A DNA stretch of 64,000 nt. It comes from Harmothoe impar. Taxonomy: Eukaryota > Annelida > Polychaeta > Phyllodocida > Polynoidae. A program made the position numbers and the translations under genes. This document shows positions 1 to 64,000 of the stretch, one piece after another (within the stretch, counting starts at the first letter, position 1; each line of letters opens with the position of its first letter). The stretch is taken from assembly GCA_947462335.1 (NCBI GenBank), contig OX381705.1, positions 46,762,175 through 46,826,174 of the forward strand, written 5' to 3'. Below the pieces are notes generated by a model. That model was given only the letters and a program-made list of their open reading frames with translations, had not been told where the DNA came from and searched no databases.

Positions 1-3000
1 TACTGACTAACCTGACAATATCAACTAACCTAGGTTGGCGTATAGGGAACCAAAAATGACTAATTTGGTTAGGCACTATAATGACTGAGAGGTAGGTCGT
101 ATATATAAGAAGCCAAAGAATATCAGTGTACGTCATCCAGACAATGATGTGGAGGTTCAACCATAGGGATCTAGGCTTTAATGACCTAAAATGTCTTTCC
201 TGACAGATACACAGATACATCTGAACATACATGTATCATATGCCGCCACCATTAGACAATTAAAAAATGGTCATGTGTAGGAATTATAGGTGGAACATTA
301 TACTGGAAGGATCATAAAGCTGCACACTTGAGCCAACCTAAAGGCCATTATGAATGATATATGAGTGATATAAAAGATACAATCTGGGACATATTCCTAC
401 ACCATGGGGGGAATGTGACGCATTAATGGATATGATGCTATATCAGTGCTGACTGCAACTAACAGTGCTTTCTGGATTGATGTTTTTTTTTATAATGGCA
501 TAGAAATTTTAAATGTTAATTTTGGGCAAGAATATTTACAAAGAATACCTTTATTCCTTCATCGTCAAGTCTGCCTCTATTGTATATTGTAAATACACTG
601 TCTCTTCGTTGGCTGCTAGCCAATCATACGTATCTATGAGCATATTCTTGTAGGAAACGCCACACAGGGCCCTGACTGATCCCTGGCTCATTAAGGGAGC
701 CTAGATGACTCCCTGGCTTACCAAAGGGAGTCGCCTATGGGAGTCACATATATTGTTCCCTGGTTCACCTAAGAGAGTCACATGCATAATGCCTAGAGCT
801 TCCCTTTTCACTGTTTCTGTTCTCTGTGGAGGTTCTGAGGGTCGAGGGTTTCCGAATCGGATATTTACGATATGATAGATTTCCTGCAGAGGTTAGAGGT
901 ATAGCCTGTCACTGTAAGGAATTTCTCTTTTTCCAGAACGTTGGTGAAGGATCTGCTCGTGCTGGTAGTGGCAGTGGTAGCAGCAGCTGAGGTTAAGGGT
1001 GTAATTGACATCAAAATGAGGGCCGTACATCTGGACGGCCAGTCTGGCGGCGAGCCTTCAAAGGGCCAAATGCATTGATCCATCCGCCTGAACACGGGGG
1101 CATAAGAAGTATGGGCCCGGCGTGAGTTCTATTGACGCCTCAACTTGTCCAAATGGGGCAGCACTGGGTACCTCCTGCCCCAGTAGATACCCTCCACTGT
1201 GAGCACTTAATGGAGCAGCTCACACCCCCCCCCCCCTTATGAGCAGGTCTGCCTCATTGCCTACCTTTATTTTTATTTTATTTGAATGGGTCGGGGAGCA
1301 AGGAGGACTCTTGGCATAGTAATTGGTGACAGCTTCCTTGATCGTGTATTTGAATAAGCTCAACTAAGAATTCCTCTTCCTTTGAGCATCGGATTGAGGA
1401 CATCAAAGGCTGAGTGTGTACACGCATTAAAAACAGACCGGCTGAATGGAGAAGGCATGACAGAGGAGGAGGGGAGCTAGAAGGGAAATATGTATAGGCT
1501 ACGTTTTGATGAAAGGCCGCCCGACGAAAACACTTTAGGCAGGGCGGTCTAAGCCGTTAAGGTGAGCTAAACTCGCATGTACATCTACGAATCTACCTAT
1601 AATGCGAGATTAGTATACATGAATAATTATCCTCTTCTTGGCGTATGTGTATAGTCAGCGGGCCTTCTCGTTTCTCCGTTTTCTAATGGTTCAGATTGCA
1701 ATGCGTTTCTATGTAATCCTTCAGATGCACATGCCTAATGGATTCACTTTGTCCAAATCGAGAAACCCTAAGCAGTGGCGGGAGGGAGTAATGCTAGTAA
1801 TGCTATTGCTAGAGTGATGCTGCTGCAGGAAGGAGAATTATGTGGGATTGAAACAGGTATTGGGGTCTGTTATTCCGTGACTATGACAATGCTGTGTACC
1901 CAGATATATCTATATACTAGTACCCTGCTCTGAAACCTACTTGTAGCATGATATGTATGGAAGTAGACTGAGTGATGGAAACATGCCATGTCGCAGGTGG
2001 ACCTGTTGGGTGTGAGAGTCAGTCAGAGCTGCCCAGTGTGACATAGATACAACACGCCATGGCTGAGCAGCTCACAGGACCTGCTCGATGCTATAGAGTC
2101 CGGCCCCGCCTCTCAGATACACGTGCCAACAGTACATTGTGAGCCTCCTGAGTGAGTGCATGCACCCTGCAGTAGGCGACCCCATACCCAATAAGGAACA
2201 CCTGAGCTAAGTCTCACCTGAGAGTGGTTTGGAGGAGGAAGGCTGTAGTGTCAAATGATGGTTGTGTCCAGGCGTAGGTATGTCCTCTAGTTAAGGCGGC
2301 AGTAGTGGTGGTGGAGGAGCAGGAGGGGGCAGCAGGCGTAGGAGGAAACACGGCACCCCATCACTCCTCCTCCAGAGTGAGCGGCAGCAGGAACAGTGTG
2401 AGAACAAGCCGGGAAAGAAGTCTCTCCTCCAGGCTCCCTCCAGAGTGCACGCTGGGCAGGGGCTCTGCCACCTATGTACGTGCGACGCGTGCCCGACACC
2501 CCCTGGTGGTGAGACCGGGAGTTATAATGGTGTACTCCCCTCCAGGGTAGGAGTTGTAGGGGGAGGGCTGGGGGAAGTGTAGGGTAGAGGGAGGGGTGGG
2601 GGGAAGGGAAGGGAGAGTGAGGTGGTGAGAACAATATCGACAAAAGCATCAAGGCGAGTTGGGCCAATACCAGGGGAATTATTGCAGTAGACATGCTGAA
2701 GAACTAAGTAACACATGACTGTATGCATTATAATAGAATTATATTGGATATATATGCCAGACTACCAGTACTCTCATTAAAACATTGTTGTTATAAGTAA
2801 TGTGGCTAACATGTCAGCGTCCGGGGCTATACTAGACGGGGAAAATGTAAACGTAGTTTGGTAAACAAAACCAATGAAAGTTGTTTTTTAAAGTTGCACG
2901 TCAACATCCATGGATCAACATCATATCACACCACTGCCCTACACCACTATGACCAGTCATGAAAAGGAGTAGCTCCCCTAAGTAACAGATAATTACTGAG

Positions 3001-3844
3001 GATATGACTCACCAACATATAGAGTCTGACGGCTAGCATAAACAACCGTGTCGGCGCTATATAGTGAAGATCCTAGATAGCCCGAGCACACGTTAAGCCT
3101 AATCAATGATGATCGATCCTACATATAGGAACCATGGTCAAAGGTGCTCCATCGCTGCTGCCACTATCAAAGTGCAGACAGTATAGAGGGGGAGGCTAAT
3201 ACTACTAATAGTGAATGGAGACTCCTCTATACCTGCCACCCCCATATTCTACACATATCATATGTATACCAGTCGATGTGGTCTGGGGTAAAGTGTCATA
3301 GCACACCTGTCAAGGTAAAAGGCATGTCAAAGCCCCGCCCATATATTCGATCGTGTTCCGGCAACCAGAAAAGAAAAAAAAACATAGATTACACCCCTCA
3401 CGGCTAGACAATAAACACTATTATAGTGTTACCAATGATTACCGCCTCGATACACCAGCTATATACCCCCCACCCCTGACAGCCCCACCCTCTGCCTCCA
3501 GGAAACGCACCCATTGATTATGTCAGCCATAGGGGATGGTGCAGGGGCTGGAGGTTATGACTGAGGTCTTCCTCTCTGTGTGACACTTTTATGTTTGTCG
3601 TTGTCCATATTCTTTCCGTCAGTATGGGTAGGCGTCTTGGGGGTATAGGCATGACTGGCATGTGGACTGAACACAAAGCAGCCCCGTCTACCCGCCGCGG
3701 GGTAGCTCCCACCTTCTTATAATGTGTCACGTCTGGTGCTATGGCTGGGTGTGAGATGGACGCCTGTGATGGTACGAGCAATAATTCAGGTAGTAATGAG
3801 AGAAATAACCGTTCTTGATATCCTAAACGAATATAATAGAATGC
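1..3844. other. No supported gene; GC-richer patches
   Basis: Mostly AT-rich. GC-richer patches at about 950-1,100 and 2,290-2,660 contain short ORFs without recognisable domains or paired splice sites. They could be exons of an unseen gene or repeats. A poly-C run lies near 1,227. Confidence 0.35.
681..790. repeat. Three degenerate ~40 bp repeats
   Basis: TCCCTGGCTCATTAAGGGAG, TCCCTGGCTTACCAAAGGGA and TCCCTGGTTCACCTAAGAGA follow each other with similar tails (GAGTCACAT). Confidence 0.55.
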
Positions 3845-4458
3845 AATGATAGTCTCATCAATAGTAGCAACAACATCAGTAGCAGTAGCAGCAATAGCAG
3901 AAGCAGCAGCAGTAAGAGCAACAAACATCGTGGCAGCAGCAGTAATAGCAACCGTCAGCAATGCAAGCAACAGCAGTACCAATAGAGTTATTGTGTCAAC
4001 AGCAAAAGTAACAGGAGCAACAATTTAGCTACAACATGCAATATCAGTATATAACTACTAACAATAATGGCGACAGCTATTCAGCAGTGAGTGTTCTTAT
4101 TTTGAGATGTTATCTATATTATCCTGGAATCAGCTGTGAATATAAATTAGGTGTTTTCCTCTTTATGAAAATAAAAGACAACATAATTATGCGTCATATA
4201 TATAAGGCTTGAATAACTGATCTATTAATGAGATGCTGAGTAGTGCATGCTAACATAGCATATGTACATAAAGTAGTAGCACGACAATAGTCTGGCAAGA
4301 AAAATCAATAATGTTTTGTTGATTTTAGTAATTTGCAACGAAGGTAGTAGACATGGCAGTTACGGCAATTTCGGCAGCAATGGTATTGGCATACTTTGCA
4401 ATAGCAGCATCAGTTGCAGTAGCATCAGTGATTGTGGTATAAGCAATGGCAATTACAG
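3845..4458. repeat. Degenerate AGC/AGT trinucleotide tract, left part
   Basis: Runs such as GCAGTAGCAGCAATAGCAG at 3870-4025 and again at 4360-4450. They resemble the tract beyond the fold-back element, suggesting one array split by the insertion. Confidence 0.65.
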
Positions 4459-5919
4459 CCCAGCAAATTAGTTCCAGATTGTTTCACCCTGTTTTACCCC
4501 TGGAACTGTGTGCTCATTTCGTGCATTTTGTGTGACATGTATACCATGTAACAGACTCACACACACTGACACAGTGTTCCATGGAACAGATTCACACAAT
4601 TCTGACAGATTTTTAAAAAGCTTATTCACACCAAATGACAAAATATACAATGCCCTAAACCAAAATGTTTAGTCATATATTTTTAGTTTCATTATGAATT
4701 ACTAAACGATAGGAAATACTGTAATACTTTTTACAACCAGCAGTATTTGACATAGATAGTCATAGCACACTATTGGTGTGTGTGCTGCTGGTTTGTACAA
4801 ACTCATTCAATCAGGTTCCTAGCATTTCAACATAGGGCTGATGAATATATGTACCATTATAACCATCAACATTAGAGTTCACATGAGCAGCAGGAGATAG
4901 CCGGGCCTTTATCCAAACATGATGACCAGAGGAAAGGTGTCTAGCATCTGGACCTCTTAATGCTACTTTCATTAAAATGATATGGCATCTATTTATATAC
5001 ATAATGAATGTTTATAGAAGGACAGGTGCATTGTCTGATTCACAATATATTGGGACCCTGTTTAGATACTTATAGCTAAAGAAAATCATTCTCTTTAATC
5101 AGGAAAAGGGGTATAATCAACTTTGATGACACCTGGTGTCACACATAACAGGTATTTGTGTCATGCAGTGTCACCTAGTTTCCCTTCTGGCACACACTCA
5201 CACATCTTCAAACATAACCATTATCACTTTGTCAGGTTTGAATAGTGCATGGTTTTGACACCAGGTGTCATCTTTGTTGTTCCTTGTTATTCTCATGGGT
5301 GAAATGGAATCATTTTCATTGTTTATAACCATAATAACATGTTGTCAATGCAACTTAGACCTAGCTATACACCTCTAATTCTATCAAGTTCCATTAGTGA
5401 TTGAAAAACACACCATATGATTTGATTAAAGCGGCATTAAGAGGGACAGACCACAGACACCTTTCCTCTGGTAATCTTGTTTGGATAAAGGTCTGACCTT
5501 TTGTTACATGTGTATACAGCTGATAATTGGCATGAATTGTACACAACTTCATCAGGCCTTCACTACCATGGTAGGAATATTGTTGAATGAGATAGTATGC
5601 CCATATACAGCAGGGAGTGCACTAACAGATTTCTGCCATGGTGCCCCATGCCAACTTCTAAATATAATGAGTATTACAAACTAAACAGACTTTCCTTTCT
5701 TTTTCCAAAAAATCTAAAAAGCGAAACAATATGGTTGGAAACATTTTTGTGCCATGGTACATGATGCTGTGTGAATATGTGTGAATTTGTGTGAATATGT
5801 GTGAGTATGTGCCACTTCTTGTCCTATGGGGTATGGTGTCACATTGTGCCAATTAGTTCCATAGGACACAGTCACACAAAGTGCACGTTCCAGAAACTAA
5901 GTCAAACTAATTTGCTGGG
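4459..5919. mobile_element. 1.46 kb fold-back element
   Basis: Ends CCCAGCAAATTAGT and its reverse complement. The arms match along much of their length: around 4907-4990 (CCTTTATCCAAACA, CCAGAGGAAAGGTGTCT, CCTCTTAATGC) against about 5410-5490. Near the centre GACACCTGGTGTCA (about 5128) faces GACACCAGGTGTCA (about 5257). Similarity is imperfect, so it is old. No transposase ORF. No clear target duplication. Confidence 0.7.
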
Positions 5920-6240
5920 AGGAGAAGCAACATCAGCAGTAGTAGCAGCAATTATTGCAGATGCATTGTAGTCGCAGCAATAGTAGCAACAATAAACATA
6001 ATATAGTAATAAAAGGACCTTAAGAAATAGTCGCACGAAAAAGTGTTAGTAGTACATGTAGCAAAGATAGTGGTAGCAAATGCAGCAGTAGATCAGCATT
6101 GGTGGTAGCAGCAATTATAATGATAGAAATTGCAGTAGTAGCAAAAGTAGTAGCTGTAGCAGGAAAAGGGGGGCAGTAGCCAGCTGGGTGATAGCAAGAG
6201 CACCAGTAGAATCAACAATGATAGTCGAAACAAGGAATAG
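5920..6240. repeat. Degenerate AGC/AGT trinucleotide tract, right part
   Basis: Continues AGCAACATCAGCAGTAGTAG with many AGTAGCA words to about 6,240. Confidence 0.65.
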
Positions 6241-9200
6241 CTTCAGGGTTTTTATTCTGTGATATATTCCCGTACAAAAGTAATATCGATGCTGCTCAGG
6301 GTTGTGCTGGTGGGTTTTAGATGTCCAATTGCCCTAAAGGTTTGGTATATTGGAACCTGACAGTCAAATCCAGCCAGAGGCGATACAGGTCACAGGCTTG
6401 GGACACAGGTCATAGGCTTTGAGCAGCGCAGGAAACGATGCCTAGATTCAGATCAACATTTTGGGTATTGCCTGATGTCAGATAAATACATACCGTATAC
6501 ATATTATCATAAGAGTCCCATGTACTATATTTTAGTAGATGGGTTTATGAATTCAGGCTCTATTGATGATTATACGATTCATTTTATGCAGTATTTGGGA
6601 TCGCAGTAGATATATTACTGTTTAGCTGTGGTTTATTTTATTGTTAATTAGACAATGCACCGGATAAGGGGGAAAAAGAAAGAAGTTTACTGTTCTCCCA
6701 ACGTTCAATTTACCAGCCAAGTAATGCTAAATAGTGAAAGGTAACAGCTTCATGTTCTGTACATGTGACTAGCCTATTTTATCTCTAGATTTGGCTGTTG
6801 CAGTGATCGTTAAGGAGTGCTTATCTATGAAGTTCCCAAATTAGCATCGCATCTCTGTCCAGACCAAGGAGATGTTTTCCTCCACCGTCCCTTACGGCCT
6901 AAACCCCTGAGGTTAGGGACATGAGGTCAATGTTCCCTCCAGACCTCCAGAGGGTGGGTATCTATACGCGGTCAAAGCCCAGCCAAAATCAACTTTGCAG
7001 TTGCCAACCCAGCTGAACGCCCCACTTCAGAAAGACCAGCTCGCATTGCTTTTTCTAGTTCAGCCAAAGCCATTGGTCACTTATTAGAAGCAAACCATGA
7101 TTATAGGTTATACTCACTGCTTATGGAACAGATAAGGCTATACTACTTACCCTTTCTTTAGTCAGACTGTGACATCCCCCAAAAAGCTGGTACCATAATC
7201 AAGGGGGAAAAGAACTTCTAATCGGAAATTTAGCAAGACATAACCCCTAACCACTGATGAGCTTGAAAAATATATACCCTAATCACGGGTGACCATGGGA
7301 AAAATACACTAATCATGGTTGCCCTAGAAATATAATACAACAAACGTAGTAAAACATGTCAAACTTGCTATTATAAACAGCCACTCAAAAGCACCCCTCA
7401 TGAAGAATCCGGATCCTTCCCCTTGGGATCGTGTACAAAATCTCAAAATTGTACTTTGGACAAGATTGATAGACCACTAGACCTAAACTCTCAGAACTGT
7501 CTAGAATGAATGTGAGGTGCAATTGACCAATTCCTTCTAAGCAAATTATACATTGGTATACTAGGTCCGGCTCAAGTCTTATTACCAAATTGGCACTAAA
7601 ATTGTTCACGTTAAAATAGAAAACGAGGGTCAATTCCGGGATATAGCCTAACCAAAGCAATTTCAGCGTATAGTAGGTCTAAACAGATATGGCCCCAGCT
7701 TTCCACTCACCCCTGCTGCATCCCCTGTACTAAACAGCCAATGCTCTGCCAAGACCAGCAGTGTACAGGTTGAGCGGGATGTGGGCACTAGTGGGCTCCT
7801 CCAGTTGGGGAGGGGCAGTAGGGGGCAGGAGGAGATCGAGGCAGAGGTTGGAGGGGAGTAGATCTGGCTGGGGGAACGGGTGGGCGCGCCCGGCCCACAG
7901 TCTTATTGGCCAATCAATAGTGTCAATGGGCTCTGGCCGTCGCCGAATCACCTTAGTCGGGCGGAAGATGCCAGCTTCCACGACCATTAAAGCGCCTTAA
8001 ATGGCGAATGGCTGCACTCTCTGATCCCTACTTCTATATGCTGATTGATTCACCTCCGCATCACACTCACAGAGGTAACACCATAGGAGGCTGTGCAGTG
8101 GTCCAAACACTACCATAAGTATGTGGTCAATTGACCCCCTACCCCTGCCCATTATACCAGCACTCCTGGCCGGACAGCCCCTGGTTATGCAGGAAAGGAA
8201 TTGTTGGCTGGAGGCGTTCGATGTTGCCACATATGGTTTGGTGCAGTATTGATACTCTGGTTAATGTAATCACTGCCGGTTCCTTAAACAGGGACTCAAC
8301 CACCCATGCCATCTGGGGTTCTTTGTTTCCCACATCCAATCGTTATATCTTCCTTTATGGACATACTTAGCCCCTGCCCCTCCATCATTCACATTATACG
8401 TTCGATCCTAAGTATAAGCTAGAGGGAAATGTCCTGAGGGAAGTGTTCCTCCTCAGGAACCATACACCTTTATAACGTTTCTAAATGTTTTTAAGATGTT
8501 ATAAAGCCTTCCTGACCGGCATAAGGCGATGTTTAATGGGCACCCTCTGCCCAATTATTAGGCCTTAAAAAATACCCAGAAATTGACTTGCAAACTGCAA
8601 CGCTGACTCGTGAACTGCGGCATCGACTCGTGGAGCATCCAATCGACTGAGGAATAGCTCCAAAATGGCCTAAAATGTTCAATTACGCACCTTTTTATCA
8701 TTAGTATTATTGTGTCATATTTCCAAGTAAAAAGTGCAACGGTATCCCTTAGTGATTGAACACCTCATTATTCATTGTTCAGCAATGGAAATGGGGCTGT
8801 ATACGAAGGGATGTGGTGTAGAATGGCTGTGGAGGACACTAGAGTAGCACAGAACGGGAAATGGGGTGGAAAATGGGAATTGGATATTAGGGAAACGTAG
8901 AGGGAAGCTTGGCCTGGATATTTTCAAAACTAACTCAATAGCAACAACACTATCTGAAGGTGTTGGAGATCCACTCCCCTGAGGCTCTCTGGAGACATTG
9001 GCATTGATCTATGCCTGTTTAGAACTCAAGTTCCTCGCTCAATAGAAGTAGATAGTCCAGGTCAAGAGTCAGGATGGGGGAGGGATAGTGGTAGGTGGAG
9101 AAGCTGTCAGATACATTTATAATAGGTGGTACAAAGAAACGGAGTCAAAGGTAACTAGATCTGACCTTTATCCAATATCATATTGCTCAGTATACACTGA

Positions 9201-11804
9201 TAAAATGAAGGGATCCAAACTTGTCAAAAGGTTGTCTTATAAGAAGAGTTTAGGGTCTTTAAAGTGACGGTCATAAAATAAACAAGTTAAAGGTTGTCTA
9301 TTTGATGAACTGTCCGGTTACCATCCCACAAGACAAGACTAGGGTCATCTAACTGACAATGTTAGCCCAGGCAGTGGCCCACTCCAAGTGACAAGTCTAA
9401 GGTCGTCAAATTGACAACCCAGAATAGTTCACCCTTTATTGGCTGCAAACTGCTTTAAATGTGCTTGAATCCCTTTGTCAGCATGATGCATGAATGTAGC
9501 ACTGGTGAGTCTATTCGCCAAGCCTGCATTCATGCACCTTTGGAAATGAATCAACAGTTGGGCGAGTATACTTGCCAAGGCTGAATTCATGTATTATGAT
9601 CATATAGAGCATAGCACCTTAAAGCACTATGCACCCCTTAGAGGGTCAACCTGTGCACTATAACCTCTACTTCACTGCAGGTGGAGCTAACTGGGTTCTG
9701 CCTAGGCATAATTGTTGTCCATGTCTGTCTATATTTCTGAGGTTAATGATAGCTAATTCATTCAAACATAGAGGTATGTAGGTTAGGGGAATTCTTGCCA
9801 TATCCCCAAGTCTATATTGAGAGTATTTCTACCCTTTAGTTACAGACTGCCAACACATATGTGGATGTCATACCAATGGGAGTTTCCTTGCAGCTATTGT
9901 ACCATAGAAATAACCACAAAAGAGGTGTCTGTGCCCTACACATATTTGTTTTGTCTCAATCATATCAAAACATTGATTCCTTTACCTTTTCTAGCATCCC
10001 CAATAGATAAATCTCAGGATTCTCCATAACATGAATGTGTATTCCCATAAATATGATTAAAATCAGCATAGAAATTATGCAATTCATTCCCCAACTTTAT
10101 ATAGAATGCATGTTATACTGATGCCACCTACAGGGAAAATCCTGAATCAGACCCTGGTTGACGAGTCTAGGGCTGGCATGAGTCAGGTTTTGGGCTGGCA
10201 CATACCAAGTGTATCTTCTATCTGACAACTACAGCTATAGGACCCACTCTCTTGTCACTTAGAAGAGTCTGCAGACGACTTTACTTTTTGAGTGTACGTA
10301 ATGGTCTGAGTGGGAAAACATAATCAGTGCCTAATCATTACCATAGTTCTGAATTATTTTTCTTCAATAAGAAAGTTTATTGATTGTTCCACTACGTGAT
10401 GATGTGATAATAATTACAACCAATTATATAGCATCAGTTTCGTTTGGGCAGTATGAAAACCATAAAGTAAGACAAAGGAACAAAATGACTGCATTTGAAG
10501 GGGCAATACATTTCTGGTGAAACTATCTATGAGGCCCAGAAACTGAATACCACATAAGATGATTGAATGAGTTGTATTGAATTTATTGTATGCACTGAAC
10601 TTATTTTTATACTTCCTTATGAAAACTAAGTTGACACTTTTGGACCTTTCATAGATGTCAAATTAAACCACAGCCAGCTGACAAAAATACGTTTTTCTTA
10701 CGTCAAAATAACGTCGTCAACGTTATAACGTTTTACCATGATAGGAAGCCATAGAAACGTTATTATATCGTTGTACATGTATAACGTCTAGGGCAGCAAC
10801 TTGTGAAACCAGTGAGAAAAGTAACATTGTCTATATTGGGGAAGAGCAACAGTTCAACTAGCAATATATGCTGCAATCCCCCATTAACCAATACAGGTAA
10901 ATGCAACAGCATTCTTTCTTTACAGTTGTCTCTGCAGTGTAAATGCTATGAGACGAAGTGCATGTGTGACATGTGTGTGCCCAGTAGTAATACGAAGAGG
11001 ACAACCCATGGCCATCTGCCGTTTATTTCAAGGCTAATCAAGCAGGGGAGGATAGGTTCTGTGATCTATTTTTACCCTCAAGGGGATCCTTGATTGTAGC
11101 AATACTGGAATCTAATGTAACTACTTTGTACATTCTGTAAAACGTCCCCGAAAGGGTCATATTGTTATCTTGATGTAGACTTATGTATCTGTATGCCCAT
11201 ATCTGGAACTTAATGTGGTAAGACAGGTCAAGGAGAGAGACTAGATAAACAAGAGGTAAGAAAGAAACTGTTGCCAAGCAGTCCTCATCATGCCAGTTCA
11301 GGGAGCCAATTAAGGCGGAAGGGAATTTCGGCTTTCACAGAGACATAGGCCCGCAGTCAAAGGGATGTCGCTGTGGCAAGGTATATTTTTGCAAGTCACC
11401 ACCAGGTAAGTAGAAAGGGACGTAAATAGGGAAATTGATGAGTCAGAATATTTAAAATCAGATATCATTGAGCTCTATTTGTGATAGTTTTGTGCAAACG
11501 GCTTCTCGACTATGGGTTGATATATATGTAAAACTGGAAACTGCATACAAACTTTAAATGTCTTAACCCATAATGAATGCTATAATAAATAACGTGTACA
11601 TCGACTCGATGACTGAAGTTAAGTTATTTGTCATGGTGTCCTTGTCACAGTGTCTATACCTATTATACCTATGGCAATGTATATCTCCTATAAGTATATA
11701 TTATGTGCGATAACAACTCATATATTAATTGCTTCTAAGTAGGCTAAATCAACCCCCTTCTATTTGTTGTCAATATCCTAAGTGAACATCCACCTAAATT
11801 TGAA
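6241..11804. other. No supported gene
   Basis: AT-rich intergenic-like DNA. A GC-rich patch at 7,750-8,000 contains the CCAAT-like palindrome ATTGGCCAAT near 7,906 and could be promoter-like, but no gene follows that I can support. Two ~30 bp related words (GAGTCTATTCGCCAAGCCTG, GAGTATACTTGCCAAGGCTG) lie near 9,510 and 9,563. Confidence 0.35.
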
Positions 11805-11808
11805 TTAA

Positions 11809-12316
11809 AGTTGGTATCCCAATTGGGGTGACTAGAATTGACCCCTCTCAATAATTACCTGAAAGTCCTGAATATATACTTTTCTTCTGAGATGGGTGCT
11901 TAATTCTGCTTACCAAGAGCCTTAAGGGCTTTAATGTAAAGTATGTATTAACATCTAGATTTACAGCTTTCATGGAGAAAACTCAAGCATTGGCAAACCA
12001 TCTGAGATATGATGCCACCTGTGTAGATGTCAATGAACTAATGTGTTCATGAATGGAGTTGAGCTACTGGGACTGCAGTGGGAATATCTTGTAAACACTA
12101 TACACAGCTACCACCTTGTGGTTTAGAAGAAAGGCTTGCTAATTGCTTTATTTTTGACTGCTCAGTGAAAATTCATTTTTGCTACTGTGTGGGGATTTTT
12201 GTATGGAAATAGTTCTCATAGAGCTTTAATACTTTCACATATGTCTTACAATATCAGCATGCTTACCCCCATGCTGGAAGTGGAAATTCGTCACCGCAAC
12301 AGTTGGGATACCAACT
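11809..12316. mobile_element. 508 bp inverted-repeat element with TTAA duplication
   Basis: Ends AGTTGGTATCCCAA and TTGGGATACCAACT, with TTAA at 11805-11808 and 12317-12320. A TTAA target is typical of piggyBac-type transposons. No transposase ORF, so it is non-autonomous. Confidence 0.78.
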
Positions 12317-12320
12317 TTAA

Positions 12321-15300
12321 GGTGGCTGTCTAGAATGGATCAAAAGTTTTTGAATTTCAACCAAAACGTTTCTCCGGGTTCTTTGCATAGTTCTCAACCC
12401 AATAGCAAAAAGGAATATGGGTGGTCCTGAGCTACTTTTTTTATATAGAATTTTGAAAACTAAAAGTATTTCCCTAAGATGAAAGAGGGAAAATGGTTTT
12501 AATCAATGAGGAATAGTAGTTAAAGTTTTTGAATTTTGCTTAAACTTCCACAAAACATCCAAACCATAATTTCAAAATTAATTAAAGTAATTCCAATATA
12601 GGGTCCCATGCATTATTTAGCCATAAGGCTATACGGCCTATACTTTAAGTGTTCTAGACCTAGTGAAAGAGCCATATGCTGGGAGAGTGCATGTCCAATC
12701 ACTGGCGCATTACTGCCCCCTAGTGCATTGACAGAGAAATACCTGTATAAGGACATAAGGCTATGCTTATCATGTTATCTGGCTAGAGGAACATCATGCT
12801 GCAGTGGATCAATTTTTCATCTTAAACAGCTACCTTAAGGTAATAGGTGTATACACTGTGACTGTGAAACTTCTTGTGGTTATTACAGTGATTAGAAAAG
12901 AGCCATTGTATATGGGTAGGCCCCGAACATTTGGGAATCTATTTTTCCGGGGAGGACAGTTTAATGATAACATATCGAGGATCTCAATGTAGCTTTGTCG
13001 GATTTTGGCTTCAACCTGACAATTGTGTCCTCTGGAAGGAAGGAGGTAGATCATGGAATTGGGAGATAGTTACCAGGTCGGACCTTGTTATAAATATTTT
13101 AGTCAAGTAAAGTTCCTTTATAGACGGAATTCATCATGAATATCCCCCCCCCCGTCTCAATAATTACTTAACCTTTGGCGTGTGACTCACCAATGACTGT
13201 TCTTCTTCATAGCCTAAGTATTATCTATTTGTCCATTTGAAACCCAAATTCCATCTTTACTCATATATATGAGTAACGTAGACCCCCCCCTTATCAGTCG
13301 TTAATGTGCTGCTTTTATACCAGGAGATGTACACTAGTTCTACATTCATTGAGTGAATCAGCACTGAAATCCGTCTTACGGTGGTTTGTTCGACATGCAT
13401 ACTAAGTGAGTTCGTTTGAAGCCCCTTCCATTTTTTCATTATTTTCCAATTGACTCGATAATCATTATTTGGTGTGGAATTATGTATGATCTCCCATACT
13501 TCTGCCAACAGCCGTAGAGGGGGGGGGGGGTAATAAGTATTGCTCCTCATGAAGTACATGCCCTATACCGAAGTGAGCTGCTCCACCTGTGAACCGAGCT
13601 GCTCCATAAGTTCTACTATTAGAGCCTATAGATCCTGGCGCCTCCACAGATAGGGCCTGCATCTAGAACTAACAACTGCTAACAACCAATGCACTGCTAG
13701 GGGTAGTGAACCCAAACTCAGATTGCCAACCACTATATACCCCCTTAGAGGAAATTTGATGTTCCTTAGGCCGTACCCAAACACAATTTATTGCGTGACT
13801 GAGCCTTGAGAAGGGTCCCCGCTCCCACCATGTACTTCACCCCGGCTGATGCTGATTGGTACGGGGGTTATTTGGTACATTTTGTGTCGGGGACATATTG
13901 GGGGAAAGACTGTTAACAAGCCGTGCAGCTTCCAGTTTGGTTTTAATGAATGCGTTGTGGGTATCATTAGAAGTACTTAGAAAGGGTCGCTGGAAGGGAG
14001 ACATGATCAATGGCTAGTTGAATATATAATCATGAGAAAATGTACTCTCCTTTGCACATGCTTTGCTTCGACTTCTTTAAGATATTCCCACTAACAAGTA
14101 ATCTTGTTCAAGAAAGCCGCATGGTGCCAATTGGATAAGGTATATCATTGATCTTGAGATTATTAAATCGTGTGAAGAGACTATTTCCAGCTGTAGTCCC
14201 CTTTGTAATGGATCTAGATAACTATCTTTAGCTTTTAGTTTAATTGTTAGTTGCTTCGAATCTGGGGAATTAGGGCTCAAACCAATAGACCCCCTCCCCC
14301 CCTCCTTTTATCTTTTTGTGGCAAAATTCATCCTAGATCAGTAGTATTAATACTGAACATTTCCGTTTTATGTTCATCTAAACATCTCACATATTGTACC
14401 AAGTCGAAGAAAGCAACTAGGCCCTTGGCACTCGATTTTGGGATTATCCATGGGCGTGGGCAGGGGTCCCTGGTCAGAGTCGTCGGACAGGGATGTAGGA
14501 GTGCTGATATTATCTGGATTACTTATGACCCTTGAGTGTAACTAAATAGTCGTACTTCTACCCGGCCATAGAGTCTTGTTGCCTACAAAAACTGCAACCT
14601 CTTATAGCATAGATGATGATAGATGATGCCTCTCCACTGGAGCACCCCCTGGAGACTTCCTCCCGAGGGGGTGATGGCAATGCTCTTCTAGAGGGCGTCC
14701 ATCTTGATTTCCTCCCGTCTCCAGGGGGACAGGGGATCTCCACCCCTGGAAGCTGTGATGTCCCCGTGCTCGCCCCCAGCGGCTTTCACACAGAGAGGGG
14801 TAATAATGCATTGTCCAAGCGGGTCGCTGTGGTGTGATTGAACCCCTTCCTCACTCACGCCCCCATCCCACCCCTCTGAGCACCCCCATCCAACGCATCC
14901 AGGGTGTTGGATGGCTGGTCGGGAATGGGTATACGGATTGAGGATGCCGACAACGTTGGTTGTTGTGCCCATTCCTCTTTATCGCCCCTGGTGAAAGGGG
15001 ATTGGCACTGGGCTGCAGGAGGTTGAGTTATCGCGCCTGAAATCTTAATAGAAGGTGAGGATGGTTGGAGCTGTTACACTTACAGACCGTGTCAATGGTC
15101 AGGGCTGGTGGCAACATGGCAGTATTCTCCAAGTACTGGGTCGAGTCTTCTCTATTTTGCCGGCACCAATTTTGTTATTCCTCCCGCCTGGTTTCCCCCC
15201 TTTCCTCTCCTCGTGATCCGGAAACCATGCATGCCCGGAATTGGGTAGGGGGGTTAGGCCCCTTTTTTGGCCCCAAATTGTAAAAAACAAACAAAAAAAA

Positions 15301-16747
15301 CAAACTTTTTAGGGATTCTGACTGTACTTGGCCGTTTCCTTTTTTCCTTGCACACCAAGAGAGCAGAAAGGAACAAAGAATCCATTTCGACATGTTATCA
15401 GTTATTTATTCAAAAGGGTTGTATCTAGTCTATCTTGAACAACATTATATAGGACGGCGGTTAGTTTCTTGTATACGGGTTTCCCTGTCTCCGAGAGAGG
15501 TATAGACAGAATCATATCTATTTCAAGTGAAACAGCTAGACTGATTGTCCAAACATTCACAATAATGTACAGTACAATTATTTGCACATGTGTATATATA
15601 TGTACATAGTCTGCAGCATAACAATAACATGTACAATAAAACACGATACACGTTTGTTCTTGTCTTGCTATTGAATGTAAGGCAGTGTAATAATTAGGCA
15701 TATTTCTGTTGAAGAGAAAAAAACGTTATTATGTCTTTGGAATCAATCACTTTTGATTATACAAATAGGGATGACTACTTTTTGGGATGACGACCATGTA
15801 GGGTCGTTCATGAAACATCAGAGGCGTATTAGAAACGGCAATAGTGTAAGCACGTTGTATTTATCCTGAGCCTATCACACCACCAATGTAGGTAACCCTG
15901 TACATAGCATACTATCACATTATTGTAGATTCTGAGAAAGACTGGCTTTTGGATAGCCATTGATCCAAAATATATAGCATCTCTGATCACCATGAACAGT
16001 ACTGCTCAATCTATACAATGTGGGGACAATTTGTGACATTATGATTACAATATCAAATATATAGTAATATATGCATATACATAGACTTACGCTTCCTCCC
16101 ATCTATATTATGCATTCAGCTATTAACAAGTGGTAGATTTCTCTCAATATTATATAATTCTAACACAAGTAACAATTAGCACAATAGCAGTTCCCTAATT
16201 CACAATGTCATACGTTCTTAATCAAATTAATGATTTTTGCTCAAGTTATTTGGTAGAACTATTCAAAAGAAGAAAGGGCGATATGATTACACATCTCTTA
16301 TAGACTAATATTATATAGACCAGGATAATTTATACATGATCTCTAATGACTAAAACTTCCCAACCCCTTTTCATAGCCGCACCTTTTACAAGTATATATC
16401 TAGAAAAATACAGTTATCTACTCAATAGTGAAATCACAGATGTGTTAGAATTTAATTCAATCAATGATGTGTAGCATATTGGTTATTTATCTTTCTAAAT
16501 AAAGCTACTGGTTTTCCACTGCTACTGCAATCCATTAGTCTTTAGCAAAATGTGTATCTCATTAGCTGTAAATATACCGGCTCCTTATGACTATGTATAT
16601 CCATTGGCCGTATCATACCAATGTAGTGTAAACAAGACTGTACATTTGAGTGCTACTAAAGAAGAGGTCCTTATCAGAGTTCGTGGTATAACCATGCCAT
16701 GTATTGGCAAGCTGCAGAGGAGCTCTTCTTAGCAGGTGCTTTATACC
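12321..16747. other. No supported gene
   Basis: AT-rich, with poly-C and poly-G runs near 13,145 and 13,520 and a GC-rich patch at 14,450-15,060 whose overlapping ORFs on both strands show no recognised domain. It lies downstream of the membrane protein gene 3' end. Confidence 0.35.
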
Positions 16748-16753
16748 TTTATT
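16748..16753 (-). terminator. Poly(A) signal AATAAA of the membrane protein gene
   Basis: A canonical AATAAA reads on the minus strand 146 bp past the stop codon. It is the first perfect hexamer I found downstream, so a short 3' UTR is likely. Confidence 0.55.
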
Positions 16754-16898
16754 CATAATTTACACCGGTAATGCTTCTCTACACGCTCTCAAACCCTCCT
16801 TTAACAAAGAGATCCATACGTTTCAAGTTACTAACGATCGCGTTATCCATAGTATGGACATTACAAATAGTGGTATCTCTCTATATAAACTGAGCAAA

Positions 16899-17142
16899 TT
16901 ATTTGATAAGCATATTGCCAGCAGGGCCCATGTACGACCGCCGCGGGTCATACATGGTACCTTTGCCGTAGAAGCTGGGGTCAGTGTGGTTCTCCGGCTT
17001 GGAGGAAAAGGCTGAGTTGTAGGTACCGTGCCCAGCGTATGTTTCCTCGTCCATGCGAAGGCCATAGGCTGAGGCGTACACCCCTCCTCCCCCTGTAGTA
17101 TGTGGCACCCGCGGCCCCTGGGTCTTCTCCTGGTATCGCCGT
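16899..17142 (-). CDS. Last exon: cytoplasmic tail
   Basis: After acceptor TTTCACCAG the frame continues [15 protein letters not shown] and runs 80 residues to a TAA stop. The tail has a GGGG stretch and eight further Tyr, in contexts such as [33 protein letters not shown] and RRSYMGP. These are candidate phosphotyrosine docking sites (inference). There is no kinase or other catalytic domain and no hydrophobic PDZ-type C-terminus (it ends NMLIK). Confidence 0.88.
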
Positions 17143-20100
17143 CTGGTGAAAGACAAGGGAAGTAACATGGATGTAGTTCTACTAGCACTGCAAGGTAAAG
17201 GCAACGTGTATGATGCAGTGGAGACATACACAACTTCACTATGACATCATTTTGTAATCATTAATAAGTATAATATTTCACTTCAGCCACATGTTTATAA
17301 TATAAGCATGCGGCTGAAGTGAAATATTATACTTATTGTGAATGTTTTAGATATTATGTAAAACATTCATTGATCAGAAGTTAACTGTTGTCATCGATAT
17401 CGTTTTGCAATTGTAAGTGTTATAATCAAGTGTATTTAGTATTTTTTCTTCTAATGTTCTAGTAGCCTTGGCCAATGTTCACGAAAGACCGGGACAAAAG
17501 AGTCCTGTACTATATTGTTCTTGTATTATATGTCTGTAGCATGAATGATTTGAGCATTTGAAAGTGGTGTTTTCTATAACCCTAGGCTACCATGCAAAGA
17601 CGGTGCTATTTCTAGATCAAGATCAAAATCTTACCTGTGGCGATGACAGACTATTATAACAGCCAAGACCACGAGTACAAGAGCCACAGATCCACAAACG
17701 ATGCCAACTATCATAATCCAATCATCGTTCTGGAACACATAAAACAGGTATAATTATGATGATTATCGTATATCAAATAAACAGTATTTAACCTGTTATA
17801 TAATGGCATTGCACAGTAAAGATAAGCACGTTAATTTAATCAGGTGAATGAATAGTCCACATTGCAGCGCCAACTTTACTAACCGGTTTATTGAGATCCG
17901 TCACGTCACCCTCGAACAGGTTCTTGCCGTATTTCTTGAGGGCGTCCTTGAGGTCTTTCTCCGAGGGATCCACGAGGGCCGAGGACACACAGTAGCGCAC
18001 CTCGGAGACCACCATTCCCGAGGCCACGTCTCTCCTCTCGTTACTAACGTCAGAGATCTCTACGTCAATCTCATCTTCCGTGACGTCTGGGTTGGCCTTG
18101 ACGTAGCTCTCCTTAAGTGCCCGGATGATGGTGGCCTCTTCTGGCTTCTTGGTCTCCCCGAGGAGTCGGATGATGTTGCAGCGTTTAGGAGTGCAGCCAC
18201 AGCTGCTCACGCCGGCCGCCTTGCGCACCTCATCGTTCAGGATGTTGTCGGCAGGGATCGCCACAAACACGGGCTCCGGGTCTTGGCCGTCCACGGCCAC
18301 GCTGAACACCACAGGCGTCACGAACTGGCTGTAACGTTGACATAGGGGATGCATATTAATTAATGAAGGAACGCGGAAGCAGTTAAAGATTTAGAATGTC
18401 GTGGACGTTATAATTATACTGTGTAACGGGGATGGGGGGCTCCCTATCTGTTCTATACTCTCATTGTGCGAACAATGCCCCAACTATAATTTGGGGGTTC
18501 CAAGAAATCATCGGGCAACACACCCTAACTTTAGTAATATACAACAACATGAACGGCATGATGAATGCAACACAGAGAATATTCTCGTCTGCAAACAGTA
18601 GCACGTGATTGGTCTTTGATTGGCCATTAGAGTGTCGTCTGCACCCGCCGCCAAATGTACAACGTCACATAATTATGCCGCCTAATTGGCGCCATGCACC
18701 ACTGCACACTACAAGAAAATGTCTCCAGAGTTATAACTCTCGGCACATCCTTCTATATTCGCCCATCTATTTGGACAACCTCTGGAGGCACTCCACTAGT
18801 TACTTTAACTCACACTTCGAACATAATATCCACAAAGAGTAACATCTTACCCGTTTGGTCCAACAAACTCGGATTCCTGTAAGTGTTTGTCTCGGCGTTG
18901 TCGTCTCGGCACCAACGGTTTCACATTGACGCTAATCTTCCTCTCCTCAATATCTACGACAGGAGAATGGGAAGTCATATGACAGAGTTACAAACGGTTT
19001 ATAATTGCATGGTATGATGCACGTATAACGTCTCAAGCGTGTGATGTTTTAAACAATTTTACAAATATTTAGCTCGCATTCGATTAAGGATATTAGTAAA
19101 CCAGTTCATATGGAAAGCATTTTTGAGGGGTTCAATCCATGTACATCTGTAATTTAATAGTGCATAGTGTGTCGGCAACCGGGTCGGCTAAAAACACAGG
19201 CTCTCGTAAAGCATGATACATAATTATATATTCAAATCAATGTTATATGTGGATCGGCCTACCCAGATTGGCGCGTGCCCATGCCTTCTTAATGCCGCTG
19301 CTGATATACTCCAGTTTGGGCTTCATCTCTGTCTTAGATCCCGATAGGAAGAGCTGGTACTTCCGCTTGGCCTTGCAGCCGCACAGTTCCATCCGGCTAC
19401 GCGAGAGTCCGTCATTGACGTCCTCCTCTGACGGGATGACGGCGTTAAGGCCAGGCTCCCCTCCGTCAAACTTGATGGCGACACCGACACGCGTTACGTC
19501 CTTCCATTCAGTACTGACATAGTCGTGTGCTTTGGAAAAGATGGCTTTCACCGAGGCACCCACTGTGGATAGTGAAAAATGAGTACTTTTAATGTGGTGA
19601 GAGTATTATTTTGATGACAGTGCGAGGTTTACGCTTGGCTGTAAGTAGTATATGGAATCTGGAGAACTTGCCGGGTTTAACGCAGCAACCGTGGTAAGTA
19701 GTATAGGCAAATGGGACATATTGACGGGCTAAGAGTATTCAATACACTACCTCTGCATCGTGATTCGATGGTAAGTTGATTAAAATATTCAAGAAAGGGA
19801 CAAATTGTCTCGTTTTGTGATATCAGGAGTAACGGATGATGATTTCGAATCGTGTTGCTGTTGCCATGTACCTACAGATGACAACACCCCATGATACGTT
19901 TTTTTCCATTTTGAGTGCCCGAAAGAAAATACAACTGTACAAGTATAAGGGAACGTTCAACAATAACATCACTGCTATGGGGTGGGGGACCTTCTGCTCT
20001 GGCATACAAATTATAGGCCTACTAATTAAAACAGTGACAACGGGGTCCTGAAAATGTCCCAAAAACAGTGACATAATTGTTGAACACGATTAAAACACCT

Positions 20101-23100
20101 GATTAAAACACGATGGCCCTACCATTGGATGCTGCCCAGGTGGCCTGGACAGCCGTCTCCAGGGTGGCCTGCTGCGACTCGGCCAGCTGACCGCTCAGGT
20201 ACAGGTCCCTGACGGTAAGGACCGCCGACCTGTACACCTCCAGGGCGGCCGAGCTACGCAGCTCCGTCTCCAGCTCGTCTATAGAGGGGGCGAGCAGCTC
20301 CTCCACGGCAAAGGCCGCTCCAGCCGACTTGAGCTGGTAGTAGATCCTCGTCAGGGGCTCACTGTCGGGAGGTATAGGGAGAGGGGGAGTTATATGTGCA
20401 TTGAGGTAGAGTGAGCAGTTGACATCTAAATGGGGGGAATTAATTACGATATGATTATAATGCTTCCGGAGATACTACAAAAGATTTCATATTTAGTAAT
20501 AAAACTTACTAATACATTTATATTTAAAAAAAAAAGACAGTTATGATGTTAACTAAAATAATGCAGATAAAGAATGCCAGCTGTACAATATTGAGATCAT
20601 TAGATTTATGGAAGCCTAGAAAGTATCTGTATTGTATATACAATGTAGCCATATTTTAATAATAGATCTCTAGCTCGACTAACCTCTTGGCGAGTGACAC
20701 GAGGCTGGTTTGTCCTACTACAGCGTAGCTTACGGCCGTTAGGGTGGCGGCAGGTCCCCTGTTCCACACCGTCCTCACAGCACCCATCACCTGGAGGGCC
20801 ATCCCCTTGGTGGCATGCCCCTCTATGACCAGCGAGTAGGTGTTGTCCATGCGGATCGACACGTCTCCAGTGTACAAGATGACATCAGCCAGGCCAGTAG
20901 CATCCATGGCCCTCCTGAGCATGCTGCTACCCGGAGGAGGGCGGTCATCAGGGAAGGTGCCCCGTCCATTCACCTTCAGGTTGTATAACACCTTGGTGTG
21001 ACGAGAGCTGCAATAGTAAAGTGGACATTGGGGAAGGATTATGTAGTTGCAATCGTGAAATTTTTATACATGCTTAAATGCTGTTGTCAATTGGGAAGAT
21101 AGCAGTCCAATAGAATTCCAGCTTCTATTAATGAAATTGAAAAAAAAGACACACTCAAGGTATTGTATCTTACCCAAATGCTCCGAGATTGACTTCCACC
21201 TTGGTTAATCCGATGTCAATTTTAGTTGTTTCTGGATAAATAAGAAGAGTCACCGTTAATGTTGTATTTAAACAGGACAGGGGATTAAAAGTTATGACAT
21301 GGATACCGTTAATACTGAAGTAGGAATAGTCCTGTAAACGATTGAGGCCGTGTCTCATGAGATTGCAACAATTGAAACGTCTTTGACCGGTGTAGTCTTT
21401 GACCAGCACGTTTCAAAAGGGCTGAAATGGGGGCTATGTACACAGAAATGGAGGGGAAAGGTTAATGGATATGTTAACACTATATACAACAAACTTCCCA
21501 ACCTTTCTGTGTACATAGCCCCCATTTCAGCCCTTTTGAAACTTGCTGGTCAAAGACTACACCGGTCAAAGACTACACAGGTCAAAGACTTCACCCGCTT
21601 AAAGACGTTTCAATTGTTACAAACTCATGAGACACAGCCTTGAGATGTATGACATACTCTGTTACATGTACACATGTACACATTTTTATATGCAATTTAG
21701 CTTTCATGTATATACACCGTGTTTACCGGTAATTATAAATTATTGGGCCTAAATAGACAATTGAGAAAAGAGAAATGACAAAGTGTAATTGTACCTTCAA
21801 GGTCCTGCCAAACTGACTTGAGCACTGCTACAATGGGTTTAACACTGTCGTCATCATATACCCCTTGTACTGACACTGAATACTGCCTGGAGTAGAAGTT
21901 AAAGCTGTTTCCTCCAGTGAAGACCTTGTAGGTGGTGCCCGTCTGTGATGTGACCAGCAGCGACTTTACCATATCAGCGTTAGTAGGGGCGGCCACTGAC
22001 TGGGGTAATACTACCTCACCGCCCACCAACACGTAGTAGGTGATACCTGTTAACGTCTCCCTGCAATGGTGCATTCCATGTTTAGTCAACACCACATTTG
22101 GTTTGTACATAGATAGATTAATACTTGTTCATAAATGTGAACTGTGTTGTTCAGGGGTTGTTTATATTGGAGATGTGTTCATGATATATTTACGCAAGTT
22201 AAGGTCATGTCCGTTATGATATTAGAAGGGAAAGGGGATTTGGCTAGCGTAAACATATGTATTAGAATGTACGCCAAGAATAGTATACTACAAATGTAAA
22301 TATATAGCACCATATAACCTCATTATCAGCTTATTACATTCACATTTAATTCGGGTGTGTAAAAAAGGTAGAATGCCAAATAGGCGTATCGCAGTTCGCA
22401 GAATGCTTTCCCTGTACAATTAGCGGTACCGCACGTATGCCCCTCCAACTTGCAGGAGCTCCCCCAATATTAAGTGTATTTGATTAGCTTACTGTCGGTC
22501 TCCTATGAGCTCCTCCTTACTGATGGCTATTTCGACAGTCGCACCTGTTTAACACAGCAAATATTTTAATCAATTGAGAAGAAAGGTAGAATCATTAGGG
22601 AAGTTTTAACTTCTCATTTTTTAAGCGAAATGTCTGTGAGTAGTATGAGAAAATGGGGAAATATGTCGGGAACATGATGTTAGTAGTATAGGGATTGGGA
22701 CATTCTAGCGGGCTAAGATTTCATTACTTTACAAAATATATAGTAAGCAACACAACTGCAAATCAGGAGTAACAATAGATTATTCAAATCATAGACAGCT
22801 ATGCAGAGATACCATATCATAACTTCTACACAGAATTTTAGATTAAAACTCGATAATGCATCCATAAAACACGTGTCTCTAAAACACGTCACTTACTGGC
22901 AACAAATGTTCTCCAGATGGCTGTGAGAGATCCCTGGAAGGCGGGCACGTCGGCGGAGGCTATCTTGCCTTCTATGAAGACCATGTTGGAGAGGCGGAGG
23001 GCGCGGGCAGTGGTCAGGGTGGTAGTAGATACCACCTGATAAGGCAACTGAGCCGCAGTAAAACCAGCGGTAAGGGCATTCTTATCTAGTACTGCCTCCG

Positions 23101-26100
23101 TCCTGGCGTCCAGCAGCCGAGTACCCAGGTACCCAAAGAAGACAAACTTCACCATCTTACTCTTCTGTGCAACTAAGGAATCTCTGCAAACCACATAAAA
23201 GAAATTGTTGTAAAACATCTCCCCCAATTTATTATAGAATTGATATGTAGTACACTACATTTTGAGCTAATTTGATGATTTCCCATGGTGATTTAGAGAT
23301 ATAGGTTCATGCTTTTGATATCAATAGTATGAAAATACAAAAGTATACCATGATCCTAAATCAGACACGTTACTTACAGCTGGGTATCGACTTGCCATGT
23401 CTGCGTTGCTACCTCAATACGCAATGAGAAGTATTCTGAAATAAACACAAATATTAATTGTTATTCAGCATTGTCTAGGATAGTTTAAGGCTGATTAATT
23501 CATGTTAATGTGTGACTTGATGCCAGAAATAGGTAATCGTTATAGGCATAATACAAGGGGACAAATTCAAGGATTTTACGGCAAAGCCGTAGTGGCTTTG
23601 GGTTTTATAGGATTGTTATGAACTACAGGTGAGAAAACGAGGGGGCATAGATTTATAATTTTTGGTGTTTCTGGGGTTCTTATGCAATTCAAGTTTGATG
23701 GTTTGCAGCAACACTGCATGGCCAGTCAATTACATGCACTTAGCTAAATCTTTTTGATTTCTATTGGTTTTACTGCAGCTGGTATAACAATAGAATCCAA
23801 TATGTGCCAATGGAATCAAATAGGTACCAATGCAACTCCATTGATGCCTATGCAAATATCATCTTGGCAGCCATATTGAAAATTACCTGGATCAAAAATC
23901 GGAGCATACAAATGGATTCTACACCCCAGAAAACCCTATTATACATGTGTCATACAAGGAAATCAGACAATCTTGAGTTTTTGGTGGCCATCTTGGCAGC
24001 CATCTTGGAAATATCTCGGATTGAAAATCTGAGCCTGAAAATGGATTCTACATCCCAGAAAACCCTACTATCCATGTATCACACAAGGAAATCAGACAAT
24101 CTTGAGTTTTTGGTGGTCATCTTGGCAGCCATCTTGGAAATTTCTTGGATTGAAAATCTGAGCCTGAAAATGGATTCTACATCCCAGAAAACCCTACTAC
24201 CGTAAATTCTCGCGTAGAAGCCGCGGCTAGTACGAGGGTCAGATCCCTGGTGCGGCTTATAGGATCGGCTCATGGTCTGGGTGCGGCTAATATGTGAGTT
24301 TTTGTTACTATAGTACAGTATTCAAGCCACCATAATCAGATGGCCAGTGCGGCTTATAGGATCGCCCAAAACTCGGGGTGCGGCTTATACGAGAGTTAGG
24401 CTTATACGCGAGAATTTACGGTATCCATGTATCACACAAGGAAATCAGACAACCTTGAGTTGTTGGTGGCCATCTTGGCAGCCATCTTGGAAATTTCCCG
24501 GATTAAAATTGTGAGCCTGAAAATGGATTCTACATCCCAGAAAACCCTACTGTCCATGTATCACACAAGGAAATCAGACAACCTTGAGTTTTTGATGGCC
24601 ATCTTGGCAGCCATCTTGGAAATTTCCCGGATTGAAATTGTGAGCCTGAAAATGGATTCTACATCCCAGAAAACCCTACTATCCATGTATCACACAAGGA
24701 AATCAGACAATCTTGAGTTTTTGGCAGCCATCTTGGCAGTCAGAGGGGGCAGAAGGAGGGAAGGCAGAGGGAGGGCAGAGGGAGAAGGTAACAGGAAGGA
24801 GGAAAATGGGGTAGAGTGGGGGGGGGAGGGGTAGATGGGGTAGTAGGAGGGGAATAGGAAGGAGGAGAGGGTAGAGGGAGGAGGAGAGGGCAGAGGGAGG
24901 AGGCGAGGGCAGAGAAAGGAGGGAGGAGGAGAGGGCAGAGGCAGGAGGAGGAGAGGGCAGAGGCAGGAGGAGGAGGAGAGGGCACAGGGAGGCACAGGGA
25001 GGAGGAGGGGGGCACAAGGAGGACTTGTGATGGCCTTCCTTTAAAGACTGTAAAATATTATTTCAGGGTTGGTGCATGTGTGTGTGGGGTGGGGGAGGGG
25101 TAATTATGTTGGACTTCACAGTTTGACTTTGGGCGGGCTTGAGTGATTTCAAGAGCCACCCTGGACCCACTCAACTTCTAGTATAGGTCCTGTATGTGCA
25201 TAGTATGGGAATTGGCATTGACATTGACAGCTTGGCTTGGCATGGGAGTCAATAGTTATTAGGCTGGTGCCTATCCTTGCCATTGACAGCAACATTAGAG
25301 AACTCAAAATATGGCTGTTCACAAGATGTCTAGGCCTTACCACAAGGCACATTGGTTCAACATGTAGTAACTGAAAGCAAGATCTAGGATAAATTAGTCT
25401 TGCACACACCTGCAAGGACACATGGGGATACCAGTCCTAGCAGGGTTTAAGGGCCAGCTAGGACTATATCTAACAATGAACAAGGGGGCCTATGCTAGTC
25501 TTTTCTTGTCAAAAATCTAAACCCTCCTCTGTGGTGCAAATGGCTTTGGGGACAAGGTCCCAAAGCCAATAATCATTATCATGTATTCGAAGGTATAGAA
25601 TAGAACTCTGAGTACCTGCTTGCGACGTCCAGCATTCAACGTATAGCATTCAACGGTTAGAATGAAAATCGTTTTATCTAGGCTAGTTAAATCATCTATC
25701 AATTGTACTCACGTGGGTGGGCTGCCTTGATTATGTTCTGGATGACCACAGCGACCTTCTTCTGATCGCTGGCCGCCACCCACTTGTCTAGGTACACGTG
25801 CATGGCCCCCTGGTACCTCTGCAGCTCCCCTACGGCAATGTCCACCAGGGCATACGGACCTGAGGGACCCACAATGGCGGATACACCACTGAGGGAGTCC
25901 ATAGGAAGGTCTGGGAGGTCCTCCAGTGTGATCACCTTATTTTCCTTAGTAACAGAATACATGAGGACATAAACAAAGTCTCCTAGAGGGGTTAGGAACT
26001 CCTCCTGGGCTCTGACCTTGACGACGACATCGTCCCACTTGGCACCTAGGGCGCGCCATGCCGTCTGGATGACCACGTCGATTTGTGCATAGTCAGCAGC

Positions 26101-29100
26101 GGCTACCCTGGTGGTGAAGGGCACTGTGATGAGCTCGGAGATGGAGATGAGCTCACTGACCTCGTCAGTGAAGAGCACGTCTGAGTAGCTCACGATCTGC
26201 CCGGTGATGGTGACGGAGAGGGCAGTGATAAGCTGAGCCTCGGCCAGGGAAGTGTCGAATAGGGCGTCCACGGCAGTGCCGTCAGCGGACACGAAGTACG
26301 AGAACTTGAACACCGACTCACTGAAATGTGATACAAGGCATCAGCTATCGGGTTATATTTTACTATGGAAAGTAATAGTTTTCCGCCCCCAAATATGTCC
26401 TAAATATTCAGCTTTGCCTATAGCGGGTCCATAAAGGGTTGTCCCTATAAGCGGCACAACGCACATAGTGTTGCATTAATTGTATAACATATTATATCTT
26501 ATATTTCTTGTGAGGCTTCGCTCAACAGATTAAAATATGACATAGCTAGTACAGTTGACATGTAATGAAGGAGGGATGGCTAATCATTGAAAACAGCAAA
26601 ATTAGCCAGCCGCATTACTTTACCGCTCCCCGCTACTTGATCGAGTAGGCCAAATCACTGACGTTATCTTCGTATTGTTATCATTAACCACCGTGCATGT
26701 CCTGTTAGTGTTACCATGATTTTTTTGATGATAACATCGTTATCATCTGTCATGCTGTGTTAGTCCTTCGTTATTCCTCCCAATACAGCATTATTTATTT
26801 TTAGTCATATAGCAGTTGAAAACACTAACGCAATATCTATATCGTTAAATCTGTCAATTATTCCCGTTATGTGTCAAATCAAATGTCTTATCTATATAAT
26901 AGATACAGTATACCCTGAGTAACTGTTATGCAATTATGTTTTACCCCTGTTAGTTCAGTGCATGCGGATACTTGGTTATTACATTAATGTAATACAAGTA
27001 AGTACCTAAGAGCTAAATCATGTGAACCATGTTACCAATTATGATGAACATTGAGCTAATGGCTACCCATGGAACCAATGGCATATTAGCCTTTTCACAA
27101 AGCAACTAAATGTACTTCCAATACCTTTGAATGCTTCCACTGTAAAATAAATAATTATTATGATGAGTCCATCAATACAGCAAAAATATGGAATTGATTG
27201 AGGCAATGTTACATGTCATTCCTGTTGAATTGACCTCTGTTACTTGAAGCTCTTCAGTCTAATACCATCAGCAATAGTGTGGCCCCCATATTTTCGGATG
27301 CGATCCAATTTAATAGCTCTACCAGTGTTTCTATCAATGTCCAAACTTAGTGTTGAAATCACACAACCCTAAGCACTTACAGTTTGACCGACAGGAATTC
27401 CTCCTGTATGGCGCTCTCCAAGGTGATGTCTGTGAGCTGAGGTCTCGCAGTCTGCCAGGCCGACCTTAAGCCTCCTAGTACCAACTGCATATCACTAGAC
27501 AGCACGGCCTTACCCAGATACACACTGAATGCCGATTTGTATCGTCTCAGGCCGGCCAGGGAATCCACATACAGGGTATAGGCTACACCCTGGGGAGAAT
27601 CAACCTTAAGGAATGTGTTTAGGATAGTCAGAGACAGGCTGAAGTCCCTTCCAGAGAGCATCTTGTCTCCAAGTGTAGCCGTGTAGAAGAGCTGGAAGAC
27701 CTTTTCCCTGAAATAGAAATAAAAAGTCATAGCATGAGAATGATTCAAAAAGTTTAATTGCATCAGTAATATAAGGGAAAAGATGATTAATTTAATATAA
27801 GATTAATCGAGTACTTACCATTTATATAAGTATGAAGATTAATCGTTGTTCTTCGAGAGACAGATAAACATATCTGTTGAGTACACAGGAGAGGGTGACG
27901 TCACTTCCGGTAGTCAGATTAGCGCCCACATGCAGTGAATCTTTTGCTGAAAATAAAACATCTGGAAATAGTACACAGTAGTGCTCTTTTTACTTTGTCT
28001 AAATAGCACCCACATGAGTAGGTGAGAGATTATACCGCTAGTAGTAATCTTCTTCATCCTAGGGATGGATGGGTGGGCCTGTGTACTCAACAGATATGTT
28101 TATCTGTCTCTCGAAGAACAACGATTAATCTTCATACTTATATAAATGGTAAGTACTCGATTAATCTTATATTCTTCTTCGCGACAGAAAACATTCTGGT
28201 GACACAGGAGACTTCAAAGTTCAGCTAGATTCACTGCTTATTTCCCATAATGTTACTCTCCCATAAATGACTGTAACTTCTCATATAGGATAACAGAAAA
28301 TAGATACTTTATTTCACCTAAAGGTGATGTTCTATTGCCTTGTGATATGGTTTTGACTAGGTTGCATGACATTTTGCTATATAGCAAAGAAGGCATAACT
28401 GCCATACAGTTCACCACAGCTGTGGCAGTGTAATTGTCCATCATAGAAAAAGTTTTATCACATACAGATACTGCTGCCTCTAGTAAGGCTTATGACTATG
28501 ATCAGCCAATAGAGTTCATACAAACTATCGTTACGGCAAAAGGGCCAAAATTCTCCCCTTTTGAGGTGTGTCTTTTCCCCCAAAAGGCTCTGAAAATTTT
28601 GTTCCCAGCTACTCGATAGAGTCCTCCAGGAGGATCCTGGCTAGCGTCTTGGGAGGCTTGGGGTTCTCGATAGGCTTGTTGTAGTGCTTAGCCATGGTCT
28701 TGGCACCTTTCCAAGACCCATGTCTAAGCAAAACAGCAGTCGATACACCGAGTCTCCCTCCCGCAGAGGTGCTGGCACCCCTGGTGGAGTGAGCTCGGTA
28801 TACCCTGGTGTCCACCCCAGCTGCGGAAAGCACCGCAAGGACCCATCTCTTTGATGAGTCCTGCCCAATCTCGCCAAATGGCTTGCGGAAGGACAAGAAG
28901 AGCGAGTGTTTCCTTCGCCCTTCCTTGTCCAACCTGACTGGCTCCGTGACCCGCACGTAACGTTTCAGGGCACAGACGACGCACAGAGTCTCCTCCTCGT
29001 GGAACGGTTCCAGGACCAGTTCTTTGAGGGGTTCCCCCGTACGCGCTGTTTTCATCAGACCCTTCAGAACGAAACGCGCAGACCCCGAATCCAGCCAAGT

Positions 29101-32100
29101 CAGATTGCGGAGATCAAGCGCTGGGATGACCTGGCCTCTTTGGCCCGACACCAGCAGAATCAGCATCGTTAGCTTGAACCCCAAGAACTGGGTGGACAAG
29201 CCTTCATTGGCACCCCAACGCTGGAACATGCTGAACACCAGCCTAATATCCCAGAATTTGTTATATCTGGGAGAAGGAGGATTCCTTCTATAGGCGGTGC
29301 GGACGGCCCTGCACACCCAATAATGGGTGCCCATGGTCTTCCCGTTGTCAAGGTTTTTCACTAAAACCGACAACGCACATCTGGCAGCGTTAACAGTGCC
29401 AAAAGCCCTGCCCTTTTCCGAAAGCAAGCGGAGGAAACGACAAACCTCAAAAGGGGAAGGGGAGCGCAGGGAGATACGGTGAATAATGCAGAAAGTGGCC
29501 CACTGATCCATGTATGTTTCGTACACCTTCTGTGTACCAGTGGACCAACTTTCTAGCAAAAATTCAGCCGTCTCCCTGTCGCACCCCTGATTTTGGATCA
29601 AGTCATTTCTTAATATCGCAAAACCCTTAGGGCGAGCCTTCCCAGTGAGTCGTCTCGCCCTAAGAGGTTTGCGTTCCTCGGGTAGACCTTGAAACTGGCC
29701 TTTGCCAGTTTCAAGGCCCGAGGGTACCAAGCTCGCCCTGGCCAGTCTGGTACTACCAGGACGAGCTTGCTAGGGTCCTCTGCTTCCAGCTTCCTTAGCA
29801 CGCGGGGGATGATGCTGAAAGGGGGGAAAGCATAAGCATTAATGCCTTCCCAGGACATGGTCAGGGAGTCCACATGACTTGCTCCCGGATCCGGTTTCCA
29901 GGAGCAGTAGCGCTCACATTTGTGATTGGTTCTCGAGGCAAAAAGGTCCCATTGTGGGTTTCCCCAGATATTACAAATTCTCTTGTATATCCGGTCATTT
30001 AGTTTCCATTCTAGGTTGTCATTGAAAACTCTTGATGCTTTGTCCGCCTTGATGTTAAGTACTCCAGGGACAAATGAAACCGTCAACCAGGACTGTCTAG
30101 CCTCAGCCCAAGCCCAAATGAAGCGCGCTACTTTGTCACAAGCAGGTGACTTTACTCCTCCCATTTTGGACACGTAATGCAAGGCAGTCATGTTATCCGT
30201 TCTTATGTGCACATGGACATTCATGACTTTCCCTAAGCTATGTAGAGCCAGGTTGATGGCACGGAGTTCCAGAACGTTTATGTGGTCCTGTTCCTCTGGC
30301 AACCAGCGCCCACCTATAGTGTGATCACCTAGGTAGGCTCCCCAGCCCTGCATGCTGGCATCCGTGTCTATGGAGAGATCTGGTAACGAGTTACGTATAC
30401 GACAGCAGTTGTTTTCTACATTGTGGATCCACCACCTGATATCCTCTACAGCCTCTTTAGAGAGTGTCATAGATGCCTCATAGTTTCCACCGCTAAGCTT
30501 CAGCGCTTTGTTTTTGCAGCGTTCTAGCGCTTTGTAGTGGCTCATGCCATATTCCACCCCTTTCGCATAGGCGTTAAAAAGCCCAACTGTCCCTGCCACC
30601 TCTCTGATCGTGAGATCAGTTTTCCCCAGGATTTGTTCCGTTTCCTGAAGGACTTTGTCTACTTTCTTCTCAGGAAGCGAGACATTCATCTGTTCAGTGT
30701 CAATAACAAATCCTAGAAATTCCAAAGTGGTGGAAGGTGTCATTACTGACTTTTTGGGGTGAATTACCAGACCCAAATCATCAAAGATTTTCGCTAGCTT
30801 GGCGGTGGAGGCGAGACATTCCTCATACGAGCTACCCATTATAAACGTATCGTCTATGTAGGGAAACGCTTCACATCCTTGCTCTCGGAGTTTGCAGAAA
30901 ATGGGGGCAAGCAATTTTGTGAATATTCTGGGTGCACACGCAACACCATTGGGAATCACTCGGTATTGGTACAGTTCATTACCCCAGACGAACTTAAGGA
31001 ATTTCCTGTCCTGTTCGCTGATTGGGAATGTGTAGTATGCATCTTTAAGGTCAATTGATGCCATGTACCAATCCTTCCTAACCAGCTCCAAGGCTGTTTG
31101 GAGGTTATCCATTTTAAAGTGTTCATATGGTATGAGTTTGTTGAAATCCGAGAGATCAAGAATTATCCGAATTTCCCCATTTGCCTTCTCCTTAGCAAAG
31201 ATAGAAGAGATCCACTGATCCTGTTCAGGTTCAACTTTCTCAATTACACCCTTGTTTAACATTCGCTCGATTTCAGCATCAATTCTGATTGGATCAAAGT
31301 CTCTTAATGCATACGGTTTTGGCACATGAGTTTGTACTGGTTTTTTGAGTAAAGGGATTTCTATGCCTGCAGCATTTTTTAAGACCCAAGGGTCTGAAGT
31401 CACCTTTTCCCAATTTGCCAAAAAGTCTACCGTTTGTCCACCGTAAAAGTTTTCTGGGGTGTTTGTGAGTTCGAAGTCCAGAACAGTCTCAGTGTGTTTA
31501 CACACCTTTACTTTCTGCGGTTTCCGCGACTTGTCCCGCGACCTCGACCTCGACTGGCTCCTGAGTCGCGGTTTTTGCCGTCGTCTTGGCGACGTTTGTC
31601 TCGTCGTTCGTCTTGGTGGCGATTCTCTTTTCCGCTTCGTCGTTCGTCTCCCTGGCGTCGTTTCTTCTTGTATCCGCCTCTTTTCTGAAAATCCTTCTTG
31701 GATTTCGTGTTTCGGTTTCGGTTGTTCGATCTGCCTTTAGCTCTCATGATGCTCTGGGTGAACTCAATATCCTCCTTGCACTTCTCAACTACTTTCTTAG
31801 CCTCTGCAAAGAGCGTTGCACCTCCCATGGGGCTCTCCATTATAGCCTTGGTGTAGTCTTGGATTAAGAAGGGTCTGAGCATTTCCCTTCTTTTCCTGAC
31901 TATGCAGTTGTTGGCTAACACCAGCATCTCGATCCCGTCTACAGCTGATGCTGCGGCTTCATTGAGTTCAGGGTCTTTCTGTTCCCCCCTGTTGATCATG
32001 ATCTCCAGAGTAGGCAGAAAGGCGGTCAAACCTGCCATGATCGCCTCTTGTGCATTGACCATGTGACCGTCCAATGCCAGCGCGTTTTTGTTGCCTTTAT

Positions 32101-35100
32101 TGTTCAGTTCAGTAAGCGGTCCCGCGTCAATCGGAGGGATTCTCATTGCCGAAACATTCTTAGGTGGAGGGATTAGTTTCCTCTTTTTCATGGACTCGTT
32201 CTCCTTATCAGGGAGAGCCGTCTGCGTGAATCGTTCGACTATCGCAGCGAGGGTCTTGTGTGCTTTTTTGGAGGAAGGCGGCCCATCCTTATAGGTCAGG
32301 ATACCGGCTGCCTTGTCTGCAAAGGCTCCATCTTTCACTCCTTTGAGTTTCTCCTTCACCTTTTTTGCCCTCTCAACTTCACTATCTTCAGATTCAGCTT
32401 GAGAGCCTTCAGCCTCTTCATCCGCTTCATGGCCAAAGCCATCCTCGGACTCAGAGATTACTGGATTTCTCGGTTTCTCTTTGACCAACTTCGGTGGTCC
32501 CTTCGGCTTGGCTTTAGCCCTCTCCTTTTCAGGGGTTTTTGTCCTAGCTCGAGATTTCTCCCGTGATCGGGACTTGGATCGATGTCTCCTCACGGAGCGA
32601 GATCGGGATCTGGATCTGGATCGTCTCCTCGCGGAACGAGATCTGGATCGTCTCCTCGCGGAACGAGATCTGGATCGTCTCCTCGCGGAACGAGATCTGG
32701 ATCTCCTCCTCACGGAGCGGGATCTGGATCTGGACCTGTGAGATCTTCTTCGCGAATGCGACCTTCCCCGAGAGTGAGATCTTCTTCTAGAGCGTGATCT
32801 TCGTCTGTGTGAGTTAGACCTGGTCCGCGACCTGCGTCTGGATCTGGATCTGGACCTAGCTCGTGCTCGTTTGTAGGGCCGTTCCTCCACTACCTCATCT
32901 TCAGACTCTCCCTCATCCTCAGACTCTCCCTCATCCTCAGACTCTCCCTCATTGGAGTCAGTCTTTTGACCCAATTCTTCAGGCATCTTTGTGAAGATAG
33001 GGAAAAGTTTGACCTTGTTGGGAGGGGTTCCTTCTGAGTTGGCCTCACTCTCGTCACCGTTCTGCGAATCGGTTTTGGGAGGATCAGGTTTCCCTTTCTC
33101 CTTAGAGGTACTCGCACGCGGGGATGCGTGGACTTTAGCCCGAGTATGCATGAAGGGAGTTTGAGGTATCTTCACCTCTTCCAATGCCTTAGCAATGAGG
33201 TTTTTGAGGATATCTGACTGCTGTGGCAAAGTCTTGACTTTGAGCGGAGTCTTTCCCTTCATTTAGTCAGCATCTGCAAAGAAGCAGAAATATTTTTGAG
33301 TTAAGTCATCAAAAGAGACATGTGTGCTAATAGTGTTTTAAGGTGGGGATTAAAACACAAAGCCAAAGAAATTTTCGGCATAAGGTATAGGTATTTTGTG
33401 TTACCAGTCACAAACCCTAAGCACATAATTGAGACCCTATAAAAGGTGGACCAGTTAAGTCTCTTTGTGTTTTCATTTCACAACAACACAAACTTCTTAA
33501 ATGCCTAACTCAAGGAATTTTTCGGCATAAGGTATGGGTAAACTTGTGTATTCAACACAAGCACTCAGTGTGGATCTGTATCAACACAACTGAGTTATTT
33601 AATGCCTCAAAGAAATTTTGGGCATAAGGTATATGTCTTGGTAAGGACTGGTCCAAACATGTACAAAGTACAACAAGACACACCTGACACTGACTTGACA
33701 GTTCACCTCACTCAAGTCTGTATGAGTGGAGAACAACCTCAAATGTCATTCTTCTATAACTGAGTTATAAAAGAATAACTGAGGTGTCAACTACAAAGTA
33801 GCAAGCAAAGCTTTAAGTGTCTTGACTTCAACCAATATCTAGAGTCTGCCAAGCTGTTATGACAGGTAGTAGTTGATATTATTCTGTCTTTGACCATGCA
33901 TAAGACAGTGGTAAGTCCTTCCTGGTTCTTTATTTTAAAAGTGTATTCACTAATAAAACAGAGATCTACAGTGTATAATAGAATAAATTTCTATCTCTGC
34001 AGATATGAATTTATCCCATCACAATTTTATTCCTTATGAAGGCTCGTTTCGCTATTGAAACATTCCTCAACAAATGAAGCAGCAGTACTGCACTGTGAGC
34101 CAACATAACAAATAAAAAGCCAACATAAATCAGTGACTCAGTCAGAAATCCAAGATGGATGACTGGTCTTGCTGAATCATGCCAGCCCCTAGCAGCAACT
34201 AAGCTCTACACAATCTAACTCCAATTTTCCACTATAACTGGATGTCAAAATCCATATTATTGTGAAAACTGAACTATAATTGCACATTTGAGAAATTAGA
34301 AACAAGTGGATGACCATTCATCCCAATTTCCGAAAATCCCCAATTTCCGCCCACCGGCGGATTTTCAGTCACATTTTTTCTCAATCTGAAGAAAAAATAA
34401 ACAATGCCAAAGTCTATTTCTTTCTCAAAGGTGCAAATATGATACAAATATGGTACAAATATGAGCTAGATAAAGGTAAATACCTGTTATATTCCTCCAA
34501 ATATGTGTGAGAGTTGCTGCTCTGGGCGCTAGCGTCCTTTCCCTTTGGTTTCGCGCTAATATCTGTCTACCGGAAGTGACGTCACCCTCTCCTGTGTCAC
34601 CAGAATGTTTTCTGTCGCGAAGAAGAACATTATGATATTTATGATATCAGTATCAGAACTGGTCTCATCTGATAAGAGGTGCAATTGCCAAGTGTATCTA
34701 CTTACCCCTGTCTGCTGATGTACAGGCCCTGTGACATGATCTTAATCTGGACTGAAGAGAATGCTGAAAAAAAAACAAGTGACACAATAATGTACAGCAC
34801 TTCAGCACCGATTTCTTTTGAATAGCGGTTATGTGTCTTTTCATTTGAACTGTATTAACAAAGCATTTTTGTAATATAATGATAATGATTATAATCATAC
34901 AAACCCAATAATATTATGGGTATTCAGTGAATGTCTTTTATGTCTACATCAGCATACTCATATGACATAGTGTACAATACCAGACGTGTTCAAGCAGTTG
35001 CCATCACTTACATGTATCAAATGCACTCCATGCAGCTATGAGGCCGGCCTCAAAGGCGGCCAGTTTGGAGGTGGCTACCCTGGAGTTGATGGCCACAGAG

Positions 35101-38100
35101 AGTAGATCAGACAGCCTGATCACCTTCACCGACTCGGCTATGATGAAGCTGGAGTACTTGAGGGTGGAGCTACCAGAGATGGTGACATCCAGGGCATTGA
35201 GGATGGAGGCTGCGGAGAGTCGGCTGAACGTGGCCGAGTTGACCACCTCGTCCTTCTTCTTCAGGAAGTACACCAATCGCCACACAGTGCCCCTGAAAGT
35301 TTATAAATTCAATGAATACAATATAGTTCGGATGCAACCCGACAAAAATCATTGAATAATATAGTGTTTTGTGTCGGGACACCCTAGGGTTAATTAATTA
35401 TCATTTGCAGGCCGTTATGACATGAAAAATAATAAATCTTGGGAAAATGGTTTGAGGATTACATTACATCTCACCATCCCTAACTTGTATCTTTTTCATA
35501 TATTTTGTATCTTTTTCAAAAAAGTCTTTCATGTCGTTTAGCATCCTTTGTGGGCGAGTATTGACTATAGTTGATGCCATGGCAGGGCGAGCATCGACTA
35601 TAGCCATCTTAACTCCCTGGGATTCAGCAAACCCTCGCCCTTGGGGTAAGTTCCTGCAAAAGGTTCCGATAGCTAACCATAACCATTTTTGGCTGTCCGT
35701 GAAGGTTAATTAATGTTAATGTCAATATCATCCTCACCCGTCTTCAGAGGCAGCCTCCTCCTGGACTCCCATAACGATAGTCAGGTCATCGGAGATAGCT
35801 GTTGAGTGTAAGACATAGCCATTAGAATATGGCACACATATGACTAGATGTCATACTATCCATTTCTGGGCCTAATAATAGTATCGTATAATTTTGGTAT
35901 TGGTATTTTAGCAACATGCATATTATATCTATGCAATCATTTTAGAGGAAGAATACTCTATTATGGCTATACAACGTCATAGTAGGACAACTCTCATATT
36001 TAGAAATCACTGCAATTTAGAACTCAGATGGACAATCAGAACTCACCCGCCTCGGCTAGTTTCCACTCAGATAGGAGTGCATTGAGAATAACATCGAGTT
36101 GCGCGGTCAGGATGGGCCTGGATATGTGAACAGCGAAGTTATCCCGATAGCGGAAGAGGCCTGTGACGTCACTGATGAGCTTATAGTTGATGTTGGCACC
36201 ACTCGATACCTTAATCTGGTCGCGCATGGCCACGGTCAGTTCCGGTAGGCTGGACGGCATCACCACCAGTCCATCCACCGACACAAAGTACACCAGGGCG
36301 GTAACAAACCTCCTGGAAGAACGAGCGTATTGAAAGTATAGAGTTATTTGGCCCCAATGCATATGATTGATTTATTGAAAAATGTTTATTATGGTAAGAA
36401 TATTGCACAATTCCTTAGAATTGGTCCTCTATGCCCTATAGGCCCCTATGATCTGCACGGATTCAGTTTTCTAGTCATGTATTAAATACCAAAAGTGCTA
36501 ATGACATGCTTTATTCGTCCTAGACATACATATACTAGACCACTCAAAGGGACAGACACCATTTTGGACGTTTCACAGCCAAAAATTATTTTCTCATTTT
36601 AAGAAAATAAGATAAATAAACCCACCTGGCGGACAAATGACTAGTTTTAAGAAAATATTTTTTCTTGAAACTCGTCATTTATCCGCCAGACATAGGCATA
36701 CCACTGTAACACAACTTTATATTATATCAACTTTTATATTATCAGGATAGGTTCCCAAGCTGAAAACAAGAAACCTTGCTTACCCCAGTTTGATATACTG
36801 CTCACTGTGGACGATCTTGATGCTGATGGTACCAGATATCTTAGTGCGATACACTGCCAGCAGTGCCTCCTCGAACTTAGCATTGTCTGCGTTAGGAACA
36901 TTAGCATCCACATACAGTTCCATACCAAGTGATATACGGCTGATGGGTGCCTTTAATGAGGTGAGAATGACATAGAACCCTCCGGGGGCTGTGATCTTGC
37001 CCTGTAGGTTGGCGTCAATGGCGGCCTTGGTGAGTGAGGCCATAAGGCGGGAGTCCTGCTGCACTGAGTCCACACTCAGGGAGTACACCATCCGGATGGC
37101 AAAGGTTCTATAATAGATAATGGTTCAGGATTGTCAATACTATATTTCTAGATAGTGATTAATATATGCTATCGTAAGGGAAACAGCGAACGATGCTCAT
37201 CAAATTCATAATTTTCTGAAACTATATTTGTAACTAGATGTTGAAATAACAGACGGCTTATGTGCAACATAATGGGCATACCCCAAACTATCCACCACTT
37301 CTTCCTGGGATAGTATCTTGATGTCCACAGTCTTTGTAGCAAATTCTGTAACAAAATAAAAGCATTGTTTAAGTATATAGTCACTTGCATTGTTCATTTA
37401 AAGAGTATTTGTAATTCGTCGAGATCTTTCTCAACAACGCTAATTCTTTGAGTAAATATTTAAGCAAGAATCCACAATAAGTATCTGCTTACATATGGCA
37501 TATCTTTCCACAAGAGCTAAATTACGGGTACACGGAATTTAGGCACCCGGTCTTTAGGCACCCTGCCCTCAGGCCCCCGTGATCATAGGCACCCTGCCCT
37601 TAGGGAGTGATCATTTTTTAACAACAGGGGGGGGGGGTGGTTTTCCGCGCGGAGCGCGCGAAATTTTTTTCACCCCCCCCCGGTCAACGGGTCAAAATTT
37701 TTTACCCCCCCCCCCCTACGGGTCGGAAATCGGCGCGCGCGCAGGCCCTTTGAAGCATAGTAACGCGCGGGCTTTTTGGCCCAAAACAGGTTAAATTTTT
37801 TTGACCCCCCCCCCAAGAGGGGTCCAAATTTTTTACACCCCCCCGGTCAAGGGGTCCAAATTTTTTTGCCCCCCCCCCCCCAAACCAACCCCCCCCCCCT
37901 GTTGATAAAAAATGATCACTCCCTTAGGCCCTCCGGATTTCAGGCCCGCGGCCTTTTGGCACCCTGGCCATAGGCCCCCTGTCTATAGGCCACAACCTAC
38001 CATACGTTCACAACCCTCTAATACGTCCACAACCCTCTCATACGTCCACAACTTTTCATATGTCCGTTTCAGTGTCTCTAACAAATGATTGACCACCCTC

Positions 38101-41100
38101 TCCTCACGTCCACTACCATCTCCTCACGTCCACTACTATCTCCTCACGTCCACTACCATCTCCTAACGTCCAACCCCCTCCCTCACATCCAACTTCTCAC
38201 ATCCAACCCCCTCACGTCCAACCCCCTCACGTCCAACCCCCTCACGTCCAACCCCCTCACGTCCAACCCCCTCACATCCAACCTCCTCACGTCCAACCCC
38301 CTCACATCCAACCCCCTAACGTCCAAACACCTCACATCCACCCCCCTCACATCCAACCCCCTTACGCCCAACGGCCTCATGTCCAACCTCCTCACATCCA
38401 ACCCCCTCATGTCCAAACCCCTCACATCCAACCCCCTCACGTCCAAACCCCTTGGTTATATTATGGGTAATTGAAATGTGTGGATGTATGACAGGGGTGT
38501 GGATGTATGACAGGTGGACGTGAGTGAAGCAGGTAGACGTGAGGGGAGGAGGTGGACGTGAGGGAAGGGGGTGGACCTGTGGAGATGGTAGTGGACGTGA
38601 GGAGATGGTAATGGATGTGAGGAAGCAGTAGTGGACGTGAGGATGAGGTAGTGGACATAAGGAGAAGGGGTTGGACGTGAGGAGAAGGGGTTGGACGTGA
38701 GGAGATGGTAGTAGACGTGAGGAAATAGTAGTGGACGTGAGGATGAGGTAGTGGACGTGAGGAAGTGGTAGTGGACGTGAGGAAGTGGTAGTGGACGTGA
38801 GGAGATAGTAGTGGACGTGAGGAGATGGTAGTGGATGTGAGGAGATGGTAATGGACGTGAGGAGAAGGGGTTGGACGTGAGGTAGGGGGTTGGACGTGAG
38901 GAAAGAGGTTGAACATATAATTTATAAGAGATAGTGTTGGACGTGAGGAATTAGAATGAGATAATGGTCATTTATATGTAACCCGGCAACTTACCAGTAA
39001 CTGACTGCTGCCAGGACGTCCTCAGGGCTATCTTAAAGTCAGTGAGGCTGGTCTGACTGACCATGGTGGAGATGTGCAGGAAGAAGGCTGACTGGTAGCT
39101 GAACATACTGTTAGCAGTGACTGAGATGACCAGGGAGCTGTAGAAGGTACTGGAGGTACCCACACTTATAGCATCAAGAGCCGCAGTGATCTGTACCACT
39201 GTGAGGCCTGTCGTCACAGAGGCGTCCACCAACACCCCCTTTACCTCCACCAGGAAGCCCACAGTGAACACGGTTTGTCTGTGAAGAATGAAGGTTGGAA
39301 TAGATATAGAGATAGGATTATGTGTTGTCGCATCAAAATTATTATTAGGCAAAGGAGTTCAATCTACTGCTTATCTTAGGGCTCACAATATACTTTTTTG
39401 AATATGAATTTCAATATTCGAAATAAGAGTATTGAAATGGGGTATAATAATAATTATTGAGATATAGTTTATATATATAAATGTGTGATTTACCTGAATA
39501 GCTTATATGAATATACGTTTAAAAAACGTGTTATAAAGATGTTGGCTATGGTGGTCACAAAAAACCACATGCATGTGTCTAGAGAATGAGCGAATATTAA
39601 CTAGTTGGGTATTATTTAACTTGCATATAATTTATACGCATTATAATACACACATTTCTAGCGATATTTTTTTTCAAATACGTACCCTGTCAGTGTTATC
39701 ATTTCATCCTGTACAGTCAACTTCACATTGGCTTCAACTGAAAGAAGAAGTATAATGTTTGATATGACTTTTTTCCATGGTGGATCATTCAGTTATCACG
39801 TATCGCAACATCACGTCTAACTTCTAAAAAAAATCCACAGGCCAATTCATTTTGTGTGTGTCACTGTATTAGCTTTACTGGTTAAATCACTTAGTAACCC
39901 AGACGCTCGTGCATACAGCATACAGAACATAAAACCTACCACCAAATGCCAATTTCCAGCCAAGAGCCAGAGCAGCTTCCACTTTGCTGAAGTCGGACTG
40001 CTTGACGGACTGTGTCAGGGTGAAAGTGAAGGCAGATGACTTGAGGACCAGTTGCGATGACTTGGCTGTGGACACAGTGTATTTGACGCCTGTGACTGTG
40101 GTCAGACTGAGGGAGGCCCTGAAGGCAGCCATGAACTCAGGCTGGAAGTCAGGACAGATGATGGCATCGTCAGGAGACTCTGCCCCATATCGGATGCCGT
40201 ATACGGTTTGTCTGCAATGGCAAAGGGTACATTATCTCATATAATTATCAATAGATAATGAATAGTCAGATGTTGATAATGCTCACGCCACATGATTGAA
40301 ATGTCACATCAGTAGGTCAGGCACATATTAAATAAATGTGTCACCATATATAGAGGCAATTACTGGAGAGGATAATATTATTATCATAAGGAGATTATCC
40401 TGCTTTCTCATTGTGTGATACATTGTAATAACCGTATCATGACCAGCAAAAATAAAGACCAAATCTGGGAAAATCTAACAAACATGTGGCTCCAGAGGGG
40501 CCAAGAGCAACCTGGCGACCTGGGCTGTTTTCCATGCGACCTAGTAATATAATAAAACCGACCTGGCAACTTTTGGAAAAATTTGGCTATAGCATAAATG
40601 GTCTTTGTGACTTGAGGCCCTTAATTTCGGCGACCTTTCGATCTGAGAGGGGAACCCCTCTGCACCCCCCCCCAATATGCTTACCCCTTGAACAGCATTT
40701 CCTCCTGTGAGCGAACACTGATGGTGAGTGCCTTGTACTGACTCAGAGAGCTCCAGGTTGTCACCAAGGTGGCGCTCAAGTCGCTGAAGAGAGAGGGCGT
40801 CACCATCTGATTCATCACAACCAGACACAGCTTAGCGTTAGCCACAAAGCCAGCAGCTGCCGTATTACTGGCCACTACTTCACTATACTTCTTATCTGTA
40901 CCAGAGATTGTCACTGAGTCCAGGTACTGCTTGACAGAAGTAGTGGTCACCTTCTCTGTGAATTGGGCATTGACTGTGGTAGAATCTGCAGTCAGGGTAT
41001 AGAGGAGTTGTACCATTGCTGATCTGCAATAAAAACAGTCGAACACGATACTGATCAGAATGATAATTATGTTGCTATTCAATGCACACTATTAGAACCA

Positions 41101-44100
41101 ACAATTATTAATTGATCAATGGTACCAGTATATATGTGTCCAGGGTATCTAGAGTAAGACGCTCTTCATGCATGGTTACATTTGTTTCTAATCATTTTGC
41201 TTTTATGAAACTTAAATTGGTATGGTAATATATCGCACACCACACTAAACTCAGGTTATCTAGTATGGTATGGTTAATATTTTATCAATGTATCATCCAA
41301 AGACACCGGTCTTGACTTACCCATCAGCAGCGAGCCCCTCCTCCTGACCAATGATTGTCACCTTCCAGCTCATTTGCGAATCTTAAAGAGTCAATACCAT
41401 TTTCATTACTGCTTCGGACAAATCGATTTTGAGAAGAATCATTTCAGTGTAGGACCATTGTGGGGTTCATCAATCGATTAACACCTTATACATACAATGG
41501 GTACCAGTTTACATTGGATTATTATGTCTGGCGGTCATGGATACGGTGAAAACATTTTTGGTTGAGAATCAAAACATAGGGCGAATAGGTTCAAGAGGGA
41601 AAAATACACAATCAATCCAATCAACCATATTATTATATGCCATGGCGATTCATAGCATTTACTGTATTCATATATTGGTTAGGCGTTATGTTGATCAAAC
41701 AGGAACGCATGATCAAATGCATGGAACAAATTATAATAACAACTAGGATGCAAAGGTTCTGCTCTAGGATTTGCACACCGTAGGTGTGGTGACCGGCAAC
41801 CAAATTAGGATTAAAAGGTTATTGTCTAAGATAAACGGGACGGGATAAACGGAGAACGGGATAAACGGAGAACGGGATAAACGGAGAACGGGATAAACGG
41901 AGAACGGGATAAACGGAGAACGGGATAAACGGAGAACGGGATAAACGGAGAACGGGATAAACGGAGAACGGGATAAACGGAGAACGGGATAAACGGAGAA
42001 CGGGATAAACAGGGAACGGGATAATTGGAGAACGGGATAAACGGAAAACGGGATAAACGGAGAACGGGAGAAAGGGAGAACGGGAAACCGGAAGAAAGGG
42101 AGAATGGGATAAACGGAGAACAGGATAAACGGAGAGCGGGATAAAGGGAGAGCGAGATAAAGGGAGAGCAGGATAAAGGGGGAGCGGGATAAACGGAGAG
42201 CGGGATAAACGGAGAACGGGATAAACGGAGAGCGGGATAAACGGAGAACGGGATAAACAGAGAACGGGATAAACGGAAAACAGGATAAACGGAGAACGGG
42301 ATAAACGGAGAATGGGATAAACGGAGAACGGGAGAAAGGGAGAACGGGAGAAAGGGAGAACGGGAAACCGGGAGAAAGGGAGAACGGGATAAAGGGAGAA
42401 CAGGATAAATGGAGAGCGGGATAGCGTTAAATATGAACGGGATAAACAGAGAACGGCCTAAACGGAGAACGGGCTAAACGGAGAACGGGCTAAACGCAGA
42501 ACGGGCTAAATGGAGAAAGGGAGAAACAGAGAACGGGAGAAACAGAGAACGGGAGAAAGGGAGAACGGGAGAAAGGGAGAACGGGAGAAAGGGAGAAAGG
42601 GAGAAGGGAAGAAAGGGATAAACGTAGAGCGGGATAAACGGAGAACGGGATAAACGGAGAGCAGGATAAACGGAGAATGGGATAAACGGAGAACGGGCTA
42701 AACGGAAAACGGGATAAACGGAGAACGGGAGAAAGGGAGAAGGGGATAAACAGAGAACAGGATAAAGGGAGAGCGGGATAAACGGAGAGCGGGATAAACG
42801 GAGAACGGGATAAATGAAGAACGGGCTAAACGGAGAACGGGCTAAACGGAGAATGGGAGAAACAGAGAACGGGAGAAACAGAGAACGGGAGAAAGGGAGA
42901 ACGGGATAAAGGGAGAGCGGGATAAACGGAGAGCGGGATAAACGGAGAACGGGATAAACAGAGAGCGGGATAAACAGAGAATGGGATAAACGGAGAATGG
43001 GATAAACGGAAAACGGGATAAACGGAGAACCGGAGAAAGGGAGAACGGGAAACCGGGAGAAAGGGAGAACGGGATAAACGGAGAACAGGATAAATTGAGA
43101 GCGGGATAAAGGGAGAGCGGAATAAAGGGAGAGCGGGATAAACGGAGAGCGGGATAAACGGAGAATGGGATAAACGGAGAGCGGGATAAACGGAGAACGG
43201 GCTAAATGGAGAACAGGATAAACGGAGAACGGGCTAAACGCAGAACGGGCTAAGCAGAGAACGGGCTAAACGGAGAACGGGATAAACAGAGAACAGCCTA
43301 AACGGAGAACGGGCTAAACGGAGAACGGGAGAAACAGAAAACGGGAGAAACAGAGAACGGGAGAAAGGGAGAACGGGAGAACGGGATAAACGGAGAACAG
43401 GATAAATGAAGAACGGGCTAAACGGAGAACGGGCTAAACAGAGAACGGGAGAAACAGAGAACGGGAGAAACAGAGAACGGGAGAAAGGGAGAACGGGAGA
43501 ACGGGATAAACGGAGAACAGGATAAAGGGAGAGCGGGATAAACGGAGAACGGGATAAACGGAGAACGGGATAAACGGAAAACGGGATAAACGGAAAACGG
43601 GATAAACGGAGAACGGAAGAAAGGGAGAACGGGATAAACGGAGAACGGGATAAACAGAGAACGGGATAAACGGAGAACACATAGGTACCAATATAATCCG
43701 ACAAAACGAAAATCGCAAATATCTTCGCTGTGTACGCTCCGATCGGCCCGATTTTCGGAAGGGTAGGAGAACTTCAAAATCGTTTTTAGGTCAAAATCGT
43801 TTAGGGGCTCAAAATCGGTTTTGGGGGCAAAATCGGTTTTGGAGGCAAAATCATCTGCAGCTCATGCCGCCCCGCGGCCAACCCGACACGTCGAACCAGA
43901 AACGAAGCTGCAACGAAGATGGTGTCGCTGCTGACGCTCCGATCGACTCGCTTTTTCAGCCGAGACGTAAAACAGCGGTTACGCGCTGCCGGGCGCTGAC
44001 GCCCACAGCCACCTGCTCGCCCCCAGCCACCTGCTTTCCCACAGCCACCTGCTCACCTATAGCCACCACCTGGAATTCGATTATATATGACTTCCAATAT

Positions 44101-47100
44101 ATGAAATTAGGGTAGCTTCTTCTGGCGATTACGATTCTGCTGTCAGAAATGAGAAATAACGTACTGTACTCAAATTAGATAATTCATTCGACTTTCTAAT
44201 GACAAAAGCGGTATGTGTGAGGCTTGTGGTGGCCTGGTAAGTAGCAGAGAGCGGCATAGGAAATAGCAGACGACATTCACTATATAGTTAACCCTTTGAG
44301 GCCAACATTACCCATTACTATATTCGTATTACAAGGTGTACAGTGTGTTGGGGATGGGTGTATATAGAAGGCCTTAAAGGGTTATTATCCAGCTGTCACA
44401 AACATGTTGCCACTTCCCTTTAAGGGCCGCAATGTACAGATTAAGCCACCGCGGTGGTACTGGGGAGCTTCTATGGGAGGTGTGATAACCTTGGGCGGGC
44501 TCCAGTGAGTTTTCAAATGCCATGTACCTATTGAAAACTCAGCAGACCGGAATGAGCAGTGCATTCTGGGTGGGAGTCATAGACCATATGGGGCTAGGTA
44601 TATTTTAGCGGATTGTGAGCTAGGCAATGCTGAGGAATGGGAGGAGTCGGCGGAATTAGTTTATAATCACCCTGGCAGAGGGCAGCAGTTCAAGGGGTCT
44701 AGTACTAATCCTACGGAGAATAGAGGCTATGCTGCTAGGGTGCTCGGTCCGATCCCTCAATGCTATTTCAATGGGCGCGCAGCTCGGCTGTCTGAGCTTA
44801 CGGGGCTTTGTCTACCTTAATTCCTGACCGGACACATAGTGCCGGTCAATAATAAGTATCGGCGATGTACCAATTCCACAACATAGCTAAATGTAATGTT
44901 ATATCTTACCCTAGTGTGGTCTAATACTTGTACCGATGTTGCACGCTATGTGCAATTCCAACATACCCTCTTAAATAGCACATAATCAACACGGCTGATA
45001 TTTTTCAATATCCATTTATAAAGAGATCACCTTCCGGCCCATATTTCTGATAAAGTGCATGCCATTACCAACATAACCAATGATAAACAAAAAAACAACT
45101 ATCTATAGCAGCGATATACACCACAACCAACACACATGCACACACGTCTGCAGACTGGTGTTTACAGCAAACCTACCTTTTGGCAACACCTTCTCAAAAT
45201 CTGTATGGAATGACATATGCTCAATGACAACAGAGCTGATACACATACTAAAAGGAATATAGTAAAATACATGCAGTATGAAGTACGTACACACACGCTA
45301 AAGACCAGTTACACCTACAAGTTGACTCTCTATGTGGTCACATGAGTTCCTTGTGCTATAGTTCTTATCAACGACTATTGGACAGCTTGACATCTGCGAA
45401 TGGAGAGCATCACTGAGCATAGCCTTAAGATACTATAGAACGAATGAATTTGCGAGAGGAAGCCTTATCATAACCCTAACTATGGATAGCAGAATATGAG
45501 CTGAAGTAATAATATAAGTAAAAGGTACAACAGTACAAAGACTATCAGATAGTGCTATAGAACTGTAGAATGAGCTCAAGTAATGCTATAAGTACAAGAA
45601 ACAAAGATTCCCTGATAGTAACAACAGTTCCCTTTCTATGCTCACCTTTGGATTTGTCTACCCAGGTCTGCTCCAATGCCGTCTGCACTGACACAAAGTC
45701 CACTTCCTTGATCTTCTCAGTTAACACTATGGAGAAGGCCGAGCTCTTCTGCACAAAACTCTTGGTGTTGGTTACGGCGGCTATGGTGATCTTCTCCTGC
45801 CTGGAGGTGGTGATGAGACTTAAGGTGGCCTCCAGGGTCTCCAGACTCAGGCTCTGTTGGATCACAGCGCCCTCTGCAGTCTCCACGAAGAAGCTGAAGC
45901 CTGTCACCAGCTCGCTGCAAGGGTATTATTGGTGAAACGTTCTTGACTCGCATAGAATTATGATAATGACGGTAGCTAAATAGCCGGCTTCGATCCCCTA
46001 GACCCCAAATTCGACATGGCGACATGGGTCATTTTCGGGCTTAGGGAGTGATCATTTATTATCAACAGGGGGGGGTGGTGGATTTGGGGGGGGGGCAAAA
46101 AAATTTGGACCCCTTGACCGGGGGGGGGGGCAAAAAAATTTGGACCCCTCTTGGGGGGGGCAAAAAAATGTAACCTGTTTTGAGCCAAAAAGCCCGCGCG
46201 TTACTATGCTTCAAAGGGCCCGCGCGCGAGCCGATTTTCGACCCTAAGGGGGGGGGTAAAAAATTTTGACCCCTTGACCGGGGGGGGTAAAAAATTTCGC
46301 GCGCTCCGCACGGAAACCCACCACCCCCCCCCTGTTGTTAAAAAATGATCACTCCCTTAGTGACATGGGAAAGGAAGAAAGAATAGATAGCACATCGACC
46401 AGGGGCCCATACTTAGCAGAGTAGATTTTGTAAAATAATGAAGCCCATATTTATAAGCAAAGGGCACGTAGACAAATGTCATTTGCATTTTCTAGTAAAC
46501 GAAAACAATTTAGAAAAACCTGATTACCAAGAGATACATAATTAGGATTAGGATTCCTCAAATATAAGTATTTGCAATACGAACGTTTCCAACACTGCAT
46601 GAACATTGTTTTTTAAGCTTTTTGGGCGGTCTTACGTGCAGTAAATGTCTTGTAAATTTTGTGACTTTAATCATTCTGCTTTTTTCTTAAATGCCATCGT
46701 TCATGCTGTGCAATGCTTGATTTACTTACCCATTCGTTCCAATGAATTCCTGTGTTGCAGCGAACTTCAGGCTCACAGAAGAAAGTGCTGTAAGGTAGAA
46801 AAGTCTTAGCTGATCACATGCAATTTAGAATAGTAGAAATGTCAGCTCTAACACTAAGTAATGAATTGAGGTACCTGACTCTTCAAAAGAGTATTTGTAC
46901 TGTCTATACTTTCTTTAGTTGTGATAAACCTTCAGGAATGCAGAGCATTGCTAGATCCCAAAAGTTGCATGATAATTGATGATTGGTGAAATCAAGCACC
47001 AATCCAGCAGAGGAAACTTGATGTAATCTAGCGTCTGTCGATCTCTGCTCACAAGCCATTTATATGATAGTCTGTCATTTTAGTACATATCTATAACATA

Positions 47101-50100
47101 TATGTGGCTCCAGAGGGGTCAAAAGCGACCTGGCGACCTGGACCGTTTTGATGGCGACTTTCGACCTAATGCAATAATAAAAGTGACCTGGCGACTTTTA
47201 GATAAAATTCACAGTACTTAAGGGGGTCCAAAAAAGCGACTTTGTGACCTGGGCCCCTTAATTTCGGCGACTTTCCGACCTGAGGGGGGGGGGACCCCTC
47301 TGCACCCCCATATATGGGGTTACTTACATACATCAGTCCTGTGGTAAGCATCCGTTAACTCAATAAGGATCTTCTCTCTGTCTTCCTTTGTGATTGATGT
47401 CTTGAGGTACACAGTGGTAGCCTGAGACATGGTCCTGACAGTCTTCACAGATACGGACGTCTCCACTGTAATGCCTGCCGACACCAGAACAGAAGAGGCC
47501 GCAACCTTCGTCTCCAACGTGGTCACGTCAATGTTGGCCACCTGCCTATAGTCTATGGTAGTGGACGAGCTTGTTCGGATGGAGAAGCCCACTTTGATCT
47601 TTGTTTCACTTTGAGAAGGGATTAACATAATGATCATATGAGTGGCAGTGAGTAAGAAAGTATACATGCAGGTCAGTTTAGAGTCTTTCGGAGTATTCCA
47701 ACTTAAGTGATCAGAAACTTGAAAAGCCTTTAGAAGTATGTGAGGTAAAGGATGAATTCTTCTGCTATGAAAACAATGCAGGCATCCACTCAGGTGTGGA
47801 TAACTCCCTGATACATAAATGTAGGCTTATCCGTATTTTATCACCTACCTTATGACATTATAAAGCATACCATAAGCCCAAAAGTAATATATCCCTGACG
47901 ATAAAAACGCCCTTGAAACCATATTTAACTAAATTGTGAGAAAAAGAGTTAAGCTCTAAAATAGCTGTTGATTCTTTCAGGTAATGTAACAAGTTTTAAA
48001 CATACCCAGTAGCCGTGATAACTTCCTCCTGTGACACTATCACAACACTGACACCCTGTGCAGCGAGCTCTGTGGTGAATAGAGTAATGTGATAATATCA
48101 TATTCAACGAGAACCTATCTGAACGCAATATGTACCAATATGGGACAACATTATAGACTTACATTTCTATCAATCCTATTGGAAGAAAAGCTGTTGTACA
48201 AAATACTGATACCGTGTGCCCAGCAGAAATACACGCCTTAATTTGACTGATCATTGCTTCGTAGAAATCGGACATACGCAGCATAACTGTACACATAATT
48301 GCAGACTTGTCAGCTGCATATCTGTAAACATAGCTTTAGGCAAAACCTACCAGGGTTAGCAGCTATTAAAGTGGCAGTCATGGCAGCTTCCATCTCAACC
48401 TTAGCTGCACCCTTGACAGACGTAGATATGATAGTGGTGGCTAGGCTCTTGGTCTCAATGGTAGTCATGGACGAGATGTCCACCACAGCAGTGGAGTAGG
48501 TCTTGGAGGTCCCAGTAATGGTGACTGAGGACAGGACAGAGGTGATCTTGGTCGTGCTGACCCGCAGCATAGTGAGTGATGACTGGATCTTCCCACCCAC
48601 CTTCACAGAGTACTGAATACGGGTGAAGCTCTGGCTGTAAAAGATAATACACACACATGCCTTATGGTTATTTGAGTGTCTTGAACTATGTTTTCTAGGG
48701 CTGCTCTAGGTTCTACAACTATACCAAGAGGAATTATTCAATATTATTTACCAAGACATCTTTGGATTCCTGTCAACGTTTAAACAATGATTGTGCCTGC
48801 AGATGGGTCAAAAGCGACCTGGAGACCCGGGCCGTTTTGGAGGCGACTTTCGACCTAAGGCAATAATAAAAGTGACCTAGCGACTTTTGGGCAAAAATGA
48901 CAATATGTTAAAAGGTCCAAAAAAGCGACTTTTTGACCTGGACCCCTTAATTTCGGCGACTTTCCGACCTCAGGGGGGGACCCCTCTGCACCCCCATGAT
49001 TGAAACTTCATATCAACCTTCCGCTTTTATCAAATACCTGACTAACTAAATATCCAATGACATCAAAACGTAGCAAATAAGAATCCCATCCACATACCCA
49101 AGTTCATTGACAACCTCAAACTGCCGTAGTATAGTCACAGACACGGTCTTGATATCCACGATACTGTGGGTTTCTGTGAAGGCAGTTACGATGGATGTCT
49201 GAACAGAGACCAGGTCCGACCTCTGTATCGATGTGCTCAGGGAGAAGGAGAAGAGTTCTGCCACCCTGAACTGGGCAGAAGCCACAGTCGTCTCTACAGC
49301 CTTTATGAGCACACCCTTGGCTGTCTTGATGCTGGCGGTGGAGAGCGCTGAGCTAATGGCTGTCCATTTGGCTGCCTTAATGTCCACTGAGCGGAACACC
49401 TTGGTCGCAGACGTTACAGAGAACAGCACGCTATAGCTGATAACCCTGTAAATCCATGGGAAAGTAACATTACAAAATGATATGCTAACATCTTTTATTC
49501 ATTCTGATATTAAGAGGATAGTTATCTACCAGTATTTGATATTTTATGTGCAGGACTGGTACCATATGGTATGATTTACCTAAATAGTTGGTCATTTACT
49601 ATTATAATCAATGCAATTACTTCATAAACAAGGCCCTCCTCTATGCCGAATTGAAGGATGGTGCAACATTCTAAAGAGTTATCGCAGTCAAGGTCCGAAT
49701 AGCCAAGTTGAATAGCTAACACATTTAGAATATATATATACTTATTAAAGCTAAAATTAGGAATGAACTATGTAATGGGTGTGGACCACCAAATTCGACA
49801 TGGCGACATGGCTTTTTCTTAAAATCGACAATCGACATGAGGCCTAGTGACATGCGACATGAGGCACAAAAAATTTAGTGACAGGCGACATGAGCAATTC
49901 TTAAAATCGACATGGGATATGGGCATTATTAAGCGACATTGACATGCGACATGGCCATTTTTTAAGATCGACAATTGACATGGTGACCCCCCATCCAGAG
50001 CCCCTATGTACATAATGATCGGATGACTCACCCCTTAACATCCACAAACTCCTCCTGGGTGATGACCTTTATGGAAGGCGTCTGCAGTCCAGATGCTGTG

Positions 50101-53100
50101 CCAATAACAGTCGTCATGGAGGACTCAAAGCTGCTGAATGAGCTGATGCTCATCTTCTGGTCAATTGTGGTACTGTGCAGCTCGGAGCGCTCAATGAGTA
50201 GCTCGGCAGACTGGGAGACTGAAATGACTGAGCTGTAGGAGGTCGAGGTGGTGGTACTGGAGGACATGGAGAAGGACAGAGAGGTGGTCAGCTCTGTGGT
50301 GGACAGCTTCTTCACAACCCTGGAGCTGATGACCGTAGTGCCCGACTTGACGAAGTAGAACACCTGGCGAGTGGTCACCCTGGAGGATGGAAAATGTAAG
50401 GTGATTATTATCATTCTACCCACGTATTCAAATGCAAAATTTATGCTGTAGCCTATGGAGTTGATGATCCGCCTAAATTAAGTTCATTTCCCATATCTAA
50501 TCTTTTTGAGTTTTACAGAAATTATGTATTGATTGAATAACTGTACCAGTGTTGATTGAGGTACAAAGAGGTTACCCCCCCGTGTTCTCAGTCAATTTGT
50601 AACAAATGTCTACATTATTGCATCAAACATTAACGGGAGTGTCATAATACTGGATCTACACACGAATTATTTTCAAGGAGCTAATTAGCAAGCTAAAGGC
50701 ACACATTACTAATTTAACTAGACCTACCCTGTAGCACTGAGCATCTCCGCCTGGCGCGCCACTGTCACCTTCAGATCAGTCATACTACTGAACTCTGTAC
50801 GAGTTTTTATAGTGGTCAGTATCTTGGATTCTAAGGTAGTGATATCGGAGCTCACGACTGCAACATCCAAGAAGAATGAGAATGATGAGGACACATCAAC
50901 CAGGGTTTTCATAACTGTTTTCTTTACGAACGTGTACCCTCCAACCTTGACCAGTTCTTTCTGGTTCAGTTCGACCATGACGTCTTCTGTGGAGATGGGT
51001 GCAATGATGGCGGGGTTGACCTGGGTCTCTCCTGACTTGATCTGCATCAGTACCTGAGTGAAGGTTGATCTGGAACAAGGTGTCAAACATTTATCAATAT
51101 CTCAGCAGGAACATCATAATTATTATCTGCTCGATATAAGAACCATAATACACATATCAGGAGAAACTAAAGTCTGTATGTTCATAACATGGCTCTTTAG
51201 TATATCAGCATATCACAAACACAATCCACTTCTTTTTTTTGGGGGGGGCGAGTTGGTAGTTATCAAATGGGAATTGGGCATTGGCTAATCCATGGTCTAT
51301 AACCCAGTTTCAATCTCATATTTGCGATAATTTATACTGGTATTTTAATGATATTCTTTCTAGTAAGGACAACCTTACCCCTCAGCACTGAACTGTTGTA
51401 CCATCTTGACAGATTTCACCTCCACTTTTGTTGTGATGATGACTGAAGTCTGAGAAGTGGTAGCTGGAGCAGAGGAAGAAAAAAAGTGGATTCAAAAAAC
51501 ATTTTAAGACATATTATACGAATCCATGGAAATAAAGTTCGCTGCACATTTATTCCATGCTTCATACATTGATTGCAAGCTCTTAAAGAATAAGATGCTG
51601 ATGATTTTATAATAGAAATCAATAACACCAACAACATAGTATGGCGACGAAAGATTTCTTTTCAAAACATAGTGTATCTTCGGGTATCAATGATAGTTAG
51701 GCAATACATAATTCGAAGTGAGATCTTTACTACATAACATGCCACAACAAAATGAGGAATTCTCCATACATGTTCAAAACGTAAAAAGGTAAAATGCACC
51801 ACAACCACAAACTATATTACGATTCACATGCACATTTGATTAGATCCGCACTGAAAGGCGATTGATGAAAATGCTACACCACTATGCAAAGCTTAAAATC
51901 ATTATGAATTACGCCTGTTATCAATTTTAGCCTGGTTAATGATTTGATTTGAACTGTGATAGTTTTAGTTGTGTTATGTAATGGGGTTCAGTTTATCTGG
52001 GAGGCTAATATTTGAAATCATTAAGTAATGCATTGTTTCTTGATCTTCATGATTCGTTCACATCTTATTGATATAGGCTTTCCATATGGTACATTGAAAT
52101 CTAAAATCAGTTTTAGTAAAAGTCTTGGTATGTCTTATGTTGCCTGGATAATCCCAACCTCAACGATGGACATGGAGTGCAAACGCAATGTTATTAGTAT
52201 ATTATACATGAAATTAATATGTTTTGCAATTTATTGATCAGCTCGATACCATGCAATTACCATGCATGAAGATATCGTGCTGTATTCACTCTGTTGTATT
52301 ATAGCATATTATATTTAATATGATCCATGGCCCACCTAGGTATATTATAACATTGACTTTTCCTGTCACCAACTATAACTCACCACGTTTTCGCCTTCTT
52401 CGTTTATCATTGTCGTCTAAAAGAATTATTAAAGTTCAGTGAGCTATGCATAAGACATTTACTGTTTATACCCGTGTTATCCTCATGACATCTATATAGA
52501 TAAATACTAAGTACTAGCACATATAATACAACATTATCTAAAGTTAGCGTATTAGTAATATGTAAAGCAGCCATTTATGTTTCCAAAGTCTTGGGAATTG
52601 CCTAATATACATCCTACTTGATATTATGAATGCACAGATGCAGCGGCCCAATAGGCTCAACAGCCACTGCATATAATTATTGTATACCCAAGCTATGATC
52701 TTATGACGTACTTACTATATGACTTGATCTACTGAATACAGCTCATAACAGCTCTAAATCATCACTCACATTCACCAGCAGTTGCTAAAGTCTAGCACTA
52801 TTCATGAAGATCAGAAACGCCGCATAGTACATTGTTGCAATATTCTTTTTGTCGTTATGATTGATGAATGCTGCGTTCGATCACTAGGGCTGCATTCATG
52901 CATCATGACGACCAAGGATATAACAATGACCTAAAGGGTCTAGTGCATTATGTCTAATATTAGGGCTGAAAGTTTATACTCACTGACAACAGACTGGACA
53001 GACTCGCTCAATGCCTTGGTATCAGCTTCCGAGAACTCGCCATCCACCGTTACAGAGGCACATTGGGACTTCCGTACTACCTGCGTCTCAGACGAGGAGG

Positions 53101-55786
53101 ACGTGACGTTAATGACGCCGAAGGCCACCCCATTGACATCGACCAGGCTAGCGGCCTCTATCTTAGTGGTCAGGGTTTCTAAGGACGGCAGAGTAGCAAT
53201 CTGTGCATCTAACATCTCGCCATCTATCACCACCGTGTAGCGAACACTGAAGTATGAATCCCTGGAGAAAGATAATGGTTAGAGAGTTTAGTAGTAGTAC
53301 AGTGCTCTGCCTATGTTCGCGCAAAGTTGAAGTTCCTATAAAAATAAATGGTCCTAGAAGCATACAATCAACCTGGAAAGCACTACATGGAAAGTACTCG
53401 TTACCGAAACAAATAGATAATTATGTGCAATGATCCGAACAAACTTACCCAGTGTCGGTATCAATTGTTTCTTCTGTCGTTGCAACGGTGACCGCGACTG
53501 TTGATGAGGTGAATTCTGTGAAACAAGACGACACTAGCTATTATATCACACATTATCATTGGACTCGCTAGAGGGAGGAATATGTAATATATAAAGAAGA
53601 TAGATAGAACTTAATACTTTCCATAAGCAGTATCAGATAGAGATAGATATTTATTAGCTTAGCCCCATCATCAGAGAGGCCACTTCCTCAACAACAAAAG
53701 GAAGGAAATCTTAATTTAAAATAGAAATTCCAGCAAAAAAGCAGGAATCCCTGCAAAAGCAGGAAAAGTGGCATATTTGCTATTCCTACCTTGTCGTTCG
53801 GTAAAGCTCTCCTTAATGATGGTCTCGAAGGAGGTGAAGCTAGACTCTTGGACATCGAGGTTGAGGGTGAGGGAGTAAACAGAGGTCTCTGTGAACACTT
53901 CAGTCAGCTCCACATCCAGCACCTCCAGCTCTACCTCAGTGGCTGCCTTAAAGGTCGACACCAGGGTCGACTCCTCCAGCACTGGAAGTACAGACGCCGA
54001 CGCCACCTGGCCATCGATGATCAATTGATAATCCACGGCATAGGAGAAGGACCTATAATTAATATAAAATGTAGAGTTGGTTACAATACGCATACTCATA
54101 TTGTGCAATTTTTTAAGGGAAGTTGTTTCCCCAAGACTTTCAGGCATGGGTACACTCGTGGAATTGTGCCCTCCCTCAGTTTATTGTTCACTGTGTCTGT
54201 TTGCACTAGTTTGAGTCCAAACATCAAAAGACCTATCATTAATTTCCTGTTTGGTAAGTCAGACAAACATCATCTAGGATGTTTGTTAAGTCAGACAAAC
54301 ATAATCTTTTCAATATTGGATGTTAGGTTGCGCTAGTATAATGTGTAAAGTCGTGTTTCATCAAGTTCTCTTATCAGTATGGGATGGTGATTTTAATCGT
54401 TATTGGTTAGACACATGGATGTGATATGCTTATATCCATTTTTCTACATTAAATACAATGATAGTTATGGATAATCATGGCAAGGTGTGATTTGACATAT
54501 ATATCTCAGACCTAACTCCATAGCGGCCATTGATAACACCATTATAAGTATTTGCAAACAGAAGTAAAAGGCAACAAGCTGCTGCCTATATATACTTCAG
54601 TTTTCTTACCCTGTCTTTTCTACCAGGACTTCACGCTGGCGGACAACCTTGATAGTCAAAGATTCCTTGGTCTCCACTGTAAATAGACATTAAAAAATTT
54701 GAAAAGATTTGAATCTAGTAGAACACCTGTATCATATTTGGTACGAATAATCATTTATAGTCGGCATTAAGAGCATAGACCTAAACCCACAACATGTACC
54801 TGCTGGGAGAAATTATAGTTGTTACTGCTATTTTCTTGCCGGTCTACCACAAGTCTATTTCGTAAAACAACAAATATTAAAACTAAAACTATATCACACA
54901 TCACTCAATGTAATATTCATTAGAATCACCCTTAACTAAAGAAGGAAAGAAGTATATTCTATGAGTAAACTGCGCCATACCTGTTAATGATGTGGATGAA
55001 GCAGCCAGAATAGCTTCTGTCATGCTCTCGGTCTCAGTCTCGGAGAAGGCAGTTGACAGTACAATAGATGTACTGATACTCATATCTGTCAACGTTGACA
55101 GTTTGACATCCTTAGCAACTTCATAGGCTTTCCCTTGTGCATTTACCACCTGAATGAGCTGCTCGGTTACCTTCTCTATGGACACTGACTGCTCCTCCAG
55201 TGAACTCCACATTTTCGAGTCGACAGTTATTGAGTAGCTCATCTTGAATGACGACACACTGAAATATCAAGTGGTATCATCAATGATCTGTAATGTCAGC
55301 AACATAATTTTCATTGGATAAGGTTTTATTCTGCCAATGGTATGTTTTTTGTTGATTTCAATTACATTAGCGTATTTGCTTCCGGTTATTGAGTGACTTT
55401 CTAAAATAGAGGGTGATCCTGATAAGTTACCATTCCTTTAGTCATGTAGTTATAATGTATTGATATGGACGAAATACCTGCTGATAGACACATATTCTGT
55501 GATGGTCAGAATCTTGCATTCAACTGTAGCACTTGCCAGCTTATCTACAAAGAAGGGAAGAAAAACATTTCCATTTAAAGCATTTGTCGCCGCTATGTGT
55601 ATTATCCATATATAGGCACCTACATGATCGCTGTGCCATATGATTGTCCCCGCTCCAAAGACGATTCTCATTAATTTGTCACTCATGATTTTAGTTAATA
55701 ACTAACTAACCCCAAACACATTTTCCCTTTATATATGTTACACGATACTTCAGTATCCTATAATAGCTTACGCTATAATCATACAT

Positions 55787-55880
<94 letters not shown>

Positions 55881-58714
55881 ATGTGTCTGTGAATAATGCT
55901 TAATCATTATTGATCATTTAAAGTATACTAATTCTTAATCAATTCTTAATCATGTAAAGATACCTACCGGTGCGCTGTGCTTTCCATGCTGCCACCAGGG
56001 CGGTCTGGAGGCTCTCCTTATCAGTTTCGGCCACCTGGGTGGTCAGCACTGAGTAGAAGAGGGTGTCCTCTCTGACCAGGGTGGAGGTCTCTGACGACTC
56101 CACCTTGAGGCTGTAGGACTGACCAGCCGGGTTAAGCACCTGCACGTCAGCCTGCAGGCGGGATGGCTCTAGGACAGGAATGGCCTGTGGGATGACAACC
56201 TTTCCACCGGCCATCACAATGTAACTCAGCTTGAACACAAAGTCCCTGTAACATAAAGCACCATTTGTATTATAAAATAGCATTATTTGCACGATGGGAT
56301 ATCATACATTGAACAATTTGCGAGAAGTTAATAATTCTCTAGGCAATTCTGCCCGTGTCTTTTACAATTGAAGGAGTCAATTTTAGCTGTGTCTGAATAC
56401 AAACATGGTGGCCAGTGGCGTAGGAAAAGGGGGGGCCAGGGGGGCCCGGGCCCCCCCAACCAGTGAGGAGGGGGGGCCTGAATATGTTTGGGCCCCCCCA
56501 AAATTTGTAAAATTTTGTAGACCTGTAATATAATACACACAATTTTCAACCCTTTACTCTCCCGCATAGGAAAAAGTGGGGGCAGAGGAGGCCAGGCCCC
56601 AAAATCAGACATAAAGGGAGCTCAAATACTACTTTTCCATACAATCTAATATAAGGATGTATATGAAACATCGTGCATAAAAACTGATACTTTAAGTTGG
56701 TTGGAGTGGGCCCCCCTTTGGCCCCCCCAATAAAGAGTTGCTTCCTACGCCTCTGGTGGGGCTTCAACCTAATTATAGGTGGGAGCTAGCCTGTTTTATC
56801 CATCTTTTATGTGCAGGGCCCGCGGCCGATACAATCAAGAGTGACACAACTTGCTACTGATAGCAATACATCATGAATCTATGCCTATGAATTAATTCAC
56901 ATACCCTGAAACTGACAGGGTCTTCTCCTGTTTGACCACCTTGACGGTCACCTCCTTTGTAACAGTAGCAGTGACCTTCTCCTTGATAATAGTAGTCAGC
57001 TTCTCCTCAAACTTCTCATAGTCAGTCTTAACCACCGTGCTATCCACGTACAGAGCCATGGTGTTCTCATACTGAATGAGCTTCGTCACCTTCCCAGAGA
57101 AGACCTCAAAGGCAACGCCATCTGGTCGAGTGAAGTCTATCTTACTCGAGAAGGTCTCCACACTAATCGTGTTCTCCACAGCGATGGAGGCATCCAGCTT
57201 GTTGATAAGATCTCCAGAGGTAATCGTCACTGTGTACAGGATGGTGGTTAGAAGTGTTCTGAAAAGGATCCACAGGATGCATGTATTGCATGGAGGTGCC
57301 CGTTCAGTGACTATCGTTGCATAAGCCCAAGTATAGTGAGTACCCCAGTGCCCATTTTCTTCGTAAAATTAGAGATACCATCGATAGTCATATATTGAGG
57401 TCATAGAGCCGACAACATTACTAGTCCCTTATATAAAATTGCAACTATCCTGTATCATTAATTGGCGCAGTCGTATTTGAACATATTATCTGATTCAAGG
57501 TACATACCCACTAGATGAGATCATCTCCCGACCTGTCCTCACCCTAACTTCTGTTGATGAATCCTTTAGGACTGTATAGAGGAAAGGAAAGTCATAGTAA
57601 CGTTTAAGCTGTTCAATTTCATGAATTACAATTATCTTTGAAGCGTGTATAGCGCTTGAAATATACTCTAACCAGAGGTTTCTTTAGTCCCCAGCTTAAT
57701 TTAAGGACAATAATTGAATCTGCGGTGATCAGAAACTACTAAATGGTGTAAGAGACTCAAATATCAAACACTATCAAAAGCATCTACCAGATGAAGGCCT
57801 TACTGTTAAGGTACCGCATTCACCTTCCAGGGTGTTTATTGTGGCGCATAATACAAACAACATACAAGGTATTATGTAATAGATAGACTATGCTTATGAG
57901 AAGTTAACTCAAAATAACCACAGTAAACTGGTATAGGATGCCTGCCACTCTATACTATATTTTGAGTTAGCCTCACATAACCATTGTCTATTTGTTTTAA
58001 ACCACAGCTGTAAGGTTATTTGAGTCGAAATGGAAATAACCACGGTATGAATTCTTTTGTCTTAGTCCCCGGCCGTGGTTTAAGTGGGTATTAAACTAGC
58101 ATTACCATCATTAGTCTCTAGAAGAGCTGCCTTGATTGACTTCTCAAACTTGGAGAACTCCTGCTTGGTGACCGACCCAGTGATGGTCTGTGTGAAACAC
58201 GAACTGACGGTAACTATTCCCCTCAGCAGTTTTATATCAGTGACGAAGTTGTAGGGCTCGCCGTTAGGCCTCACCAGGGCCCCTATGGTATCTGTTAGGA
58301 CTTCATTAGATGGGAAAACGCCCTGCAGTCGCCGAGCGTCCTCTCCTGTGCCATTGTTTATGATAGCGATGTAGAGCAGCGAGAATGTATTTCTGTTGGG
58401 GGGGAATATATGTAATGTAGATATACAGTATGAAGATAGATATTTTAAGTAAGGTCTATAGATGTGTGTCAAGTTAGTTTTGCTGCTGACAAAAAGTACA
58501 ATACACAACAATGTTATAAAAGGTGGCTCCAGAGGGGAAAAAAGCCACCTGGCCACCTGGACTGCTCTCCAGGCGATAGTTTAAGCGACCTGCCAACTTT
58601 TACACAAAATGTACTATATGATATAGGGTATAATGTAAGCTTAATGGTTGTTAAAATGAAACGCTCACCCCTTCATGTCAATGACCTCTTCGGAACCAAG
58701 GACTGTCGCAGAAG
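16899..58714 (-). CDS. Giant tandem-domain type I membrane protein, 3' part of a 46+ exon gene
   Basis: I do not recognise this family. Joining 46 GT-AG exons on the minus strand gives one open frame of about 3,208 residues, still open at the 5' side. It contains 27 complete and one partial copy of a 100-120 residue unit, then a transmembrane helix and a cytoplasmic tail. Each unit has segment A (an F/Y-x-Y-x-V-x-V-D-G-like start, a helix-like middle, an aromatic/acidic helix ending near A-W) and segment B (V-x-V-x-x-Q-E-E-x-hydrophobic, ending in Gly). Usually A and B are separate exons; nine units have them fused. The repeats are Ser/Thr-rich and nearly Cys-free. The predicted order beta-alpha-beta-beta-alpha-beta would suit a ferredoxin-like or SEA-like fold, but that is inference. 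Phase agrees at every junction, so the model is strong even though function is unknown. A cell-surface adhesion or recognition role is plausible only. Confidence 0.85.
17263..17337. repeat. 31 bp perfect inverted repeat in the last intron
   Basis: Arms 17263-17293 and 17307-17337 are reverse complements around a 13 bp AT-rich loop, starting AATAAGTATAATATTTCAC. This is a miniature inverted-repeat element or an RNA hairpin in the intron before the tail exon. Confidence 0.75.
17635..17729 (-). CDS. Transmembrane exon
   Basis: A 95 nt exon with acceptor TGTTCCAG and donor GTAAGA. It starts in phase 0 with NDDW, then a hydrophobic run of about 24 residues ([15 protein letters not shown] continuing VVLAVIIVC), then HRHR. 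The polar start and basic end give a single-pass helix with the repeats outside the cell. Confidence 0.93.
17884..18328 (-). CDS. Unit 28: membrane-proximal domain with C-terminal extension
   Basis: A 445 nt exon, phase 2 in and phase 0 out. It starts [16 protein letters not shown] and aligns with unit 27 over A and B, including the shared motif C-G-C-x-x-K-R (CGCTPKRC here) and a B-like strand [11 protein letters not shown]. About 55 further residues include another Cys (VRYCVSS) and a Lys-rich helix. It is the only unit with four Cys. The donor is GTTAGT. Confidence 0.83.
18851..19562 (-). CDS. Unit 26 B + unit 27: exon 19263-19562 and furin-site exon 18851-18953
   Basis: Exon 19263-19562 is phase 1 on both sides. 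It encodes the B segment of unit 26 ([16 protein letters not shown]) fused to unit 27 A ([14 protein letters not shown], then a CGCKAKRK motif). The following 103 nt exon starts with the B strand [11 protein letters not shown], then PRRQRRDK, a consensus furin-type site, and ends EFVGPNG. Cleavage here would cut the last B segment just before the membrane-proximal domain. Confidence 0.82.
20123..20361 (-). CDS. Unit 26: A exon
   Basis: A short A exon (239 nt) starting [17 protein letters not shown], with a Glu/Leu-rich helix-like middle and ending [13 protein letters not shown]. It is phase 2 in and phase 1 out. Its B segment is the first part of the next exon. Confidence 0.8.
20684..21007 (-). 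CDS. Unit 25: fused A+B exon, diverged
   Basis: A 324 nt exon, phase 2 on both sides. It starts [16 protein letters not shown] and has a Pro-rich loop (DDRPPPGSS). The end ([17 protein letters not shown]) is a diverged B segment. Confidence 0.8.
21174..22060 (-). CDS. Unit 24: exons A 21795-22060 and B 21174-21231
   Basis: A starts [16 protein letters not shown] and ends [14 protein letters not shown] encodes [17 protein letters not shown] 294 bp palindromic element lies in the intron between them. Confidence 0.84.
21346..21639. mobile_element. 294 bp palindromic element with TTGA duplication
   Basis: The arms are long reverse complements (left GTGTCTCATGAGATTG, right the matching CTCATGAGACAC), with most of the element forming the stem around about 21470. 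Flanks are TTGA at 21342-21345 and 21640-21643. Repeated GGTCAAAGACTACAC motifs lie in the right arm. It sits in a host intron. Confidence 0.78.
22493..23183 (-). CDS. Unit 23: exons A 22897-23183 and B 22493-22544
   Basis: A starts [17 protein letters not shown] and ends [16 protein letters not shown] encodes [14 protein letters not shown] and ends with a split Gln codon rather than Gly. Confidence 0.83.
23378..26320 (-). CDS. Units 21 and 22: one 608 nt exon (25713-26320) plus B exon 23378-23435
   Basis: The large exon encodes all of unit 21 ([14 protein letters not shown] to [16 protein letters not shown]) followed without an intron by segment A of unit 22 ([15 protein letters not shown] to [12 protein letters not shown]). 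The unit 22 B exon encodes [15 protein letters not shown] and lacks the usual Q-E-E. This is the only exon in the window that contains a whole unit plus the next A segment. Confidence 0.85.
23900..24740. repeat. Tandem array of ~132 bp units
   Basis: About five to six imperfect copies, each containing CATCTTGGCAGCCATCTTGG and CACACAAGGAAATCAGACAA. Starts of the same motif at 24424, 24557 and 24690 give a period near 132 bp. The frame is open across copies, but I treat that as a product of the repeat. It lies in the intron between exons 25713-26320 and 23378-23435. Confidence 0.8.
24200..24421. mobile_element. 222 bp element with perfect 17 bp inverted ends and TA duplication
   Basis: Ends CCGTAAATTCTCGCGTA and its reverse complement, flanked by TA. 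It interrupts a tandem array. Neighbouring copies read CCCTACTATCCATG where this one is split after CCCTACTA, giving an internal empty site. Repeated CGGCTTATA-like motifs lie inside. The TA duplication suggests a Tc1/mariner-type origin. Confidence 0.85.
24740..25020. repeat. Purine-rich GAGGGCAGAGGGAGGA tract
   Basis: About 280 bp of nearly pure G/A strand with irregular GAGGGCAGAGG repeats, directly after the 132 bp array. It is a candidate triplex- or G-quadruplex-forming sequence. Confidence 0.75.
25021..25712. other. Intron segment before the 608 nt exon
   Basis: Unique-looking sequence downstream of exon 25713-26320 and beside the purine tract. No repeat or exon seen. Confidence 0.4.
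26321..27380. other. 1.06 kb intron without recognised content
   Basis: Intron between the unit 20 exon and exon 25713-26320. AT-rich. Short TTATCATT / GATAACG words recur near 26,670-26,750. Nothing else is evident. Confidence 0.5.
27381..27707 (-). CDS. Unit 20: fused A+B exon after the DIRS insertion
   Basis: A 327 nt exon, phase 2 on both sides, starting [16 protein letters not shown] and ending [15 protein letters not shown]. Its donor joins directly to exon 25713-26320 in frame, replacing the usual split Gly with Leu. DIRS element 1 ends 86 bp upstream of its acceptor. Confidence 0.84.
27794..27925 (-). repeat. DIRS element 1 right terminal repeat
   Basis: The outer 96 bp (27794-27889) match 28078-28173 in reverse complement. 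The inner part (27883-27925) is the inverted copy of the left repeat. On the minus strand it contains GGTAAGTACTCG, a consensus splice-donor-like motif. Confidence 0.9.
28078..28211 (-). repeat. DIRS element 1 internal complementary region
   Basis: Positions 28078-28173 are complementary to the right outer end and 28172-28211 to the left outer end, overlapping by AA. In DIRS elements this region is thought to template the circular DNA junction used by the recombinase. Confidence 0.92.
28609..29730 (-). CDS. Tyrosine recombinase, DIRS element 1
   Basis: 373 codons. It integrates the circular DNA copy of the element. Visible catalytic motifs are the first Arg in SGQRGQ (about residue 197), H-x-x-R in AHSTRGAS (about 315), HGSW (about 340) and the nucleophile Tyr in AKHYNK (about 350). 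This is the R..HxxR..H..Y set of phage-integrase-type enzymes. The frame opens at a non-ATG codon and overlaps the RT frame by about 120 nt, so translation may start by recoding, reinitiation or from a spliced RNA. There are no internal stops. Confidence 0.93.
   Translation of the reverse strand: MVPSGLETGKGQFQGLPEERKPLRARRLTGKARPKGFAILRNDLIQNQGCDRETAEFLLESWSTGTQKVYETYMDQWATFCIIHRISLRSPSPFEVCRFLRLLSEKGRAFGTVNAARCALSVLVKNLDNGKTMGTHYWVCRAVRTAYRRNPPSPRYNKFWDIRLVFSMFQRWGANEGLSTQFLGFKLTMLILLVSGQRGQVIPALDLRNLTWLDSGSARFVLKGLMKTARTGEPLKELVLEPFHEEETLCVVCALKRYVRVTEPVRLDKEGRRKHSLFLSFRKPFGEIGQDSSKRWVLAVLSAAGVDTRVYRAHSTRGASTSAGGRLGVSTAVLLRHGSWKGAKTMAKHYNKPIENPKPPKTLARILLEDSIE
29610..31505 (-). CDS. Reverse transcriptase / RNase H with methyltransferase-like tail, DIRS element 1
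   Basis: 631 codons. RT motifs: SIDLKDAYY (first catalytic Asp), [20 protein letters not shown] (YxDD box), LEFLGFVID. RNase H acidic residues: DTDAS, NVLELRA, RTDNMTA, KADKASR. After these come [22 protein letters not shown] and YAFPPF, a region matching the Dam-like methyltransferase segment of DIRS polyproteins as I recall it. Its PP motif reads FPP, not the D/N/S-PP of active enzymes, so it may be inactive. The frame is -1 relative to Gag and has no ATG before the RT core. Confidence 0.93.
   Translation of the reverse strand: MCKHTETVLDFELTNTPENFYGGQTVDFLANWEKVTSDPWVLKNAAGIEIPLLKKPVQTHVPKPYALRDFDPIRIDAEIERMLNKGVIEKVEPEQDQWISSIFAKEKANGEIRIILDLSDFNKLIPYEHFKMDNLQTALELVRKDWYMASIDLKDAYYTFPISEQDRKFLKFVWGNELYQYRVIPNGVACAPRIFTKLLAPIFCKLREQGCEAFPYIDDTFIMGSSYEECLASTAKLAKIFDDLGLVIHPKKSVMTPSTTLEFLGFVIDTEQMNVSLPEKKVDKVLQETEQILGKTDLTIREVAGTVGLFNAYAKGVEYGMSHYKALERCKNKALKLSGGNYEASMTLSKEAVEDIRWWIHNVENNCCRIRNSLPDLSIDTDASMQGWGAYLGDHTIGGRWLPEEQDHINVLELRAINLALHSLGKVMNVHVHIRTDNMTALHYVSKMGGVKSPACDKVARFIWAWAEARQSWLTVSFVPGVLNIKADKASRVFNDNLEWKLNDRIYKRICNIWGNPQWDLFASRTNHKCERYCSWKPDPGASHVDSLTMSWEGINAYAFPPFSIIPRVLRKLEAEDPSKLVLVVPDWPGRAWYPRALKLAKASFKVYPRNANLLGRDDSLGRLALRVLRY
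31508..33262 (-). CDS. Gag-like protein with RS domain, DIRS element 1
   Basis: 584 codons from an ATG. Residues about 100-130 are acidic repeats ([12 protein letters not shown]). About residues 130-235 form a long Arg/Ser domain with repeated [11 protein letters not shown] units, as in SR splicing factors. The later half ([17 protein letters not shown], then [12 protein letters not shown]) is homologous to the Gag of DIRS element 2. The end is basic (Arg/Lys/Gly/Asn) and probably binds RNA. Placement first in the element and the basic tail support a Gag role. Confidence 0.85.
   Translation of the reverse strand: MKGKTPLKVKTLPQQSDILKNLIAKALEEVKIPQTPFMHTRAKVHASPRASTSKEKGKPDPPKTDSQNGDESEANSEGTPPNKVKLFPIFTKMPEELGQKTDSNEGESEDEGESEDEGESEDEVVEERPYKRARARSRSRSRRRSRTRSNSHRRRSRSRRRSHSRGRSHSRRRSHRSRSRSRSVRRRSRSRSARRRSRSRSARRRSRSRSARRRSRSRSRSRSVRRHRSKSRSREKSRARTKTPEKERAKAKPKGPPKLVKEKPRNPVISESEDGFGHEADEEAEGSQAESEDSEVERAKKVKEKLKGVKDGAFADKAAGILTYKDGPPSSKKAHKTLAAIVERFTQTALPDKENESMKKRKLIPPPKNVSAMRIPPIDAGPLTELNNKGNKNALALDGHMVNAQEAIMAGLTAFLPTLEIMINRGEQKDPELNEAAASAVDGIEMLVLANNCIVRKRREMLRPFLIQDYTKAIMESPMGGATLFAEAKKVVEKCKEDIEFTQSIMRAKGRSNNRNRNTKSKKDFQKRGGYKKKRRQGDERRSGKENRHQDERRDKRRQDDGKNRDSGASRGRGRGTSRGNRRK
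33263..34552 (-). other. DIRS element 1 untranslated leader
   Basis: 1.29 kb between the left terminal repeat and the Gag ATG. Apart from the three direct repeats I see no ORF of note. It probably contains the element promoter. Confidence 0.6.
33365..33634 (-). repeat. Three direct repeats in the DIRS element 1 leader
   Basis: A 26-28 bp sequence with core TTTTCGGCATAAGGTAT occurs at 33365-33391, 33511-33538 and 33607-33634 (third copy GGGCATAAGG). Copies 2 and 3 share a preceding AATGCCT. They lie between the left terminal repeat and the Gag start and could be RNA packaging or promoter elements (inference). Confidence 0.75.
34553..34627 (-). repeat. DIRS element 1 left terminal repeat
   Basis: The outer 40 bp (34588-34627) match 28172-28211 in reverse complement. 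The inner part (34553-34597) is an inverted copy of 27883-27925 at the other end, including GTGACGTCACTTCCGGTAG with a CRE-like TGACGTCA palindrome. Confidence 0.9.
34706..35292 (-). CDS. Unit 19: exons A 35012-35292 and B 34706-34763
   Basis: A starts [16 protein letters not shown] and ends [15 protein letters not shown] encodes [16 protein letters not shown]. The next intron contains DIRS element 1, beginning 78 bp past this B donor. Confidence 0.83.
35738..36312 (-). CDS. Unit 18: exons A 36047-36312 and B 35738-35798
   Basis: A starts [17 protein letters not shown] and ends [15 protein letters not shown] encodes [16 protein letters not shown]. Frame is kept at both joins. Confidence 0.85.
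36626..36689. repeat. Palindromic hairpin in an intron
   Basis: Arms starting CTGGCGGACAAATGACTAG and ending CTCGTCATTTATCCGCCAG pair with few mismatches around TTTT/AATATT. It may be a miniature transposon remnant. Confidence 0.65.
36784..37107 (-). CDS. Unit 17: fused A+B exon
   Basis: A 324 nt exon, phase 2 on both sides, starting [15 protein letters not shown] and ending [15 protein letters not shown]. Confidence 0.85.
37282..39278 (-). CDS. Unit 16: exons A 38995-39278 and B 37282-37345
   Basis: A starts [18 protein letters not shown] encodes [16 protein letters not shown]. The 1.65 kb intron between them holds two minisatellites in opposite orientation and a C-rich inverted-repeat element. 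Confidence 0.85.
37520..38080. repeat. Degenerate ~20 bp repeats around copy 1 of the TTA element
   Basis: Words such as TAGGCACCCTGCCC, TAGGCCCCCTG and ACGTCCACAACCCTC recur on both sides of 37603-37923, suggesting that a minisatellite was split by the insertion. Confidence 0.6.
37603..37923. mobile_element. Inverted-repeat element with C-tracts, TTA duplication (copy 1)
   Basis: 321 bp with terminal inverted repeats GGGAGTGATCATTTTT followed by AACAACAGGGGGG-like sequence, flanked by TTA at 37600-37602 and 37924-37926. Inside are many homopolymer C or G tracts and GCGCGC runs. A TTA duplication with G-rich ends fits PIF/Harbinger-type elements (inference). No transposase is encoded. Confidence 0.82.
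38090..38460. repeat. Minisatellite CTCACGTCCAACCCC (about 15 bp)
   Basis: About 25 copies of a unit around CCTCACGTCCAACCC on the plus strand, in the intron between the exons of unit 16. It is followed by the same core in reverse complement. Confidence 0.9.
38500..38945. repeat. Minisatellite GGACGTGAGGAGATGGTAGT (about 20 bp)
   Basis: About 22 copies sharing the core TGGACGTGAGG, which is the reverse complement of the core of the preceding array. The two arrays face each other and could pair. Confidence 0.9.
39686..40211 (-). CDS. Unit 15: exons A 39940-40211 and B 39686-39737
   Basis: A starts [16 protein letters not shown], diverged from the usual start, and contains one Cys (AIICPDF). 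Its later part ([16 protein letters not shown]) is typical. B encodes [15 protein letters not shown]. The two exon starts of units 15 and 16 (QTVY, QTVF) are alike. Confidence 0.82.
40485..40673. mobile_element. Small non-autonomous element, family G (copy a)
   Basis: It starts TGTGGCTCCAGAGGGG and ends ACCCCTCTGCACCCCC, with internal GCGACCTGGCGACCTGG-like motifs. It is homologous to copies at 47105, 48794 and 58523. The flanks AACATG and AATATG resemble a short target duplication. Confidence 0.75.
40685..41023 (-). CDS. Unit 14: fused A+B exon
   Basis: A 339 nt exon, phase 2 on both sides, starting [15 protein letters not shown] and ending [16 protein letters not shown] transposon copy sits 12 bp downstream of its donor. 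Confidence 0.85.
41321..45914 (-). CDS. Unit 13: exons A 45646-45914 and B 41321-41381
   Basis: A starts [16 protein letters not shown] encodes [17 protein letters not shown]. They are separated by a 4.26 kb intron, the longest one without a DIRS insertion, which contains the 1.84 kb minisatellite of 16 bp units. The B acceptor (TTTAAG) is weak. Frame still agrees on both sides. Confidence 0.72.
41840..43680. repeat. Minisatellite, 16 bp unit, about 115 copies
   Basis: The unit is CGGGATAAACGGAGAA with variants (GGGAGAAAGGGAGAAC, GGGCTAAACGGAGAAC). It starts nearly perfect and becomes heterogeneous, with higher-order blocks. It fills 1.84 kb of the intron between the two exons of unit 13. 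Apparent ORFs inside it are frames of the repeat. Confidence 0.95.
43690..45560. other. Rest of the long unit 13 intron
   Basis: Between the minisatellite and the unit 13 A exon. It holds AAATCGGTTTTGGGGGC direct repeats (43780-43855), short CAGCCACCTGCT repeats (about 44,005-44,070) and the 94 bp inverted-repeat element. I see no convincing exon; small ORFs lack supporting splice context. Confidence 0.5.
44290..44383. mobile_element. 94 bp miniature inverted-repeat element
   Basis: Ends AACCCTTTGAGGCC and GGCCTTAAAGGGTT are near-perfect reverse complements, next to TTA or TA on each side. It is very short and non-coding. Confidence 0.65.
46044..46356. mobile_element. Inverted-repeat element with C-tracts, TTA duplication (copy 2, opposite orientation)
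   Basis: 313 bp, the same element as 37603-37923 but inverted, flanked by TTA at 46041-46043 and 46357-46359. It has inserted into a CGACATG-repeat sequence, which resumes after it (GTGACATGGG). Confidence 0.82.
46730..47608 (-). CDS. Unit 12: exons A 47328-47608 and B 46730-46787
   Basis: A starts [15 protein letters not shown] after the acceptor CTCAAAG. B encodes [17 protein letters not shown] short inverted-repeat transposon copy ends 18 bp downstream of the A donor. Confidence 0.82.
47105..47309. mobile_element. Small non-autonomous element, family G (copy b)
   Basis: 205 bp, flanked by the 7 bp repeat ATATATG on both sides. Imperfect inverted ends: CCAGAGGGGTC left, GACCCCTCTGCACCCCC right. 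Same orientation as the other copies. Confidence 0.8.
48006..48634 (-). CDS. Unit 11: exons A 48351-48634 and B 48006-48069
   Basis: A starts [17 protein letters not shown] encodes [16 protein letters not shown]. Donors are GTAGGT and GTATGT. Phases are as in the other split units. Confidence 0.85.
48794..48995. mobile_element. Small non-autonomous element, family G (copy c)
   Basis: 202 bp, flanked by the 7 bp repeat ATGATTG on both sides. The left end is diverged (TGCCTGCAGATGGGTC); the interior is very similar to copy b. Confidence 0.8.
49098..49445 (-). CDS. Unit 10: fused A+B exon
   Basis: A 348 nt exon, phase 2 on both sides, starting [16 protein letters not shown] and ending [16 protein letters not shown]. 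It is the third fused exon in a row after units 8 and 9, so these three may have arisen by duplication of one fused exon. Confidence 0.85.
49785..50003. repeat. CGACATG-rich dispersed repeat
   Basis: Repeated CGACATG, AAAATCGAC and TGACATG words over about 220 bp, starting AAATTCGACATGGCGACATGG. The same start occurs at about 46,007, where the TTA-flanked element interrupts it. Confidence 0.65.
50032..50379 (-). CDS. Unit 9: fused A+B exon, very Ser/Thr-rich
   Basis: A 348 nt exon, phase 2 on both sides, starting [13 protein letters not shown] and ending [14 protein letters not shown]. It is the clearest example of the B consensus. The middle is dominated by Ser and Thr, which suggests O-glycosylation (inference). 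Confidence 0.87.
50728..51069 (-). CDS. Unit 8: fused A+B exon
   Basis: A 342 nt exon, phase 2 on both sides. It starts [17 protein letters not shown] and ends in the B motif [16 protein letters not shown]. No intron separates A from B. Confidence 0.85.
51379..53261 (-). CDS. Unit 7: A 52984-53261, basic micro-exon 52384-52416, B 51379-51463
   Basis: A starts [16 protein letters not shown]. Between A and B lies a 33 nt exon with TTTTAG acceptor and GTGAGT donor. It is phase 1 on both sides and encodes [10 protein letters not shown], followed by Ala from the join. That is a strong furin-type cleavage motif. Because the micro-exon is symmetric, skipping it would keep frame and remove the site. 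The B exon is long for its class (85 nt) and ends [14 protein letters not shown]. Confidence 0.78.
52853..52916. repeat. Imperfect hairpin GATGAATGCTGC / GGCTGCATTCATGCATC
   Basis: Short inverted repeat in the intron near unit 7. A related motif (GATGCATGAATGTAGC) occurs near 9,486, so it may be a dispersed repeat. Confidence 0.45.
53449..54052 (-). CDS. Unit 6: exons A 53790-54052 and B 53449-53515
   Basis: A starts [17 protein letters not shown], a clear copy of the unit start. B encodes [18 protein letters not shown]. The A donor is GTAGGA. All joins keep frame. Confidence 0.85.
54610..55258 (-). CDS. Unit 5: exons A 54981-55258 and B 54610-54676
   Basis: A starts [15 protein letters not shown] and is rich in Ser/Thr in its second half. 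B encodes [19 protein letters not shown]. Phases are 2/1 and 1/2 as in the other split units. Confidence 0.85.
55478..56245 (-). CDS. Unit 4: exons A 55968-56245 and B 55478-55544
   Basis: A starts [16 protein letters not shown] and ends [15 protein letters not shown] encodes [17 protein letters not shown]. The 423 bp intron between them contains a long AT dinucleotide run. Confidence 0.85.
55790..55877. repeat. (AT)n microsatellite
   Basis: About 88 bp of uninterrupted TA repeats in the unit 4 intron. Confidence 0.95.
56413..56755. mobile_element. Inverted-repeat element with CAGTGGCGTAGGAA ends
   Basis: 343 bp. Left end CAGTGGCGTAGGAA, right end TTCCTACGCCTCTG. The ends carry GGGCCCCCCC tracts. 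It lies in the intron between units 3 and 4. No ORF for a transposase. Flanking GTGG may be part of the duplication. Confidence 0.75.
56905..57258 (-). CDS. Unit 3: fused A+B exon
   Basis: One 354 nt exon carries both segments, from [12 protein letters not shown] to the B motif [14 protein letters not shown]. It begins and ends in phase 2, so it has the same outer phases as a split unit. The A/B intron is absent. Confidence 0.85.
57508..58392 (-). CDS. Unit 2: exons A 58106-58392 and B 57508-57571
   Basis: The A exon follows CCCCAACAG and ends at a weak donor (GTAATG). It encodes [13 protein letters not shown] near its start and [14 protein letters not shown] near its end. The B exon encodes [15 protein letters not shown]. 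Both joins keep frame. Confidence 0.8.
58523..58612. mobile_element. Small non-autonomous element, family G (copy d, truncated)
   Basis: Only the left part is present (GTGGCTCCAGAGGGG, then CCACCTGGCCACCTGG). The right end is missing. Confidence 0.65.
58669..58714 (-). CDS. Unit 1 (partial): short B exon
   Basis: A 46 nt exon between TTTCTAG and GTGAGC, phase 1 in and phase 2 out, encoding the B motif [12 protein letters not shown]. It is the most upstream exon in the window. Its A exon must lie beyond the second DIRS element, whose end is only 45 bp upstream of this exon. Confidence 0.75.
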
Positions 58715-58758
58715 CTAGAAATACAAGTGGATAGTTGAATTAGACGGGCATCGATATA

Positions 58759-58859
58759 AATAGGTAATTACCCGAGGAACTTACCTTGGTTAGGTATGAA
58801 GGGGAATTGATGTTCTAACGATGCCTCAGTACCACGAGTTGGACTGAGGAGGACGAGGG
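58759..58859 (-). repeat. DIRS element 2 right terminal end
   Basis: 101 bp matching 58999-59099 in reverse complement with few differences. It begins AATAGGTAATTACCCGAGG and, like element 1, contains GGTAAGT on the minus strand. The inner terminal repeat shared with the unseen left end should follow at about 58850-58920. Confidence 0.88.
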
Positions 58860-58998
58860 AGAAGACACCGAACCGGAAGTGAGCAGTTTAAGAGCGGGAG
58901 CATCAAGGGAAGACATAATAGGATATGAGTAGAAGTAGTAATTACCGAAAAGTAGTTTTCTTCAATTGTAATCTTAGCTTTAGGGGATGGAGGGAGGG

Positions 58999-59150
58999 CC
59001 CTCGTCCTCCTCAGTCCAACTCATGGTACTGAGGCATTGTTAGAACATCAATTCCCCTTCATAACTAACCAAGGTAAGTTCCTCGGGTAATTACCTATTC
59101 TAACTCTCCCGTCAGCACCACTCGTTGTGCTGTCGGAGAACAAGGGAGAA
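58999..59150 (-). repeat. DIRS element 2 internal complementary region
   Basis: Positions 58999-59099 are complementary to the right outer end. From 59098 onward (AACTCTCCCGTCAGCACC and on to about 59150) it has no partner in the window. By analogy with element 1 it should be complementary to the left outer end. The exact inner limit is uncertain. Confidence 0.82.
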
Positions 59151-59451
59151 TTTCAAAGCCCTATTAACTCTTCCCGGGTCAGACCCATCTACTTCAATCA
59201 CGTAAAACGAGTCATTTTTCAATAACAGTAACTTTTATTGTTCACAACTTGAACATTTTTAACAGTGTAAACCTCTAGCTTCGAGGTGTATTAAATCTGG
59301 GTAATGTGGTAACAACCTTAGAGACTCGCTTCTTGGAGTCTGTGTAACAGTAACATAAATTCAAATGTATACAGTGTAACAACTGTGTGCCTTTTAGACA
59401 CTGAACAAGTGCAGCAAAAGCCGCTTCTGATAGCTACCATCAGCCCTTGAC
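59151..59451 (-). other. DIRS element 2 region between recombinase stop and internal complementary region
   Basis: About 300 bp of AT-rich element sequence. I see no ORF or repeat. The recombinase 3' UTR and poly(A) site probably lie here. Confidence 0.5.
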
Positions 59452-60585
59452 TTAATCAGTCTGGTTTGCACCTAGCAGTGCCTCTCCCACCTGTACCCGT
59501 GGTTTCTCGCTAACCACCTTTTTCAGGTAGTACTTTGCCATGGTGGCTTCCCTTTTCCATGACCCATACTGTAGCAAGAGATCTGTTGAGATTCCCAATT
59601 TTGCCCCTGCCGAGCAACCTGCCCCCCTTAGTGAGTGGGCCCCAAATCTCTTTGTATTTACCCCACTTGCCCTCATGGTCTGTAGGACCCATCTAGAGAT
59701 TGTGTCCCTCGACACTCCATCATGTGGTGAGATAAATGAAACAAACAACATTTGTGACATCCTGAGGGCCTCCGTCCTCTCTATGTATCTCCGGAGGGCC
59801 CTGACTACACATAGATTTACATTGTCATTGTAGGGTTTGAACTTCACCTTGAGAAGTTTCTCCCCTGTTTTAGCCGTTTTTAGGGGAAACAGGAGAACAA
59901 AGGAGACTGACCCATCATCAGCCTCCTCCATTCTGTCCAGGCTCAGTCCCATGGCTAATTGTCCTCTATGGCCGGAGATCAATAACATAAGACACAAAAC
60001 CTTCTTCCCCAGTTTTTCCAATGACATTTTAGAGTTTCTACCCCAGTATTTCAGGGTGTTGAATACCAGCTGTACATCCCAAAAGTAAGTATGCTTGGGT
60101 TTCGGTGGGTTTCGTAGGTAGGAAGTTCTCACCGCTCTGGTGACCCAGTACTTCCTTCCCATAGTGTCCGCGTTTGTGGTCTTGGGAAGTACCACCGATA
60201 GTGCACATCTGGCCGCATTTATAGCTCCATATGAGTATTTGCGTTCTGACATATCACAAATAAAGTCACACACCTGTGCTTCAGTCGCGTTTTCCTTATC
60301 TATTTTCTTAATTAGACAATGAGTATACCATTTCTTAATATATTGATTATAAACCTTATGGGTTCCTCCTTTCCAGCTCTCTATAAGGAACCTGGCCGTT
60401 CTGCGGCTACATTTCAGTTCCCTTACCAACTTGAACTCTAGAGTTCTAAAATAATCAAACCGAGGCCTTTGGGGAACTTCCCGTCTGCGTCCTTGTTTCT
60501 CTGGAGGTTTCCTCTTTTCCTGCCGATTTTCATTCTTCGTTTGGCGTTCGATACCAGCCTCGTGTACCAGGGAGCAGTCGGCCAT
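59452..60585 (-). CDS. Tyrosine recombinase, DIRS element 2
   Basis: 377 codons from an ATG. Catalytic motifs are SGHRGQ, H-x-x-R in AHSLRGAG, YGSW (Tyr where many relatives have His) and the nucleophile in MAKYYLKK. The basic N-terminus (RQEKRKPPEKQG) precedes the core. It overlaps the RT frame by 148 nt. Architecture and motifs match the element 1 recombinase. Confidence 0.93.
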   Translation of the reverse strand: MADCSLVHEAGIERQTKNENRQEKRKPPEKQGRRREVPQRPRFDYFRTLEFKLVRELKCSRRTARFLIESWKGGTHKVYNQYIKKWYTHCLIKKIDKENATEAQVCDFICDMSERKYSYGAINAARCALSVVLPKTTNADTMGRKYWVTRAVRTSYLRNPPKPKHTYFWDVQLVFNTLKYWGRNSKMSLEKLGKKVLCLMLLISGHRGQLAMGLSLDRMEEADDGSVSFVLLFPLKTAKTGEKLLKVKFKPYNDNVNLCVVRALRRYIERTEALRMSQMLFVSFISPHDGVSRDTISRWVLQTMRASGVNTKRFGAHSLRGAGCSAGAKLGISTDLLLQYGSWKREATMAKYYLKKVVSEKPRVQVGEALLGANQTD

Positions 60586-62366
60586 TGAGGGGCCACGACC
60601 ACTGCCTTGAAGGGGGTGTCCACCAGCATCTTCTTGAGCACTCGGGGCAGTAGTCTGGGGGGAGGAAAAGCATAAACGTACCAGTTAGTCCATGACATAG
60701 TAAATGCATCTACAGGCATGGTTCCAGGGTCAGGTTTGTAAGACATGTAAAGTGGACATTTGGCATTTTCTCGTGATGCAAATAGGTCAACCTCTGGCCT
60801 GCCAAAGGTTTGACATATTTTCTCAAACAACTTGTCACTAAGTGACCATTCCAGATTGTCAGCGAAGACCCTTGATGCTTTGTCAGCCGCATCATTTTGG
60901 ACACCTGGGATAAAGGACACTGTGACCCAGTGTCCCCTTTCCTCCATCCAGTCCCAAATTTCCCTTGATTGGGCGTGGCACTCTAGCGACTTAACTCCAC
61001 CCCCTTTGTTTACATAGGCCATGGCGGTGGTGTTATCTGTGGTTACATGGACATAGGTGGGTTCTGGGGGAAGGAACGACTTCAGACCCAGCAGTATGGC
61101 TCTTATTTCTAATATGTTGATGTGCGCAAATTCATCATTTGTCCACCTGCCATTAGTTTCTATGCCTTGTGACACTGCACCCCAGCCCCCATGACTGGCA
61201 TCAGTTTCAATTAGAAAAGCTGGTTCTCCCCTAATTTTTCTTGTGGCTTGAGGGGCATTGTCCCTCCACCAAAGGACATCATCAATTGCCTCCTGTGATA
61301 CGGTCATAGTTTGAGAATAGTCCCTTCCCGTTCTTACAAGCGCCAAATTTTTGTTTCTTTCCAAAACTTTAATATGGGCGATTCCGTAGTCCACAGCTGG
61401 CGTGTATGCCGTCATCAGGCCTACAAGCTCAGCCACAGATTGGATGGTGGGGAATTCAGTTTCTAGTAAGGCAGTGGTGCTGGCCACCATCTTGTCCACC
61501 TTGTCGGGGGGGAGGTACACAATGCTTTGCACAGAATCCAACATAAATCCCAGAAACTTCATTGTAGTGGAAGGTATAAGTGAGGATTTCTCAGGGTGAA
61601 TGACAAGTCCCACACTATCTAGCAAGTACGCCAATTCCCTCACTGCACTAGAACAACCCTCATAGGTCTGGGCAATGATGAACACATCGTCAATGTACTG
61701 GAAACACTCTATTCCTCGTAAATGTGCCTCAGCGAAGATGGGGGCCAAGATTTTTGTGAAAAATCTGGGCCCGCAGGACAGTCCATTTGGCAGCGATGTG
61801 TATTGATACAGCATCCCTCCCCAATAGAATCTGAGGTACTTTCGGTCAAGATAGTGGATTTTCACAGAGTAATAGGCGTCTTTAAGATCGAGCGAGGCGA
61901 GATATGACCCCGGGTCCATCAGTTCCAGAGCTGTGTTGAGGCCATGCATTTTAAAATGCTTATACTCTACCAATTTGTTCAACTGTGTGAGATCAAGTAT
62001 CACCCTTACTTCCCCGTCAGGTTTTGGTTTTGGAAAAATATTTGAAATCCACTCCCCTGCCGAGTGTTTGGCTTCTTCAATTACCCCTTTTTTCAACATT
62101 TTTGAAATTTGTATGTCAATGCCCAGTCTTTCCTCATGGCTCAGGTTATAGGGGCGGGGTACTGCAGCTTGGACTGGTGTCTGGACTAAGGGTATACGCA
62201 TAGCCCTGACCTGCTCAAGCACCCATCTATCACCAGTAAAGTCTGACCAGACTGAGACATAATGAGTGATCTGGCCAGCCTGGAAGGTGGCAGGTGAGTG
62301 CTTAAGTTGAGTGACATCAATAGCAGGGCATAATTGTGAAGTGGACACACCTTCGTTACCTACCAC
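60438..62366 (-). CDS. Reverse transcriptase / RNase H with methyltransferase-like tail, DIRS element 2
   Basis: 642 codons. RT motifs SLDLKDAYY, PNGLSCGPRFF, YIDDVFIIA, MKFLGFMLD. RNase H residues ETDASHGGWG, NILEIRA, TTDNTTAM, AADKASR. The tail has DLFASRENAKC, YKPDPGTMPVD and YAFPPPRLLPRVL, again with FPP. The first start-like codon is GTG overlapping the Gag stop, in the -1 frame, the same arrangement as element 1. Confidence 0.93.
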   Translation of the reverse strand: MVGNEGVSTSQLCPAIDVTQLKHSPATFQAGQITHYVSVWSDFTGDRWVLEQVRAMRIPLVQTPVQAAVPRPYNLSHEERLGIDIQISKMLKKGVIEEAKHSAGEWISNIFPKPKPDGEVRVILDLTQLNKLVEYKHFKMHGLNTALELMDPGSYLASLDLKDAYYSVKIHYLDRKYLRFYWGGMLYQYTSLPNGLSCGPRFFTKILAPIFAEAHLRGIECFQYIDDVFIIAQTYEGCSSAVRELAYLLDSVGLVIHPEKSSLIPSTTMKFLGFMLDSVQSIVYLPPDKVDKMVASTTALLETEFPTIQSVAELVGLMTAYTPAVDYGIAHIKVLERNKNLALVRTGRDYSQTMTVSQEAIDDVLWWRDNAPQATRKIRGEPAFLIETDASHGGWGAVSQGIETNGRWTNDEFAHINILEIRAILLGLKSFLPPEPTYVHVTTDNTTAMAYVNKGGGVKSLECHAQSREIWDWMEERGHWVTVSFIPGVQNDAADKASRVFADNLEWSLSDKLFEKICQTFGRPEVDLFASRENAKCPLYMSYKPDPGTMPVDAFTMSWTNWYVYAFPPPRLLPRVLKKMLVDTPFKAVVVAPQWPTAPWYTRLVSNAKRRMKIGRKRGNLQRNKDADGKFPKGLGLIILEL

Positions 62367-63994
62367 TAGGCGCCTCGACGATTGTTGTCTCGCCTGTCTT
62401 GCTGGTGCAGGTTGTCTAAAGGGGAGTGGTGACCCGGGCCTCGGGGATCCACGTTCCCGTTCGCGCCTCTGCCTGTGTACGTGCCCCGTCTGCCTCCTCG
62501 GCGGCCTCGTCCTTGGGCCTGGGCTCCCCGAAAACCCCGGCCTGAGTGTTGGTTCTGGTTTGCTCCTCCACCCCTGCCTCGACCTCCCCTGCCTCTTGTT
62601 GCTCCCCTGCCTCTGGGGGGTCTGCTGGGAGGTCCCATCAGATCACGCACAAGCCTGTCTGACTTTTTGGCTTGTGCCACCGTCTCTTCCACGTTGCTGC
62701 CAAACAAATTATCCCCACTGATATCAGCCTCCACCACTGAGTGTGCTACCCTTCTATCCAGATTTGGTCTGAGAGCCTGTCGTCGTCTGCGTACAACCGA
62801 GGTGTTTGCATAGAAGGCCAGCTGCATGGCATCTATGGCAGCTATGCCAGTAGCTGCTAGCTCCCCATCTTCTTCCTTACTTCTGCTGACCATTAACTCC
62901 AGGGTGGGGAGGATGGCAACTATCGCCGCCAGAATGGCCGACTGTGTAAGTTGCAGTTCTTTGTCAGCTCTCTTGGTAGCAAAGTCCACCTCCTCAGATC
63001 TGTAGAACCCGGGGTCCATACGTGGGGCTACCAGGGAGGCAGCATTTTTCGGTGGGGGGTACTTGGCAATTAAGTCCTTGGCTTTAGACAAGTCTTTGTA
63101 ATTCTTGTGGAATGTAGACAGTAACTTCGCCATGCCCGGTGACACTTCATCCGAGACATTTTCCTTTTCAGCTTCCTGCACTGCCGCCTGGGCCGCCGCA
63201 GCAAAAGGACTGTCATTCCAATCTTGAAAAGGGTTTACCTCCTCCTCGGCTTCCTCTTCCTCCTGGTCGGCAGTTTCAGACTTTTTCTTTGCCTTCTTGG
63301 CTGGTTTAGGGGCTGTAGCTGTTGGTGGTGACCTTTTGGTAGCACGTGGTTTCTCAGCCCGCTTCTCCTGTGTCAACACCTTCAGGTGTCTGTCAGGGCT
63401 GGACTTCCTTGACACCGATTTAGTTCCAGCTTGTGAAGCCGAGCCTATAGCAGAAGCTTCGTCATAAAGAAAACTGGCCGCAAAATCAGAGTCCGTTTGG
63501 GTGTTTGGGCCCCCAGCACGCCCTCCCTCTTGACTTCGGGCTGGTGACAATGTGTGAGCACGCCTACCTCGTGGTTGGGCGTGGCCATCCTCACTGTCAC
63601 CATTTCTGGCATCCCTGGAGAGACGGCTCTGTCTCTGTCGGTCTGCCTCTTGAGCGTTCATTCTTCTTCTGCGCTCCTCCAGCTGTTTGCTGTAGGCTGC
63701 TAGCCTCTGTCTCTCTCTCCTGAGAAACTCATGGTCGTCCATGGCTTCTAGGTCGTCATTGTTGACTTCCCAGTCGGCTCGGCGGCGGCCCTGCCGGGTT
63801 GGCGAGCGTCCCCGCCCGGTGGGAGCGTTGACAGCCGTAGCGGCCGTGCTGTCAGCGGCGTCACCATTGTTGACAGTCTCCTCGTCCGCCACCCCCGCGC
63901 CTAAATCCTCGTTTTTAGGCGGTTGTGGCATCCGAAACTTGACTTTCTCCTTCATCGTCAACTTCATTGTACTCCCCTGGGATGGAGCATCCAT
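62366..63994 (-). CDS. Gag-like protein with RGG tail, DIRS element 2
   Basis: 542 codons from an ATG (MDAPSQGSTMK) near the window edge. The N-terminal half is charged and low in complexity (an ERRRRMNAQEADRQRQ region and EEEEAEEEV). The conserved core AILPTLELMVSRSKEED and VVRRRRQALRPNL aligns with element 1 Gag. The C-terminus is Gly/Arg-rich (RGRGGRGRGGG), typical of RNA-binding RGG tails. It lacks the RS domain of element 1. An upstream start beyond the window cannot be excluded. Confidence 0.83.
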   Translation of the reverse strand: MDAPSQGSTMKLTMKEKVKFRMPQPPKNEDLGAGVADEETVNNGDAADSTAATAVNAPTGRGRSPTRQGRRRADWEVNNDDLEAMDDHEFLRRERQRLAAYSKQLEERRRRMNAQEADRQRQSRLSRDARNGDSEDGHAQPRGRRAHTLSPARSQEGGRAGGPNTQTDSDFAASFLYDEASAIGSASQAGTKSVSRKSSPDRHLKVLTQEKRAEKPRATKRSPPTATAPKPAKKAKKKSETADQEEEEAEEEVNPFQDWNDSPFAAAAQAAVQEAEKENVSDEVSPGMAKLLSTFHKNYKDLSKAKDLIAKYPPPKNAASLVAPRMDPGFYRSEEVDFATKRADKELQLTQSAILAAIVAILPTLELMVSRSKEEDGELAATGIAAIDAMQLAFYANTSVVRRRRQALRPNLDRRVAHSVVEADISGDNLFGSNVEETVAQAKKSDRLVRDLMGPPSRPPRGRGATRGRGGRGRGGGANQNQHSGRGFRGAQAQGRGRRGGRRGTYTGRGANGNVDPRGPGHHSPLDNLHQQDRRDNNRRGA

Positions 63995-64000
63995 CGTTTG

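Follow-up and report, generated by a model that had tools for sequence, protein, structure and literature searches.

The 64,000-nt stretch of the Harmothoe impar genome analysed here (the window; assembly GCA_947462335.1, 1.51 Gb in 736 contigs; contig OX381705.1, positions 46,762,175-46,826,174) carries on its minus strand, from 58714 to 16899, a chain of exons whose sequence suggests a genuine gene, one encoding a cell-surface protein of great length. Our preferred reading, to which we give a probability of about 55%, is that its product is a giant type I membrane protein with a mucin-like head, about thirty tandem SEA-like (ferredoxin-like) domains, one helix and a tyrosine-rich tail, in other words a tethered mucin on the plan of MUC16. 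An earlier note on this DNA had proposed a membrane-anchored protein made of one repeated domain that it could match to no named family, and both the exon chain and our Pfam scans support that description.

Exon chain and repeated domain

The curated model comprises 45 exons (9,596 nt) encoding 3,197 amino acids; its reading frame contains a single stop, at its end, and GT-AG borders are present in 44 of 44 introns. Intron positions follow a rule in which the A/B boundary within a unit is in phase 1 and the unit start, or the boundary between units, is in phase 2, some units being encoded by fused AB exons. The position of 42 of the 44 introns is as predicted by this rule, and the two that depart from it flank the transmembrane exon, with phase 0 before and phase 2 after. 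The rule was derived from unit exons inspected singly and was then applied to choose several B exons, so that its agreement with the model is partly circular, a circularity from which the open frame and the GT-AG borders are free. The end exons, like several B exons, were set by reading with the phase rule applied, and extra exons proposed by a naive splice predictor within introns and retroelements were removed by hand. The chain had previously been read as 46 continuous exons encoding about 3,208 residues; its continuity holds, but the 46th exon is better regarded as optional. That exon is probably the 33-bp exon at 52416-52384 (minus strand, phase 1-1) in unit 6, which would account for the one exon and 11 residues more of the earlier model. 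It has fair splice signals and encodes a basic furin-like stretch, and we keep it as optional and unproven because it ranked second among five in-frame cassette candidates when 32,220 intron bases were scanned. Rfam at gathering scores gave no match, and no tRNA was found.

Read along the gene, with all exons on the minus strand, the chain within the window begins with a B exon, which encodes the last strand of a unit (58714-58669, phases 1 to 2) whose A exon lies outside the window (locus L009, about 1819-1482, minus strand). The first complete unit is divided between an A exon at 58392-58106 and a B exon at 57571-57508, and unit 2 occupies a single fused AB exon (57258-56905). Four divided units follow, namely unit 3 (A 56245-55968, B 55544-55478), unit 4 (A 55258-54981, B 54676-54610), unit 5 (A 54052-53790, B 53515-53449) and unit 6 (A 53261-52984, B 51463-51379), after which units 7 (51069-50728), 8 (50379-50032) and 9 (49445-49098) are each fused. 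Division resumes in unit 10 (A 48634-48351, B 48069-48006), unit 11 (A 47608-47328, B 46787-46730) and unit 12 (A 45914-45646, B 41381-41321), the last of which has a long minisatellite in its intron. Beyond the fused unit 13 (41023-40685) lie the divided units 14 (A 40211-39940, B 39737-39686) and 15 (A 39278-38995, B 37345-37282), the fused unit 16 (37107-36784), the divided units 17 (A 36312-36047, B 35798-35738) and 18 (A 35292-35012, B 34763-34706) and, across an intron that holds a retroelement, the fused unit 19 (27707-27381). Units 20 and 21 share one exon of A+B+A composition (26320-25713), completed by a B exon at 23435-23378; units 22 (A 23183-22897, B 22544-22493) and 23 (A 22060-21795, B 21231-21174) are divided and unit 24 is fused (21007-20684). 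In units 25 and 26 an A exon (20361-20123) is followed by a fused B+A exon (19562-19263) and a B exon (18953-18851), and unit 27 together with the juxtamembrane half unit lies at 18328-17884.

A profile seeded with 13 units and then iterated over the open frames of the window ended with matches to 25 stretches, distributed over 24 minus-strand frames; the best plus-strand match of the first round had an E-value of 0.84. The window holds 27 complete units of 100-121 residues each (about 110) and a half unit of 44 residues by the membrane, with the boundaries in units 20/21, 25/26 and 27/28 set by eye. When each unit was scored with a leave-one-out profile, all 27 exceeded the best of their own 100 shuffles, with narrow margins for unit 24 (8.1 versus 6.1 bits), unit 26 (4.2 versus 1.8) and unit 27 (9.0 versus 5.0). 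At least 28 copies had been counted before, against the 27 complete copies and one half unit here. The 27-unit consensus opens with V-D-G, contains a helix resembling S-D-x-x-x-F-E-x-A-L-x-A-A-W and closes with Q-E-E, in line with the V-D-G start and Q-E-E...G end that had been ascribed to the repeat. Pairwise identity among the units is low (mean 16.7%, maximum 28.6%) and decreases the further apart two units lie (Spearman -0.26), adjacent units being slightly closer to one another (0.180 versus 0.165; permutation 0.033), a pattern along the array that is compatible with old tandem duplication.

A 0.9-kb piece that includes the B exon of unit 14 and the A exon of unit 15 is present at two places in the genome, the second being an inverted copy about 110 kb away (locus L022, 5476-6380, plus strand, against window positions 38959-39853) that is 95.5% identical and flanked by the same minisatellites. 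The coding part of the duplicate shows 2 differences in 336 bp, with the protein of the A exon unchanged by eye, compared with 16 substitutions, besides indels, across 559 bp of the non-coding part (a hand count, with a few substitutions beside an indel; Fisher p 0.024). This one small comparison hints at selective constraint on the two exons.

Several other elements were observed in the introns. The retroelement in the unit 18/19 intron (28609-33262, minus strand), which we take to be DIRS-like, contains a reverse transcriptase (PF00078, E 1.3e-22) and a weak integrase-like match below the cut-off. A second, similar element at 59452-62642 (minus strand), in the intron at the 5' window end of the gene, has frames that by eye are reverse-transcriptase-like and recombinase-like. 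A short repeat at 21340-21640 is MITE-like and has genome matches in both orientations; most of the at least 144 genome matches of a 2-kb query fall on it, with 40 of 2,593 candidates scored. The minisatellite in the unit 12 intron (41830-43678) repeats a 16-bp unit about 118 times and is strongly skewed.

Predicted fold and searches for relatives

We modelled the repeated domain with AlphaFold twice. The second model, of unit 16, reached a pLDDT of 83.1 and a pTM of 0.76 with elements E2-12, H27-34, E46-50, E62-66, H72-87 and E94-105, which is the beta-alpha-beta-beta-alpha-beta order of ferredoxin and SEA domains; in the first model (pTM 0.48) this order was incomplete. On this predicted structure the units probably do not represent a new fold, and we refer to their fold as SEA-like, as a prediction. 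Among 350,542 chains the top Foldseek match of the model was 6v55, a weak match (E 0.038, probability 0.44) for which the VIA alignment covers residues 401-508. These residues should be the SEA domain of Gpr126, an assignment inferred from the text of PMC6954182, in the cited part of which Gpr126 is stated to carry a SEA domain of 105 residues. The structural matches point to a broad fold class, with none decisive; solved SEA chains of MUC1, MUC16 and Notch were not among the best 50 VIA matches listed, which excludes nothing, and Foldseek against viral models returned no match at or below 0.001.

By sequence, the units gave no match to SEA domains. The Pfam SEA profile PF01390 matched none of 25 units (16 as A exon only) at E ≤10, and it was likewise absent from Pfam scans of the frames holding units 26 and 27 and of the 27-unit consensus, the latter matching nothing else in Pfam. 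Searched against this genome, the PF01390 family gave one match, on C14, and when a SEA-like exon of the genome (L019) was compared with the PDB by sequence, no SEA chain was found either. In the order of their elements (one model) the units resemble SEA (PF01390) and the SEA-like domains of Notch, Gpr126 and EpCAM, but unlike those domains they have no profile match, their basic sites fall by alignment outside the strand 2/3 loop, and a recurrent autoproteolytic motif of the G-S-V-V-V type is absent, a loose scan giving two matches in 3,085 residues at different places in two units. According to the portion of PMC6954182 cited here, SEA domains are cut in the strand 2/3 loop. Corresponding passages of PMC6586460 describe low sequence conservation of SEA over one common fold, report that the SEA-like domain of Notch is also without a G-S-V-V-V-like cleavage motif, and cite work by Pei and Grishin on divergent SEA domains.

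The repeated domain had been said to match no named family, and in our hands the Pfam scans of units and consensus yielded no credible match to any family. Protein searches gave no hit with the full-length model (nothing at E ≤0.001 among 2,611 scored candidates), the unit alignment (nothing at E ≤1 among 1,863) or the last 498 residues (nothing at E ≤10 among 8,000); these negatives, from a database of unspecified animal-protein content, are no evidence of orphan status. Two sequence-profile searches of the PDB each gave two chance-level matches, tblastn of one unit against phages gave none, and no report of such a gene was among the open-licence papers listed in our literature searches (at most 8 to 15 per search). 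Within the H. impar genome, paralogue searches with units 20-21 (two matches), unit 3 (three at E ≤10) and the exon of unit 27 and the half unit (one match) recovered only places inside this gene. Such a search would overlook a paralogous gene whose units are as diverged as these, since unit 3 recovered just 2 of the 26 others. These searches also missed the unit 15 exon copy lying 110 kb away, which the profile detected. The tail exon has ten other matches in the genome, at E 0.25 and worse, and the three examined (L031-L033) lie among transposon-like frames.

Outer region, membrane anchor and upstream exons

The outer part of the protein within the window, 3,085 residues, is 22% Ser+Thr and contains 11 cysteines. 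It holds two N-glycosylation sequons, compared with a mean of 14.2 in 2,000 shuffles (lowest 4); these shuffles do not preserve local order, and the gap to the observed count is large. In this Ser/Thr-rich, membrane-anchored ectodomain sequons are nearly absent. The array is followed by a single hydrophobic stretch (exon 17729-17635, phase 0 to 2), with a basic stretch at the end of its exon, and by a short C-terminal tail whose exon (17142-16899) includes the stop codon, the helix being read from the sequence. Transmembrane mucins end, at the C terminus, in one helix and a short cytoplasmic tail, and this feature is present here on that reading. The tail contains eight tyrosines by hand count, which agrees with the single transmembrane helix and Tyr-rich tail described before. 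Close to the end of unit 26 (B exon 18953-18851) is a basic stretch, R-R-Q-R-R, at which cleavage would be speculation.

The 5' part of the gene runs beyond the window, where further units and mucin-like exons lie upstream. Joining 70 kb of upstream sequence from the same chromosome to the window revealed two further units with profile matches at 1.2e-7 and 3.2e-7, or at 5.7e-8 and 4.1e-4 when the profile of 27 units was used, preceded by a third that was read from exon phases only and has no profile match. On the same strand, 5' of these units, are three Thr/Ser/Pro-rich exons with phase 1-1 ends and compatible phases, and the units and these exons lie within 24 kb of the window. Their T+S+P content is 43% over 129 codons, 49% over 290 codons and 50% over 74 codons, with tandem repeats of 36 bp in the 129-codon exon and 48 bp in the 290-codon exon; by composition, the three are mucin-like and are candidates for the PTS domain of a transmembrane mucin. 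Strand and phase suggest that they belong to the same transcript as the units. The splice predictor selected two of the three, the acceptor of the 290-codon exon scores weakly (2.0), and retroelement-like frames are interspersed between them; transposon-like frames in the upstream exon list are not claimed for the gene. A strict scan of about 64 kb upstream found no signal peptide, and a relaxed scan of the same region gave 52 start candidates and six start-donor pairs, none convincing, so that the gene start was not found; an additional 60 kb upstream was searched for units and Thr-rich frames only.

Comparison with MUC16 and alternative readings

The vertebrate membrane mucin MUC16 (CA125) carries SEA domains in tandem. 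It consists, according to the cited portion of PMC4046138, of an N-terminal region, as many as 60 repeats that each contain a SEA domain, and a C-terminal portion; the same text calls so many SEA domains unique to MUC16 among mammalian mucins, and a passage of PMC1552070 called human MUC16 in 2006 the sole mucin known with multiple SEA domains. The H. impar protein resembles MUC16 in its giant type I plan (a putative large N-terminal region, a long tandem array, one helix and a short tail), in the order of the predicted unit fold (one of two models) and in its array of 27 complete units of 100-121 residues plus two upstream, set beside tens of repeats of about 120-156 residues in MUC16, the SEA identity of the units being putative. 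Unlike MUC16, whose repeats each have two conserved cysteines according to that portion of PMC4046138, it has only 11 cysteines in 3,085 residues; its units share 16.7% mean identity, whereas MUC16 repeats are called homologous; and it has neither a Pfam SEA match in its units nor more than a trace of N-glycosylation sites. One model has the ferredoxin/SEA order and the exons upstream are mucin-like, so in function the protein probably compares most closely with tethered mucins, MUC16 for example, and less with recognition receptors. Because paired cysteines, a Pfam SEA match and most N-glycan sites are lacking, we suggest that the protein probably functions like a tethered mucin while leaving its domain unnamed, filed neither as SEA nor as MUC16.

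An adhesion or recognition receptor is the alternative that we take most seriously, though we consider it unlikely: the domain would be ferredoxin-like and unrelated to SEA, the diverged units would bind partners and the tyrosine tail would signal. The lack of a SEA match by sequence, structural matches to a broad fold class with none decisive, the strong divergence of the units (mean identity 16.7%) and the eight tail tyrosines all fit such a receptor, but a mucin plan is favoured by the mucin-like exons upstream and by the best Foldseek match, a chain aligned at its SEA domain. Other ferredoxin-like domains, such as those of IS200 transposases, HMA and PII-like proteins, are not known to form tandem arrays at the membrane. 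The scarcity of sequons (2 against a shuffled mean of 14.2) and of cysteines (11 in 3,085 residues) would also suit a structural rod or matrix filament of an egg coat, cuticle, cilia or shell surface that does not signal, its few N-glycan sites reflecting tight side-by-side packing. This is improbable in view of the transmembrane helix and tail, which are unusual in a pure matrix protein.

We regard it as very improbable that exons from two or more genes have been combined in this chain or that it belongs to a decaying gene. Large introns with retroelements and minisatellites, the weak profile matches of units 24, 26 and 27, and the choice of some exons by the phase rule in a chain known from genomic sequence alone would be expected in that case; yet 3,197 codons run without a stop or frame break across 44 of 44 GT-AG introns, one phase rule spans the unit array, there is one tail, and the exon duplicate hints at constraint.

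If the tethered mucin reading is correct, the rod of units would keep an O-glycosylated head far from the membrane, the glycosylated head on its rod would build a glycocalyx or keep it spaced and would determine adhesion, and a link to the cytoskeleton or to signalling might run through the tail. O-glycosylation, an extended shape, a barrier or adhesion role and any cleavage would all be parts of this picture. More tentatively, and as a possibility we would not yet favour, a MUC16-like giant tethered mucin could have arisen independently in this lineage from an undescribed domain family that does without disulfides and avoids N-glycosylation, giving a bare protein rod under a glycosylated head. 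Were the plan of MUC16 indeed realised here from a domain that the profiles we tried miss, this would suggest a plan that either arose repeatedly or is far older than profiles show. About thirty natural variants of one compact domain, almost without cysteines or N-glycan sites, would be useful for asking what a glycocalyx rod requires. Overall, the protein seems to belong to a known kind of long, tethered surface rod, here built from a sequence family that is new and whose fold may be that of the domains of human MUC16.
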